Shown piece after piece: positions 1 through 64,000 of a stretch of DNA of 64,000 bases; the stretch's first letter is position 1, and each line of letters starts with the position of its first letter. A model generated the notes under the pieces. That model was not told where the DNA came from. It ran no database searches and saw only the letters and a list, made by a program, of their open reading frames with translations. The stretch is from Protonemura montana (lineage: Eukaryota; Arthropoda; Insecta; Plecoptera; Nemouridae). Position numbers and translations under genes: made by a program. The stretch is taken from positions 16,712,535 to 16,776,534 of the forward strand of contig OX387608.1 of NCBI GenBank assembly GCA_947568835.1, read 5' to 3'.

Positions 1-1643
1 GCTGTCGTCACAGTTCAACAGTTTATTACTATCAAAAAACATCAATACTATATAGCGGGTCGAGTGGTCGAGCGGTTAGAGTGACTGACTGATGTGCAGA
101 GGGTACCGAGTTCGATACTCGTCGTGGTCTACTTTTTGTTTATACATTTGTCGGCCATATTCATTTTTGTCTTTTTACGATTTTTCCTTTCATTTTCAAA
201 TAATTTTCCCAGTCGTGGTTAGTTCCAGCCTGGCTCACAGGTGGCGCCACCGTCGACGTCGCGGCGCCATTTGTAAATTTAATTTCGATTACGGAATTGA
301 GTACAGCTGGTGATGACGTCAGCGTATCGCTCGCGGCGACTTCGTGAGATGCGGCTGCTTTGGCCCCAAGCGCTACGTCACAAATACTTGACCATGTGAC
401 GTCAGATATACCTGGCATCTTCACCAATCCCTGCACTGAGTGCAAGGAGAGTGAAAAGTCCGTACAAGACTGGACCCAGCCTCCAGCGAGGAGTGGGAGT
501 AGCAATCAGCCACTCCAAGAAAAAGAGCTTCCATCGCTTGCCAAAATCCGACGTGGATCAGCAAGACTATGGAGGCCGACTGGTGCAGGACCAGTGAATT
601 ATTTACGCACTTGACCCCCTAGACATGTGCCAAGTATCACCGAACATGCGCTAGTGTGTGCTTTTTTGATGTTAGCGCTACCTGTTGGGCATCAAACGAA
701 CTTGATTAATAAGTATTGGGTCGGTAACAGGTGACTACTTGGTCGGCTGTCGCAGGCTGATTTTGTCACGGACCAATCTATAGGCATAAAAAAGCTAATG
801 TCTCATGAATGCTTGGTGGCCAAGTTGAGAGAGTCGATGCCTCGAAATGGCGAGGGTCAGGGTTCGCATCTAAGTGCAGGAATTGTTTTTGGTTTTGGAA
901 AAAATTACCAACCATGATCCTGAAAGCGACTTTGTTGCTAATACATATTTGAAATGTAGGAATTATTGACTTGAATAACTTCCTTGGTTGCTAAGCAATA
1001 AACAGATCAGTGGAATTAGCCTCCTTCTGTACTTGTCCATGTTTTAAATGTATATCTTCATCGATCGTCATAGCGCTTAGGTAGGCGTGCTTGCCTATCA
1101 AACACGCGGCTTGCGTTCGATACCCGGACGAGAAGCTTTTTGGCTACGCCAAACTCGAGTCGCTCTGGTGGCAAATCGTCGCACTCAGTTGCTGTGAGTG
1201 CCAGTTTCTGCCGACAGGTTGCGCTGGGTCTCTTAACTCGACTGCGCGTTCGGTGAAACTTTACAGATAAGATTCATTTTTCAAATAACGTTTGGTGTGG
1301 GCGTTTCCCTCTATGCAGCCGACGTCTGTGTCGTAAAGTGCAGTGATGTGCTTCGCGGCTGACGTCAGCGGCAAGATTCGTATCACGGGTCAAAAGGCGA
1401 GACTCAGATGAGTTGGCCAATGCGACCAGTTCGAATCCCGTCCATTATTTGGACGCTTGGTTGTGTTGGATGGCAGTTGGTTCATCGATGGTGAAATATC
1501 CAGGATGAGTGAACTGAACAAGACTTGGAAAATATTTCCGATCATGGGCATCCATATTTGATGAAGTCTACTGATGCATTCGAAAAATATTTTGATTAAA
1601 ATTCTTCGATGTATTGGCTGAGAATTTGTTCGGATTCTTTGCT
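1..1643. repeat. 1.6-kb tandem repeat, unit 1
   Basis: First of three head-to-tail copies; the same start sequence recurs at 1644 and 3093. The unit opens with a tRNA-like segment (positions about 60-135: an A-box-like GTGGTCGAGCGGTTAGAG and a B-box-like GAGTTCGATACTC). It carries further B-box-like GTTCG motifs near 868, 1112 and 1430. It is about 194 bp longer than unit 2 because of extra sequence around 1221-1414. A 114-codon minus-strand reading frame (161-505) is kept in all three copies but resembles no family I know. Its nature (composite SINE, satellite or a duplicated locus) is not settled. Confidence 0.85.
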
Positions 1644-3092
1644 GCTGTCGTCACAGTTCAACAGTTTATTACTATCAAAAAACATCAATAATATATAGCG
1701 GCTCGAGTGGTCGAGCGGTTAGAGTGACTGAGTGATGTGCAGAGGGTACCGAGTTCGATACTCGTCGTGGTCTACTTTTTGTTTATACTTTTGTCGGCCA
1801 TATTCATTTTTGTCTTTTTATGATTTTTCCTTCCATTTTCAAATAATTTTCCCAGTCCTGGTTAGTTCCAGCCTGGCTCACAGGTGGCGCCACCGTCGAC
1901 GTCGCGGCGCCATTTGTAAATTTAATTTCGATTTCGGTATTGAGTACAGCTGGTGATGACGTCAGCGTATCGCTCGCGGCGACTTCGTGAGATGCGGCTG
2001 CTTTGGCCCCAAGCGCTACGTCACAAATACTTGACCATGTGACGTCAGATATACCTGGCATCTTCACCAATCCCTGCACTGAGTGCAAGGAGAGTGAAAA
2101 GTCCGTACAAGACTGGACCCAGCCTCCAGCGAGGAGTGGGGGTAGCAATCAGCCACTCCAAGAAAAAGAGCTTCCATCGCTTGCCAAGATCCGACGTGGA
2201 TCAGCAAGACTATGGAGGCCGACTGGTGCAGGACCAGTGAATTATTGATGCACTTGACCCCCTAGACATGTGCCAAGTATCACCGAACATGCGTTAGTGT
2301 GTGCTTTTTTGATGTTAGCGCTACCTGTTGGGCATCAAACGAACTTGATTAATTAGTATTGGGTCGGTAACAGGTGACTACTTGGTCGGCTGTCGCAGGC
2401 TGATTTTGTCACGGACCAATTTATAGGCATAAAAAAGCTAATGTCTCATGATTGCTTGGTGGCCAAGTTGAGAGAGTCGATGTCTCCAGACGGTGAGGGT
2501 CTGGGTTCGCATCTAAGTGCAGGAATTATTTTTGGTTTTTGGAAAAAATTACCAACCATGATCCTGTGAGCGACTTTGTTGCTAATACATATTTGAAATG
2601 TAGGAATTATTGACTTGAATAACTTCCTTGGTTGCTAAGCAATAAACAGATCAGTGGAATTAGCCTCCTTCTGTACTTGTCCATGTTTTAAATGTATATC
2701 TTCATCGATCGTCATAGCGCTTAGGTAGGCGTGCTTGCCTATCAAACACGCGGCTTGCGTTCGATACCCGGACGAGAACCTTTTTGGCTACGCCAAACTC
2801 GAGTCGCTCTGGTGGCAAATCGTCGCACTCAGTTGCTGTGAGTGCCAGTTTCTGCCGACAGACTGGCCAATGCGACCAGTTCGAATCCCGTCCATTATTT
2901 GGACGCTTGGTTGTGTTGGATGGCAGTTGGTTCATCGATGGTGAAATATCCAGGATGAGTGAACTGATCAAGACTTGGAAATATTTCTGATCATGGGCAT
3001 CCATATTTGATGAAGTCTACTGACGCATTCGAAAAATATTTTGATTAAAATTCTTCGATGTATTGGCTGAGAATTTGTTCGGATTCTTTGCT
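1644..3092. repeat. 1.45-kb tandem repeat, unit 2
   Basis: Second copy of the repeat, 1449 bp and nearly identical to unit 1 apart from the missing 194-bp block and scattered substitutions. It keeps the tRNA-like head (about 1700-1775) and the 114-codon minus-strand frame (1804-2148). Confidence 0.85.
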
Positions 3093-4030
3093 GCTGTCGT
3101 CACAGTTCAACAGTTTATTACTATCAAAAAACATCAATACTATATAGCGGGTCGAGTGGTCGAGCGGTTAGAGTGACTGACTGATGTGCAGAGGGTACCG
3201 AGTTCGATACTCGTCGTGGTCTACTTTTTGTTTATACTTTTGTCGGCCATATTCATTTTTGTCTTTTTACGATTTTTCCTTTCATTTTCAAATAATTTTC
3301 CCAGTCGTGGTTAGTTCCAGCCTGGCTCACAGGTGGCGCCACCGTCGACGTCGCGGCGCCATTTGTAAATTTAATTTCGATTACGGAATTGAGTACAGCT
3401 GGTGATGACGTCAGCGTATCGCTCGCGGCGACTTCGTGAGATGCGGCTGCTTTGGCCCCAAGCGCTACGTCACAAATACTTGACCATGTGACGTCAGATA
3501 TACCTGGCATCTTCACCAATCCCTGCACTGAGTGCAAAGAGAGTGAAAAGTCCGTACAAGACTGGACCCAGCCTCCAGCGAGGAGTGGGAGTAGCAATCA
3601 GCCACTCCTAGAAAAAGAGCTTCCATCGCTTGCCAAGATCCGACGTGGATCAGCAAGACGATGGAGGCCGACTGGTGCGGGACCAGTAACTTATTGCTGC
3701 ACTCGACCCCCTAGACATGTGCCAAGTATCACCGAACATGCGCTAGAGTGTGCTTTTTTGATGTTTACGCTACCTGTTGGGCTTCAAACGAACTTGATCA
3801 ATTAGTATTGAGTCGGTAACAGGATACTACTCGATCGGCTGTCGCAGGCTGGCATTGTCACGTACCAGTTTATACTCACAAAAAATGCAGTTTCAAGTCC
3901 TGTGGCACTGGGTGGCCAGGCGGTTGCGTAGCAGGTTGCAAGTGCAGGGGTACCCTGATCGCTTCCCGACGCGTGTGATTTTATAATTTTTACTGGGAAA
4001 GAAGACTTGCTATGACAAGCCGACAAAGAT
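3093..4030. repeat. 1.45-kb tandem repeat, partial and diverging unit 3
   Basis: Third copy, very close to units 1 and 2 up to about 3830 and then diverged. The part near 3840-4030 is only recognisable by shared words such as GTCGGCTGTCGCAGGCTG, and a further scrap of the same word occurs near 4694. The minus-strand frame 3253-3597 matches the other two units almost residue for residue. Confidence 0.8.
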
Positions 4031-4796
4031 GTAATGTCAACTATTTAATGACCACGCAGCAAAGAATTTTTTAATTTTATTTACCTGATTCCGTTGTTAA
4101 TCGTCGGTTGCTTATCATATAAGAACAGGTCGGTTGCATTAGCCTCCTGAATTATGTACTAATACTTCTGTCTTTTACTTATATTTATTTATTTATTTAT
4201 TTATTTATTTATATTTAACTGTAATACATTTTACATGCTAGAGTTTTTTTCACAAAATTATTTTAAAACATACTCTGGAAATTGTCGAACATAATCTTCC
4301 TCATTCCATGCACACAGTATTCACATTGACAGTTATTTAAATGTACATATTCGTCAATTAAAAAGTAATTCACTTCATTTAAAAAAAAAATTCCCTTATT
4401 ACAAAATTTATTTTTTTGGGATGGCAATTATAAAGTATTTAGCCGATAAAAAGCGTTTTTCTTTTTTGCAATTTAAACATTTCTTTCCTTGTATCCTTTA
4501 TCAGCTTTGTTACTCGTTTTTTTTCTCTGAATATTTTTATATAATTCAAATATATTTTGATTGTCGTTCACATACATGACAACCTCTAAAAGATATAAAG
4601 ATGGAAGATTTAGAATTTTTATTTTGGGGTGCATTTTGATAATTGTTTACTCTTTTGACCGTTTTATAATATTGCATTTAATATATTAATATTGCAGGCT
4701 GGCATTGTCGCGTACAAATTTATAGCCACAAAAATATATCAATAATAATATAAATACTATAATAATATTAATTTTATATATTTAAAAATATACCAT
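4031..4796. other. AT-rich DNA with no gene seen
   Basis: Strongly AT-rich, with a short ATTT run at about 4178-4213 and a scrap of the 1.45-kb repeat near 4694-4735. I see no reading frame, RNA gene or clear element here. Confidence 0.6.
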
Positions 4797-4798
4797 TT

Positions 4799-5113
4799 AT
4801 AACAAGATTATAACAAGATTATAACAAGATTATAACAAGATTATAACAAGATTATAACAAAATTATAACAACAAGATTATAACAAGATTATAACAAGATT
4901 ATAACAAGATTATAACAAGATTATAACAAGATTATAACAAGATTATAACAACAAGATTATAACAAGATTATAACAAGATTATAACAAGATTACAACAAGA
5001 TTATAACAAGATTACAACAAGATTACAACAAGATTATAAAAAGATTATAACAAGATTATAACAAGATTACAACAAGATTATAACAAGATTATAACAAGAT
5101 TACAACAAGATTA
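4799..5113. repeat. 11-bp satellite (AAGATTATAAC)n
   Basis: About 28 tandem copies of an 11-bp AT-rich unit, with a few 3-bp ACA insertions and T-to-C variants concentrated in the right half. It is a simple tandem array with no spacers. Confidence 0.95.
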
Positions 5114-5169
5114 TTTACCAAAGTACCGTTATTCAGAATAATATTGGACATATTGAAATCCAGGGAACT

Positions 5170-5760
5170 TCCTCAAAATATGGAGATGATTTGAAGTAAG
5201 CACTTTCCTTGCAGAGCAAGAAAAGCAGCGTTACCAATTAGGGGAAAAAAATTAGAAGTGATCCACAGCATTCAAAGTATAAAGATGCGTACATGAGGAA
5301 AATAGTTAATACAAACAATGTGTTTGTGTTGCAAATAGGGGGAGACTTTTAATAGAAAATAAATGCAAAGGGTTGCATAAGCCTTCCTTGAACATTTTGC
5401 ACCAACTAGCACCCTGAGTGCGTAAAGTTACATTTTTTTCGTCTCTATACATGGTGGGCTAATCATTCCGTTGACTTATTCTCGTTGTGGGTTGCTGCTG
5501 CCATCTAGTAACAAATTGTGACTCTTAAATAATATTTGCTGAAGTGTTATAATTAGCTACTAGATGGCAGGAAGCGTTAAGAATCGGAATAAGCCGAGAT
5601 TTCGAAAAACTGTACCGGAAATCTAAGCGACGTATTTTGCCCGGCAAATAATGTCAATAGGGATAGGAATTTAAGTGCACACTCCTGTTTTTCTCTTAGG
5701 CTGGGGCTTAAATAAAAAATCATTATAACTTCCAAAATTAAACTATGCAAAGCGTTTGCA
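5170..5760. repeat. Dispersed repeat R1, copy 1
   Basis: About 550 bp that recurs in diverged form at about 24030-24640. Shared words include CACCAACTAGCACC, ACATGGTGGGCTA and CTACTAGATGGCA in the same order. No reading frame survives. The family is unknown; a non-autonomous element or an untranslated part of a larger retroelement would both fit. Confidence 0.65.
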
Positions 5761-6300
5761 ATTTAAATAAGATTTCATCTTAATACAACAACGTATTCAA
5801 CGTCAAGTTGGAGTTACTCGAGTTTGACAGATTGTGATGTGATATAGCGTCAATAGAATCAGAGTAGAAGTTGTAGAAGGGGTTTTGGATGAGCAAGTTT
5901 CGTAGGTAGGAGTCGAAGGTGCTGCGTTAAGGGAGGGATCTTTAAAGTGGACAGGGAGGTGGTTGCAAATTTTTGGACATAAGCTCTGACAAATTAAAGA
6001 AAGATTATATTTGTATGACCACGAGGCCCAAGAAGACTACAAGACAAAACACAAAGGGCACAGAAGACTAGAAATCGAGAAGGCCCAAAAAGACTATACA
6101 GAGAATCTTATCCTAGGATCAAAGTACACAGGCTTGGCAAATCATTGGGGAAAACAGCTGCATTAAGCCCAACAATGGTGTAACCCACACTGACCCAGCA
6201 ATAATGTGCATCAACAATGAAAAGCAAGACTGCTTAACAATAGCCCAGGAGACAACAAACTCACAACCCAACAGTTGGCTAAATGCCCCTTTAACACTAG
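5761..6300. other. No gene seen
   Basis: Unique-looking non-coding DNA with no supported exon, RNA or repeat. Confidence 0.5.
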
Positions 6301-6437
6301 CTGTATGTCCCCAAGAAATTATTTATTTATTTATATTTATACATCTCATTGTACCGTATGCCGGTCCATGCCCTTTCGTAAAATACAAAAACAGTAGTTA
6401 TTTTCACAAGAGTTGAAAATTGACATAATGCTAAAAA

Positions 6438-6569
6438 CTAAAATAAGTAAAAATTAAAATACACTTTCACAAAACAATGTATTATCAAATAATCCTTAAC
6501 TTTGTGTTTAAAACTTGTTCTGAATAATTTTGGGTTTTTGAGCCTGAGTGGGAGTCTATCATAAAATAG
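6438..6569 (-). pseudogene. LINE reverse-transcriptase C-terminal fragment
   Basis: The minus strand encodes a short stretch beginning LFYDRLPLRLKN and ending in a natural stop. It has the familiar end-of-ORF2 pattern of Jockey/CR1-type LINEs (a tyrosine or asparagine before a leucine-proline pair, then a basic helix). The rest of the ORF is absent, so this is a 5'-truncated relic; the AT-rich sequence to 6310 would be its 3' UTR. Confidence 0.5.
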
Positions 6570-7245
6570 TAATAATAACAATAATGCCCACATACTTCAA
6601 TACAAGTGCATAAAATCTACCACAATGCGACTCGAAGGGGTCACCAGTAATCTTCTAAAATTATGTGCAGAACAAACTTTAATCACCAAAATAATGAAGG
6701 AAGACCAATATTATTATCACTATTATTATTATTTCTATACAAAATGTATGACAAATGTATGGAATGAAACGTGACTTGAACATGAATTGTCGCCTGTCTC
6801 GATCTGAAAGACTACCGGGGCATGTTGAGGCTGTTCTCTTTGATCCCACAACCCACAACAATAACAAAATTACATGTCAAGACAAAGTCATTTTTAAAAC
6901 AACTTCAGGAGTAGGCAACTGGAATCAAATTGTTTCTACAGTAAAAGATTATTTCTGAACGCTTAAGTAAACAGACAAAAGTGTATCTTTCATCTGTTAT
7001 TTATTTGTATGATGCTGTCTACAACAATTATTTGTTCACTGAAATAAAGAAAATTATTATTAACCTTATATAAAAACCTTGAACCGTTGACAAGCTGCAA
7101 AATAGCTTGTTGTCGAAAAAATTTCAATTTTTTCCAATTCTTTTTCGCCTGAAGTTTTTGGAATTTTTCAAAATTTCACCCGCAAAACTATTTCGCAGCT
7201 TGGTAACGGATCAAGGCTTTTATAAAAGGTCAACAATGCTAAAAT
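6570..7245. other. Unassigned intergenic DNA
   Basis: Contains a 67-codon plus-strand frame (6755-6958, ending VSTVKDYF) that I cannot place in any family; it may be LINE debris. The stretch beyond 6960 is AT-rich and carries the 3' flank of the protease gene on the minus strand. Confidence 0.4.
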
Positions 7246-7620
7246 TTATTCATCAGTGAAGACAATATTATGCAGCCAGGCAACATAGCTTGATATTTGG
7301 GTAAAGACTGTCATTTGTTCGGCTTGGCAGACTGAAGGACTGGTTTCCGTTGCATGGGGCGGATGACTCACGATGCCTCCGATGTAATAGCGGACTTCGG
7401 AAAACTTTGCCGCAGCAAAGACGAAGCCGCCGCCCGAGTATCCGCCACAAAAGCTGGTCAAATGGTTTCTGTACCAAAAACAAAACTTGTCGTGGGGGAA
7501 GAATGTTGCGGAGTCCGAAGGCAAGGAGGAATTGCATTCCTGGTAGGACACGAGCGGCAGCTCCATATAACGGAGGGTGGGATTCATTATGTTGTTTGCC
7601 GTCATGCCCCATCCTGGAAC
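7246..7620 (-). CDS. Ig-CCP serine protease, exon 8 (terminal; Ser region)
   Basis: Last coding exon of an eight-exon gene. The acceptor TTGTTGCAG is followed in phase 0 by VPGWG, the usual GWG strand of S1 proteases. The exon carries the nucleophile region GGYSGGG: Ser195 is present, but the residue before it is Tyr rather than Asp, and position 189 reads Ser rather than the Asp of trypsin. The SGGG form, the KFC segment and the closing TVFTQISSYVAWL resemble insect modular serine proteases (ModSP) rather than trypsins with SGGP. The stop TAA overlaps an AATAAA at 7245-7250, a possible poly(A) signal. Role inferred from the family: initiating protease of an extracellular immune cascade, or a non-catalytic homologue. 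Confidence 0.9.
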   Translation of the reverse strand, partial: VPGWGMTANNIMNPTLRYMELPLVSYQECNSSLPSDSATFFPHDKFCFWYRNHLTSFCGGYSGGGFVFAAAKFSEVRYYIGGIVSHPPHATETSPSVCQAEQMTVFTQISSYVAWLHNIVFTDE

Positions 7621-7866
7621 CTGCAACAAGACCCGTTGGGATGCTGAGATCTGGTTTTCATAGCATAATTGTTGACTGGCCAGAAATAACTAAGAGAAGG
7701 TATAATCACAGTATATATAATTAATCATAAAAAGGTTATATAAACCACAAAAGTCACATTTAAGGTGAAAGCAAGATGATACTTTGGTATTGACAGAATA
7801 TTAAGATGCCACTGTTGAATGTCCAGTTATATATTTGTAGGTTAAAATTCCTCGCGGAAAACTTAC

Positions 7867-8165
7867 GAGGCCCGTATTGGTATGCCTCAGCTGCTGGTTC
7901 TGAAACAACGACGTCCAATCCAGGCACACAACTCCAACTGCCATCGTCGCTGAGACAGGCGTTGATAGTTGTACTACGGCAATGTCTGATTCATACAGCC
8001 TTGATCGCCCTTGATAATGCTCAGGGATGTGTATCGCTCCTACATCCCTTCGCTGTTCTTGGTCTTCAGTCATCTCCCAATAAAGACTGGTCTTCCTGGC
8101 GGCAGCCTTAAATTCGGACCCATTCACTGGCTTCATTGTGCTCTCGTGCCAAAAGCAATGGGCCG
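7867..8165 (-). CDS. Ig-CCP serine protease, exon 7 (His and Asp region)
   Basis: The acceptor TGTTGCAG is followed by two bases completing the split codon, giving AAHC with the catalytic His. About 50 residues later YESDIAVVQL supplies the catalytic Asp. The exon ends CTC before donor GTAAGT, in phase 0 with exon 8. With exon 6 it rebuilds the S1 strand ISG/AAHC. Both His57 and Asp102 equivalents are present. Confidence 0.9.
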
Positions 8166-8472
8166 CTGCAACAGCCAGGGATCAGAGCAATTGTAAAAGA
8201 GTCGTCGCAAGCTAGTGACTGGAACGAGAGTTTAACTGTGTAATTTGGAAGATCAGCACCAAAGATGTTGGTACTTGAGATGGGCACTCTTTACTGGCTT
8301 AACTTCTCACTGAGTTTTTAGCAAGTGCAAATCCATGGCAGAAATTGTATGGGCTTATTTGTCACCCATTGCAAGCAATGTAACAAATATGACAGATATT
8401 TTCAAGTAAGCCCAATGCAAAAGTTGAGCTGAATACAAATTGAGATGCACTATAACAGTGGTCTCTACCTAC

Positions 8473-8634
8473 CGGAGATAAAGAACTTGAGAGTGATAAG
8501 TGACCCGCCGCAAATGGGTTTATAAGAGCTGTTGTCCTTGCGGAAAACAGCGACGTGCCACGGGAACTCGGTCGACGGGGCTGCGTTTCCACCCACGGAC
8601 ACCAAATAGGATCTTTCCATTCGAAGACCGCAGT
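8473..8634 (-). CDS. Ig-CCP serine protease, exon 6 (activation region)
   Basis: Acceptor GTGCCGTAG and donor GTAGGT, phase 1 at both ends. It encodes the start of the protease domain: DCG (the Cys expected to pair with the catalytic chain), then ERSYLVSVGGNAAPSTEFPWHV, residues 12-33 of the exon, and the CGGSLI motif. Most S1 proteases have R-IVGG here. This one has SVGG preceded by a hydrophobic run, so there is no trypsin-type activation site at the usual place. ModSP-type proteases are known for non-trypsin activation sites, which fits. Confidence 0.88.
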
Positions 8635-8879
8635 CTACGGCACAGAAAGGCAGCAGTAAGTGAAGGCCCAGCAAGCCTTGTTTCAGAGCACAGCATGTTG
8701 ATACAGATAATTGTATTATATTTTTATTTGTCCATAATCACAGGGCTTACATTCGAAGAGTAAATGGATGTGGACTCGTCAAAAATAAAAATACACTATG
8801 ATTACAAAGAAATTGCAAAAAACAAAGACAACGCTTAATACTAAAATACTAAGATAGGCATGTGAAATACTGAAGTAAC

Positions 8880-9315
8880 AGCAGTCACACCTTTATCCAA
8901 TCATTCGCGACTAATTTATAAAAATCGTTAATATTATGAAAATCTTTGCATAATAACAAGTTTTTAATAGTTCTTCTAAACTTTAAAAAATCAGCTATTG
9001 TAGCAACATTGTCAGGAAGGCTGTTAAAAAGTTTAATACTAAGATAAAAATATGCTCGGTCTTTAAAACAATTTAATCTAAGTTTTGTGCAATTTCTGGT
9101 TACATATGAGTGTTCGTCTGAATGTTTTTATTAAACGATGCTTTTCTTTAAAAATGCAGGACAGTGATTCTAAGATTAAAACGCTAGGTAAGGTCACAAT
9201 GCATTCTCTTGTGAATAGTTTTCTGTTGTCTGCTGTTAGTTTTCTGAATAGATTCGATACTCTGGCTGTGATACATGGCCTAATATGGCTGGCTATGTTT
9301 CCACAAGTGGTTTAA
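8880..9315 (-). pseudogene. LINE 3' fragment in intron 5
   Basis: The minus strand spells an ORF2 C-terminus in two frames. The part near 9085-9320 contains RKLFTRECIVTLPSVLILES, and the part near 8930-9110 contains YFYLSIKLFNSLPDNVATI, the LFNSLP motif of CR1/Jockey-type LINEs. One frameshift separates the two parts. Truncated at the 5' end and dead. It sits in the long intron of the protease gene in the same orientation. Confidence 0.65.
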
Positions 9316-11842
9316 AGGGGCATTTACCCTTCAAAATTAATTTTTACCATAGATTTGAAGATTTAATAATGGCATTTGGACTATAAAAAAAAAACTCCTG
9401 TGTCCACGGTCGTCCGTGCAGAAATTGCCAAAGTCCGCGTTTTTTAGCTAGGGTGCTTAGAAAAAAAACTCTTGATGGTACATGATACATGAACATGGCT
9501 TAATGATACGATTCTTTGTTTAGCCACGGTAAGCGAATTACCACAGGTGTGTAATTAGCATGTTGCATATTTCCGTGCAGCGACAGCGCTCAAAAGGTAG
9601 AATCGGTAGAGAGGGGATGGACTTTTTGCAACTTTGGTCAGCGGAGCGGCCGCAGGGAATGACAGTATTCTACAAGAGAATCGTACTCAGCTCGCAGATC
9701 GCGCCGCAAGACAAGCCACAAATCTCAGATAATTGCAGATCCATTTTTTTTTAAATTCTTTAAGGCCCATCATTCCCGCGGGTAAAATCGTTAAAAATGG
9801 GTCTCAAACGGGTATATAGTGTTTGTATTATGTTAATGACAAGGAAAAATAAGTGCCGGAAAATTGGTGAGTTTTCCGGGAAAATTAAAAATCAAATCCT
9901 TTGTACAAGACAGCACCGCAAAAATATGAGTTAAAGAGTCCGCGATTTTTTTCCGTAGTGCCTGAACTTGCTTTTCTTAGACAAACAATTTTGGTAGTCA
10001 CCACAGCTAAAAAATTGATTGAGATATCAATTTTCAAAAACTCTTTTATTAATCTCACAAAGTTCCTGGTTTTAAACAGATCATCAGTTGCACAAAAAGT
10101 GATCCATTGAACTAATGAAAAGAACGTCTTAAAGCCTAAAGTATGCAGATTTCAAATATGTGTGTTTCATTGCGATCGGTCAAACGATGTAGGTTCTGTT
10201 TTGTACAAGGTAAGTGCTTGCGAGGCACTACTTTTTGGGCTCGTCGAACCTGGAAACATTGCATATTGCATAGATACAGGCTGATGCTAGTGCCCGCTAG
10301 CATCCGATGCCAGCTACTTCGAGCGCGACCTTGCACGCTTTCATGAGGCAGGAGAGTCTGCAATTGGTCTTATCGCTGTAATCCTCGAGTGGAATTTTTT
10401 AAATTCCCTAATGAATGAGCTGAGATTTGTAAACATAGCGCGCGATTTCAGAGTGTGTAGCAAGTATGATTTGCCTGCCAGACTTCAATTCCACATTATT
10501 ATTTTGCGAAGGAGCGGGAGCAATTAGACATGTATTTCATTCGGGTTCTCCAATAGTCGCGATTGACTTATTGGCGCTACATATTATTGTAGCTGTACAT
10601 TATTTCTTCACAGATTGCAACACGGTACGCAAACGTCATTCGAGGATATAAAATCTTCAAACCATGTTCTGTCTGACGAAAAATTAGCCAATTACCAGAA
10701 CCGATCAGGAATCTGATATTTCACATTGCAACCATCGATACACAATTTATTTCTTATCTAAGTGAGGCACGAGTGGGAAAATAATTAGAAGTGAAATTTA
10801 AAGTGCTCAGCGTAATAATTCTACAAAGAAATGCAGTGTAATTCTTGGCTTACCAGTGGTGGGCCACCTATAAGAGTCCTCGTCAGTTTTTGCCAACTTT
10901 TCGTTCATTGAATACATGATAGTTTACTGCATCTTTGGTAAGATTCTGGACATTTTTAAAATGCATCCACCAGAGGCATCTCACGAGGTCTTTTTATTGC
11001 TCGGTCAAAATTGACTCTAAAGGTCGTTCAAAAAAGGATCATCAGTTGCGAGTCGATGCAGTTACGATAGTAATCACCAAAGAATTGAAATAAAAAAATC
11101 AATTGATTTTAAATGTATTAATTTTTATCTCCTCTAAGGATTTTGCTGAGTATTTTAAAGCCTCGCTTCAAGCGCAGAGCAATGAAAACATCAGTCCTGC
11201 GATATGAAGGCTTAGCGAATAGCGATGACTCATTTGCAAGGATACGAGAAATCATTATTTTACAGCGCGCGAACGCACTTGGCGTTCCACATTTCTTGTG
11301 CTAGAAAATCGATTGAAATTGATTTGAAATCTGCATATTATCACGAACTCAATGATATCAAGAAAATAATGAAACTCCCGATTTAGTAGGTTTTTTGTTG
11401 TTGTTGCATTGGTTGGGGAATTACTTGATAAATCATAATCCTTTGAGTGCGATAAGCCTGGTAGTGTTTACAACATGATATAATTTGCTCCCTGGCTAGA
11501 CTGAATTCTAGCAGTGGAATGAGAGGTAAGATACAAGTGGGTAGAATAATTCGACCTTTTCAATACTTCGCGACTGGATAAAACCAGGAGCTTGCGAAAT
11601 GAACGTCCTATCGCTTTGAGAGCTGAAACTCGACTAATATTAATATGGCAACAGCCTGAAGTAGATCCTCGTCCTACATATGGCAACAGCGGAGTGGGGA
11701 TTGGCATGATACGCGTTAACATAGGTCAATTTCAATTCATACTAAAATAACAAATCTATGGAAAAAATTAATTTTGAAGGGTAAATGCCTCTTAAAATAA
11801 TTGACTGTATATCTGTGAAAAGATAATATGAGTCAAACTCAC
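9316..11842. other. Remainder of protease intron 5, no gene seen
   Basis: About 2.5 kb of non-coding DNA between exons 5 and 6. I found no exon with good splice sites and family similarity, no RNA gene and no clear repeat. Short frames on both strands look like chance. Confidence 0.5.
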
Positions 11843-12073
11843 CAAGTTCACAGGCTAGCGGTCTCGGACGCCATTGTTTCTTGGCTTCGCATGTCGTGAC
11901 CCACGCTCCGGGCTTGTGTACATGTGGTACGTAACCTTGGCGGCATGCGAGGCTGGCAGTTGTTCCCACGGGCACGGGCGCAACGCCGCAGTCAATGGCA
12001 ATTCCTTTCATCGTGCAGCTGGCGTTCACAGAGGTTGTTGCCAGCGCTGAGCAGCCAGCCTCGGCGGTAGCTG
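11843..12073 (-). CDS. Ig-CCP serine protease, exon 5 (sushi/CCP domain)
   Basis: Acceptor ACACCAG, donor GTGAGT, phase 1-1, 231 bp. It encodes one complement-control (sushi) module with four expected cysteines: GCSA near the start, then ASLACRQGY, TTCEAKKQW with the conserved Trp, and PLACELG. CCP modules bind proteins and commonly sit before the protease domain in ModSP/HP14-type initiators and in complement proteases. The neighbouring acceptor 3 bp downstream (CAG/CAG) could give a NAGNAG variant lacking one residue. Confidence 0.9.
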
Positions 12074-12494
12074 CTGGTGTCAGCCATAATAAATAATAAA
12101 TGCTATGTAATAATAGCTAATAATAATAATGCCATAATAAATGCTGGGCAATAAGAAGACTTCTATAACATCACTTCTGAATGAAAATTGTCCACCCACT
12201 ACATCACAATTACAGATGAAAAGATGAAGATTCACTTCTATGGTCACAGCCAATCGGATACTAATATTATTGTAACATTGTACTACTGGATCTAAGTCTC
12301 GTGCAACGTCCAAGTCGTATCCCAGCAACAAAACATTGTTTCAACATCGGTAATTACACCAGTTTGTTCCGACAGCTTATTGTTTCCGAATTGTACAGCA
12401 TGGGCATACCATGTTGGACAGAAAAGATAGGCGGCAAAATCTGGTCTCTATCACAGCTGAGTGATCACATATGTGATCTATACACTCAACTCAC

Positions 12495-12824
12495 AGCTTC
12501 CTGAGAGCACGAGGACGACGCTCTTCGGTGAAGACAGCGCCACGTGGTCCATCCGGCACTCCAACCTCTTGCCCATGTCCACGGTCAACAGGTTGTAGGT
12601 GAAAGTTTGAACGACGGGCTGAGGTTGCCACGGACGTGCTGACGTCAAGTCCTCTACCAAGGTGTCGTTGCTCTGGTCTCGACGGAGCACGTGGCCGTCC
12701 AAGAGCCAGGTCAAGTTCGCCGGCGGAGCACTAGGAGGCGCACGGCACGAAGCTCGTAGGATCGAGCCAGCGCGCAGGCTCTGAAGGTCACTCAACTCTA
12801 GTATCGGGTCTCCCACAGGAGCGG
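12495..12824 (-). CDS. Ig-CCP serine protease, exon 4 (Ig-like domain 3)
   Basis: Acceptor TTTTTCCAG, donor GTGAGT, phase 1-1, 330 bp. The Ig fold is clear: ASCRAPP (B-strand Cys), LTWLLDG (core Trp) and KRLECRMDHVAL (F-strand Cys), about 65 residues between the cysteines. One exon equals one module, as is usual for phase 1-1 Ig exons. NLT and NDT are N-glycosylation sequons. Confidence 0.88.
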
Positions 12825-13517
12825 CTGGAAAAATAGCAGGTGGTAAGCTGGAAACACAGTCGATGTCTTTTGTATTTTGTTTACGGTATAAACTCTTTCA
12901 TGATGGAATTTTTGTCCTAAAACAGACATCTGACGGGTGAAAGTAATGCACGTGAACCTCAACCTCATGGAGGTGCGCTGTGATTGGTCCAGATCATTTC
13001 CATGACATCTGGGTTTATCGTGATTACAACTTCATCCTCGTATTCATAACTACTCAAGGCTTGCAGCACTTTCGTGTTTGCAGCCCACAAATGTTCAAAC
13101 GCTCGAAGCTGGTTCCTTTAGATGCTGGGTCCATGTCTTGATTGATTAGTTAACAAGGCGTTAAGTATGAAAAGGATAATGAGGCTATGAGGCATTCACA
13201 GCAAGCTAGCACCGGATTTCTCCTCTTCCTCCTAGGCTAGGTTGAACATCAACCTACTATTCACCGACTTCATTTGACCAGTGTTGCAAGGTATAGAGCT
13301 GTTAAACACAGTTGTCAGGCAAGACTAATGAAATCCTCAAAGCAGAGTGTAAGACCAGTCAGTTTCGTATTCAAGTTGTTATCACCATGGCAACGTACTG
13401 GAAATCACCATGAAAATCTGGAAACCGTCAGTGATTGGCTGCTCATATTTAAGTGTCGCGGTTAAACTTAAACACTGCCATGTGGATCTGGCTCCCATGG
13501 GGCAGAGGTTTACTTAC

Positions 13518-13865
13518 ACAAGACAACTACAATTGTTGACTGAACAGTATTTATCCAGATGCTACCATGCTGCCAAGTCTCCCAAGTCCAAAGCCCTGCA
13601 TCGCGCTGCTGCACGTTGGACAACAGGAAGCCGCATTCCTGTTGGCCCATTCCACGGCCGTGTTGACGATATCGGTTTTTTCGTCCCGTCAGTCGTCCCG
13701 TCGAATCGGTCGTCCCGTCCGGGTACAAGTACGCTCGGTCAACAGGTGTATGGAGGCGACATGTGTCAAATTCCACGCGAGACTTGAGCAGCACGGCCAC
13801 GTCGGAGCCTGGAGCGACCACAATGCGACGCGGCGTCGGCGTGGTGGAAGCAAATGTGTCCCAAA
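13518..13865 (-). CDS. Ig-CCP serine protease, exon 3 (Ig-like domain 2, diverged)
   Basis: Acceptor CATCTCTTCACAG, donor GTAAGT, phase 1-1, 348 bp. The encoded segment (VWDTFASTTPTPRR onward) has the size of an Ig module, with cysteines in FDTCRLH and QQECGFLLS, and a D-A-G-L-W-T-W run where the F strand (usually D-x-G-x-Y-x-C) would lie. The second canonical cysteine is displaced, so the fold is inferred from phase, size and neighbours more than from motif. Confidence 0.8.
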
Positions 13866-14247
13866 CTGTGAAGAGATGGAGACAATCATTGGCCAACAAG
13901 ACCACGGCCAGGTTGACAACTTCACAGATTTAACATTAACTTCAATAAGAGTTGGGGCAAGTTTTAAAATGTCCCAGTTTAAGACTAATTACAATGGCTT
14001 ATTTATCTGGACATGGCAAAAAATCGTAATGATTAAAAATTATCCTAAAAAAGTGTTTAATCATGAAAAGATTGGCAAGTCTGCTAAAATTTAAGAAACT
14101 AACGTTCCATTTACCCCGGTAACAGAAAAAAAAACAAATTGCTGTAAAAACTTGTTTCCAAACCCATGCGTTGTCAACACTGAAACGAATCATCCCATCA
14201 CATGCAACAAGTGGATCCTCCCGTCCCTTGCATTGTACAGCACTTAC

Positions 14248-14625
14248 CAGTGAATGCCACCATCGCGGTACCGCGACTCCAGCTGCCATCAGCAGCACGA
14301 CCCAGGCACTCAACAAGCTCACTCGATGAGAAACTTGGCTCCAGCAGAGTGACTCCACAATCTCCAGCGGACAATCCTCTCCCGGCGTAAGTCACCGTGT
14401 ATCTATGGGTTTCGTCTTTAAAAGATTGTTGGGGCGATTGCGGACCGCGGCTAAAGTCCTCCACTTGGGTTTTATTTTTATCGGACGGTAACCAGACCCA
14501 GCAGTCGATTAGCGGGTGTGGAAAGTTGCACTGGACAGTGACGTTGTTTCCCCTCTTAACAAACTGGTAAGGTGGCTGCACCACCGGCGTCACCACTCGC
14601 GTATCGAACGTGTCAGCGCTGATTT
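14248..14625 (-). CDS. Ig-CCP serine protease, exon 2 (Ig-like domain 1)
   Basis: Acceptor CTGATTGCAG, donor GTAAGT, phase 1-1, 378 bp. Ig-like pattern: VTVQCNFPHP (first Cys), CWVWLP (core Trp), GDCGVTLL near the F strand and a further Cys in LVECLG. NVT and NKT are N-glycosylation sequons. Joined to exon 1 the protein reads on directly from the signal peptide (TVWQ/ISAD). Confidence 0.87.
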
Positions 14626-15374
14626 CTGCAATCAGAGCACAAGACCAGACTTTGAAAAACACACAGAGATTGCATTGCGTTCATTGAGTCAATAATGTCA
14701 TGGACCAATCATCTGCTAAATCGAACACAGATATGCTGTTGGTGGTTGCTACACACACATACACTTCACACCAACGACCAAAACATCGAAAGGGTACAAA
14801 TAGAAGAAAAAATATATATAGAAGGGAAAGGTATGGAAGGAAGAAATAATTATGAGGAAACATAAAACTATGAGGATGATAAACGCAAAGAGAGTACAGA
14901 AGAGAGACAAAACAAAGAAGAAGAAATTAAAATAACAGACGTAAAGATCACTAGTATTACAAAGAAAATTTTAGAATTTAAATGGGAAGAATTAAGAATG
15001 CAAGTTTAATAACAAGATCAACTTGTAGGTATAAATCTTTTTGGGGATGAAATGCATGGAAGGCGATAGGAGATAGATTAGTGAAGACAAAGTTTAGAGG
15101 AACAAATAGACATGAATTTAAATTGATAGGAAAGAAATGAGAAATGAAAGGGACATGGAGATTGTGGAAAGAGGTGTTGAAGAGTGGAATGGAATTAGTG
15201 GTATGGACGAAAAAGGGGTGAAAAATGTAAAGAGTTTTAGGGAATTGATAAAGAATGTGATGTGAATTGAAGAATGGAAGGGGATATCGGTACACGCAGA
15301 CTTAATTGTATGAATCTGTTTCGAATCAATATAAATAAACCAATCAGCTCAATCAGCTTGGAAATGTAACTCAC
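14626..15374. other. Protease intron 1, purine-rich
   Basis: Intron between the signal-peptide exon and Ig exon 1. The plus strand at about 14800-15290 is purine-rich (AGAAGAA/GAAAT runs), giving a long pyrimidine tract on the coding strand. No other feature seen. Confidence 0.5.
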
Positions 15375-15417
15375 GCCATACGGTGGCCAAGAGACAAACG
15401 AGGGCGCAGTAAAGCAT
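15375..15417 (-). CDS. Ig-CCP serine protease, exon 1 (signal peptide)
   Basis: ATG followed by a hydrophobic leader MLYCALVCLLATVW and a GTGAGT donor, leaving one base in phase 1. The eight exons (43, 378, 348, 330, 231, 162, 299 and 375 bp) add up to 2166 bp, exactly 722 codons including the stop, with every junction in phase. That makes this start strongly preferred. The product is a secreted 721-residue protein: signal peptide, Ig, Ig-like, Ig, CCP, S1 protease. Confidence 0.85.
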
Positions 15418-16028
15418 GGCGGTGGCAGGACCTGGAACCAAACAGCACAATGTCAGTCTCCATGTGGCACTTGCTGGGTTTTATTTGCAAAGACAAGGGT
15501 ACATTTAGCTAGAAGATGGCTTCTCAGATTGCAAACAAATCTTGGTTGGCAAATGATAAGTAAAAAACTAATCTCAGTTCGGTTGTAGTAAAAAAAAACT
15601 GTTTATTTTTAATTTTTAAAAGCATTTTTTTTTTCCAAACTAGTGTTAAGGTTCGGTAAAGTAGAAATGAGTCTAAAAACTATAACAGCATTTTAGTGTG
15701 TCTATTTGCCACAGAGCAGCGTTGCAATCGCAGTTGATATTCTGTGACCAATAAAGTGCTCCATGAATAAGTGTCATGGCAACCATTAGTGTTAGCACAA
15801 AACTGTGCTACAAAGTGAAATGGTATTGGTCAGTTTACAATTTAGTTATGTTGCTACGGTGACCACTGAACTATAATACGTTCAACGGGATTTTTATCAA
15901 AATATGCTCTGAAGAAAATAATATTGCCAAAGATTTTCAAAACAGTGTAACGTTAAAAACCACAAAATGAAAAAAATTGATTTTGAAAAGTTAAGAATCG
16001 AAAATATAATTCAAGAAATAGCAAAATA
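15418..16028. other. Upstream region of the protease gene
   Basis: About 600 bp of AT-rich DNA upstream of the start codon; it should include the 5' UTR and promoter, but I could not fix a TATA box or start site. Confidence 0.4.
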
Positions 16029-16478
16029 TATTCTGATAGTTTTTAGACTCATGTCTACTTGATGTAAACTTAGCACTAGTTTTAACAAAAACTATTTCAA
16101 CTGGGTTTTCAATGCTAAGTGAAGAACAACTAAATTTCCCAACGTTTCGTAACTTGTACCTGTAACTTTATCAAGGGTAAGAGCAGTCCTGACAATTTCC
16201 ACACACATAATTAGTTAGTTAATACCAAAATGTGTTTGGAATTTTATTTCAGAAAATACAAAATACATTAGTTTTTTAGTTATTGACCCTGATTATTTTA
16301 TTTAGATGCATTTAGGAAGCTTGAACTTGGTAATTGTTATAATTTTGTGTGGTTCTTTTGTTATCATAAAATTGTCACCCTTGATAAAGTAACAGGCACA
16401 AGTTACGAAACGTTGGGAAATTCAGTTGTTCTTCACTTAGCATTCAAAACCCAGTTGAAATAGTTTTTGTTAAGGAAA
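16029..16478. mobile_element. Penelope-like terminal repeat, inverted pair
   Basis: Two copies of the same Penelope-like terminal sequence in opposite orientation (about 16029-16200 antisense, 16240-16478 sense), giving a long hairpin-forming palindrome. Marker words are ACGAAACGTTGGGAAAT and TTGTTCTTCACTTAGCATT. The same pair arrangement recurs at 42.45 and 60.54 kb. No coding part is present. Confidence 0.7.
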
Positions 16479-17158
16479 ATAAATTATTTATAACTTACAG
16501 TTAACGCAGTTTGTGAACAGTGATGCTCGGATGACTCTGACGCTCTGGTATTAACGCGGTGGTTTTTATTTTATCCGAGACAAGCCATGGGTGGGGAAGA
16601 TTTGGAGCCCCACTTGCGGGTTCAGGGTCGGGCCAAGCGCGTCACAGATAGCAAATAGGCTTCCCATAAAATGCGCGCATTTAATTAGAGATTAGACCCT
16701 GCTCGTTACGAATAATTCAACTAAGTATAATTATTGTGCAGTAAAATTCAGTGGTGTTTTCGCTTGGCTTCATTATTGCTGTTGCTCTAGGGTCACTCTG
16801 GGTTATCAAGAGTCTGATGACGCAAGGAGCTAAAAAACAGCAGAATTATCGTCTGTCTTAACTAAAGACTGTCTAGACTTTAGGTCTGGAAGGCCATGCA
16901 GATGCCACGCCATTGACGCAGGGAGTTCGCGGTTGACCAAAAAAGCAGAGGTTATCAAGGCGTCGAGATAACTAAGAGAGAAGTGTGATTAACACATTTC
17001 ACAACCACCGCTTTCCAACTGTTTGGTCAATATTGTCACTTTTATTTGTAAAATTCAATGAAAGTCGTCAGCTGACAGTTTCCAGAGATCTCTGTCAATA
17101 GTGACAATAGTGACAATTGTTAAAATATTGATATCTAGCATTGCTCTGAATTGCTCAC
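16479..17158. other. No gene seen
   Basis: Non-coding DNA without a recognisable element or exon. Confidence 0.45.
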
Positions 17159-17257
17159 CTTCAGTAGACATGACATGCTTTTTTGAAGGAACCTTGGGGA
17201 CAGTCGCTGTTGTTGGTCTTTCACAAGAGCAGGTCTCCAGCAGCTGTTGACAGCAAT
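17159..17257 (-). CDS. Candidate exon, Cys-rich (weak)
   Basis: Acceptor TTTCTTCTAG, donor GTGAGC, 99 bp. In phase 1 it reads CCQQLLETCSCERP then a Thr/Lys-rich tail; phase 0 is open too, so the frame is undecided. Another possible exon lies at 17340-17445. No family recognised. It could belong to a second minus-strand gene between the protease and the zinc-finger locus. Confidence 0.3.
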
Positions 17258-17657
17258 CTAGAAGAAAGAATTCATGACTCAGACATCGACAGCTTTGCGT
17301 TGATTTCTCATCAGAGCAATTGTATGAACTTCAACTAACCTTGTGTTAAGTTGTATTGATAGCAGTAGCAAGTGAGTTGGTGGTTCTTGAATCTCTAATG
17401 CATGCAGTGTTGCTGGTGCTAGTAGCCATCCTTGAGCTGGGCTTGCTGGAACAGAAACAAAGAACCAATTAATAACTAAACATAAATTGCATCGAGTAAA
17501 TTCCAGGCCTAACAATCAAACATAAAAAAATTGTTTATTTGGCAGACATATAGTAAAATGGACATGAATAAAAGCTAATGGGGAGACTAATTTTTTTTTA
17601 TTTATTTTTATTTCACAACTTTGACATACTTTTCTTTATAAATGCTATCGGATGTTG

Positions 17658-18427
17658 TTATTTTATTTGAATATTGCTAAGTTTAGCCTTCATTTCTTTG
17701 GAGGTTTTTGGCAATGGTACTACTGCTTGTCCCGGCAGATTATTCCATAGACGTACTCCCTCTGTGGCTAAACAGTACTTTCCGATGTCGGTTCTTGGTT
17801 TTAGCTGTTTTATTTTGTGAAGGTGATCTTGACGGGATATATATGACGGCGGTTGAAGGAGCAGGTTGACGTCCTCCCATCCAGGTTCGTTTATATACGC
17901 TCGGAATATGGCTATGACTAGTGATCTATTTCGCCGTTCCCTCAGATTTTCCCAGTTCATGTTACGAACTAGCTGTGTTGGTCCGGGGGTTCTAGCGAAG
18001 CTGTTGCATACATATCGAGCTGATCTCCGTTGTACCATGTCTAAGCGGTGGATGTTTGCAGCTGTGTGGGGGCTCCAGACACTTGTACAGTACTCTAGCT
18101 GGGGTCGTATTAGAGTAAGATATGCTATTTCTTTTGCTCTCTTTGTTGCGCCTTTCAAGTTTCTCATCACAAAGTGCATTGTTTTACAGGATTTCTTTAC
18201 TGTGGCATCTACATGCATATTCCATAGGAGATTGTCTGATAATAGAATTCCCAAGTACTTTGTGTTGTTTACTGGTTTGATGTCCTTGGAGTTAAATGTG
18301 TAATTGTACTCAACTTTTCTTCTTCTTGTACAGAATGATATTTTATTAGTCTTGTCCATGTTTAATCTCATTTTGTTGGTGGAAACCCATATGTACAAGG
18401 AGGATAGGTCATGCTGTAGTTGAACTT
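17658..18427 (-). pseudogene. LINE reverse-transcriptase 3' half (Jockey/CR1-like)
   Basis: About 250 codons open to a natural stop. The frame contains NTKYLGILLSDNLLW (the KYLG motif after the RT palm), LTLIRPQLEYCTSVWSPHT (the thumb motif of Jockey/CR1-type LINEs), RRSARYV, and ends with GVRLWNNLPGQAV. The catalytic palm (YADD) and everything upstream is missing, so it is a 5'-truncated insertion, minus strand. The open frame suggests it is fairly young. The flank at 17590-17625 is T-rich on the plus strand, as expected for a poly(A)-type 3' end. Confidence 0.85.
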
Positions 18428-18705
18428 ACATGGTTAGACTAATTGGGAAAGTGATTGGAATTTTAGATAGAAGTTATGAGTGGAATGGGTTTAAGTGATT
18501 GGAAACAGGTGATAAAGAATGTTTATAGGTTTAGGAAGTTAAAAGATATATTCTAAGATCTAAAATGCTACCATGTTCAGAAATGACTGAAAAAACAGTT
18601 TAAAATAAACAAATATATGGATTGGTGAAGTGGTTCACAGTCGTGGGTAGATGGGGTTGTGTGAAAAGGTATTGCTATGTTTTAATTGACTGCAGTCCTG
18701 AAAAG

Positions 18706-18743
18706 GAACCTAAAAAGTAGACGTTTGTCTACTTTTTAGGTTC
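18706..18743. other. Perfect 17-bp inverted repeat
   Basis: GAACCTAAAAAGTAGAC, a 4-base loop GTTT, then the exact reverse complement. Transcribed, it would form an uninterrupted 17-bp hairpin. It is too short for a typical animal pre-miRNA and has no known match to me. Confidence 0.8.
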
Positions 18744-18902
18744 TTTTTAGGTTCCATCAGCGTTGCCGAGATAATACAGAGATTGAAAATAGTTCAGTTA
18801 TTTAAAATGAATATAAATACAGAGTTGAAATAGAGTTAACTATAGAGGACTCACCACAGATGTTTAGAGAGAGATTGGGTCTGAGTATATAGACAGTGAC
18901 TA

Positions 18903-19045
18903 CTAGATGAAGTCTTCTCGAGGTGATGTTTGCGTGGATGTTTGCTTATTTTTAACATTTTTGAACTTTCTTATGAACTCATTCTCAGTCTGGAGTAGGT
19001 TTTCCAAGCCAGGTTTCATGCCAGCTGTTTGACTAGGTTCTGGTG
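18903..19045 (-). CDS. Candidate terminal exon (weak)
   Basis: Acceptor TCATTTTTGCAG, phase 1 entry, open for 47 codons (APEPSQTAGMKPGLE onward, Lys/Thr/Gln-rich end) to a TAG. A good acceptor and a matching phase are the only support. It might end a gene that includes the Cys-rich candidate at 22519-22626. Unrecognised. Confidence 0.3.
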
Positions 19046-20719
19046 CTGCAAAAATGATTGAAACAATATTGGTATTGGGCTCAGTGCCCATAAAACAACA
19101 GGATAACCACCAACCACAGTAGGGAAATAAAGCTGGAAAAAATTATTGTATACAATATATATCAATATTGCTTACATTGGGCAAACTATGAACAGTTCAC
19201 CCAGATGAAGCTGCAATCTGAAGCTTGTCAGCCAGCAACTATGTCAGCAACACGATTCAACATTAAGTCTTATAGGAAGGCAGTTGAAAACTTCAACAGA
19301 CAGAAATTACAGACAGAATAGTCAGGAATAGCATAAAGAGTCACCTATAGAGGGTTGCAGTTCCATAGTCTATTGCCTGAATTGCAATCGCAAGTATTGC
19401 CAGTCATAAAGATGACTTGCTCCATTACGGAGTTCAGGTCTCTTGGCAGCAATATTGTGAACAACCTTGTGATCTCGTTAGCTCGCACTTCAATCGACAT
19501 CAGCGGTATTCTAGAAGCAAAACAAAACCCACCCTTAAAACATGGAAAGCATCGCAACGGTTGGTGAAGAGAAATTAAGTGTTCAATTAGATGATCCGGT
19601 ACCCGTGCTATGATTGTTTGACGGCATCGCAGCAAAGGTCCCAATTCTTACAGAAAGCTATAGGACAGCATCGCCTGGCAAAGAATTTATTTCTACACGT
19701 AAAAAGGCGATGCAGGCCATAAGCTATCCTTTATCTCTGACATAACCTAGGCGTAACACTACTAGATTGAATAACAACAATGTCAGGAGACTTACCCAAA
19801 CGAGTTTAAAATAGTCAATCTCATAGGCTGAGAAACTTTGCAGAATCAGTACGGGAATTTTCTCAATGACAAAGTACTGTAATTTAGAAGAATATTGGAG
19901 TTAAATAAAACTAGCCAGCATGCTCGCAATGCCGGCTAGGTAGCTCTTTCTAGGCTATTCTGCAGGGCTTCCAACTGATAAAAAATAAATTTCGTATCCA
20001 ATTCACGCCGTAAATTTGCGGTAAATTTCGAAATATAATGATAATGATGTATATTATTTGTCAGACGATCATTGTACAACTATATCGATAGTAGTCGATA
20101 TTTTACTATTTCACTATTTACTACGAGTTAACTATTTCAGCTTGATCACCATCAGGGCTCATTAATAAATATTACCGTAAAAAAGAATTAATTTACACCC
20201 AGTTTTATTACCAACAAGCAAAGGTTCAATAAAATTTGGAAAATAATTAAAGTAATTGAGATCAAAGTACTTCATCATGATATTAATATTTGTATTACCT
20301 TCATCCTTTACCCCGCCAGTTCGGCAGCCTGCAAATATCGCTCTCGTGCCTAGTTTCAGGACGTAGCAGGTCCTTGGTTCGATGCTCGTTCGCATAGCTT
20401 TCTCTTTATCGGAGGAATGTTACAAAAATGTTGTCAATCACTGTGTGCTTAGGACGGCAAACAATAATTATGTTTGGATAACACTTGGGAGTTACTTTCT
20501 ACAATCAATCATTACACCGAGTTAGAAAAATAAAATCAACCAATTATATTTTGCATACCTATATTTGTAATTATATATTAGATGTTTATGTACTCTTAAT
20601 TATAATTATTTGTTGGTCTATGGACTTAAGTTGTAAATAAATATTCCATGTGTACCTATTATGTATGTAATTTACCACAGTGCAGCAAATACACATTTGT
20701 AAGAGAAGAAAAAATATTG
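19046..20719. other. Mostly unassigned, with dispersed repeat R2 copy 1
   Basis: The only structure I support is a segment at about 19790-19915 that recurs at about 23820-23945 (shared words CTTACCCAAAC, TCATAGGCTGAGA, AGAATCAGT). No exon, RNA gene or intact element seen in the rest. Confidence 0.5.
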
Positions 20720-20724
20720 GAACG

Positions 20725-21850
20725 TTTTTAGAAAAACTATTTGAACTGGGTTTTCAATGCTAAGTAAAGGGCAACTAAATTTCCCAGCGTTTCGTAACAT
20801 CCTACTAGTTACTTCATCAGAGGTTTGAGCAGTCTGACAATTTTCCGATAACAAAAGAACCACATAAAATTATAACAATTACCTAGTTCAAGCTTCCTAA
20901 ATGCATCTAACAAAATAATCAGGGTCAATAACTTAAAAACTAATGTATTATGTATTTTCTGAAATAAGAACTTGAACACATTGGCATTTTTTAACTAACT
21001 AATTAAGTGTATGGAAAAAACGCCAATTTTTCGAGGTTGTCCTAAAGTTATGTGATACAATCAAAATTTCCTTATTCATTACGTTTAGTTCTTAATCTAC
21101 CCGTCCAAATATTTTCTTCTGGATTCTTTGTGTTGATTTCTTCTGTCTCCTCACTGATATTCTCTATTCCATTTTTCTGTCGTAAAATTGTTCCCCAAGC
21201 TCTATCAAGTTGAAAACTATTATCTCTATTGAAGTTATTGGATTGTTTTTTAATTTCTATTGCTTCTCTGACTTTTCTAGTGAATTTCCTATCATCTCGA
21301 CATAAAATCCTTACCGTGTCTATTTTAATGTGATGTTGAAACTCATTCCCGTGTTCTGCACAAGCTGATTGATTCAAGTGTCTTTGTTTTTCCCCAACAC
21401 TGCTAGATTGTTTTGCTAATCTTATGTGTCTTTCGTGTTCCTTGACTCTTGTGCTAATTTTCCTACCTGTTTCTCTTATGTAAACTTTTCCACACTCACA
21501 ACTTACCTCAAAGACGCCTTTGCATTCTAATGGAACCTGATCCTTCACTAGTCTTACCATTGTACTTATTTTTCTATCTGCCCTAAAAGCTGTACAAATC
21601 TGCTTTTTCAACATCACTTTTTTAATCTTCTCTCCTATCTTAGGTACGTATGGTAAAACTGCGATGGATTTGATTTCATCTAGACTGTTTTCACTAATTC
21701 CCTTTTCAACTATCTCAGAGTTTATTTCCACACTTTCTTTATTTTTTAATCAGTTCAGCAAAATTGTTTGTCTTCATCAAGAATTTGTATATTTTTGGGG
21801 AGTAAGTTTAACAATTTCAATCCCTTAGCTTCAGCAGAACTTTTGTTATT
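20725..21850 (-). mobile_element. Penelope-like element, 3' part with GIY-YIG region
   Basis: A minus-strand reading frame (21072-21731) carries the C-terminal GIY-YIG endonuclease region typical of Penelope-like retroelements: CECGKVYIRETGR, STRVKEHERHIR, an AEHG segment and the closing NFNRDNSFQLDRAWGTIL. It is followed at about 20725-20870 by the family's terminal sequence. The reverse-transcriptase part is not in place, so this is a broken, 5'-truncated copy. It is the only coding copy in the window and anchors the identity of about nine non-coding terminal fragments elsewhere. Confidence 0.75.
20785..20822 (-). ncRNA. Hammerhead-ribozyme-like core in Penelope terminal repeat
   Basis: On the minus strand: CTGATGA, a 5-bp stem GTAAC/GTTAC closed by an 8-9 base loop, then GAAA. 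This is the conserved hammerhead catalytic core with stem II. Hammerheads in Penelope-like terminal repeats are established for many animals. Stems I and III and the cleavage site are not clear to me here. Other copies in this window have a decayed first box (TTGATAA) but keep stem II and GAAA. Confidence 0.6.
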
Positions 21851-22518
21851 CATACATTCCTTAAATTTATATTAACTCACACATCTTTTATTAGCAAAAT
21901 CAATCGTTACAATCTCCTGGTTAATAATCTATAAAATAACATTATGAATGTATATGCAAGCCACAAGTAGTATGTCAACAGGAATCTTTATAAAATACAC
22001 CAGCTGTTGTAGGATTATAACTTGCATCAGCCAGGTATCAAACCACTCTTTCTGGTAGAGTTAAGAGTTTTTTTACATGGTAGCTATGTCCCCAAAGAAC
22101 AATACCATGGAAAATCCTAGAATGTATATATAAGCATAGTAAACCATTTTTGCACAAATGAAGCAACTAACTTTCAGTATCCTTTTGACAAGAAAAAATA
22201 ATATATTTCATAATATTAGAATAATATATTCCAATAAAGAAATCAGCTAAGCTAGAAAGGTATGTATTCTAGATTTCAGAGGTCTGCAACATGCTATAAT
22301 TGTTTAATAATAATAATTTATTCACAGAATACTTATTTACTTACATACACTTGTATCTTTCACAAGCAAGTAAGTCAGTTGCACAGACTTCAAACTCACC
22401 CTCTATGCTTCTCTCCTTAATATCAAGTCTAATTACATAATCTGCATTTAAGTTGCTATTGATATAAATGGATGTGCATCCTACCTCTTTCAACTGCCTC
22501 CCAAACATAGTAACATAC
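21851..22518. other. No gene seen
   Basis: AT-rich DNA. A minus-strand frame at 22341-22518 continues past the donor of the next candidate exon and is probably intron. Confidence 0.4.
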
Positions 22519-22626
22519 CTTGGGTTTGTATTGCAACGGTAGGTACTCACTGTAGATGTCCACTGGCCGGTCGATATGATCCATGGAAAGACAGTTGTCT
22601 AATTGATTGCATCCTGCCGGACAGCA
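22519..22626 (-). CDS. Candidate Cys-rich exon (weak to moderate)
   Basis: Preceded by a 14-base pyrimidine tract and an AG, ending in donor GTATGT. It is 36 codons in one open frame: CCPAGCNQLDNCLS, then a more acidic stretch to LQYKPK. The closely spaced cysteines suggest an extracellular module, but I do not recognise it and the neighbouring exons are uncertain. Confidence 0.4.
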
Positions 22627-23204
22627 CTGGTCATCAAGCGTCAGATAAAAAAAAAAAAAAGACAAGTTCAGGTAGCTAAAAAATTTTCACTTCCCCCTTG
22701 GCCTTCCTGATTGGAACATTTTCCTAACCCTCAATGTACAATCATCACCGTAATTGCAAAAAAAAAATCCTTTTATTTTCATCTAAATTGATATCACCAA
22801 AGAACTGATTTAGCTTATCTCAAAGCTTTGTGATTGGGCTCACTTGAAATGATAAGATAAATCTGCTTTCAAATCCATTGCGTAGGGTTTTTTAATGCTT
22901 TTAGAATAGCACATATTGTTAACTCTGGATTGGTCCTATTTTACAGCCCTGCTACTGGTTTGAACTCAAAACATTTTTAAAAATTATGTCCAGTAGTTAT
23001 ATGAAGCTTCCAGGAAGTTTTAAGTCAAGATTCATCAAACTTTACTAAATAACTATGTGCACCAAGAGCCGTAGAGATTAACACCTTAACGATCTTGCCA
23101 GATCGCAATATAACTCGGACAACAATGTATCTTGTAAAGAATTGCAAACCCCAATGTGAAACATTCTGAGACACTACATTTCACTGCTAGTGATGATGAC
23201 TATG
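22627..23204. other. No gene seen
   Basis: Non-coding, AT-rich, no supported feature. Confidence 0.4.
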
Positions 23205-23208
23205 CTAA

Positions 23209-23698
23209 GCGGTGGCCGGTCCTTGGTGCTGTTGGACAGGAGCAGCCAACACAGTGTGTCAAAGTGACGAGGCTAAGCGGTGGCCGGTCCTTGGTGCTGT
23301 TGGACAGGAGCAGCCAACACAGTGTGTCAAAGTGACAAGGCTACGCGGTCGTCGGTCCTTGGTGCTGTTGGACAGGAGCAGCCAACACAGTGTGGCAAAG
23401 GGACAAGCCTAAGCGGTAGCCGGTCCTTGGTGCTGTTGGACAGGAGCAGCCAACACAGTGTGTCAAAGTGACAAGGCTAAGCGGTGGCCGGACCTTGGTG
23501 CTGTTGGACAGGAGCAGCCAACACAGTGTGACAAGGCTACGCGGTGGCCGGTCCTTGGTGCCAACTTGGTGCTATTGGACAGGAGCAGCCAAAGACAGGA
23601 GCAGCCAACACAGTTTGTCAAAGTGACAAGGCTAAGCGGTGGCCGGTCCTTGGTGCTGTTGGACAGAAGCAGCCAACATAGTGTGTCAAAGGGATTAG
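23209..23698. repeat. 68-bp minisatellite
   Basis: About seven copies of a GC-richer unit containing GGTGGCCGGTCCTTGGTGCT and GGACAGGAGCAGCCAACAC, with internal deletions near 23520-23600. It produces overlapping open frames on both strands that are artefacts of the repeat. Confidence 0.9.
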
Positions 23699-23817
23699 GC
23701 ACTTTTTTGGGCACTTAAATACGATATTTTGCGAAAAAAGACATATACACAATTTGGTAGCAGAGATAGTGGTTGGAACTGTTATCATAACCGTACCAGA
23801 TCAAATAACAACTATTT

Positions 23818-23945
23818 TAGGATACTTACCCAAACAATGACAAAATTAGCCATCTCATAGGCTGAGATAACTTGGAGAATCAGTCTGGCATTAATCTAAA
23901 TGATATGGTACCGTAATTAAAAAGAATATTAGTCATATTCGAGGC
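23818..23945. repeat. Dispersed repeat R2, copy 2
   Basis: Diverged match to about 19790-19915 in the same orientation. Family unknown. Confidence 0.5.
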
Positions 23946-24029
23946 GAACGTCCTCGACAAGCGAGCTGATATGAAGGGGGCACTTTGATGGCAACATCCA
24001 AAGATACTAGTATATAACCTTCGGTTGCA

Positions 24030-24640
24030 ACATCTACGTCAAGCAGAGCTACCAATTACAAAAAAAAATTCAAATAATACACTGCGTTCGAAAAATAAAC
24101 GACACGTACACGAGGAAAATAGTTAATAAAAACGACGTATTTTGCCTTGCGAGGGTTGTAATGAGGAGGAGAATTGTAAGAGAAAATGAATGCAAAGGGC
24201 TGCGTAAGCCTTTCTTAAACATTTAACACCAACTAGCACCCCGTGTGGTTAAATTTTTTCGTCTCGATACATGGTGGGCTACTGCTGCTATCTAGCAACA
24301 AATTGTGACTCTTCAAAAATATTTGCTTAAGTGTTATAATTTGCTACTAGATGGCATAAAGAGTTTAGAATCGGAATACGCCGAGATGATGAGCGATCCA
24401 TATTCTTTCAAAGGAGACTTCGAAAAACTTCAATTGGACCGGAAATTTAAGCGACATATTTTGCCCCGCAAAGAATGTCAATAGGGGTAGGATTTTAATA
24501 TAAAACGAATGCATACCCCTATTTTTCTCTCAGGCCAAAATAGGGGAAGGTTTTCAAGTTTTTAAATAAAAAATCGTTGTAACTTCCAGAGTTATGAAGC
24601 AAACCAAAATCTAAGTAGCCCAGGGTGTTCGGGGTAGCAA
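24030..24640. repeat. Dispersed repeat R1, copy 2
   Basis: Diverged match to about 5170-5760. The word GTCAATAGGG(A/G)TAGGA occurs twice near here (24477 and 24770), so the copy may be followed by a second partial one up to about 24850. Confidence 0.6.
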
Positions 24641-25097
24641 ACCACCCCTAAGACAACACTATATATGGGAAAATCTTAATAAATCATGAAAAAACGTAAA
24701 GGGGTTGGTTTTTTTTGCTAACATTTGCAGTTGAAATTCGAGGGACTTATTTTTGGCCCGAACGGGATGTCAATAGGGGTAGGATTTTAATAGGAATCGA
24801 ATGCACACCCCTGTTTTCTCCTCAGTGTGAAATTAGGGGAGGTTTTTAAGTTTTAATGAAACTTCTAAGTTAATGCAAAATCTTGATAGCTTCTATAGCT
24901 TAGGGTAACAAGCATACCAACAATTAGACATAATTTCAAGGAAAATAAAAGCAGACAGAATAAAAACTTGAAAGTCGTGACCTTGTGCTTTATTGAACAA
25001 CAGAAGAAAAATAAAGCTTACAAGATCATCAAGTATCGCTCCATTTCAAGTGAAAATACTCTTCTAGAGCGACGCCCGAGCATGCGCCTTCTTAACC

Positions 25098-25467
25098 TGC
25101 TCCATGATTCATGTCCATCTTGTCAGGTGTCAACATTTCAACCCGTCTCGACTCGACCATCTAAGCTGTGTTGCCAACTCACGTACCTACCCCCACCCCT
25201 TCCCATCAGGAGCGTCTTTGTTCGATTCATGTCCATCTTGTCAGGTGTCAACATTTCAACCCGTCTCGACTCGACCATCTAAGCTGTGTTGCCAACTCAC
25301 GTACCTACCCCCACCCCTTCCCATCAGGAGGGTCTTTGTTCGATTCATGTCCATCTTATCAGGTGTCAACATTGCAACCCGTCTAGACTCGACCATCTAA
25401 GCTGTGTTGCCAACTCACGTACCTACCCCCACCCCTTCCCATCAGGAGGGTCTTTGTTCGATTCATG
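25098..25467. repeat. 118-bp minisatellite next to exon Z20
   Basis: Just over three copies, unit beginning GATTCATGTCCATCTTGTCA. It starts about 80 bp beyond the stop of the zinc-finger exon Z20, in its presumed 3' UTR. Confidence 0.9.
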
Positions 25468-25550
25468 TATTGTATTCATTCTTTGTATTCATGATTCAAA
25501 CTTTGATTTGTATTTCAAGAAGGCAGCGAGTTCTTCTTGGCTCTCGAGTC

Positions 25551-25747
25551 TCAGTGGTTGTGCACATTCTTCACGTGTTTCGTGAGGTTGGTTTTGAGAT
25601 GGGCGTGGTAAGGACAAAAAGGACATCCGAACATCGGCTGTTTGCCGCACTCGTGACGTAGGTGCTGGCCAAGACCTCCTGGATACCGGTAGCTCTTGGT
25701 GCAGTTGGGACAAGGGAACAGCTTGCCGGTGAATAACTTCAAGTAGC
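25551..25747 (-). CDS. lola: lola-like zinc-finger terminal exon Z20
   Basis: Acceptor TTTTTGCAG, phase 1 entry (two bases finish a codon), stop TGA. Finger 1 is C2HC (CPNC, 12 residues, HLRHEC), finger 2 is C2H2 (CPFC, 12 residues, HVKNVH), and only NH follows. It is the last of the finger exons in transcription order. Its polypyrimidine tract abuts the 114-bp minisatellite. Confidence 0.88.
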
Positions 25748-25767
25748 CTGCAAAAACATAAGAGTTC

Positions 25768-27038
25768 ACGTTACGACGGGTATATCATGGCCTAGCATAG
25801 GAGGTTCAATGGTAGATTCAACGTTTGGTAGCCATGGAGATGCTGAGATCGCCTGACAGAGCTTCTCAATTCTGCTATCTTATGTTACCACGGGTATATC
25901 ATGGCCTAGCATAGGAGGTTCAATGGTAGATTCAACGTTTGGTAGCCATGGAAATGCTGAGATCGCCTGACAGAGCTTCTCAATTCTGCTATCTTATGTT
26001 ACCACGGGTATATCATGGCCTACCATAGGAGGTTTAATGGCAGATTCAACGTTTGGTAGCCATGGAGATGCTGAGATCGCCTGACAAGAGCTTCTTAATT
26101 TTGCTATCTTATGTTACCACGGGTATATCATGGCCTAGCATAGGAGGTTCAATGGTAGATTCAACGTTTGGTAGCCATGGAGATGCTGAGATCGCCTGAC
26201 AAGAGCTTCTTAATTTTGCTATCTTATGTTACCACGGGTATATCATGGCCTAGCATAGGAGGTTCAATGGTAGATTCAATGTTTGGTAGCCATGGAGGTG
26301 CTGAGATCACCTGACAGAGCTTCTCAATTCTGCTATCTTATGTTACCGCGGGTATATCATGGCCTAGCATAGGAGGTTCAATGGTAGATTCAACGTTTGG
26401 TAGCCATGGAGATGCTGAGATCGCCTGACAGAGCTTCTCAATTCTGCTATCTTATGTTACCACGGGTATATCATGGCCTAGCATAGGAGGTTCAATGGTA
26501 GATTCAACGTTTGGTAGCCATGGAGATGCTGAGATCGCCTGATAGAGCTTCTCAATTATGCTATCTTATGTTACCACGGGTATATCATGGCCTAGCATAG
26601 GAGGTTTAATGGTAGATTCAACGTTTGGTAGTCATGGAGATGCTGAGATCGCCTGACAGAGCTTCTCCATTCTGCTATCTTATGTGACCACGGGTATATC
26701 ATGGCCTAGCATAGGAGGTTCAATGGTAGATTCAACGTTTGGTAGCCATGGAGATGCTGAGATCGCCTGACAGAGCTTCTTAATTTTGCTATCTTATGTT
26801 ACCACGGGTATATCATGGCCTAGCATAGGAGGTTCAATGGTAGATTCAACGTTTGGTAGCCATGGAGATGCTGAGATCGCCTGACAGAGCTTCTCAATTC
26901 TGCTATCTTATGTTACCACGGGTATATCATAGCCTAGCATAGGAGGTTCAATGGTAGATTCAACGTTTGGTAGCCATGGAGATGCTGAGATCGCCTGACA
27001 GAGCTTCTCAATTCTGCTATCTTATGTTACCACGGGTA
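25768..27038. repeat. 114-bp minisatellite A, array 1
   Basis: About eleven copies, unit containing GGTATATCATGGCCTAGCAT and GATGCTGAGATCGCCTGACA. It lies directly upstream (minus strand) of Z20. A second array of the same unit lies upstream of Z10 at 48.5 kb. Confidence 0.95.
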
Positions 27039-27475
27039 AGATTATATCATGTCAAAGCTCTCTGCATGAATTTTCCCCATTTTTAAATTTATTTTGTGAT
27101 GTTTTGGGACTTTATTTTGGGAAACTACGGAACACGCTCCAAGGGACATTGGCTAGACAATTGACTAAAGACGATTTATTTACATCCTTATTCCGAAACA
27201 GTTGCACGACGACAAGAAAACTACAAATTGACTGCACATTTTCTCAAGAAGAATATAAACCAACCTGCCGTGCATTTCTCCAATGCAATGAATGATCACC
27301 AAGCCAAGCAATCCATAATTTGGTATTACATTTAATTGCTTGATCTCACAAAAGTGTGATGTTGTATGGTCCATGGTGATAGTGTAACTTAGGTAATAGA
27401 CAAGGACCAAGAACAAGTCATAAGAACCGGTCATACTCTCAACACACAAGTCTGTTTGTTTGCTTGCCAGTTTAT

Positions 27476-28060
27476 TTTGCTCGTCATCACAATTGTACAT
27501 CGAGTTTACAGGATTTGAGCTCGTCAATAATTAAACATATAATAATATAAGGTACGAATATAAAAATAAATTAAGTCAATAAATAAAAAGAAAAAAAAAC
27601 GACATACATAAAAAACTCTATACATAATAATGCTGGTTTAACACTAGAGTTTCCGTTCGCTCATTGGTATCTGATAAAATTCATCTATGCTATACGAAGC
27701 TTTTTTTTATTAAAACACTTTTCAATTTAGCTCTAAAATTGGAGACATATTTTACTTTTGATGTTAAGCGAGTTGGAAGATCGAATACCATTATAAAATA
27801 AATTAGATTTGAAAGCTTGCAGCCTGTGCTTTGGTATTGGCGTATGGTTATTTCTGGTTTCCACGTCATGTAAGTCAGAGTGAGTTAAGATCAGGTGCTT
27901 ATGATTTAAAATAAATACAATTGATTCAAGTATAAAAACACTTCGGATGGTTAAAATCTTTTCCCTGACAAATACATTTCGACAAGACTTGATTTTTTTC
28001 ATTTGATTTATTGTGCGTAACGCTCGTTTTTGAAATAAAAATACTCTTTGAAGCTGCGAT
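27476..28060 (-). pseudogene. LINE 3' end fragment
   Basis: The minus strand carries an ORF2 C-terminus (27733-28002): a HTPIPKHRLQAFKSNLFYNG motif and GIRSSNSLN where LFNxLP normally occurs, as in CR1/Jockey-type LINEs. The 3' UTR to 27476 recurs at 32580-32940. Truncated at the 5' end. Confidence 0.65.
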
Positions 28061-28123
28061 TATAGAGTTTCCCCAAGCAGTGATAGATACCGTGGTCTGG
28101 GTGACAGTACACTAATAAACAAT

Positions 28124-28332
28124 TTAAATGTTCAAATTCAAGTTCAATTCATGATTCATTTTCTTGGCGTGTCTGCGCAGGTTGCTCTTGTGATGCGTCC
28201 GATACGGGCAGGCTGCGCACGTGAACTGCGGCGCACGACCACACTCGAACTTCACGTGATGCGCAAGAGTTGACGCATGCGCGTACCGTTTGTTGCATGC
28301 CGCGCACAGGTGGGACCGCGCAGACGCGTCAT
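28124..28332 (-). CDS. lola: lola-like zinc-finger terminal exon Z19
   Basis: Acceptor GGATTGCAG, phase 1 entry, stop TAA. Fingers: CAACNKRY ... HVKFEC and CAACPYRT ... HAKKMNH; the second has five rather than four residues between its histidines. The tail ELNLNLNI is written in a short TTGAAY repeat. The frame is continuous for 68 codons after the split one. Confidence 0.85.
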
Positions 28333-28435
28333 CTGCAATCCATGGTGGGCGCTGAGTGATTGGGTTTTAACGACGCACTGTTTTGATAGCGGGTCGTGGT
28401 CAAAAGGGGTTAGTGAATTAGTGGGCGATAGTTTT

Positions 28436-28905
28436 GAAGCTTTATTAGCTTAGAAGGGAGAAGAGGAAACCCGGTGCCGGCTCCTGTCGAAGAGCACCAA
28501 GGGGACCACCGGCTTAACGTCCCTTCCGAAGGACGGTACAACGTGAACAACAGGATTCCTCCACAAATCCATGCTGTCGAGAGGTTGATAAGCAAGGCGA
28601 GTGAAGTTGCTGTACTAACTTTCATCCCTCCGACCTCTCTCCAGAACAGAACTGGTCATGTGTATAATGGTCGCCCATCCAATACCTGACCCAGCGCAGT
28701 GTTGCTTAACTTTCATCACTCCAACCTCTCTCCCGAACAGAACTGGTCATGTGTATGATGGTCACCCATCTAATACCTGACCCAGCACAGTGTTGCTTAA
28801 ATTTCATCCCTCCAACCTCTCTCCCGAACAGAACTGGTCATGTGTATGATGGTCACCCATTCAATACCTGACCCAGCGCAGTGTTGCTTAACTTTGACGA
28901 TGGGT
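28436..28905 (-). mobile_element. 5S-rRNA-headed SINE, three heads
   Basis: On the minus strand, three tandem 92-94 bp heads, each with AAGTTAAGCA(A/C) and TTGGATGGGTGACCATC. These match the box A/intermediate element and box C of the 5S rRNA internal promoter. They are followed by a body (about 28440-28620) shared with five other copies. This is a SINE3-type layout (5S-derived, type 1 pol III promoter). The tandem heads are unusual. Confidence 0.75.
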
Positions 28906-29639
28906 CAAAGTCAGGTGTTTGATGATATTTGATATTTTTAATTTCATCTTACAATTGTACATGGTATGGTACGTGGTAAGGAACTATTAATAATAGTAAC
29001 TATAATAATAGAAGTAATATAATATTGTACTTACTTATTTACTTTTATTTCTAGTTTTATTACCTTGGTTGGGAATTAACTAAGGTTAGAAATTAAATCT
29101 CTAAATTTGGCAATAGTCAAAATAGGATTGAGTCAGGGATCCACGTTTGACCTTTTGACTCATTCAATGACTTGACTGTACATTAACCAAGCGTTAATTC
29201 TTTAATTCCCTATTGTACAACTCAACTCAACTCAATCTCAATCTAGGTTATGTTTGAAGGTATTTGAACTACCCATTGACCAATTGCCAGCTGACTCCAA
29301 AACATCAAATTGAAATTGTTTATTATTTTATTTTACTTGTTTTTGAGAGAGCAACAGAAATACAATCACATGCTTGTTAACACGCACACATTATACAGTA
29401 GACAGTTTGCTCGGGAGAACGTTTTAATGAGATCAACAAATTAAGAAAAATCACATGGAATTTAGTGTAAAACTCGAACACTCAACACGTTATAAGCTTC
29501 CTGTAAACCAAGAACATGTCATTAATCAGGTTTAACTTGACTACACGCTAGCAAACTTGTCAAAGAGGAATCACAAAGCAAAGGTTGGTAACAAACGAGA
29601 TAGAAAGAAGGACAATGGAACGAAAGAAAATCTTTTTGA
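28906..29639. other. Intron DNA, no gene seen
   Basis: Non-coding sequence between Z19 and the next Penelope fragment; nothing supported. Confidence 0.4.
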
Positions 29640-29750
29640 ACTGCAGTTATGAATGCTAAATTAAGTTGTTCTTCATTTACCCAGTTAAAATAGTTTTTGT
29701 TAAAACTAGCGCCAAGCTTACATCAAGTAGACATGAGTCTAAAAACAATC
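29640..29750 (+). mobile_element. Penelope-like terminal fragment
   Basis: Short piece of the terminal repeat (TTGTTCTTCATTTACCC, AGTTTTTGTTAAAACTAG, GACATGAGTCTAAAAAC) in the same orientation as the other plus-strand copies. Non-coding. Confidence 0.6.
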
Positions 29751-29845
29751 ATAAATCTAATGTTTGTCTTTTAAACCTTAAAAAACACTCATAAATAGTT
29801 GTAAATTTATACAAATTCAAATTTTGTGACGGGTTCCATCACGTC

Positions 29846-30093
29846 CTAGAGGTTAGCTCGAGTCCCAAACTTGAGCGACTCTGGTAGGCTGTGCTTGCGT
29901 ATGACGTGGTTGATCAGGTTACATTTCTGAAACCCCCGGTAGGGGCACTGCTGGCACACAAACTGCGGCTGCATTCCACACTCGTATCGCGCATGCTTCA
30001 ACAGGCTGCGTCTAAACTTGTAGCTGCGCGCGCAGCCCGTGCAGACGTGCGCCTGCGCCTGGCAGCCGCTGCGAGGACCTCGGCGCTGGGGGC
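29846..30093 (-). CDS. lola: lola-like zinc-finger terminal exon Z18
   Basis: Acceptor AGTTTCAG, phase 1 entry, stop TAG. It opens with a basic linker (PQRRGPRSG), then CTGCARSY ... HARYEC and CQQCPYRG ... HVIRKH, and a 14-residue tail. The upstream minus-strand frame to 30331 is intron and SINE, not coding. Confidence 0.88.
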
Positions 30094-30164
30094 CTGAAAC
30101 TGAAAACAATTCGCTGGGTTTGACGTCTGGTCTGGAGCTCGGGAAAAACTCGATGTCGTACTGG

Positions 30165-30312
30165 TGAAGCCTAGAAGGGAGAAGGGTAAATCCGGTGCCA
30201 GCATGTAGCCTACTCATGTCGAAGACCAAGGGGATCACCGGCTTAACATACCTTAAGAAGGACGGTACAACGCGAACAACAGGATTCCTCCACAAATACA
30301 AGCTGTCTCTAC
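30165..30312 (-). mobile_element. 5S-type SINE body, head replaced by minisatellite B
   Basis: Body segment (GGGGATCACCGGCTTAACAT and AACAACAGGATTCCTCCACA) shared with the other copies. In place of the 5S heads it runs straight into the 47-bp array. Confidence 0.65.
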
Positions 30313-30957
30313 CTAGAACCTGCACACTCAACGGTTTAACATCAACGTTCTGTCTCTACCTAGAACCTGCACACTCAACGGTTTAACATTAACGTTCTGT
30401 CTCTACCTAGAACCTGCACACTCAACGGTTTAACATCAACGTTCTGTCTCTACCTAGAACCTGCACACTCAACGGTTTAACATCAACGTTCTGTCTCTAC
30501 CTAGAACCTGCACACTCAACGGTTTAACATTAACGTTCTGTCTCTACCTAGAACCTGCACACTCAACGGTTTAACATTATCGTTCTGTCTCTACCTAGAA
30601 CCTGCACACTCAACGGTTTAACATTAACGTTCTGTCTCTACCTAGAACCTGCACACTCAACGGTTTAACATTAACATTCTGTCTCAACCTAGAACCTGCA
30701 CACTCAACGGTTTAACATTAACGTTCTGTCTCTACCTAGAACCTGCACACTCAACGGTTTAACATTAACATTCTGTCTCTACCTAGAACCTGCACACTCA
30801 ACGGTTTAACATCAACGTTCTGTCTCTACCTAGAACCTGCACACTCAACGGTTTAACATTAACGTTCTGTCTCTACCTAGAACCTGCACACTCAACGGTT
30901 TAACATTAACGTTCTGTCTCTACCTAGAACCTGCACACTCAACGGTTTAACATTAAC
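30304..30957. repeat. 47-bp minisatellite B, array 1
   Basis: About fourteen copies, unit TCTGTCTCTACCTAGAACCT plus CACTCAACGGTTTAACAT. Sits upstream of Z18. A second array flanks Z16 at 33.3-34.0 kb. Confidence 0.95.
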
Positions 30958-31086
30958 TTTGTTACTATGTTACTAGGAAGTAAACTACGAGGGAATATTT
31001 AAATGTAACTTAAAATACACACATAAAATAACTTAATGTATTTAATTAATTTATACAAAATTAAGCAACGTATCAGTAGCCGGCGT

Positions 31087-31265
31087 TTAGCGGTGTATTT
31101 TCATGACATGCCGCTTGAGAGCGCTCTTGTGCTTGGCTCGGTATGGGCAGACTGCGCACGGGAACTGCGCAGCGACGCCGCACTCGCGCAGCAAGTGTTG
31201 ATTCAAGCCGCACTTCCACCTGTAGCTGCGACCGCAGCGTGCGCAGCGGTATTGTGCTGGTCGCA
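31087..31265 (-). CDS. lola: lola-like zinc-finger terminal exon Z17
   Basis: Acceptor CTATGCTTGCAG, phase 1 entry, stop TAA. Compact: RPAQYR, then CARCGRSY ... HLLREC, CAVCPYRA ... HVMKIH, and a single Arg. It is the shortest finger exon in the set (59 codons plus the split one). Confidence 0.88.
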
Positions 31266-31957
31266 CTGCAAGCATAGAGAAGGCCGTGTTTTAGCAGGGT
31301 TTAGTGGTGGAAATCTGGCAACGTGGCATTTTTCATAGAGAGGTTAGGTTGATTTTGTTTGAAAGAGTCGGATTGGCTCTTCAAACGAGACAAATTTTGC
31401 ACGAAACTTCCGGATTAAAATTCAATTAAATTTAATACTGAAATTTGAAACGTTAACTCGAGTTCAAGAAAAAATATTTTTGAAGAAAATTTTATAAATT
31501 TTTACTATTTACAAAAAAAAAATTGTAATTAACAAATAAAAACAACTTTAATCAAACAAAATGCAAGTCAATCAATAATAGGGCAGTGACAGCTTGAATC
31601 TCAATTGTTCCAAGGTCCAGTTTTGCATCGATTCGTTAATAACTTAACAGTGCGTTAGAGTTTGTTATACGCTAGGCAACAGCCAATCAGAACACGTGTT
31701 TTGTTGTTTGTTAACGGTCTGTTAACTAGTTAAAGGTCTGTTAACAAGTTAACGTGCCACTGAAAAACCTGCCCTAACTTTTATTATTCCGTTGATATAT
31801 GTTTCATGAAAATTCCTTTCAAGGACATATTTTAGATGGAAAGTTTCAGTACATTTGTATTTAAAAAATTAAATTATTTACAAATAATAATGGGTTAATA
31901 ATTCCTTATACAAATAGTACTTGCACATAAAACATTCAAATATTACATTTTCATTTA
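31266..31957. other. Intron DNA, no gene seen
   Basis: AT-rich. TTAACAGT/GTTAAC words recur at 31640-31760 but do not form a clear repeat. Confidence 0.4.
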
Positions 31958-31958
31958 A

Positions 31959-32357
31959 TAGGGAAATCTCCTTAAGATTATTATTTAATTATTATCATTG
32001 TCTTCAAATACGCGTTTAAAATAAAATCTGACATATTTTTTCTTTTTATAATCCGATCATAACTTTTCTATTTCTATTTGTTTTAAGAATGGCTAAAATA
32101 TGAATTCTCGTGGCGGGATTAAAACGGGCTGTGATTAACTACACGTAGTTCTGACGTCATTTTGTTGTATCCTTTGCGTTCGCTTCTGTTTCTTGACGTC
32201 ATACTGACGTCAGATTTCACTTCATGTCATAAAAAATGGCGACCCTCGTTTTCGTACGAGATTCAAACGCAAACATTTTAAACAGAGATATTTTATTCAA
32301 AACTGGATTTAGAAGAAAATAAAAAAATACATGTTTAAAATTTAAAGAGATTTCCCA
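31959..32357. mobile_element. TTAA-flanked MITE, copy 1
   Basis: Ends in inverted repeats TAGGGAAATCTC and GAGATTTCCC. The left side is preceded by TTAA; the right target site has decayed. A second copy in opposite orientation lies at 63500-63934. No coding capacity. TTAA targets are the hallmark of piggyBac-type transposases, so it is probably a piggyBac-mobilised MITE. Confidence 0.75.
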
Positions 32358-32579
32358 ATTGTTCAGATTTATTAATTATTTTATTTATCGAATTATCAAA
32401 TTGTCTAATTATTGCTGTAACCATGGATATGTTTCTATCATCACGGTATTATCAACCAAACAATAAACAATTATAAGAAGGTATAATTACAATAGCTCAG
32501 CATTGCCAACTGTCGACGAAACTCGAGACATGAGCTGCGTTGACATGACAACTTGACAAAACTTGGCAAGCAATTGACG

Positions 32580-32940
32580 ACCAGTGCTTGCCAGTTTATT
32601 TTGCTCGTCATCACAATTGTACATAGAGTTGACAGGATTTGAGCTCGTCAATAATTAAACATATAATAAAATAAGATAAGAATTTAAAAATAAATTAAGT
32701 CAGTAAAAAAAAAATAAAAAAAAAACGACATACATAAAAAACTATCTACATAATAATGCTGGCTTAACACTAGAGTTTCCGTTCGCTCATTGGTATCTGA
32801 TAAAATTCATCTATGCTATACGAAGCTTTTTTTTATTAAAATACTTTTCAATTTAGCTCTAAAATTGGAGACGTATTTTACTTTTGATGTGAAGCATGTT
32901 GGAAGATCGAATACCATTATAAAATAAATTAGATTTTGCA
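32580..32940 (-). pseudogene. LINE 3' end fragment, second copy
   Basis: Close match to 27476-27805 in the same orientation, cut short at the left end of its homology near 32938. It contains only 3' UTR and the last codons. Confidence 0.6.
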
Positions 32941-33008
32941 GAATTTGACCCGTCGCACTTTAAATAGGATCGGGATGCTTCCACAGATATTTTATATGTA
33001 GATATATA

Positions 33009-33153
33009 TTTTAATTTCGATATTTCTCGTAGGTTAACTCGCTTTTGAGACTTTTCATGCTCAAAAAATCTCCATCAATGTTTACCTCAACAATTGATAC
33101 ACACGTAACGATATTAAAAAGCGAGTTAACCTACGAGAAATATCGAAATTAAA
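33009..33153. mobile_element. Foldback element with 38-bp perfect arms
   Basis: Arms at 33009-33046 and 33116-33153 are exact reverse complements (core CTCGTAGGTTAACTCGC), separated by 69 bp. It has the look of a tiny MITE or foldback insertion, with no coding content. Confidence 0.75.
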
Positions 33154-33269
33154 TTTCATACGACAGTGGCTCCACTTAACGTGACGTTCCGGTACTCTGC
33201 ATTTTTGTCGGTTAGGTAGTCATTTGGCGGCCATCTTTCACGCAGAGACTGTAACATTGACGTTGAAAC

Positions 33270-34047
33270 TCTACCTAGAACCTACACACTCAACGGTTTA
33301 ACATTAACGTTCTGTCTCTACCTAGAAACTGCACACTCAACGGTTTAACATTTACGTTCTGTCTCTACCTAGAACCTGCACACTCAACGGTTTAACATTA
33401 ACGTTCTGTCTCTACCTAGAACCTCCACACTCAACGGTTTAACATTTACGTTCTGTCTCTACCTAGAACCTGCACACTCAACGGTTTAACATTTACGTTC
33501 TGTCTCTACCTAGAACCTACACACTCAACGGTTTAACATTAACGTTCTGTCTCTACCTAGAACCTGCACACTCAACGGTTTAACATTAACGTTCTGTCTC
33601 TACCTAGAACCTACACCTCAACGGTTTAACATTAACGTTCTGTCTCTACCTAGAACCTGCACACTCAACGGTTTAACATTAACGTTCTGTCTCTACCTAG
33701 AACCTGCACACTCAACGGTTTAACATTAACGTTCTGTCTCTACCTAGAACCTGCACACTCAACGGTTTAACATTAACGTTCTGTCTCAACCTTGGACCTG
33801 CACACTCAACGGTTTAACATTAACGTTCTGTCTCTACCTAGAACCTGCACACTCAACGGTTTAACATTAACGGTCTGTCTCTACCTAGAACCTGCACACT
33901 CAACGGTTTAACATTAACGTTCTGTCTCTACCTAGAACCTGCACACTCAACGGTTTAACATTAACGTTCTGCCTCTACCTAGAACCTGCACGCTCAACGG
34001 TTTAACATTAACGGTCTGTCTCTACCTAGAACCTGCACACTCAACGG
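33270..34047. repeat. 47-bp minisatellite B, array 2
   Basis: About sixteen copies of the same unit as at 30.3 kb. It ends about 45 bp beyond the stop of Z16, in the presumed 3' UTR. Confidence 0.95.
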
Positions 34048-34092
34048 TGATACCGTAGATTGCCTTCGATTGGAAATAGGCGTGAAAGAACG

Positions 34093-34370
34093 TCACTCCT
34101 TGCCAGACGTGACGTCACCACCGATCCACGACGTGACGTGTATAGGTTGGCAACCCGAACGATGTACATTGTGCATGTGCACGTTGATTGCGCTCTTTTG
34201 TTTGGCTCGGTAATCACAGAAGGCGCAGCCAAAGTGCGGTTGTTTTCCGCACTCGTAGCGCTCGTGCTTCACCAAGCTGCGCCGGTACTTGTAGCTGCGC
34301 TCGCAGCTTGCGCAGGCGTACTGGTGCACCTGCGCAGAGCGCTTGCCGCGTGGACGTCTGCGCGGCGGGA
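34093..34370 (-). CDS. lola: lola-like zinc-finger terminal exon Z16
   Basis: Acceptor TTAAGTTCCAG, phase 1 entry, stop TAA. A strongly basic linker (PPRRRPRGKRS) precedes CASCERSY ... HERYEC and CAFCDYRA ... HMHNVH, followed by a 22-residue tail. The basic linker could add DNA contacts or a nuclear signal. Confidence 0.88.
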
Positions 34371-35004
34371 CTGGAACTTAAAGAGATTGACCATGGTCTT
34401 CTTTGTGTTTGTATTTATTTTCCGTTGTTTTTTTAAAAAGGCCAGAATTTTTTTCACAATTTTTGGTAAAAACAGGCGTCAGGTTTAAACATGAAAACAT
34501 TAAAAAATATAAAAACAGAAAAACATATAACCTAAAACATGATCAGACACATGCATGGTCATAAATGCATAATTATATGGTATATTTATATAAACGTAGT
34601 CATCAATATACAATAATTAGTAATAATAATATACAATATTTCTGTCGCGTTTCTTTCCAGAATGTTGTTGAATGATAATTGAAGTAAAGAGAATTGTGTT
34701 CCCCTTCCGACAACCGGAACGGGAAGTGGATGGAAGGAAAAATCGAGCGTAAAAGAAAAAAAAACGGAGAGAAAGAACCGACAAAGAGGAGGGAAAACAC
34801 TTCACAAGGGAAACATTTGAACAAGCAAACAGATTTTGAATGCGTACTGATATGCACATTTTCTTTATTTTAAATTAAAAAAAAAGGGTAAAACGAGTAC
34901 TTTGATGGTCAAACGTGATTGCACAGATGTCATACAGAAGTTAAAGTTCGGAATTAAGAGACGAAAATATCAAATAGCAAGTATTTCAATGTTAAAATTG
35001 TAGA
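34371..35004. other. Intron DNA, no gene seen
   Basis: AT-rich, with a purine-rich stretch at 34735-34800. No supported feature. Confidence 0.4.
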
Positions 35005-35874
35005 GCTGTCATTTGGCGGTGCTACCATGGTGCTGCATAATACGACCGGTGGTATTATATAACCCCGACCCAGAGCAACACTTTTTAACAATGCCACTCT
35101 AGGCCGGGGTCACTGCTTGGTGCTATGGTGGTGCTAGTTAGCACGGTGCTACTGACAGTAATACCAGGGTCACTGCTTGGTGCTATGGTGATGCTAGTTA
35201 GCACGGTGCTACTGACAGTAATACCAGGGTCACTGCTTGGTGCTATGGTGGTGCTAGTAAGCACGGTGCTACTGACAGTAATACCAGGGTTACGAATCAC
35301 CGCTCTAGGTCGGGGTCACTGCTTGGTGCTATGGTGGTGCTAGTTAGCACGGTGCTACTGACAGTAATACCAGGGTCACTGCTTGGTGCTATGGTGGTGC
35401 TAGTTAGCACGGTGCTACTGACAGTAATACCAGGGTCACTGCTTGGTGCTATGGTGGTGCTAGTTAGCACGGTGCTACTGACAGTAATACCAGGGTCACT
35501 GCTTGGTGCTATGGTGATGCTAGTTAGCACGGTGCTACTGACAGTAATACCAGGGTCACTGCTTGGTGCTATGGTGGTGCTAGTTAGCACGGTGCTACTG
35601 ACAGTAATACCAGGGTCACTGCTTGGTGCTATGGTGATGCTAGTTAGCACGGTGCTACTGACAGTAATACCAGGGTCACTGCTTGGTGCTATGGTGGTGC
35701 TAGTAAGCACGGTGCTACTGACAGTAATACCAGGGTTACGAATCACCGCTCTAGGTCGGTGTTACTGCTTGGTGCTATGGTGGTGCTAGTTAGCACGGTG
35801 CTACTGACAGTAATACCAGGGTTACTGCTTGGTGCTATGATGGTGCTAGTTAGCACAGTGCTACTGACAGTTTG
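35005..35874. repeat. 60-bp minisatellite C, array 1, with shared flank
   Basis: About twelve copies of a 60-bp unit (GGTCACTGCTTGGTGCTATG ... CAGTAATACCAG), each with the small hairpin GTGCTAGTTAGCAC. Interruptions GTTACGAATCACCGCTCTAG occur at about 35289 and 35735. The left flank (CCGGTGGTATTATATAACCCC) is also shared with the second array at 51.95 kb. The array reaches the stop codon of Z15. Confidence 0.95.
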
Positions 35875-35875
35875 G

Positions 35876-36108
35876 CTACTCCAACCTCCCGTGAAGTGAG
35901 GTTATGTGACGCAGGTAGCTCCCCTTGCGGTGAGTTTTGAAAGCGCAGCGTTCGCAGGCGAATCTACGTGGTCGGCCGCACTCGGCGTTTACGTGTCTGG
36001 TTAGGTTAGTCTTGTGTGCGTACGTGCGGCCACAGTTCCCGCAGCGATGACGCATTGCCGGCCCACAGCGGGAACATTGATGACGCGGTCCAGCGACGGC
36101 ACAAGGAT
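35876..36108 (-). CDS. lola: lola-like zinc-finger terminal exon Z15
   Basis: Acceptor GTCTACAG, phase 1 entry, stop TGA. An extra CSRC pair lies before finger 1 (CGNCGRTY ... HVNAEC). Finger 2 is CERCAFKT ... HITSLH and the tail is GRLE. The additional C-x2-C lacks partner histidines. Minisatellite C begins immediately after the stop. Confidence 0.86.
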
Positions 36109-36189
36109 CTGTAGACATGAGGTTGCGGGTCAGCGGACATATTGGATTTTTTTAATACTATGACAACTTGCTTGATTTTTAGTTGAACT

Positions 36190-36578
36190 CCGATTTAAAT
36201 TGCAAACGCTTGCAATGCGTGGAGTATTTTATTATAATCAACACTATAAACGTCTCAAAAATTGATGTCTAAACGGGGACTCGAACCCCGATCTCCACCT
36301 GTCGCGGGTGTTGCTCTAACCAATTGAGCTACTTGGACCCCGATCTCCACCTGTCGCGGGTGTTGCTCTAACCAATTAAGCTTCTTGGACCCCGATCTCC
36401 ACCTGTCGCGGGTGTTGCTCTAACCAATGAAGCTACTCGGACCCCGATCTCCACCTGTCGCGGGTGTTGCTCTAACCAATTAAGCTACTCGGAACCCGAT
36501 CTCCACATGTCGCGGGTGTTGCTCTAACCAATTAAGCTACTCGGACACTGGCTTTTTGAGACGATTTCAGTATATTTT
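36190..36578 (-). mobile_element. tRNA-array foldback element, five tRNA-like units
   Basis: Left arm with the palindrome TTGCAAACGCTTGCAA and ACACTATAAACGTCTCAAAA; right arm TTTTTGAGACGATTTCAGTG. Between the arms, read on the minus strand, five tandem 52-bp tRNA-like units (A box TAGCTCAATTGGTTAGAGCA). Only the last has a T arm with a B box (GGTTCGAGTCCCCG). A tail-only piece in the opposite orientation follows at 36583-36680. Confidence 0.8.
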
Positions 36579-36680
36579 TATTGGTGTAGCCCGTTTGGGC
36601 ATCAATATTTGAGACGGTTATTGTTCATAATAATAAAATACTTGATTTGTATCGACTTGCAAGTGCTTGTGTCTTTGGGA

Positions 36681-36997
36681 AAGGTCTCGGCCGGCCTGGT
36701 CTCGGCATGGTTACACGATGGCGGATCTATATTTGCATCTAGTGCAGATTCAGCGCATAGGACGGTCCAATGATCGAGTTAAACTGCTGATGGAGCAGCT
36801 TGTGTACGCGCCAATCTCGGTCTTGTCTGGCAGGTATGGGTAGATGGTCGGCCAATTAATCGGTAGTAGATATGGAATGGATATCTAGAAGATCTAGATC
36901 TTAGGGATCTATAGGGATCCCATAGAAGATAGAAGATCTATAGGGCAGCGACCCAGTCCTGCCAAAAAATATTGAATATCGCCTTATTTGTACTCTG
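36681..36997. other. No gene seen
   Basis: Contains a short AGATCTAT-rich scramble at 36880-36950; otherwise unassigned. Confidence 0.4.
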
Positions 36998-37292
36998 TAT
37001 AGGGGAGGAGGGGTCTAAAAGTCTCAGGGGCTAGTTGTCTCAGTGTTAAAATATCGACTCGGTGTCTGAGACAACTAGACCCACGCGTGGAGTTAAAAGT
37101 CTCAAACACTTTTAGGTCAACTAAGTGACATAGCAATTCAACTGATGGTCTAATAAATCGCAAAAAAAATCACATTATAACCAAATGTGTATTAATCTAT
37201 AAAAAAAATAAAACATACGAATAACTTCATTTTTCTGGAAGATATGCACATATAGGTAGATTTTGAGACAACTAGACCCCTCCTCCCCTATA
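36998..37292. mobile_element. MITE with 20-bp perfect inverted ends and TA target
   Basis: TATAGGGGAGGAGGGGTCTA at the left and its exact reverse complement at the right. The outer TA on each side fits a TA target duplication, as in Tc1/mariner-type elements. The sub-terminal word GAGACAACTAGACCC is repeated near 37066 and 37264. Non-coding. Confidence 0.75.
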
Positions 37293-37696
37293 ATATATTA
37301 TTTCACTTCCTGAGTATATGCATTTTACAAAATAAAGAAAATTGAATTGAATTGCCGATTTTTATCGGATATGCAACCCGTTCACGGGTTCGGAATACCC
37401 GGGGGACGCCAGTAAAACCAGGAAACTTTGCACGGAAATGTAAACTGTTTAATTTATTTTTTTATATCCCTAGAAAACGTTGTTTCTATTACTAGCAAAA
37501 ATGGCTGAGATGCCAAAATGTCACATTGTCTATACAGGAATAAAATTAGGTTCCCAAGACAACGACGAGTTTAAGTTTAACGACGCTCAATGGTTTGACG
37601 ACCGAGCGCTCTCATGATGTCGTTAAACACGTGGTGATGTTGATAATGATGATGTACTTTCTCGTTGAACTGTAAGCGTGCTGTAAGTTTCTGCCT

Positions 37697-37808
37697 GTAA
37701 TGAGATGTTTCTGAGATGTAATGAGATGTAATGAGATGTAATGAGATGTAATGAGATGTTTCTGAGATGTAATGAGATGTAATGAGATGTAATGAGATGT
37801 AATGAGAC
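37697..37808. repeat. 10-bp minisatellite (ATGAGATGTA)n
   Basis: About eleven copies with two TTTC-containing interruptions. It gives a spurious repetitive frame on the minus strand. Confidence 0.9.
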
Positions 37809-38240
37809 GTTTCACAAGGTACAGAACTAGAGCCAAGTTATATTGTAAATAATTATAATTAATTGTAAATAATTGCAATAACGAAATAAAAGTACAAATT
37901 ATTGCTGAAAAACTTGGTTGAGTATTTTCTAACAAATGAAACTTAAAAAGTAATTGAATTATTTAAACTTTGACAAATCTAAGATTGAATCTGTCACATT
38001 ATCCAAGTTTTTTATTCTGAACTTGAATCCAGCAAACAGTGGGGAAAGAAAGAAAAAAAAAGAATTAACAACAACGCATTTTGTTTTGCTCTGAAAGACA
38101 ATCCACTGATTCTCACTTCTTCAAATTGTGAACTCGACAAAAATTTGATCGAACATTTTTTTTTTGTTTTAATGTTAATCATGGAACAAAACACATTAAA
38201 AAAAAGGCACCGCGCTTCAGATTTGTTAGTTTAATTAAAC
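37809..38240. other. Intron DNA, no gene seen
   Basis: AT-rich, no supported feature. Confidence 0.4.
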
Positions 38241-38250
38241 AAATATAATG

Positions 38251-38364
38251 CGCAGCTGCGCGGTGTCAGCTGCGCGGTGTCACGTGCGCGGTGTCAGCTG
38301 CGCGGTGTCACGTGTGCGGTGTCAGCTGCGCGGTGTCAGCTGCGCGGTGTCAGCTGCGCGGTGT
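38251..38364. repeat. 14-bp minisatellite overlapping the end of Z14
   Basis: Tandem GCGGTGTCAGCTGC units with a few variant copies. The array runs into the coding end of Z14 and supplies its last residues and stop. Confidence 0.9.
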
Positions 38365-38547
38365 GTATTCTGCGCATGTGCTCGACCAGGTGGTACTTGA
38401 CGCGTGCGCGGTACGGACAGAGTACGCACGGGAACTGCGCGTCCATTCCACACTCAAATGTCACGTGACGGTGCAGACTCTGCGCGTGACTGTACGACCT
38501 GCCACATTGTGCGCAGCCATGACGCAGACGTGCGCGGCTCGACGCAG
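38336..38547 (-). CDS. lola: lola-like zinc-finger terminal exon Z14
   Basis: Acceptor TTCTGTTCCAG, phase 1 entry. Fingers CAQCGRSY ... HVTFEC and CVLCPYRA ... HMRRIH. The tail TAQLTPRS and the TGA stop are made by two units of the 14-bp repeat; because 14 is not a multiple of 3, the second unit is read in a new frame and gives the stop. Sister of Z13 (finger 1 nearly identical). Confidence 0.85.
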
Positions 38548-38756
38548 CTGGAACAGAAACACAGGTCAGGGCAAGAATATATAAAAAAATAAATAAAAAA
38601 GAATTTATAAGAGAATTGAAAAATTATGCACGTTTTACACCATTTCTATGAGATGAAATACGATGCAATTATCTTTATTTTTGGGAATAAATTGAAAAAA
38701 ATTGGAAAAAAAAAAATTGAAAAAAGTTGGCCATTCTATCACGTTTCTGGTTCTGC

Positions 38757-39283
38757 CAGCCATGACGGTTCTAAATGTTGCCCGGTGTACATCGACTCTG
38801 CCATGACGGTTCTAAATGTTGCCCGGCGTACATCGACTCTGCCATGACGGTTCTAAATGTTGCCCGGTGTACATCGACTCTGCCATGACGGTTCTAAATG
38901 TTGCCCGGCGTACATCGACTCTGCCATGACGGTTCTAAATGTTGCCCGGTGTACATCGACTCTGCCATGACGGTTCTAAATGTTGCCCGGTGTACATCGA
39001 CTCTGCCATGACGGTTCTAAATGTTGCCCGGCGTACATCGACTCTGCCATGACGGTTCTAAATGTTGCCAAGTGTACATCGACTCTGCCATGACGGTTCT
39101 AAATGTTGCCCGGTGTACATCGACTCTGCCATGACGGTTCTAAATGTTGCCCGGCGTACATCGACTCTGCCATGACGGTTCTAAATGTTGCCCGGCGTAC
39201 CATCGACTCTGCCATGACGGTTCTAAATGTTGCTAGGCGTACATCGACTCTGCCATGACGGTTCTAAATGTTGCCCAATATTA
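38757..39283. repeat. 41-bp minisatellite
   Basis: About thirteen copies, unit TGCCATGACGGTTCTAAATG plus TTGCCCGG(T/C)GTACATCGACTC. Lies between Z13 and Z14. Confidence 0.95.
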
Positions 39284-39284
39284 T

Positions 39285-39415
39285 AGTTTATTTGATATTA
39301 TTTTGAGATACCCAACCATTTTGGCAATTTTTTTTGATAACATAATTACAATGGAATTTAAAGTTAAGTTTATCATCAATAATTATACCAAGGTATTTAA
39401 ATTCACCAATGGCGG
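39285..39415 (-). pseudogene. LINE reverse-transcriptase scrap
   Basis: The minus strand reads GEFKYLGIIIDDKLNFKFHC, the KYLG motif region of Jockey/CR1-type reverse transcriptases, and little else. It happens to be in frame with sequence past the stop of Z13, which makes a misleading longer frame. Confidence 0.65.
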
Positions 39416-39427
39416 TTCGTGGGGTGG

Positions 39428-39612
39428 TCAGAGTAGGTTCAGGTGTTGACTGCGCATGTGCCTGGCCAGGTGGTACTTGGTACGTGCGCGGTGAGAACAG
39501 AAAGTGCACGGGTACTGCGCATCAATGCCACACTCCAAGGAAAGGTGACGGTGCAGACTCTGGGCGTGGTTGTAGGATCTGCCGCATCGAGCGCATGCGT
39601 GACGTCTGCCTC
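39428..39612 (-). CDS. lola: lola-like zinc-finger terminal exon Z13
   Basis: Acceptor CACCTGTTCTAG, phase 1 entry, stop TGA. Fingers CARCGRSY ... HLSLEC and CTFCSHRA ... HMRSQH, tail LNLL. Finger 1 shares NHAQSLHRH/SHAQSLHRH with Z14, so the two arose by local duplication. A LINE scrap begins 13 bp beyond the stop. Confidence 0.86.
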
Positions 39613-39764
39613 CTAGAACAGGTGAGACACAATAAGTTGTGATCTCGAATAACCTGGATTATTTATTTATTTATTTGTGGTGTTTAACGACGCACAGTTT
39701 TGACAACGTGCCGCAGGGCACTGGTCTGATGACGTCGGTGAATGAATGGATGATGATGAACCTA

Positions 39765-40412
39765 ACCTAGCGTAGAAGGGAAGAGGGGAAACTCGGTGCC
39801 GGCACGTAGCCTACTCCTGTCGAAGACCAAGGGGACCACCGGCTTAACGTCCCTGCCGAAGGATGGTACAACTCGAACAACAGGATTCCTCCACAAATCC
39901 ATGCTGTCGAGAGGTTGATAAGCAAGGCGAGTGAAGTTGTTGTACTAACTTTCATCTCTTCAACCTCTCTCCCGAACAGAACTGGTCTTGTGTATGATGG
40001 CCACCCATCCAATACCTGACCCGGCGCAGTGTGGCTTAACTTTCATCCACCAAACCTCTCTCCCGAACAGAACTGGTCATGTGTATGATGGTCACCCATC
40101 CAATACCTGACCCGGCGCAGTGTTGCTTAACTTTCATCCCTCCAACCTCTCTCCCGAACAGAACTGGTCATGTGTATGATGGTCACCCATCCAATACCTG
40201 ACCCAGCGCAGTGTTGCTTAACTTTCATCCCTCCAACCTCTCTCCCGAACAGAACTGGTCATGTGTATGATGGTCACCCATCCAATACCTGACCCAGCGC
40301 AGTGTTGCTTAACTTTCATCCCTCCAACTTCTCTCCCGAACAGAACTGGTCGTGTGTATGATGGCCACCCATCCAATACCTGACCCAGCGCAGTGTTGCT
40401 TAACTTAGGTGA
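39765..40412 (-). mobile_element. 5S-rRNA-headed SINE, five heads
   Basis: Five tandem ~91-bp 5S-derived heads (40412 down to about 39950; GGATGGGTGACCATC or GGATGGGTGGCCATC in each), then the body to about 39765. Best example in the window of head multiplication in this family. Confidence 0.78.
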
Positions 40413-41095
40413 TCTAACGAGAACTGGTGTTGCCAACACGCCAAAATTGGTTTTGGAACCTTCATGCCAGCTGTTTTAAAAAACGCCAGCAAACAGATTT
40501 TGAAGCCTGACCCAAAAATGTCATCCGAAACGGCACATGCATAACAAGCGAAGAAAAACACAGAAGAAAACCCGTGACAAAAAGTAAAAACATTGATAGC
40601 AGGGAATGAAAGGAAACAAAAACGATACAATATCAAAGATTGTTTAATGCATGTTGATGTTTACCCAAATAATCAAATAAATAACTCTAAGATTTATTTT
40701 TTATTTTTTTTCGATAAAACTTCATGGCACATTTTTTTTTAATTTGATTTCGAAAGGTGCTTTGAAGTTCCAGGAAATAAATCGGGTTAAAAAGTCAATT
40801 ACAAAAACAATAAAATTAGTTGTGATATGAGTATTCAACGTGGTCAGTTTTCTGTCATAATAGACAGATGCGTTTTGAATGGAGACCTATACTTTATAAC
40901 GAGTCAACGCTGTCAACTTATCCCGGCAAACACATTCAAGGCTTAAAGCTGTAATTGAGATTCACTTTAACAAAAGTTTATAAGTAAGAAATCCACTAAC
41001 TAAATATTGCAACATAGATTTTGAAGTCAAGTACATGAAGCAGTAATGCAATCATTACAATAAATAATTTGAATTTCCAAACTGCCTCATAATGG
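40413..41095. other. Intron DNA, no gene seen
   Basis: AT-rich, no supported feature. Confidence 0.4.
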
Positions 41096-41432
41096 TTTCT
41101 AGACTCATGTCTATTTGATGTAAACTTAGCACTAGTTTTAACAAAAACTATTTCAACTGGGTTTTGAATGCTAAGAGAAGAACAACTGAATTTCCCAACG
41201 TTTAGTAACTTGTACCTGTTACTTTATCAAGGGTAAGAGCAGTCTTGACAATTTTCCGATAACAAAAGAACCACATCAAATTATAACAATTACCAAGTTC
41301 AAGCTTCTTAAATCCATACAAATAAAAAAATTAGGGTCAATAACTAAAAAACTAACGTATTTTGTATTTTCTGAAATAAAATCCCAAACAAATTGGCGTT
41401 TTTTACTAACTAACTAATTATGTGTATGGAAA
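41096..41432 (-). mobile_element. Penelope-like terminal fragment
   Basis: Antisense copy of the terminal repeat (AGACTCATGTCTATTTGATG to ACTAACTAATTATGTGTATG), with a decayed hammerhead core. Non-coding. Confidence 0.7.
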
Positions 41433-41719
41433 AAATTGTTAACAAACTTCCTCTTCGCTGCTAACATAATGGCACAAAATGACCCTCCTGGTCTGTCAAT
41501 ACTTGTTTCCCACAACACAATGCGTGATAACAGGAGCAGCTAGGCACAAGAACACCGAACCAATCGCATCTCCGAACGACCATACAATAAAATAGCCTGC
41601 GGTAGACCAAAAAAAAAAAACTCTAAAATACCGCAATATAAAGATTGCTAAAAATACTTGGAAGACAATGGAAAATCGAAATAACTTTCCTGAATACTTT
41701 CAATACATATATGTCATAA

Positions 41720-42097
41720 ATACAATAAAATCGTCTCAAAAATCAAGTGTCCAAGTGGCTCAATTGGTTAGAGCAACACCCGCGACAGGTGAAGATCGGG
41801 GTCCAAGTAGCTCAATTGGTTAGAGCAACACCCGTGACAGGTGGAGATCGGGGTCCAAGTAGCTCAATTGTTCAGAGCAACACCCGCGACAGGTGGAGAT
41901 CGGGGTCCAAGTAGCTCAATTGGTTAGAGCAACACCCGCGACAGGTGGAGATCGGGGTCCAAGTAGCTCAATTGTTCAGAGCAACACCCGTGACAGGTGG
42001 AGATCGGGGTTCGAGTCCCCGTTTGGGCATCACATTTTGGAGACGGTTATAGTGTTCATAATAAAATACCACGCACATTGCAAGCGTTTGCAAAAAT
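41720..42097 (+). mobile_element. tRNA-array foldback element, five tRNA-like units
   Basis: Plus-strand copy. Left arm ATAAAATCGTCTCAAAAA, five tRNA-like units, a single T arm GGTTCGAGTCCCCG then the 3' half of an acceptor stem TTTGGGC, right arm TTTTGGAGACGGTTATAGTG, and the palindromic TTGCAAGCGTTTGCAA end. The last unit can fold as a full tRNA-like cloverleaf (GTCCAAG pairs with TTTGGGC, allowing G-T). Confidence 0.82.
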
Positions 42098-42449
42098 ACC
42101 AACTAAAAAAACAACTAAAATACTTTCAACACAACTTAAAAATAAAATAATTATATTAACAGAGTAAATGATTTAGTTAAATTTTGATCATTTTATTCCA
42201 TCTAGCTTGAAATAAAGTGAGACGCAGATCGCTCGACCTAGTTTAATAATAGCGCCTTGCGTCTGCTATATAAGTTAGATAGCTGGACTTGCGCCTGACA
42301 AGCATTGTCGCTGTCATTTCTGTTCCCGGTTTCCAGCTTTCACGGTCCAGTGCTAATTAATCAAAAGGTTGAGTCCAATTAGCACAGATGAACACCCGCG
42401 AAAAGTGAAGACCGAGGTTCGATTCCCTGGATTGTGTTTTCATTGAAGA

Positions 42450-42842
42450 GTGGCTAGTTTTAACAAAAACTATTTCAACTGGGTTTTGAATGCTAAGTGA
42501 AGAACAACTAAATTTCCCAAAGTTTCGTAACTTGTACCTGTTACTTTATCAAGTGTTAGAGCAGTCCTGACAATTTTCCGATAGCAAAATTCCAACCGCG
42601 TAAAATTTTAACAATTATCTAGTTCAAGCTTCCTAAATGCACCTAAATTTCATCTAAATTTTAGATGCATTTAGGAAGCTTGAACTTGGTAATTGTTAAA
42701 ATTTTATGTGGTTCTTTAGTCATCGGAAAATTGTCAGGACTGCTCTTACCCTTGATAAAGTAACAGGTACAAGTTACGAAACGTTGGGAAATTTAGTTGT
42801 TCTTCACTTAGCATTCAAAACCCAGTTGAAATAGTTTTTGTA
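42450..42842. mobile_element. Penelope-like terminal repeat, inverted pair
   Basis: Antisense copy (42450-42650) followed by a sense copy (42655-42842), making a near-perfect long palindrome. It ends only about 15 bp from the stop codon of Z12, inside its 3' UTR. Confidence 0.75.
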
Positions 42843-42857
42843 AATTGCTTGCGCTCT

Positions 42858-43072
42858 TCAAACTCTTGCTTGTTGAAAGGTCAGTGGTTGCTTCTCGCCG
42901 TGTCTTCGCTTGATGTGTATGTCCAGGTTGTCCTTCCTACAAGCTCGGTACGGGCAGATCGGGCACTGGAAGGCCGGCAACTTTCCACACTCGTAGGTAA
43001 AGTGCTTCCATGCGCTGGCGTGGTGCTTGTAGGACTTGCCGCAGGCGGCGCAAGGGTAGCGTCGAGGCTCTG
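42858..43072 (-). CDS. lola: lola-like zinc-finger terminal exon Z12
   Basis: Acceptor GCCTCTTCCAG, phase 1 entry, stop TAA. Fingers CAACGKSY ... HFTYEC and CPICPYRA ... HIKRRH, tail GEKQPLTFQQARV. The opposite strand has a long repetitive open frame from the adjacent satellite that is not a gene. Confidence 0.87.
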
Positions 43073-43116
43073 CTGGAAGAGGCAAGAGTCGAGGTTAGCT
43101 GGGGTCGGCGTTACAT

Positions 43117-43533
43117 CATATATTAGTATCATAGTTTGTAGGTATGTTCCTACCACACTAGTATTACCACTATATCATCAGAATTATTATTATCATTATT
43201 ACTATATTAGTATCATAGTTTGTAGGTATGTTCCTACCACACTAGCATTACCACTATACCATCAGAATTATTATTATCATTATTACTATATTAGTATCAT
43301 AGTTTGTAGGTATGTTCCTACCACACTAGTATTACCACTATACCATCAGAATTATTATTATCATTATTACTATATTAGTATCATAGTTTGTAGGTATGTT
43401 CCTACCACACTAGTATTACCACTATACCATCAGAATTATTATTATCATTATTACTATATTAGTATCATAGTTTGTAGGTATGTTCCTACCACACTAGTAT
43501 TACCACTATACCATCAGAATTATTATTATCATA
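43117..43533. repeat. 84-bp minisatellite next to Z12
   Basis: About five copies, unit TATTAGTATCATAGTTTGTA ... TTATTATCATTATTAC. Because 84 is a multiple of 3 it keeps an open frame on the plus strand with a 28-residue period; this is an artefact. It lies 45 bp upstream of the Z12 acceptor. Confidence 0.95.
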
Positions 43534-44462
43534 ATAACTGTATTTTATTAATATTACTTCGATGTACTATCCTGACGATTCCTAACAGGATTCATGGCTT
43601 GTAAATATTATTTTTATTTAAGACAATAAAGGAAATCAATCAATCAATCGTGTTTCTGCAATGCCTTCTAGGAAATCTTTTTTTAAACCCTTTCATTTTC
43701 AGGAAACAAATCACAATTAAAAACAGCCGACACCTATCCTTCCAATAAACTAACAGGCTGATTTTCTACTATTTATTTGGTGAATGCATTCCTGAAAAAA
43801 CTATGGCTGCAAATATTCGAAAAGTTTTGTTTTGGAAAACCAATGGACGAAGGTACAATCACAAGTGTCAGATTTGAAGACAAATGACACGCCCTTGTCA
43901 TAGCTGCATGCCAATAGAACCAGTCAGTTGTGAAAATTGGCTGTCAATTCGAGATGTAGAAGTGTTGATTTGTGATGGGCCAGAAGGATGGGATAGAGAA
44001 TTTGTTGATTGGTAAGGTACAAGTAGAGCGAGGGACTTACCAAGCAAGAATGACAGGTCACGATAATAAGGTGGCAAAGGCAACTGGCCGAAATGTCAAC
44101 CTTCTATCGCGGCCTGCCACTCACCGCTCACCGCTAGTTTTACCTAATCAATCAACCTATTGGTTAACTATTAGTGTATTCGTTTGTAATACACAGTTGC
44201 ACTAAGTATTAGTGTTAAAAATAGTAGGTCTAGTGGTTACAGAGAGAAGTATGCTGATATTATTTGTAATATTTTTGCAATCTAAGAAGAAGTATTAGGT
44301 TTAGCTACAAGTCTAGTGCTTCTGGAGGAACTGAAGCTGGTGACTTTCAAGTTTTTTCTTCGCGAATTGGCCGTCATTTCTTAGCATGCAGCGAGTTTCA
44401 CAGAAATAAGTTAAATAAGTTTCAAGTTTAGCTTCTTTTATGATAGCTAGACCTAATTGTAG
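43534..44462. other. Intron DNA, no gene seen
   Basis: No exon, RNA or clear repeat. A 61-codon minus-strand frame at 43898-44083 has no recognisable content. Confidence 0.4.
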
Positions 44463-44868
44463 ATGAAATCTGATTTAAATTGCAAACACTTGCAATGCCC
44501 GGGGTATTTTATTATTAGCAACACTATAACTGTCTCAAAAAGCCAGTGTCCAAGTAGCTCATTTGGTTAGAGCAACACCCGCGACAGGTGGAGATCGGGG
44601 TCCAAGTAGCTCAATTGGTTTGAGCAACACCCGCGACAGGTGGATATCGGGGTCCAAGTAGCTCAATTGGTTAGAGCAACACCCACGATAGGTGGAGATC
44701 GGGGTCCAAGTAGCTCATTTGGTTAGAGCAACACCCGCGACAGGTGGAGATCGGGGTCCAAGTAGCTCAATTGGTTAGAGCAACACCCGCGACAGGTGGA
44801 GATTGGGGTTCGAGTCCCCGGTTGATCATAAATTTTTGATACGGTTATAGTGTTCATAATAATAAAAA
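44463..44868 (+). mobile_element. tRNA-array foldback element, five tRNA-like units, long arms
   Basis: Five tRNA-like units with a T arm only on the last. In this copy the left arm is the long form (TTGCAAACACTTGCAA, then TTTTATTATTAGCAACACTA), so the two arms together form an extended inverted repeat rather than the 20-bp one of other copies. Confidence 0.8.
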
Positions 44869-45194
44869 AAAAACTAGACCTAATCTTTTGTCCATGCTAC
44901 AAAAATCACATACATATTTTTATTTGATGCATTTCACTGCACTTTTACAGTGAATCCAATAAGTTACAACGACATGTGCAGCAAAGGACAGCAGTGACGA
45001 CAATAGATAATGCACGACAGTTTTCATTTGCAACCTCTGGACTGAACTAGTTACGGATGCCTCGACTGCCACCCAGCCAAGAAATCCAGTACAAACCGTC
45101 CAGTTCCGGTCAGATCAGTTCGAAGAAAAACACAAATTTAGGTAAAATAGTTCTACCAGACAATTTCAAGATCAAAGTATTTCAAAAAAGTTTC
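44869..45194. other. Intron DNA, no gene seen
   Basis: Nothing supported. Confidence 0.4.
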
Positions 45195-45262
45195 CAAGTT
45201 CAATTCAAATAGTTTTTGTTAAAACTAGTGCTAATACTAAATCAAGTAGACATGAGTCTAAA
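45195..45262 (+). mobile_element. Penelope-like terminal scrap
   Basis: TAGTTTTTGTTAAAACTAGT and GACATGAGTCTAAAAAC only; the end of a terminal repeat. Confidence 0.5.
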
Positions 45263-46059
45263 AACAATAATAATTCCAAGAACATTTTACGAGCAGTTCC
45301 ACTGCTGCAACTTATGCCAGCCAATGGTAGCCTCGGAGGGCTCTTCAGAGCTTCCACAACGTGCTCTGGTGGTGGGCGCTAGAACTACAGTGTGGACACC
45401 AACACAGTGGCGGTGTCATGACCGGCGGTGTTGCCAGATCTCGCAAGCCCTGGAGAGGGAAAGTCAATGTCAGAAACTGTTATCACTTAGGTTCTGAAAG
45501 AAATACTTAAAAACTGCATGAAAAGTAAATCTGACGCTTGTAGGGTGCCAGGAGTCTGATGAATTAGTTGAGTTTTATTGGCAAATATGTAAAGAAACGT
45601 AACTTACTCAAAGTCTGTTGATTTCCTGAAAAATTTCTAAACATGTAAAACAAAAATCTCACTAAAATTGGACAACACACGTTACTTATTCGATATTTGT
45701 TTTATTGCTCAAATATATTGTGTACATTATATAGCCAACAAGTTCCTGAGCTGCCTGTCTACCATGTTTCAAAATAAATCCATTTAAATCAGAACTCCTC
45801 CAACACTAAAAATACCAAAAAGCCCAGTTTCCTACGAGTTGCTACTTTGACATATTTACAATAAAAAGATTTTGAAACTCTGTAAACCTATGCACCCGAG
45901 TCCCCGAACCCATTCAAAGGCAACCGGCATGAAGGAAGAAGCGATGACCCATAACTCGAATCCACGGGACCGTGAAGGTTTGCTTCGATAGTGCGTTTTT
46001 TTGTGCGCACATTGTTATAAAACGCACTAACAAGGTTGCCAAACTTAACACAAAGCACC

Positions 46060-46305
46060 GTCGAGCACCGTCGAAGAGCACCAAGGGGACCACCGGCTTA
46101 ATGTCCCTTTCGAAGGACGGTACAACGCGAACAACAGGATTCCTCCACAAATCCATGCTGTCGAGAGGTTGATAAGCAAGGCGAATGAAGTTGCTGTACT
46201 AACTTTCATCCCTTCAACCTCTCTCCCGAACAGAACTGGTCATGTCTATGATGGTCACCCATCCAATACCTGACCCAGCGCAGTGTTGCTTAACTTTCAT
46301 CCCAC
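46060..46305 (-). mobile_element. 5S-rRNA-headed SINE, single head
   Basis: One 5S-like head (AAGTTAAGCAACACTGCG and GGATGGGTGACCATC on the minus strand) plus body. This single-head form is probably close to the ancestral layout. Confidence 0.75.
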
Positions 46306-46311
46306 TGCTTC

Positions 46312-46637
46312 CTAGATTGTATCTTCAGGGTAAGTAACAACCCTGGCCATGACAGCCGCATCCGCAGCGAGGTGCTGCGCAGGTTCAGGCGCTGGAAAGC
46401 GCAGCCCGTCCAGCCGATGCGTTCTACGCACATGCGTGCGCAGGTTACTTTTTTGATGTGCGCGATACGGACACAGAGGGCAGCCATATTGCGGTGGTTT
46501 GCCGCACTCGTGACGCTCGTGTTTGTTCAGGTCTTGCTTGAACTTGTAATGGCGGCCGCAGGCGGCGCAGTGAAACCGACCGAGCAGCGTCGAGAAGGCG
46601 GTGGCTTTCGTGAAGCGCATGCGCGGCACGTAGTTGC
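46312..46637 (-). CDS. lola: lola-like zinc-finger terminal exon Z11
   Basis: Acceptor TCAATTCCAG, phase 1 entry, stop TAG. Long exon: linker NYVPRMRFTKATAFSTLLG, fingers CAACGRHY ... HERHEC and CPLCPYRA ... HVRRTH, then a 34-residue Ala/Pro-rich tail. A SINE head begins a few bases beyond the stop, so its 3' UTR consists largely of transposon. Confidence 0.88.
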
Positions 46638-46831
46638 CTGGAATTGACAAGAATGCGTGTCAAGCTGTGGAGTGTTCGACTGGAATGGATATTGGCTCGC
46701 TGACGTCACGCTTTCCACTGGGTTTGTTAATATAAATATTAACAAACAAACCAACACAAACAAAGCATCAACACCAAACAAATGAAGCGTTAATTTTCTA
46801 CCTTTAGAAGCAAACAGTTACATGAACACGA

Positions 46832-47185
46832 AATTGCAAACGCTTGCAATGCGCGGAGTATTTTATTATTATGAACACTATAACCGTCTCAAAAATTGAT
46901 GCCCAAACGACGACTCGAACCCTGATCTATGATCAGGGATCTATGATCCTGATCTACCCTGTGTTGCTCTAACCAATTGAGCTACTTGGACCCCGATCTC
47001 CACCTGTCACGGGTGTTGCTCTAACCAATTGAGCTACTTGGACCCTGATCTCCACCTGTCGCGGGTGTTGCTCTAACCAATTGAGCTACTCGAACCCCGA
47101 TCTCCACCTGTCGTGGGTGTTGCTCTAACCAATTGAGCTATTCGGACACTAGCATTTTGAGACGATTTTAGTGTATTTGATGAGA
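46832..47185 (-). mobile_element. tRNA-array foldback element, four tRNA-like units
   Basis: Both arms present (ACACTATAACCGTCTCAAAA; TTTTGAGACGATTTTAGTG). Four tRNA-like units; the one carrying the T arm is disturbed by a small local GATCTATGATC duplication (46921-46950). Confidence 0.78.
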
Positions 47186-48000
47186 ATGACAGTTCTCCAA
47201 GGAGTAGAACCAAGAGGCTGTGAATACTCACAGTCACTCTGATTCTAGTGACGCTATATCACGTCACAACCTGTCAATCTCGAGTAACTTCAAATTGACG
47301 TTGGATTCGTTATTTTATTTAGATGAAATCTTATTTAAATTTAATTAAATTTGACAAAGTTCAATAAAAGAGCACGTTCCGATACAGTTTTCCATTCAAC
47401 ACAACACATGTAGGTACCTAGCAAAGTAACAAGTTATTTAATTCTGACAGATTCAACTTATAAACAACACACAACGTTGCCAACACAAGAAAAAATGAAG
47501 CCAAGAAATAAATGCAAAAAAATGAATGCAACCCAAGTACAAATCCAGAAATAATAAAGACAAACGATCGGGAAAGATAATTAAAGTCACAAGAGTTTTT
47601 ATTTCAGTCAGAGCACTTTTTAAACAAATACAATCAATTGTTTTGATAACAATGAAAGAAATCGGTGAAAACATTCTGTAGCAAAAACGTGGAACTTTGT
47701 TACCAAGCTTTGAGGTCAATGAACTGAAAGCAAGAATAAATGTGTCTATTTCATCTTATTCCTTTTCACCGGATATGAGTTCACCGGATATACTACATAA
47801 GCTACAAAATGAGAATCACAAGACAATTTCAAAGAAAGTCTAAACTTGAGGAAAACAGGATATAAAACCAGGTTCGAAGCTCGATTACAAGACAATGCGA
47901 AGGTAAATGCAGCGAAATATGGTTCGGAAGAAAGTCGACTCAATAGAAATGAAGATATTTCATTAAAACACACTTTTGACTCAAAATTAATGTAATTAAC
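47186..48000. other. Intron DNA, no gene seen
   Basis: AT-rich, nothing supported. Confidence 0.4.
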
Positions 48001-48017
48001 CTTCCCAAGCAAGCGAG

Positions 48018-48181
48018 TGACAGCTGTCATTACAGTTCACCAGCTGCCATTACAATTTTTACAGCTGTAACTTCATTTCTGACAGCTGTCATTACAGTTC
48101 ACCAGCTGTCATAACAGATTTGACACCTGTCATAAAGTGTTGACAGCTGTCACTCCACTGTTGACAGCTGCGAGGCGTGCA
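48018..48181. repeat. Cluster of TGACAGCTGTCA palindromes
   Basis: Three exact copies of the 12-bp palindrome (48018-48029, 48080-48091, 48141-48152) plus near copies at 48121 and 48172, within short imperfect repeats. The sequence is the known composite site of TGIF/PKNOX-type TALE homeodomain proteins. The third copy contains the stop codon of Z10. Origin as a simple repeat is as likely as a regulatory role. Confidence 0.7.
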
Positions 48182-48397
48182 GCCTAGCGATATGTTTGTT
48201 GAGATCCACACGGCGGTGGGAATGACAGCTGTACGGGCAGTGCGGGCAACGAAGAAGGCGCTGGCGGCCGCATTCAAAGCGGTGGTGCTGCTTTAGCCCC
48301 GAGCGATAGGAGTAAGATCTGCCGCAATCTGCGCATGCGAACTGCCTGGTGGCCAGAGGCTGCCAGGGCTCTGCTGGGCCCTGCCAGGGCGCTCCAC
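48150..48397 (-). CDS. lola: lola-like zinc-finger terminal exon Z10
   Basis: Acceptor TTTGTTTCAG, phase 1 entry, stop TGA. A Pro/Trp-rich linker precedes CADCGRSY ... HHRFEC and CPHCPYSC ... HIARLH. Finger 2 has fourteen, not twelve, residues between its second Cys and first His. The last codons and the stop lie inside the TGACAGCTGTCA repeat cluster. Confidence 0.86.
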
Positions 48398-48507
48398 CTG
48401 AAACAAAAGTCAGCTGGCGGGTCAGAGCTGGCAGGGCGTTAGAACCAGTGCAACAAGAGGCTTGCCTTGCTCTTTCCACAAACAAAATATACCATCACAT
48501 AAAGACA

Positions 48508-49398
48508 TAGGAGGTTCAATAGTAGATTCAATGTTTGGTAGCCATGGAGATGTTGAGATCACCTGACAGAGCTTCTCAATTCTGCTATCTTATGTTACCA
48601 CGGGTATATCATGGCCTAGCATAGGAGGTTCAATAGTAGATTCAATGTTTGGTAGCTATGAAGATGCTGAGATCGCCTGACAGAGCTTCTCAATTCTGCT
48701 ATCTTGTGTTACCACGGGTATATCATGGCCTAGCATAGGAGGTTCAATGGTAGATTCAACGTTAGGCAGCCATGGATACGCTGAGATCGCCCGACTGAGC
48801 TTCTCAATTCTGCTATCTTATGTTACCACGGGTATATCATAGCCTAGCATAGGAGGTTCAATGGTAGATTCAACGTTAGGCAGCCATGGAGATGCTGAGA
48901 TCGCCTGACAGAGCTTCTCAATTCTGCTATCTTGTGTTACTACGGGTATATCATGGCCTAGCATAGGAGGTTCAATGGTAGATTCAACGTTTGGTAGCCA
49001 TGGAGATGCTGAGATCGCCTGACAGAGCTTCTTAATTCTGCTATCTTATGTTACCACGGGTGTATCATGGCCTAGCATAGGAGGTTCAATGGTAGATTCA
49101 ACGTTTGGTAGCCATGGAGATGCTGAGATCGCCTGACAGAGCTTCTTAATTCTGCTATCTTATGTTACCACGGGTGTATCATGGCCTAGCATAGGAGGTT
49201 CAATGGTAGATTCAACGTTTGGTAGCCATGGAGATGCTGAGATCGCCTAACAGAGCTTCTCAATTCTGCTGTCTTATGTTACCACGGGTATATCATGGTC
49301 TAGCATAGGAGGTTCAATGGTAGATTCAACGTTTGGTAGCCATGGAGATGCTGAGATCGCATGACAGAGCTTCTCAATTCTGCTATCTTATGTAGCCA
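48508..49398. repeat. 114-bp minisatellite A, array 2
   Basis: About eight copies of the same unit as at 25.8-27.0 kb, again directly upstream of a finger exon (Z10). Confidence 0.95.
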
Positions 49399-50123
49399 CG
49401 GGTGCAGAATGTCGCTGGCGAATGCTTTGCTCCGGTTCCAAGATTGACCAGAAGTTGAGTTCGAGAGTCACTGCTTCGTTTCTTGTTCAATAAATTCACA
49501 ATGACGATCACGTAGTATTTATTTTAAGATAAATCATATTTCTGTAAATTTTTAGGTACACATTATGAGAATATTTATTATTTTTTTCTTTGGACGCAAC
49601 ATCGTCATCTGGCTCTGGTTACCAGACTCTAAATTCTTCACAATATTCATCATACAGTTCGACATTTAACAACCTCATTCATACACGATTCAATTAGCAA
49701 CGCAGGAAAGTGTACATTGCATTTCTCATTCCAAATAAATAAACTTATAGGTTCACAAAGTCAATGAGTATGATTCCAAGGAACTGCAATTACAAAATCT
49801 AAATTTAAATCTTATGAAAAAGAACCTTCAGGAAAAATGGCCGATCGCACAGTTTTGCTGTGAAATTATCTCATATGAGCCTATGTCCTTCTGTTGTGAA
49901 AAGATAGCGCGATCGACCATTTTGATTTTGACCGGCGAATATTACCATGGACTCGTTCATTCACTTACTGGATCCATTCTGCAATCACAGCAATGTGCAA
50001 TGTGGAGGGCGTTTCAACACCTACAGGTATAAACCGGAAGTGACTAGACCGATTTAAAAGCCGGTAATTCTGTGTAGGTAACAACAATTAGACGCAAGGA
50101 GATCTAAATCGATCAATTTAAAA
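49399..50123. other. Intron DNA, no gene seen
   Basis: Nothing supported; a 72-codon plus-strand frame (49814-50032) has no recognisable content. Confidence 0.4.
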
Positions 50124-50562
50124 TCTGATTTAAATTGCAAACGCTTGCAATGCGCGGGGTATTTTATTATTATCAACACTAAAACCGTCTTAAAATGTGA
50201 TGCCCAAACGGGCGCTCGAACCCCGATCTCAACCTGTCGCGGGTGTTGCTCTAACCAATTGAGCTACTTGCACCCCGATCTCCACCTGTCACGGGTGTCG
50301 CTCTAACCAATTGAGCTACTTGGACCCCGATCTCCGCCTGTTACGAGTGTTGCTCTAACCATTTGAGCTACTTGGACCCCGATCTCCACCTGTCGCGGGT
50401 GTTGCTCTAACCAATTGAGCTACTTGGACCCTGATCTCCATCTGTCGCGGGTGTTGCTCTAACCAATTGAGCTACTTGGACCCCGATCTCCACCTGTCGC
50501 GGGAGTTGCTCTAACCAAATGAGCTACTTGGACACATAATTGTTAAGACGATTTCAGTGTTT
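50124..50562 (-). mobile_element. tRNA-array foldback element, six tRNA-like units
   Basis: Longest copy: six 52-bp tRNA-like units, with one T arm (GCTCGAACCCCG on the plus strand). Arms and the TTGCAAACGCTTGCAA palindrome are intact. It ends about 70 bp from the stop of Z9. Confidence 0.82.
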
Positions 50563-50630
50563 TTTCATTGTTTAAGAAATTTTGATTCCAATTAATAGCC
50601 ATTTGCGCTTAAAATCTGCAAATTTCGTTC

Positions 50631-50911
50631 CTATAAAAGCTGACGGACGGTGCTTTCCGCGAAGAGGACGCCGTCGACCATGCCCGCGTGACGCCTCCTC
50701 ACGTGCTTGTCGACGGAGCCCTTCTGGTGTGCCCTGTGGTCGCAGAAAGGACACGCGAACTTCGGCTGTTGGCCGCACTCGTATTGCAGATGGCGCTGCA
50801 GACTTCCTGGCCACTTATAAGTCTTTGGACATCGCGGACACGGGAAGGTCGAGGGCGTCAACGCGTTCATCATCGCGACGCCTCGAGGTCGCTGTCGACC
50901 GTCCTGAAAGC
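50631..50911 (-). CDS. lola: lola-like zinc-finger terminal exon Z9
   Basis: Acceptor CTCTTGTTCAG chosen because it gives the same phase 1 entry as the other finger exons; a second AG eight bases on would give phase 0. Fingers CPRCPKTY ... HLQYEC and CPFCDHRA ... HVRRRH, then an 18-residue tail. Stop TGA is not repeat-derived. First exon of the HRA/YRA finger-2 class from the right. Confidence 0.85.
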
Positions 50912-50977
50912 CTGAACAAGAGACAAGTGGTCAGACTCTATTGAGGATGGATTTATTGTGTGATGATGGTTCTAGTC

Positions 50978-51096
50978 TAGCCTAGAAGAGAAAAATCCGG
51001 TGCCGGCACGTAGCCTACTCCTGTCTAAGACCAAGGGGACCACCGGCTTAACGTCCCTTCCGAAGGACGGTACAACGCGAACAACAGGATTCCTCA
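50978..51096 (-). mobile_element. 5S-type SINE body fragment
   Basis: Body only (CCGGTGCCGGCACGTAGCCT to AACAACAGGATTCCTC), heads lost. Confidence 0.65.
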
Positions 51097-51398
51097 AGTA
51101 AAAGAACATCGAGGATATCAATCAGGATAAGAATCAGGGTGCAGTGGACGTTCGAGGACGAGGTTTTTTCTTTACACACAACCGAGCTTGTTTATTGTTT
51201 ACTTATTAATACACAATTTCAAGACAAAACCAGCAAATTTGAAAGTTAGCAAAGCGAAGCAATGATTCACGTCACTGTCAGGGAAAAACAACACAATCTG
51301 GTTCTGTATTTAAACACTGGCGGTGAAATAAAAGGCACAAAAACTTGTGAAATGAGCTGTCAAACAAAGCTGCTAAAAGCTGGACAAATATCTGCACT

Positions 51399-51525
51399 GC
51401 GGGTTGCGTTCAGGGGCACGTGGTGGAGGATCCGTGTTTGTTCTGCGGGTTGCGTTCAAGGGCACGAGGTGGAGGAGCCGTGTTTGTTTTGCGGGTTGCG
51501 TTCAGGGGCACGAGGTGGAGGCTCA
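51399..51525. repeat. 46-bp minisatellite encoding the tail of Z8
   Basis: Three copies spaced exactly 46 bp, unit starting GCGGGTTGCGTTCAGGGGCA. The inner two form the end of the Z8 coding sequence. Confidence 0.9.
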
Positions 51526-51721
51526 TGCGCGTGGATGCGCTTCAGGTGCTGCTTCAGGTTGCCCGGTCGTTTGCACCGGTAAACGCAGTACGGACACTTG
51601 ACCTGGGGCGTTTTACCACACTCGTACGTGAGGTGCGTGCGCAGCCCCCTGCTTCCAGCGTAGCGTGAGGGACAGTTGGGACATGCGTACGGTTTGGCTC
51701 GTTGTCCCCGCGTGGTGAATC
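51456..51721 (-). CDS. lola: lola-like zinc-finger terminal exon Z8
   Basis: Acceptor CTTCCCGCAG, phase 1 entry. Fingers CPNCPSRY ... HLTYEC and CPYCVYRC ... HLKRIH. The roughly 23-residue tail (EPPPRAPERNPQNKH then GSSTSCP) is read from the 46-bp minisatellite; the frame shifts by one per unit and the second unit gives the TGA stop. Confidence 0.85.
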
Positions 51722-51949
51722 CTGCGGGAAGAGAGGGAGTTAGATCTGGGACATCGGGGCGTCGATCTCGGCGCCTTGGTGCTTTGTTGGTGGAAAGAAG
51801 AAAATTATAAAGGTTAACTGGCAGTAAAAAACACTTTCATTGAGCAACAAGTACATTTTTGAGTAAAAGTTTAATTTATCATACATTTACAAGTTACATT
51901 TAAAGCTATTTTTAGCTTTCATAGATTATTTTCGAGCAGTAATTCGGCG

Positions 51950-52580
51950 GTGTTACCGTGGTGCTACATAATACTACCGGTGGTATTATATAACCCCGAC
52001 CTAGGTCGGGGTCACTGCTTGCTGCTATGGTGGTGCTAGTTAGCACGGTGCTACTGACAGTAATACCAGGGTCACTGCTTGGTGCTATGGTGGTGCTAGT
52101 TAGCACGGTGCTACTGACAGTAATACCAGGGTTACTGCTTGGTGCTATGGTGGTGCTAGTTAGCACGGTGCTACTGACAGTAATACCAGGGTCACTGCTT
52201 GGTGCTATGGTGGTGCTAGTTAGCACGGTGCTACTGACAGTAATACCAGAGTCACTGCTTGGTGCTATGGTGGTGCTAGTTAGCACTGTGCTACTGACAG
52301 TAATACCAGGGTCACTGCTTGGTGCTATGGTGGTGCTAGTTAGCACTGTGCTACTGACAGTAATACCAGGGTCACTGCTTGGTGCTATGGTGGTGCTAGT
52401 TAGCACGGTGCTACTGACAGTAATACCAGGGTTACTGCTTGGTGCTATGGTGGTGCTAGTTAGCACGGTGCTACTGACAGTAATACCAGGGTTACGAATC
52501 ACCGCTCTAGGTCGGGGTCACTGCTTGGTGCTATGGTGGTGCTAGTTAGCACGGTGCTACTGACAGTAATACCAGGGTAT
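51950..52580. repeat. 60-bp minisatellite C, array 2, with shared flank
   Basis: About nine copies of the unit found at 35.1-35.9 kb. It has the same left flank (CCGGTGGTATTATATAACCCC at about 51978) and the same interruption (GTTACGAATCACCGCTCTAG). It ends about 20 bp past the stop of Z7, so both arrays occupy the 3' UTR of a finger exon. Confidence 0.95.
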
Positions 52581-52602
52581 CACTAGGGTATTGCTCTGGA
52601 CT

Positions 52603-52799
52603 CTAGCGCTTCGTGTGGACGTTCTTGCAGTGTTGCTTTAGGTACCACGGTTGTTTGCACCGGTACTCGCAGAAGGGGCATTGCACCTGCGCAGACTTGC
52701 CGCACTCGTACTTGACATGGGTGTTCAACGCTCGACGTCTAACGTAGCGTCGAGAGCAGTTCTTGCACGCGAAGGGTTTAACGAGGTTGACCACTAATC
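52603..52799 (-). CDS. lola: lola-like zinc-finger terminal exon Z7
   Basis: Acceptor CTTTCCCCAG, phase 1 entry, stop TAG. Linker LVVNLVKPFA, fingers CKNCSRRY ... HVKYEC and CPFCEYRC ... HCKNVH, tail TKR. It shares VKPF-C-KNCSRRY with Z6, its nearest relative. Confidence 0.9.
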
Positions 52800-52927
52800 C
52801 TGGGGAAAGAGAGGAAGGCTGTTAGATGAGATCGGCTCTCGGTTCAAAATTTGTTTTAGACTTTTTGACGACGCCCTTTTTTGACAACGAGCAATGAATG
52901 AAAGGGTGATGTTGAAGGTGATGAATC

Positions 52928-53092
52928 TAACCTAGACTAGAAGGGAGGAGGGGAAACCCGGCTGTCGACACGTAGCCTACTCCGGTCGAAGACCAAGGGG
53001 ATCATCCTTAGGACGGTATAACGCGAACAACAGGATTCCTGCACATATCCATATCCATGCTGTCGAGAGGTTGATAAGCAAGGCGAGTGAAG
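52928..53092 (-). mobile_element. 5S-type SINE body continuous with a 36-bp array
   Basis: Body (CCTAGACTAGAAGGGAGGAG to CATGCTGTCGAGAGGTTGAT) as in other copies. Its innermost segment is the first unit of the adjacent array. Confidence 0.7.
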
Positions 53093-53433
53093 TTGCTGTC
53101 GAGAGGTTGATAAGCAAGGCGAGTGAAGTTGCTGTCGAGAGGTTGATAAGCAAGGCGAGTGAAGTTGCTGTCGAGAGGTTGATAAGCAAGGCGAGTGAAG
53201 TTGGTGTCGAGAGGTTGATAAGCAAGGCGAGTGAAGTTGCTGTCGAGAGGTTGATAAGCAAGGCGAGTGAAGTTGCTGTCGAGAAGTTGATAAGCAAGGC
53301 GAGTGAAGTTGCTGTCGAGAGGTTGATAAGCAAGGCGAGTGAAGTTGCTGTCGAGAGGTTGATAAGCAAGGCGAGTGAAGTTGTTGTCGAGATGTTGATA
53401 AGCAAGGCGAGTGAAGTTGCTGTCGAGAGGTTG
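53064..53433. repeat. 36-bp minisatellite derived from the SINE body
   Basis: About ten copies of GCTGTCGAGAGGTTGATAAG + CAAGGCGAGTGAAGTT. The same 36 bases occur once in each complete SINE body (for example at about 28565-28604), so the array grew from the SINE. All six frames stay open over long stretches because 36 is a multiple of 3. Confidence 0.92.
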
Positions 53434-53754
53434 ATACACATCTGATCACGCATATTGGCAACTTTTTCAAAGGCAGTAAAAGACGACAAGTCAAATGAGA
53501 AGTAAAAATTATACAGAAAAAAAAATTAGGTACAAATAAGAAAATAATCAAAATTTATAAATTTTTCGAACGTTGCTTTCACATAATGTTAAGACAGGTT
53601 AAGTTTATTCTCTCATTCACAATTCCCACATCGCTCCCGTGGTAACAATCCTCGATCTTTCCTGGCTGGAAGCTCACAATTAAAGCACAGTCAAAGTTTC
53701 ATTTCTTTATTTACAAAAATGTTTTCTTATAATCAGATACCACATCATGCTCGA

Positions 53755-53812
53755 CATCACGTAGCATCCTGACGAGATGCTGCTTCAGATTTCACGGCTG
53801 CCTGCACCGGGG
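53755..53812 (-). pseudogene. lola: Dead zinc-finger exon fragment
   Basis: The minus strand reads RCRQP, an in-frame TGA, then NLKQHLVRM. This is the middle of finger 2 of the Z1-Z8 class (RCK(Q/R)P-x-x-LKQH). The first finger and everything to the right is replaced by a Penelope-like terminal sequence that starts at about 53815. A 21st finger exon destroyed by truncation and a stop. Confidence 0.6.
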
Positions 53813-53814
53813 GC

Positions 53815-54186
53815 GTATTTTGTATTTTTTGTTATTTTGTTATTTACTAATGTATTATGTATTTTTTGAAATAAGATCTCGAACACATTGGCATTTTTTA
53901 ACTAACTAATTATGTGTATGTGTTCGAAAGCTTATTTCAGAAAATACAAAATACACAAGTTTTTAAGTTATTGACCCTGATTATTTTATTTAGATGCATT
54001 TAGGAAGCTTGAACTTGGTAATTGTTATAATTTTGTGTGGTTCTTTTGCTATCGGAAAATTGTCAGGACTGCTCTTACCCTTGGAGAAGTAACTAGTACA
54101 AGTAACGAAACGTTGGGAAATTCAGTTGTTCTTTACTTAGCATTCACAACCCAGTTGAAATAGTTTTTGTTAAAACTAGTGCTAAG
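53815..54186 (+). mobile_element. Penelope-like terminal fragment with short inverted piece
   Basis: Sense-strand terminal repeat (53930-54186) preceded by a short antisense piece (53815-53930). It contains GTAAC ... GTAACGAAACGTTGGG with a decayed hammerhead first box. It separates the dead finger exon from Z6. Confidence 0.7.
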
Positions 54187-54218
54187 ATTTCCCTATTTTA
54201 CCCGGCCACAAAGGCACA

Positions 54219-54430
54219 CTAGAAAGGCAGAGAAGAACAGACGATCTTTTCGTGAATATTCTTGTAGTGTCTCTTTAAACTGCCCGGACGTTTGCAACGG
54301 TATTCACACAAAGAGCACTTGGCTTGGGGCGATTTGCCGCATTCATATTTCACGTGCGTGTTGAGAGTTTGCTGGTACAGGTAGCGCCGGGAACAGTTCT
54401 TGCAACCGAAAGGTTTGACGAGCGCGTCAT
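54219..54430 (-). CDS. lola: lola-like zinc-finger terminal exon Z6
   Basis: Acceptor TTTGTCTGCAG, phase 1 entry, stop TAG. Linker DDALVKPFG, fingers CKNCSRRY ... HVKYEC and CSLCEYRC ... HYKNIH, tail EKIVCSSLPF. The stop lies about 30 bp from a Penelope-like terminus, so the 3' UTR is disrupted or replaced. Confidence 0.88.
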
Positions 54431-55675
54431 CTGCAGACAAAGAATAGACAGACCATCAAGCTAGGTCGTTGTTTGCACACAACATGACGCGTTACTTTGC
54501 AAAAATATATTTATAAAATAAAATAAAATGCACATGTGTCAAAATCGCGGATTTCTTGCCATAGCGGTTCGTGCAGAGTTGGCGCAATATAACCACTAGG
54601 TTGAGGCGCCGTTAAGCCATAATATTCATTCATTCATTCAGTAAAAAAAAGAACGAGAAGAAGAAAACAAGACTAGGTAACAAAATGTGTAAAGATTAAG
54701 AGACGTATTGTAAGTAAATTCAAGTAAAACACCAACTGGCTCTTTGTGATGACAAATCACCAACCAAAGTTGTATACATGCAATCCAATTTTTTAAATAT
54801 ATTTTTTTTGACTTTCAACATTTTTTTATGCCAGTAATAACAACATTATAGCAATGAAACTATATGAGCTCTCACAGAATTCTATTGTCTTTGCAATGAC
54901 ATTTATTTAAAGTCTGTGGCACGTTGCGTTCTCGAATTAATTGGTCAAAACTATGCAAATGCGCGAAATAATCACGTTTTGACTCGAGTTTTCAAGCTCG
55001 CTTGATGCAAACGGATTGATATTTTTTTTTCATTGTAGATAAACTTAAAATACAATAATAAATACATAAATAAATAATAAAATATAGGATTAAAATAAAG
55101 GAACAATTAATTAATTAATTAGCTCTGGAAGTTAAGAGGTCTGGTGCCAGCTAAATGAACCACTAAGCCGAGATAGACAGTGGCAACTTTTAACAAAAGC
55201 ACAGTTGCTTGCCGTCCATTCTTGTGCACCCAAAGTTTATCTTGAGATTTGTCATCTTCGTCAGCCTCACTGTACCCGCCAGGGATTCGAATATGAAGAC
55301 GGTGTCAATGCAAATGCAAATGGTTTTATTATTAACTGTCATTTCATAATATCAACAAATCAACAAATGCATACAAAGGAGGATGTCTCAGGATCGGGGT
55401 CAGTAAGAAACTGCTATTGTTTGGTGAGGATTCGGAAAGGGACTTACATATTTTCCTTTTCTGCTGTGTTTAGGGTTTTTCATCAAAGCTACAAAAAAAA
55501 AGCGATCAATTTGAATTTAATTTTTAACACATTTACACGGCGTTTTGGTTTGCGATCAAAAATACTTTAAAATAATTTTTTTGTATGATAAAATTACATT
55601 TTTTATTACAATTGAACCAGTTGAGGAATAATGATACACTTCAGTTAGGTAATTTTTTAAATTTTTTATTAGAAT
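54431..55675. other. Intron DNA, no gene seen
   Basis: About 1.2 kb of AT-rich DNA. A 121-codon plus-strand frame at 55205-55570 has no recognisable content and poor codon quality. Confidence 0.4.
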
Positions 55676-55856
55676 GAAATCTCAATTAAATTGCAAACGC
55701 TTGCAATGCACGGGGTATTTTACACCATAACCGCCTCAAATATCGATGCCCAAACGCGGACTCGAACCCCGATCTCCACCTGCCGCGTGAGTTGCTCTAA
55801 CCAATTAAGCTACTAGGACACTGGTTTTTTGAGACGATTTTAGTGTATTTGATGAG
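55676..55856 (-). mobile_element. tRNA-array foldback element, one tRNA-like unit
   Basis: Single tRNA-like unit (ACTCGAACCCCGATCTCCAC ... CAATTAAGCTACTAGGACAC on the plus strand) between the two arms. It shows the basic, unmultiplied form of the family. Confidence 0.8.
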
Positions 55857-56009
55857 AATCAAATGAGAATTGATGTAAATCTTTGAATGTTTAGCTTTAA
55901 ATAGATCCAAACTCTGTCCATATCGTGGTAATAGATTTCTTGGAAAATAGTTTTGAAAACCACTTTCTAGGCTTCCAGTTGGCTAGGTACGGATCTCCTG
56001 ACCGCCCAA

Positions 56010-56209
56010 TCACAAGTCCACGCCATGGACTTTCTTGCAGTGCTTCTTGAGGTCCCACGGTTTCTTACATCGATACACGCACAGCGGGCACTGCGTCTGC
56101 GCGGGTTTCCCACACTCGTACTTTAGGTGGGAGTTGAGTCCTCGACGGTGAACGTAACGCTGGGGGCACTTGTTGCACGCGAAGCGTTTGGCAAGGGCGA
56201 GTGCCGCGT
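56010..56209 (-). CDS. lola: lola-like zinc-finger terminal exon Z5
   Basis: Acceptor CTCTTCTCAG, phase 1 entry, stop TGA. Linker AALALAKRFA, fingers CNKCPQRY ... HLKYEC and CPLCVYRC ... HCKKVH, tail GVDL. Ends in the same VDL as Z3 and Z4. Confidence 0.9.
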
Positions 56210-56804
56210 CTGAGAAGAGAGAGCAAGAAGATGTTAGTTGGGGTCAATGAATGCTATCTAAGGTAAGCCAAGTGTAGATTGCAATCGATAGAAAGGTACA
56301 GCATCATGAGTTTATTTTTAAGTTTAAAACTCACAAATTAATACACATTTTATTAAAAATTTGATTATTATTATTATTTTACTATAAAATGAATACGAGT
56401 ATAAAATAAACATTTATTATAATATATAATAATAATAACATTATAACAATACTATAATATTATAAATATTATTTATTGACATATATTTCATGTGATTACA
56501 AGCAAATTTGCATAGAAGTTTTCCTGAAATATATGTTAGCACGCTGTGTTGATGTGGAAATGAATAATATTATCACTAAGAATATCCTGATTAGCATTTT
56601 TGATGAATAAATAGAAAACAGAAAATGCAGGATGCGACAGCGGGAAGTGTAAGGTAAGCAAAGAAGGTAAATACAGCGAGGAAATTAAGATGCAAACAGA
56701 GAACTGCATTCCTAGGGATGTGGGTTCAATCATTCTAAATAGCCAGGCCAGTATTAACAAGTCTAAATGAAAGGCAACTGCAGGTAAAGATGACAATAAC
56801 AAAA
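56210..56804. other. Intron DNA, no gene seen
   Basis: AT-rich with ATAAT-rich runs; nothing supported. Confidence 0.4.
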
Positions 56805-56965
56805 ACTATTTAAACTGCTTTTACTCTTGATAAATTAATAGGTACAAGTAACGAAACGTTGGGAAATTAAGTTGTTCTTCACTTAGCATTGAAAACCCAG
56901 TTGAAATAGTTTTTGTTAAAACTAGTGCTAAGTTTACATCAAGTAGACATGAGTCTAAAAACTTT
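56805..56965 (+). mobile_element. Penelope-like terminal fragment
   Basis: Sense copy from CTTGATAAATTAATAGGTAC to GACATGAGTCTAAAAAC. Non-coding. Confidence 0.65.
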
Positions 56966-57159
56966 CATTAGGTGACAATAAAATCATTTGATTTGCTCAG
57001 GACCAAGTTACGCTAGAACGTAGCCGACATTTTGTCAAGATTTACCAGTTTGTTCAGACCAAAGGTCAATGCAACGAAAACCACTTTGTGCTCCAAACGG
57101 TCTTTTACCCGATTTTATATTTTATATTTTTATAGATTCGCCCAGTCTTGCAGTTCGGC

Positions 57160-57235
57160 TTTCACCCTTGATAAAGAAACTGGTACAAGTTACAAAACGT
57201 TGGGAACAATTTGACTTTTCACATGCCCTTAAGAA
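57160..57235 (+). mobile_element. Diverged Penelope-like terminal scrap
   Basis: CCTTGATAAAGAAACTGGTA ... AAAACGTTGGGAACA: the hammerhead-like region of a related subfamily. A similar scrap lies at 58135-58195. Confidence 0.5.
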
Positions 57236-57279
57236 TTATTGTAAACTCTTTTAATACCAGATTAGTCTGGACCTAACTA

Positions 57280-57479
57280 TTATAGGTCAACTTTATGGAC
57301 TCTCCTGCCGTGCTTCTTCAGATCCCACGGCTGTTTGCACCGGTATTCGCAAGTTGGGCACTTGAACTGTGGCGATTTACCGCACTCATATCTTTGATGG
57401 ACCCGGAGGCTGCTTTGACAGGAGTAGCGTCGAGGGCACTTGTCGCACGCGAAGGGTTTGGCAAAGCCGAACGCCAAGT
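57280..57479 (-). CDS. lola: lola-like zinc-finger terminal exon Z4
   Basis: Acceptor TCTTCCCGCAG, phase 1 entry, stop TAG. Linker GFAKPFA, fingers CDKCPRRY ... HQRYEC and CPTCEYRC ... HGRRVH, tail KVDL. Of 65 residues, 54 match Z3; most differences lie in the finger 2 helix. Confidence 0.9.
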
Positions 57480-58134
57480 CTGCGGGAAGAGAGGGTTTTA
57501 GTTGGGGTCAGAGATTTTTTTTTGTAAAATCGTCTCGGGCAGTCTTAGCCAAAGAACATAAAACAGCATCATGCACGAGTACTCAAACTTTTGTGTGTTT
57601 GAATGATTGTGGAATAAACACACAAACAAATAATATTACAATAATAACAAAAATAACAAAATGTAATATTACAATATTTATTTAAAATGTATACTAAGTT
57701 ATATTGATGAAAAAGTACAGCGCTCAGGTTTGCTGGTTCTGCTGGTCGGTGCTCGGGCAGGAATGCCGTCCCACTTCACTGACTTCTCAAGCGATGCATC
57801 ATTTCGCTCTCAATTCTAGACTCTATAGTTCCTGCCGTTGTTAAAGCATCAATTTGCATCTTGCACAACCATTTGTTTAACAACACTTCGTAATTACCAT
57901 ATCCATAATCATAAATATTATTAATAAGAAATTGTTTTTTATAATATAGATCAGTAAGCTAGACCTTAATGGTCAACCAGATATTTGGATAGCTGTCGAT
58001 TGCTTAATAAATTGATTTTCCTCCTTGTAAGTCACAATTTCAGAGTAACGAGGAAAAATAATACAACTACGGCTAGACATTGTGCAAAGATAGGTTACAA
58101 TAGATTTTGTCACAGTAACTCGAGTCAGTCGATC
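57480..58134. other. Intron DNA, no gene seen
   Basis: Nothing supported. Confidence 0.4.
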
Positions 58135-58195
58135 TTTCAACGTTGATAAAGTAACTGGTACACGTTACCAAACGTTGGGGACAAAGCTTGACTTC
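58135..58195 (+). mobile_element. Diverged Penelope-like terminal scrap
   Basis: GTTGATAAAGTAACTGGTAC ... CAAACGTTGGGGACA, like the piece at 57160. Confidence 0.5.
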
Positions 58196-58198
58196 TTT

Positions 58199-58298
58199 TC
58201 ATTATTATGAACACTATAACCGGCTCAAATTTGATGCCCAAACGAGACGGTTATAGTGTTCATTCATAATAATAAAATGCCCCGCGAATTGCAAGCGT
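58199..58298. mobile_element. Foldback element arms without tRNA units
   Basis: The two arms (ATTATTATGAACACTATAACC and GAGACGGTTATAGTGTTCAT) face each other across about 20 bp that include ATGCCCAAAC, with no tRNA-like unit left. The right end carries ATTGCAAGCGTTTGC. Its right edge is fused to a LINE fragment. Confidence 0.75.
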
Positions 58299-58530
58299 TT
58301 GCCTCACGGCAGGAGTGCCACAAGGCTCACTGCTGGGACCCACGCTTTTCAACATTTACATCAACGACATGTCCCGTAGTTCAGGCGTAGACATAGCTTC
58401 GTATGCCGAGGACACTGCTTTAAGAGATAACCTGGCAAGCAGGAAACTTCAACTAGCATTAGACGAATTAGAAACTTGGTACGAGCTTTGGCGTATCAAG
58501 GTTAATGTTTTGAATAGTAGCACAGTTTGA
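58299..58530 (+). pseudogene. LINE reverse-transcriptase palm fragment
   Basis: The plus strand reads LTAGVPQGSLLGPTLFNIYI then ASYAEDTAL: the VPQGS and YADD regions of a Jockey-type reverse transcriptase, with the first catalytic Asp replaced by Glu (YAED). It ends in a stop after about 77 codons. Truncated on both sides. The usual family motif is YADD, so the enzyme would be dead. Confidence 0.75.
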
Positions 58531-58686
58531 CTTCACTTGCTATGACATTTTTTTTTGTAAACCAGTTTTCTTGGACAGTAGTTTTTAATAAAGGCCATCA
58601 CTCGTAATGAAATACCGCGTTCCTTGATTTTAGGACTTATTCTTGGTGGCCATTCACTGAACCAGCTCAAAACCTCAGCGCCTCCA

Positions 58687-58886
58687 TCATAGGTCCACCC
58701 CATGGAAACTCTTCCTGTGCCTCTTCAGATTCCACGGCTGTTTGCACCGGTATGCGCAAGTCGGGCACTTGAACTGTGGCGATTTACCGCACTCATATCT
58801 TTGATGGACCCGGAGGCTGCTTTGAAAGGAGTAGCGTCGAGGGCACTTGTCGCACGCGAAGGGTTTGGCAAAGCCGAGCGTCAAGT
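58687..58886 (-). CDS. lola: lola-like zinc-finger terminal exon Z3
   Basis: Acceptor TCTCCACGCAG, phase 1 entry, stop TAG. Linker LTLGFAKPFA, fingers CDKCPRRY ... HQRYEC and CPTCAYRC ... HRKSFH, tail GVDL. A recent duplicate of Z4. Confidence 0.9.
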
Positions 58887-59185
58887 CTGCGTGGAGAAGG
58901 AGAGGGTGTTAGTTGGGGTCAGAGATTTTTCGATAAATTTGTCTCGGGCTGATATTTTGTGGCCAGACTACGGCTGGAGGTACCTCGTATATAGCAACGA
59001 TTTCAATTCAAATAATAGCACAACATAATGCAACAATGACAAAACTTGCTTTAACCTTTGTTTATTGGATAAACAAAAATGAAACATGACAATTAAAATG
59101 TATATTTATTTTTTAAATTATTAAATTTTGTGACATCTCATTTTTTTTGCATTTTTTTTGGCTTATGCTTGTTCGAGGTTTCTCT

Positions 59186-59382
59186 TCAGATTCTTGGTGG
59201 GTCTCGCACGTGCACGTTCTTGAAGTGTCGCTTCAAGCTCCACGGCTGCTTGCACCGATACGCACACAGCTGGCAGCTGACCTGGGGCGTTTTACCGCAC
59301 TCGTATTTCTGATGGGTGACCAGTCCTCGCTGACGCACGTACCGCCGAGGACAGTTCTTGCAGGCGTAGGGTTTGACGATGT
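59186..59382 (-). CDS. lola: lola-like zinc-finger terminal exon Z2
   Basis: Acceptor GTATTCGCAG, phase 1 entry, stop TGA. Linker IVKPYA, fingers CKNCPRRY ... HQKYEC and CQLCAYRC ... HFKNVH, tail VRDPPRI. Confidence 0.9.
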
Positions 59383-60276
59383 CTGCGAATACGAAGCAGG
59401 TGTAAGCGTCGAGCTTGTTTTTAAGGCGTGGGAAAGGCTTGGTCATTTTAACTGAAGATGGAATATCGGTTAAAGATTTGTCTTAACATCATTGCTAGTG
59501 CAGATTCATATTATTTTTTAATTAGAGTTAAAATAAAGCTACATTTTAGGCGTGAAAAATAAATATTCCCATACACCAACGTTTTGAGTCGCAAATTTTG
59601 AGTTCAAGGAAAGTTGGGTAAAGCCGGGAGTAGCCAATATCATAATTCAATTATAAACGGGTGCTATTGGTTCAGCCCCCGGCATACTATGCTTCCGCCA
59701 AACTGACAAATCGTGATCAACATCATTGGTTGCAGCCCTGGTAAATAAACGTCAAATTAAATAACCGTGTACTCTACAACTGAAATGCCATGTCGTGTTC
59801 TGTTGTGTTATGTACAACTGGATTTTAATTAATTAGCAACGTAGAATGAATAGAATCTCTGAAATGTTAATGATTAATGCATTTCATTGCATTTCATCGC
59901 GAACAATTTGCTTCAATTCATATGTGTAGATAATATACATAATCATGCATGCATTATTAGTATAAACACATCAATTCAAACCAAAATAGAGTACAATTGG
60001 GATGAGCAACGCATCCAATGTTCCAAATGTTTCAAATGTTCCAATCGTTCCAATGCTGAACATAAGGTGCAAGCAGGCATACGCTAAGGTGAAGGGAAAC
60101 GGATAAAAAGAAAAGGAACGAGAGAAACCATCATAAATGTGAAATTTTATTATAATTAAGTCAAACTCCGTTTTGTCTAGCGAGAAAAGTCAAACGATTC
60201 GCAAAGAAAACATTCATAAAACCAGAGACAATTCTGGTAAAACAAGCGCACAACGACCACGTCATCACGTCTGTTG
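59383..60276. other. Intron DNA, no gene seen
   Basis: AT-rich. CCAATG/TTCCAAATG words repeat at 60010-60055 without a regular period. No supported feature. Confidence 0.4.
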
Positions 60277-60494
60277 TCACTTCGATGACGTGATAACCTT
60301 GTGGACACTCTTGCAGTGCTTCTTGAGGGCCCACGGTTGTTTGCACCGGTACTCGCAGTACGGGCACTGCGCCTGCGCAGACTTGCCACACTCATAACGC
60401 TGGTGCGTCCACACGCCACGTTGGGTGGCGTAGCGCTTCGGGCACCTGCCACAAAAGTAGGACCTGGCGAGGGTCGTGCGAGGCTGGTAGACAC
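60277..60494 (-). CDS. lola: lola-like zinc-finger terminal exon Z1
   Basis: First finger exon in transcription order. Acceptor CTTCCTCTGCAG, then two bases complete a codon split in phase 1, as in all twenty exons. The frame gives a linker VYQPRTTLARSYF, finger 1 of C2HC type (CGRC, 12 residues, HQRYEC), GKSAQAQ, finger 2 of C2H2 type (CPYC, EYRCKQPWALKK, HCKSVH), tail KVITSSK and a TGA. In lola the shared BTB part is joined to one such exon to give isoforms with different DNA targets, used in axon guidance and neural identity. The BTB exons are not in the window. The symbol is a family assignment by architecture. Confidence 0.87.
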
Positions 60495-60539
60495 CTGCAG
60501 AGGAAGACTGGATGGGTTAAACAAGAAAACAATAGTTTG

Positions 60540-60957
60540 ATTGTTTTTAGACTCATGTCTACTTGATGTAAACTTAGCACTAGTTTTAACAAAAACTATT
60601 TCAACTGGGTTTTCAATGCTAAGTGAAGAACAACTGAATTTCCCAACGTTTCGTAACTTGTACCTGTTACTTTATCAAGGGTTAGAACAGTCCTGACAAT
60701 TTGTTCGGGATTTTATTAAAAAATACAAAATACATTAGTTTTTAAGTTCTTGACCCTGATTATTTTATTTAGATGCATTTAGGAAGCTTGAACTTGGTAA
60801 TTGTAATAATTTTATGTGGTTCTTTTGTTATCGAAAAAATGTCAGGACTGCTCTTACCCTTGAAAAAGTAGCAAGTACAAGTTACGAAACGTTGGGAAAT
60901 TTAGTTGTTCTTCACTTAGCATTCAAAATCCAGTTGAAATAGTTTTTGTTAAAACAA
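60540..60957. mobile_element. Penelope-like terminal repeat, inverted pair
   Basis: Antisense copy (60540-60705) joined to a sense copy (60710-60957), as at 16.0 and 42.45 kb. It lies 45 bp upstream of the Z1 acceptor. Non-coding. Confidence 0.72.
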
Positions 60958-61320
60958 TATTTTGTTGTATTATTTGTAAATATTTCAATTAGGGTATTGG
61001 TTGATCATTGTGAACCCAAAGGTTTACGTGATCGTAATGATTTCAAACGTTCCAAATGTTTTAACGGGATCCGCAAGATAAGGAATTTGAAGACTGTAAT
61101 AATTCTGATAGTTTATAAAACGTTTTACTTTGTTTCTTTGACGTTTAAAGATTTGGTATCGTACGCCTCGGGGGCAAGTAAATAAACATATAATTTGCTT
61201 ACAAAAAACGCACGCTTTTGTCAATGCAAGCCTTCTCTTTGTTGACATTTGATGGCACGCTTGGGTCGTGACCAAGTCAGTCATTGTCTCTACGGGACAC
61301 AAGCTTCATTTGTTCACTGC

Positions 61321-61328
61321 TATAAAAT
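61321..61328 (+). promoter_or_regulatory. TATA box
   Basis: TATAAAAT 85 bp before the ATG of the small secreted-peptide gene; a start site near 61350 would leave a 5' UTR of about 55 bases. Confidence 0.65.
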
Positions 61329-61405
61329 AAAGAGCACGTCCCAGAAGAGCCTGTTGTACTGCAGGGCTGACAACTTGAACGCTTCAACGTTTAAAAAACT
61401 ACAAG

Positions 61406-61495
61406 ATGAAGTCTTTCGTCGGATTGTTTCTTGTGTTGGTATGCCTGGCCTGCTTTCTTGAAGTGTCCAATGGAGAAGAGGAATCTAGTACACAG
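61406..61495 (+). CDS. Small secreted peptide, exon 1 (signal peptide)
   Basis: ATG in context ACAAGATGA, 30 codons: MKSFVGLFLVLVCLACF is a strong signal peptide, cleaved probably after SNG, followed by an acidic EEESSTQ and donor GTAAAC in phase 0. With exon 2 the precursor is 70 residues. A TATA box precedes it. I recognise no family. It lies on the opposite strand to the finger exons. Confidence 0.8.
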
Positions 61496-61518
61496 GTAAA
61501 CTATCAACTGCGTATAAT

Positions 61519-62112
61519 GGCAGTCTTTGCCTCATAAGGATGGAATATCTGTGCAAGCTTTATCTGTGCTAGTCTTTGCCTCATAAGGATGGAATATCTG
61601 TGCAAGCTTTATCTGTGCTAGTCTTTGCCTCATAAGGATGGAATATCTGTGCAAGCTTTATCTGTCCTAGTCTTTGCCTCATAAGGATGGAATATCTGTG
61701 CAAGCTTTATCTGTGCTAGTCTTTGCCTCATAAGGATGGAATATCTGTGCAAGCTTTATCTGTGCTAGTCTTTGCCTCATAAGGATGTAATATCTGTGCA
61801 AGCTTTATCTGTCCTAGTCTTTGCCTCATAAGGATGGAATATCTGTGCAACCTTTATCTGTGCTAGTCTTTGCCTCATAAAGATGTAATATCTGTGCAAG
61901 CTTTATCTGTGCTAGTCTTTGCCTCATAAAGATGTAATATCTGTGCAAGCTTTATCTGTGCTAGTCTTTGCCCCATAAGGATGGAATATCTGTGCAAGCT
62001 TCATCCGTGGTAGTCTTTGCCTCATAAGGATGGAATATCTGTGCAAGCTTTATCCGTGCTAGCCTTTGCCTCATAAGGATGAAATATTGGTGCAAGCTTT
62101 ATCTGTGGTGGT
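61519..62112. repeat. 49-bp minisatellite in the intron
   Basis: About twelve copies of CTAGTCTTTGCCTCATAAGG + ATGGAATATCTGTGCAAGCTTTATCTGTG. It fills nearly the whole intron of the peptide gene. Confidence 0.95.
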
Positions 62113-62166
62113 CTTCATTTGAAGATTTGACTGCTCTTGACGAAAAGTTATGTTCATCTCTTCCAG

Positions 62167-62289
62167 GAGGAGGCGGGAAGCACGGAAGGGACGCCGGCTC
62201 AGAAAGAGGTCGTGAACAGCAACGGAATTCAGCAGATGTTTGTGGAATTTTTTGACCTCGTCGCTAGTGTATTCGACGGATCTCGGTAG
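62167..62289 (+). CDS. Small secreted peptide, exon 2
   Basis: Acceptor CATCTCTTCCAG, 40 codons and TAG. The mature part is acidic and cysteine-free (EEAGSTEGTPAQKEVV ...) with an amphipathic hydrophobic end MFVEFFDLVASVF. No basic processing pairs or cysteine framework, so it is neither a typical neuropeptide nor a defensin. AATAAA at 62377-62382 is a likely poly(A) signal. Confidence 0.78.
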   Translation, partial: EEAGSTEGTPAQKEVVNSNGIQQMFVEFFDLVASVFDGSR

Positions 62290-62376
62290 CCTCCAGAGGA
62301 ATGATCAGAGCGTCCTTGTAAAAAATATATTATTTTGTGTATTTATTTTCAAATGAGTACAGAATATGGCTAAGAA

Positions 62377-62382
62377 AATAAA
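62377..62382 (+). terminator. Poly(A) signal of the peptide gene
   Basis: AATAAA about 90 bp after the stop. Confidence 0.5.
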
Positions 62383-63499
62383 TAATAAGGAAACACGACC
62401 AAGTGTATGCTTTGCGATCCATCACCCACCTGCAGGGTGCAAACTACTGCTAAGGCAACTTTCTAAACATTACAAAACTAAATATTTTAGATCCACGTGC
62501 CTCATTTGGTATTATGTGGGAATTTTACCGTTTTGACGATGAGTATTTGTGAATTATCTCGACCCCAATTTTTGAATAGAGATTAATTGATGTCTTTAAA
62601 CTTTCCAAGCACGGTTTGGACTTCTGACATTATGCTAATGACCACCAGCAACATTGGGTTTCCAGGTTTCGGGCAGGTAGCATGTGATAATAGGTCAGTA
62701 ATTGATACATATTTATTGATTAGCAGCAGCGTTTTAATCAGAACTAGAACTAACTCCTAACATACATAACATAACTCATAACTAACATAACTCATAACTC
62801 GGCTAACACAAGAAATGAACAAAACTTAGGTAATTCATTTACAATACACATGTAAATCTATGCTTATTTTACGACTGAAGCAAAGAAATAACTCGTACAT
62901 TTGCTAACTGACACAACAGAGTCTCTCCCATTTCTTTATGCTTCATGACATTCGCCAATATTCATGGCAATTCCCAACTTAACTATTCTAAAACATGGCA
63001 TCGCGGTTTCATTTATAAGTCTTGAAATTGCATGCAAGCAGATAATTATTATTATAGCTTAAAGTCTGGGTAATTTTAATACTTCATTTCTTACAGCCCC
63101 ATTTGAAATTGGCAGACGCATATCCCCGGTTTAACCCAATTATTAACTCGGGAGTTAAACTAGCAGGAACTTGGCCTGGGTTAGTACTTGGTGATACTGG
63201 CTCACATAATCTGTTCACAGCGCATAATTCCGGTCAAAGTTCAATGCAAACAAGCAGCAGAACATGACGTGTCAATGGTCAGAAAAGGCAGAAAGCGAGT
63301 ACTAATTACAAATTAACTAGTTTCGTCGAACGCCAGGTTGTTCAATATTTGTAAAACCAGAGAAGATGCCATTGACTGCGTGCACCACGCAAGGGAATGT
63401 GTGGACTGGTTTTTGCCATTAGAGCTTGTGGACTTTACCCAGAGAGGTTCGACATGGCAACTTCAATGTAGGTCAAAACAAAATAGAAAACCTGTCTTA
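62383..63499. other. No gene seen
   Basis: Non-coding. A CATAACTCATAACTAA stretch repeats at 62760-62805; nothing else supported. Confidence 0.4.
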
Positions 63500-63934
63500 A
63501 TAGGGAAATCTCTTTAAATTTGAAACAATTTTTTAAATTTTTTTCAAGAAAATAATGAACACGTATTTTTTTATTTTCTTCTAAATCCAATTTTGAATAA
63601 AATATCTCTGTTTAAAATGTTTGCGTTTGAATCTTGTACGAAAACGAGGGTCGCCATTTTTTATGACATGAAGTGAAATCTGACGTCAGTATGATGTCAA
63701 GAAACAGAAGTGAACGCAAAGGATACAACAAAATGACGTCAGAACTACCTGTAGTTAATCACGGCCCGTTTTAATCCCGCCACGAGAATTCATATTTTAG
63801 CCATTCTTAAAACAAATATAAATAGAAAAGTTATGATCGGATTATAAAAAGAAAAAATACATCAGATTTTATTTTGAATGCGTATTTGAAGACAATGATA
63901 ATAATTAAATAATAATCTTAAGGAGATTTCCCTA
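63500..63934. mobile_element. TTAA-flanked MITE, copy 2
   Basis: Inverse orientation to the copy at 31959-32357. Perfect context TTAA-TAGGGAAATCTC at the left and GAGATTTCCCTA-TTAA at the right, so both TTAA target duplications are intact. The body includes several TGACGTCA-like words. The intact ends suggest a younger insertion. Confidence 0.8.
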
Positions 63935-64000
63935 TTAATGAGCGTAGCTAGCGAAGCAAAATATGCAATTTTACATACTCCAGTTTTTTTGTTGTGTTTT

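What the first reader, a model, noticed from the sequence alone, without database searches (positions are those of the whole stretch)
36190..58298. Foldback elements carrying tandem truncated tRNAs, 0 to 6 units per copy
Seven copies share inverted arms (ACTATAACCGTCTCAAAA) and a TTGCAAACGCTTGCAA end. Between the arms lie 6, 5, 5, 5, 4, 1 or 0 tRNA-like units of 52 bp. Each unit has an A box, but only the last has a T arm with a B box and an acceptor 3' strand. The joint lies at a GGGGTCC shared by the T stem start and the tRNA start. This is neither a normal SINE nor a normal MITE: a tRNA array inside inverted arms with many A boxes and one B box.
Basis: seen in the sequence. Interest (0 to 1): 0.8.

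Follow-up and report, generated by a model that had tools for sequence, protein, structure and literature searches.

The report
tRNA-carrying foldback retroposons resembling Penelope elements
A large family of short jumping sequences in what looks like an insect genome carries a tRNA-like gene and lands as a folded-back double copy, with the same anatomy as Penelope retrotransposons in that genome, so it offers many examples of a poorly understood way of jumping.

Summary
The interpretation changes. The outer ends are a 47-nt hairpin tail (h) and an A/TAA-rich end. Of 51 distinct copies tested, 29 have target duplications above the null's 99th percentile, mostly 8-15 bp: a retroposon, not a cut-and-paste foldback.

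Each two-armed insertion joins opposed cDNAs, one starting at the tail, the other at the A-rich end 47 nt inside it; 54 copies gave 52 different junctions. Intact Penelope-like elements in the same genome, and short Penelope terminal-repeat foldbacks in this window, have the same anatomy, including a 48-nt hairpin tail on one end. I read the family as a non-autonomous Penelope-type retroposon whose repeat holds a tRNA cloverleaf where Penelope's holds a hammerhead-like core. They share no detectable sequence, so the partner is unproven.

The tandem tRNAs are a secondary minisatellite: 1 of 80 head-selected loci has one, arrays reach 66 units, and duplicated copies of one insertion have 4, 4 and 8.

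The parts
36171..36648 (-). copy 1 with its 8-bp target duplication CTTGATTT (36171-36178 and 36641-36648): tail/h 36184-36222, a-arm 36225-36270, five tRNA units within 36271-36546, l-arm 36547-36577, opposite short arm 36590-36640
41718..42093 (+). copy 2: l-arm, five tRNA units ending in a full tRNA, a-arm, truncated tail h1-h25; no target duplication seen by eye, not in the automatic test (head too short)
44447..44884 (+). copy 3 with its exact 11-bp target duplication CTAGACCTAAT (44447-44457 and 44874-44884): inverted h and a, then l, five tRNA units, T arm, a and A-rich tail
46831..47341 (-). copy 4: truncated h, a, four tRNA units plus one degenerate, l, s and the start of a second h (partial tandem of the 331-bp unit)
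50121..50564 (-). copy 5: h, a, six tRNA units, l; no target duplication found (score 5)
55667..55859 (-). copy 6: h, a, one tRNA, l; no target duplication found (score 6)
58197..58302 (.). copy 7: opposed a-arms joined inside the tRNA T arm, truncated h, no tRNA unit left
16034..16468 (.). foldback of the Penelope terminal repeat: tail end at one side, A-end at the other
   Evidence: duplication score 7, within the null
29625..29753 (.). short foldback of the Penelope terminal repeat, A-end / tail
   Evidence: no duplication found (score 5)
60538..60953 (.). foldback of the Penelope terminal repeat, tail / A-end, duplication score 11
42456..42844 (.). foldback of the Penelope terminal repeat with A-ends on both sides (exception), no duplication found (score 4)
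53846..54186 (.). opposed pieces of the Penelope terminal repeat, end types undetermined, not given to the duplication test
20726..21749 (-). 3' part of a Penelope-like element: terminal repeat 20726-21027 and GIY-YIG-type ORF 21072-21749
   Evidence: the ORF type was recognised by eye, Pfam gave no hit

Best explanation
The feature is a non-autonomous Penelope-type retroposon family. Shown: the unit is 331 bp (h 47, s 134, l 36, tRNA 52+23, a 39); copies end at h on one side and, where a second arm is present, at an A/TAA-rich end on the other; more than half of the copies tested have target duplications, mostly 8-15 bp; two-armed copies join one arm from the tail end and one opposed arm from the A-rich end at a point that nearly always differs; Penelope elements in the same genome have the same anatomy. 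Inferred: the RNA is read in the tRNA sense and ends at the tail. A Penelope-type enzyme nicks both strands at AT-rich sites. One 3' end primes a cDNA at the RNA's tail end, the other primes a second cDNA at the internal A-rich site 47 nt upstream. Each cDNA runs a variable distance, often stopping in the tRNA's T arm, and the two are joined, giving a foldback. Tandem 331-bp units and tRNA arrays are extra: the arrays grow and shrink as a 52-bp minisatellite after insertion.
For: Target duplications: 29 of 51 distinct copies score 9 or more, against a 99th percentile of 8 and a maximum of 9 in 306 mismatched pairings. A 57-bp insert of tail plus TATTTTATAA, and a tail plus (TAA)n insert, each with a duplication. 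Junctions: 54 head-selected copies with both arms gave 52 different coordinate pairs; the two arm ends are independent (Spearman -0.01, p 0.95; within 20 nt of each other 17, 14.7 expected). The arms share the 3-nt allele next to the A-rich end in 23 of 29 scorable copies, 9.3 expected, p below 5e-5. Arm ends in the 23-nt T arm/acceptor: 17 tail-side and 24 A-side of 54, 3.8 expected if uniform. Penelope: an 856-aa open frame with direct and inverted terminal repeats (L109) and a second copy with another junction (L110); 48-nt hairpin tail on one side only, A-rich other end; short Penelope foldbacks, 8 of 12 with tail/A-end; 8 of 12 Penelope inserts tested score 9 or more for duplications, null maximum 8. 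Published Penelope anatomy matches: inverted pLTR, short one-sided tail, 8-10 bp duplications, partial tandems (PMC3846280, passages and Discussion).
Against: No sequence similarity between the family and this Penelope's terminal repeat or tail. No hammerhead found in the family. 22 of 51 copies score below 9, and at least three of the 29 (L006, L025:4492, L042:833) are low in complexity or lie away from an A-rich end. Two inserts with duplications, L005 (14 bp) and L039 (8 bp, low complexity), have no A-rich end. Two pairs of insertions with different flanks share junction coordinates (L073/L105, L075/L076), so an inherited junction is not excluded there. Exceptions among Penelope foldbacks: one A/A and one tail/tail. 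Penelope junctions are near-palindromic in 7 of 10 (difference up to 20, read), unlike this family, so the joining step may differ. A LINE with twin priming could give similar products; no LINE partner was excluded.
Confidence: 0.67

Rival explanations
1. SINE-like retroposon moved by a LINE, with very frequent twin priming (5' inversion) at the internal A-rich site.
For: Duplication lengths, A/TAA-rich end and inversion with mostly copy-specific junctions all fit twin priming as described for L1 (listing only; mechanism from general knowledge). One window ORF (17658-18425) looks LINE-like by eye; Pfam gave no hit.
Against: In 47 of 54 copies with both arms the tail-side cDNA runs past the second priming site, so the arms overlap in sequence, unlike simple twin priming on one RNA. 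The Penelope elements of the same genome already show this anatomy, including a 48-nt one-sided tail.
Confidence: 0.18
2. Stable foldback RNA: a master palindrome is transcribed from h to the A-rich end and reverse transcriptase jumps across the hairpin, deleting the centre.
For: Natural account of one fixed end plus an A-rich 3' end. Arms are mostly from the same source. A first, hand-entered test of 38 copies gave a small median difference between the arm ends (p 0.0004), though no rank correlation. Two pairs of independent insertions share junction coordinates.
Against: The larger automatic set shows the arm ends independent, with no excess near equality. 52 different junctions in 54 copies. 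L005 ends inside the tRNA with an exact 14-bp duplication and no A-rich end.
Confidence: 0.09
3. Cut-and-paste DNA transposon of the foldback/MITE type that captured tRNA genes.
For: Inverted arms; many copies.
Against: Duplications of variable length, unequal ends, A/TAA tails of variable length at one end only.
Confidence: 0.03
4. The tRNA arrays are the working part: multiple A boxes drive pol III transcription or TFIIIC binding.
For: Thousands of exact tandem joints; tRNA parts score as tRNA in Rfam.
Against: 1 of 80 head-selected loci has a joint; T5 follows the tRNA in 71 of 89 sites; duplicated copies of one insertion differ in unit number; repeated variants within a 65-unit array.
Confidence: 0.03

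Closest known systems
Penelope-like elements (PLEs) with pseudo-LTRs (PMC3846280; same-genome L109/L110)
   Same: Inverted terminal repeat at one side, a short extension on one end only (31 bp published, 48 in L109, 47 in the tRNA family), partial tandems, target duplications, AT-rich targets, differing inversion junctions.
   Different: The tRNA family encodes no protein, shares no detectable sequence with this PLE, has no hammerhead core found and carries a tRNA cloverleaf on a long stem instead. Its arm ends are independent, while 7 of 10 Penelope foldbacks are near-palindromic.
Metazoan non-LTR retrozymes (PMC7761336, passages only)
   Same: Short non-coding units that can be tandem, structured RNA, proposed to be moved by PLEs.
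   Different: Retrozymes carry a hammerhead ribozyme, which was sought and not found; the unit is 331 bp against about 150-300 bp.
tRNA-derived SINEs moved by LINEs (general knowledge)
   Same: tRNA-like part with A and B boxes, A/TAA-rich end, target duplications.
   Different: The tRNA is internal in the unit and followed by a T5 stretch in most sites; two-armed insertions are opposed double cDNAs; the tail hairpin lies on the other end.
Twin-primed L1 insertions (general knowledge; search listing)
   Same: Inverted 5' segment, copy-specific junction, target duplication.
   Different: Here 54 of 73 head-ended loci (80 less seven with internal heads) have a recognised opposed arm, counting the duplicate L095 as not scored, and the two segments overlap in sequence in 47 of 54.

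Membership tests
Penelope-like elements, as a non-autonomous member | target duplications of variable length | tested here: met
   29 of 51 copies; 8 of 12 PLE inserts
Penelope-like elements, as a non-autonomous member | inverted terminal-repeat arm beside the direct arm | tested here: met
   54 of 80 head-selected loci scored with both arms; 18 had none recognised, 7 had internal heads, 1 was a duplicate
Penelope-like elements, as a non-autonomous member | short extension (tail) on one end only | tested here: met
   h, 47 nt; PLE tail 48 nt
Penelope-like elements, as a non-autonomous member | partial tandems of the repeat | tested here: met
   L009, L043, L048, window 46831
Penelope-like elements, as a non-autonomous member | ends that match an autonomous PLE in sequence | tested here: not met
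   only the family of L109/L110 was compared, plus L111, whose kind is uncertain
Penelope-like elements, as a non-autonomous member | RT and GIY-YIG ORF | tested here: not met
   judged from size: inserts run from 57 to about 700 bp (3.6 kb with a long array); expected for a non-autonomous element
Penelope-like elements, as a non-autonomous member | hammerhead motif in the terminal repeat | tested here: not met
   12 motif hits, all followed by the PLE repeat sequence, none in the family; Rfam (Rfam also missed the PLE core)
Metazoan retrozyme | hammerhead ribozyme in the unit | tested here: not met
tRNA SINE | pol III promoter at the 5' end driving the whole element | tested here: inconclusive
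   the tRNA is internal and T5 follows in 71 of 89 sites; transcription not measurable here
MITE / foldback DNA transposon | equal inverted ends and a target duplication of fixed length | tested here: not met

The most novel reading that the evidence does not exclude
The tRNA cloverleaf sits on a stem of about 20 bp, 39 nt from the A-rich end, near where the genome's Penelope repeat has its hammerhead-like core (about 60 nt from its A-rich end). In this reading it took over the hammerhead's job: host RNase P and RNase Z, or a block to reverse transcriptase at the tRNA fold, define the RNA or cDNA ends. This would be a Penelope-type parasite that swapped a ribozyme for a tRNA.
Probability: 0.15. 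Interest if true: 0.8.

Novelty: new variant of a known kind. Interest (0 to 1): 0.62.

Why it matters
How Penelope elements make their inverted terminal repeats is an open question; the paper read here (PMC3846280, Discussion) reads palindromes at the junction as self-priming but leaves it open. This family gives many short insertions in which both ends and the junction can be read. In 54 of them the two arms end independently, which speaks for two separate priming events rather than a snap-back in this family, and the question becomes testable by counting. Word searches for a tRNA-bearing Penelope-type or foldback element listed none (titles and abstract starts of an open-access library only).

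Tried and rejected
A LINE partner was looked for from two window ORF regions and their 3' ends and from RVT_1 places (150 of 1,781 candidates scored, places not compared by sequence); nothing matched the A-rich end, but the search was shallow. Known ribozymes: none in the family. Rfam also missed the Penelope hammerhead-like core, which I found only with a typed motif. An RT stop exactly at tRNA position A58 was considered from repeated ends at T7; the larger set spreads over T6-T22, so I dropped it. The hairpin-jump idea was my second reading; the first test was hand-entered, and the larger automatic set overturned it. In one search two further allele tests were weak: 7 of 10 agreed with 4.5 expected (p 0.09), and 2 of 6 with 1.5 expected (p 0.51). 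A window Penelope fragment compared with the unit gave nothing. L111, taken as a second Penelope family from its 40% match, gave no related end and was not pursued. The species was not identified; 'insect-like' rests on recalled lola-type zinc-finger exons. An earlier wording that all junctions differ was wrong: two pairs share coordinates. I lowered the main odds by 0.01 and raised the stable-foldback rival by 0.01 for that.
Full report
OBSERVATION. The window is part of a 258-Mb, 34-contig eukaryotic genome. The exact 18-nt arm occurs 3,076 times genome-wide, with 1 for the pattern read backwards, the exact tandem tRNA joint 8,394 times, the exact tRNA 3' end 744 times and the exact 34-nt head 1,375 times. 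These are exact-match counts and so lower bounds.

ANATOMY. Reading 20 targeted 10-kb loci and the window, and then 80 loci chosen only by an exact head among the first 100 places listed, all on contig 1, I find one repeating unit of 331 bp, in tRNA sense: s (134), l (36), tRNA (52+23), a (39, ending AATAATAAAATA) and tail h (47 nt, hairpin TTGCAA-GCGT-TTGCAA). Folded, they form a long stem with the tRNA cloverleaf on top (-54 kcal/mol). Seven of the 80 heads lie inside a tandem of units.

INSERTION SIGNATURE. An insertion begins at h, read inward in the antisense direction, and most end at the A/TAA-rich end of an opposed arm. Of 51 distinct copies with a terminal head, 29 have duplication scores of 9 or more, against a 99th percentile of 8 and a maximum of 9 in 306 mismatched pairs. 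Most matched cores run about 8-15 bp; in 28 curated cases the flanks are A-rich on one side and T-rich on the other. Twenty-two copies score lower, and at least three of the 29 are low in complexity or misplaced (L006, L025:4492, L042:833). Very short inserts exist: tail plus ten bases (L030) and tail plus (TAA)n (L044). L005, with an exact 14-bp duplication, and L039, with a weaker 8-bp one, lack the A-rich end.

JUNCTIONS. Of the 80 head-selected loci, 7 have internal heads, 18 no recognised opposed arm and one (L095) is duplicated DNA of L078; 54 remain. They give 52 different junction coordinates. L073/L105 share one, where l runs into the A-rich end through l/a homology; L075/L076 share GCGGACATCAA and then differ. 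Their flanks match at only 13 and 11 of 40 bases, so these are independent insertions and an inherited junction is not excluded. A 24-mer check in the same call is of little use, since some alignments stop short of the true junction and old copies differ too much. The ends of the two arms are independent (Spearman -0.01, p 0.95). The ends cluster in the tRNA's T arm and acceptor: 17 and 24 of 54, with 3.8 expected under uniformity. This expectation ignores the nearness to the start points, though the nearer segment a holds fewer (6 and 9 of 54, before L047 was restored). The arms agree in the 3-nt allele beside the A-rich end in 23 of 29 scorable copies (9.3 expected). In the earlier, largely targeted set it was 11 of 18 with 4.3 expected, so some copies mix sources.

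LINK TO PENELOPE. A GIY-YIG-type ORF in the window (21072-21749; recognised by eye) has 153 matches in the genome, 150 of 324 candidates having been scored. L109 holds an 856-aa open frame with direct terminal repeats and an inverted one beside them; L110 is over 99% identical with a different inversion junction. Both have a 48-nt hairpin tail on one end, an A-rich other end, and duplications. Short foldbacks of this Penelope's terminal repeat lie in the window and loci: of 12, eight have tail/A-end, one A/A, one tail/tail and two are undetermined. Of 12 Penelope inserts tested (10 foldbacks, L109, L110), eight score 9 or more, null maximum 8 in 132 mismatched pairs. The published anatomy agrees (PMC3846280, passages and Discussion; PMC8969392, passages). 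The family and this Penelope share no detectable sequence, so the link is one of anatomy, not of ancestry shown.

TRNA AND ARRAYS. In the Penelope repeat a hammerhead-like core (recognised with a recalled motif) lies about 60 nt from the A-rich end; none was found in the tRNA family. The tRNA family has its tRNA 39 nt from the A-rich end. T5 follows the tRNA in 71 of 89 sites found by pattern. Arrays are the exception: 1 of 80 head-selected loci has one, although five of seven window copies do. Three copies of one insertion in duplicated DNA (L018, L019, L020; shared flanks and duplication) have 4, 4 and 8 units, and the neighbouring insertion 7, 6 and 17. The longest array seen has 66 units; of its 65 units that could be split out, 18 are distinct. 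This is minisatellite behaviour.

VERDICT. Works like a Penelope element: likely. Member of the Penelope order: probable but not proven, because sequence homology to the Penelope compared and the hammerhead were tested and not met. Novelty: a new variant of a known kind, with good material for testing how inverted terminal repeats arise.

Noticed in passing
window 4182-62800 (table), e.g. 25770-27038 and 48506-49403 (114 bp), 30303-30957 and 33269-34048 (47 bp), 35107-35736 and 52009-52492 (60 bp), 28616-28895 and 39946-40406 (91 bp): Four unrelated minisatellite families each occur in two separate parts of the window, as if they too sit inside mobile elements.
   Followed up: no
window 46312-46659, 48150-48494, 51456-51836 and 29846-30355, minus strand: Repeated C2H2-type zinc-finger ORFs that look like alternative exons of an insect lola-type gene (name recalled; Pfam zf-C2H2 for the one submitted, 51456-51836).
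   Followed up: partly
L012, L019, L022, L024: Seven 5S rRNA matches in four of the seven 10-kb loci searched: dispersed 5S genes or a 5S-derived repeat.
   Followed up: no
L018 1837-2040; L019 7743-7947; L027 2990-3194: An old relative, 62-66% identical, keeps the s-l-tRNA-a order, so the tRNA has been in this family for a long time; L018/L019/L027 may be one insertion in duplicated DNA.
   Followed up: partly
contig C1 0.5-1.4 Mb and 30-31.3 Mb (first 100 places listed): Exact tandem tRNA joints crowd near the ends of contig 1; none is listed between 1.36 and 19.04 Mb, whereas heads are spread more evenly (first 100 places).
   Followed up: no
window 7246-7689, minus strand: Serine-protease exon (Trypsin, Pfam).
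   Followed up: no
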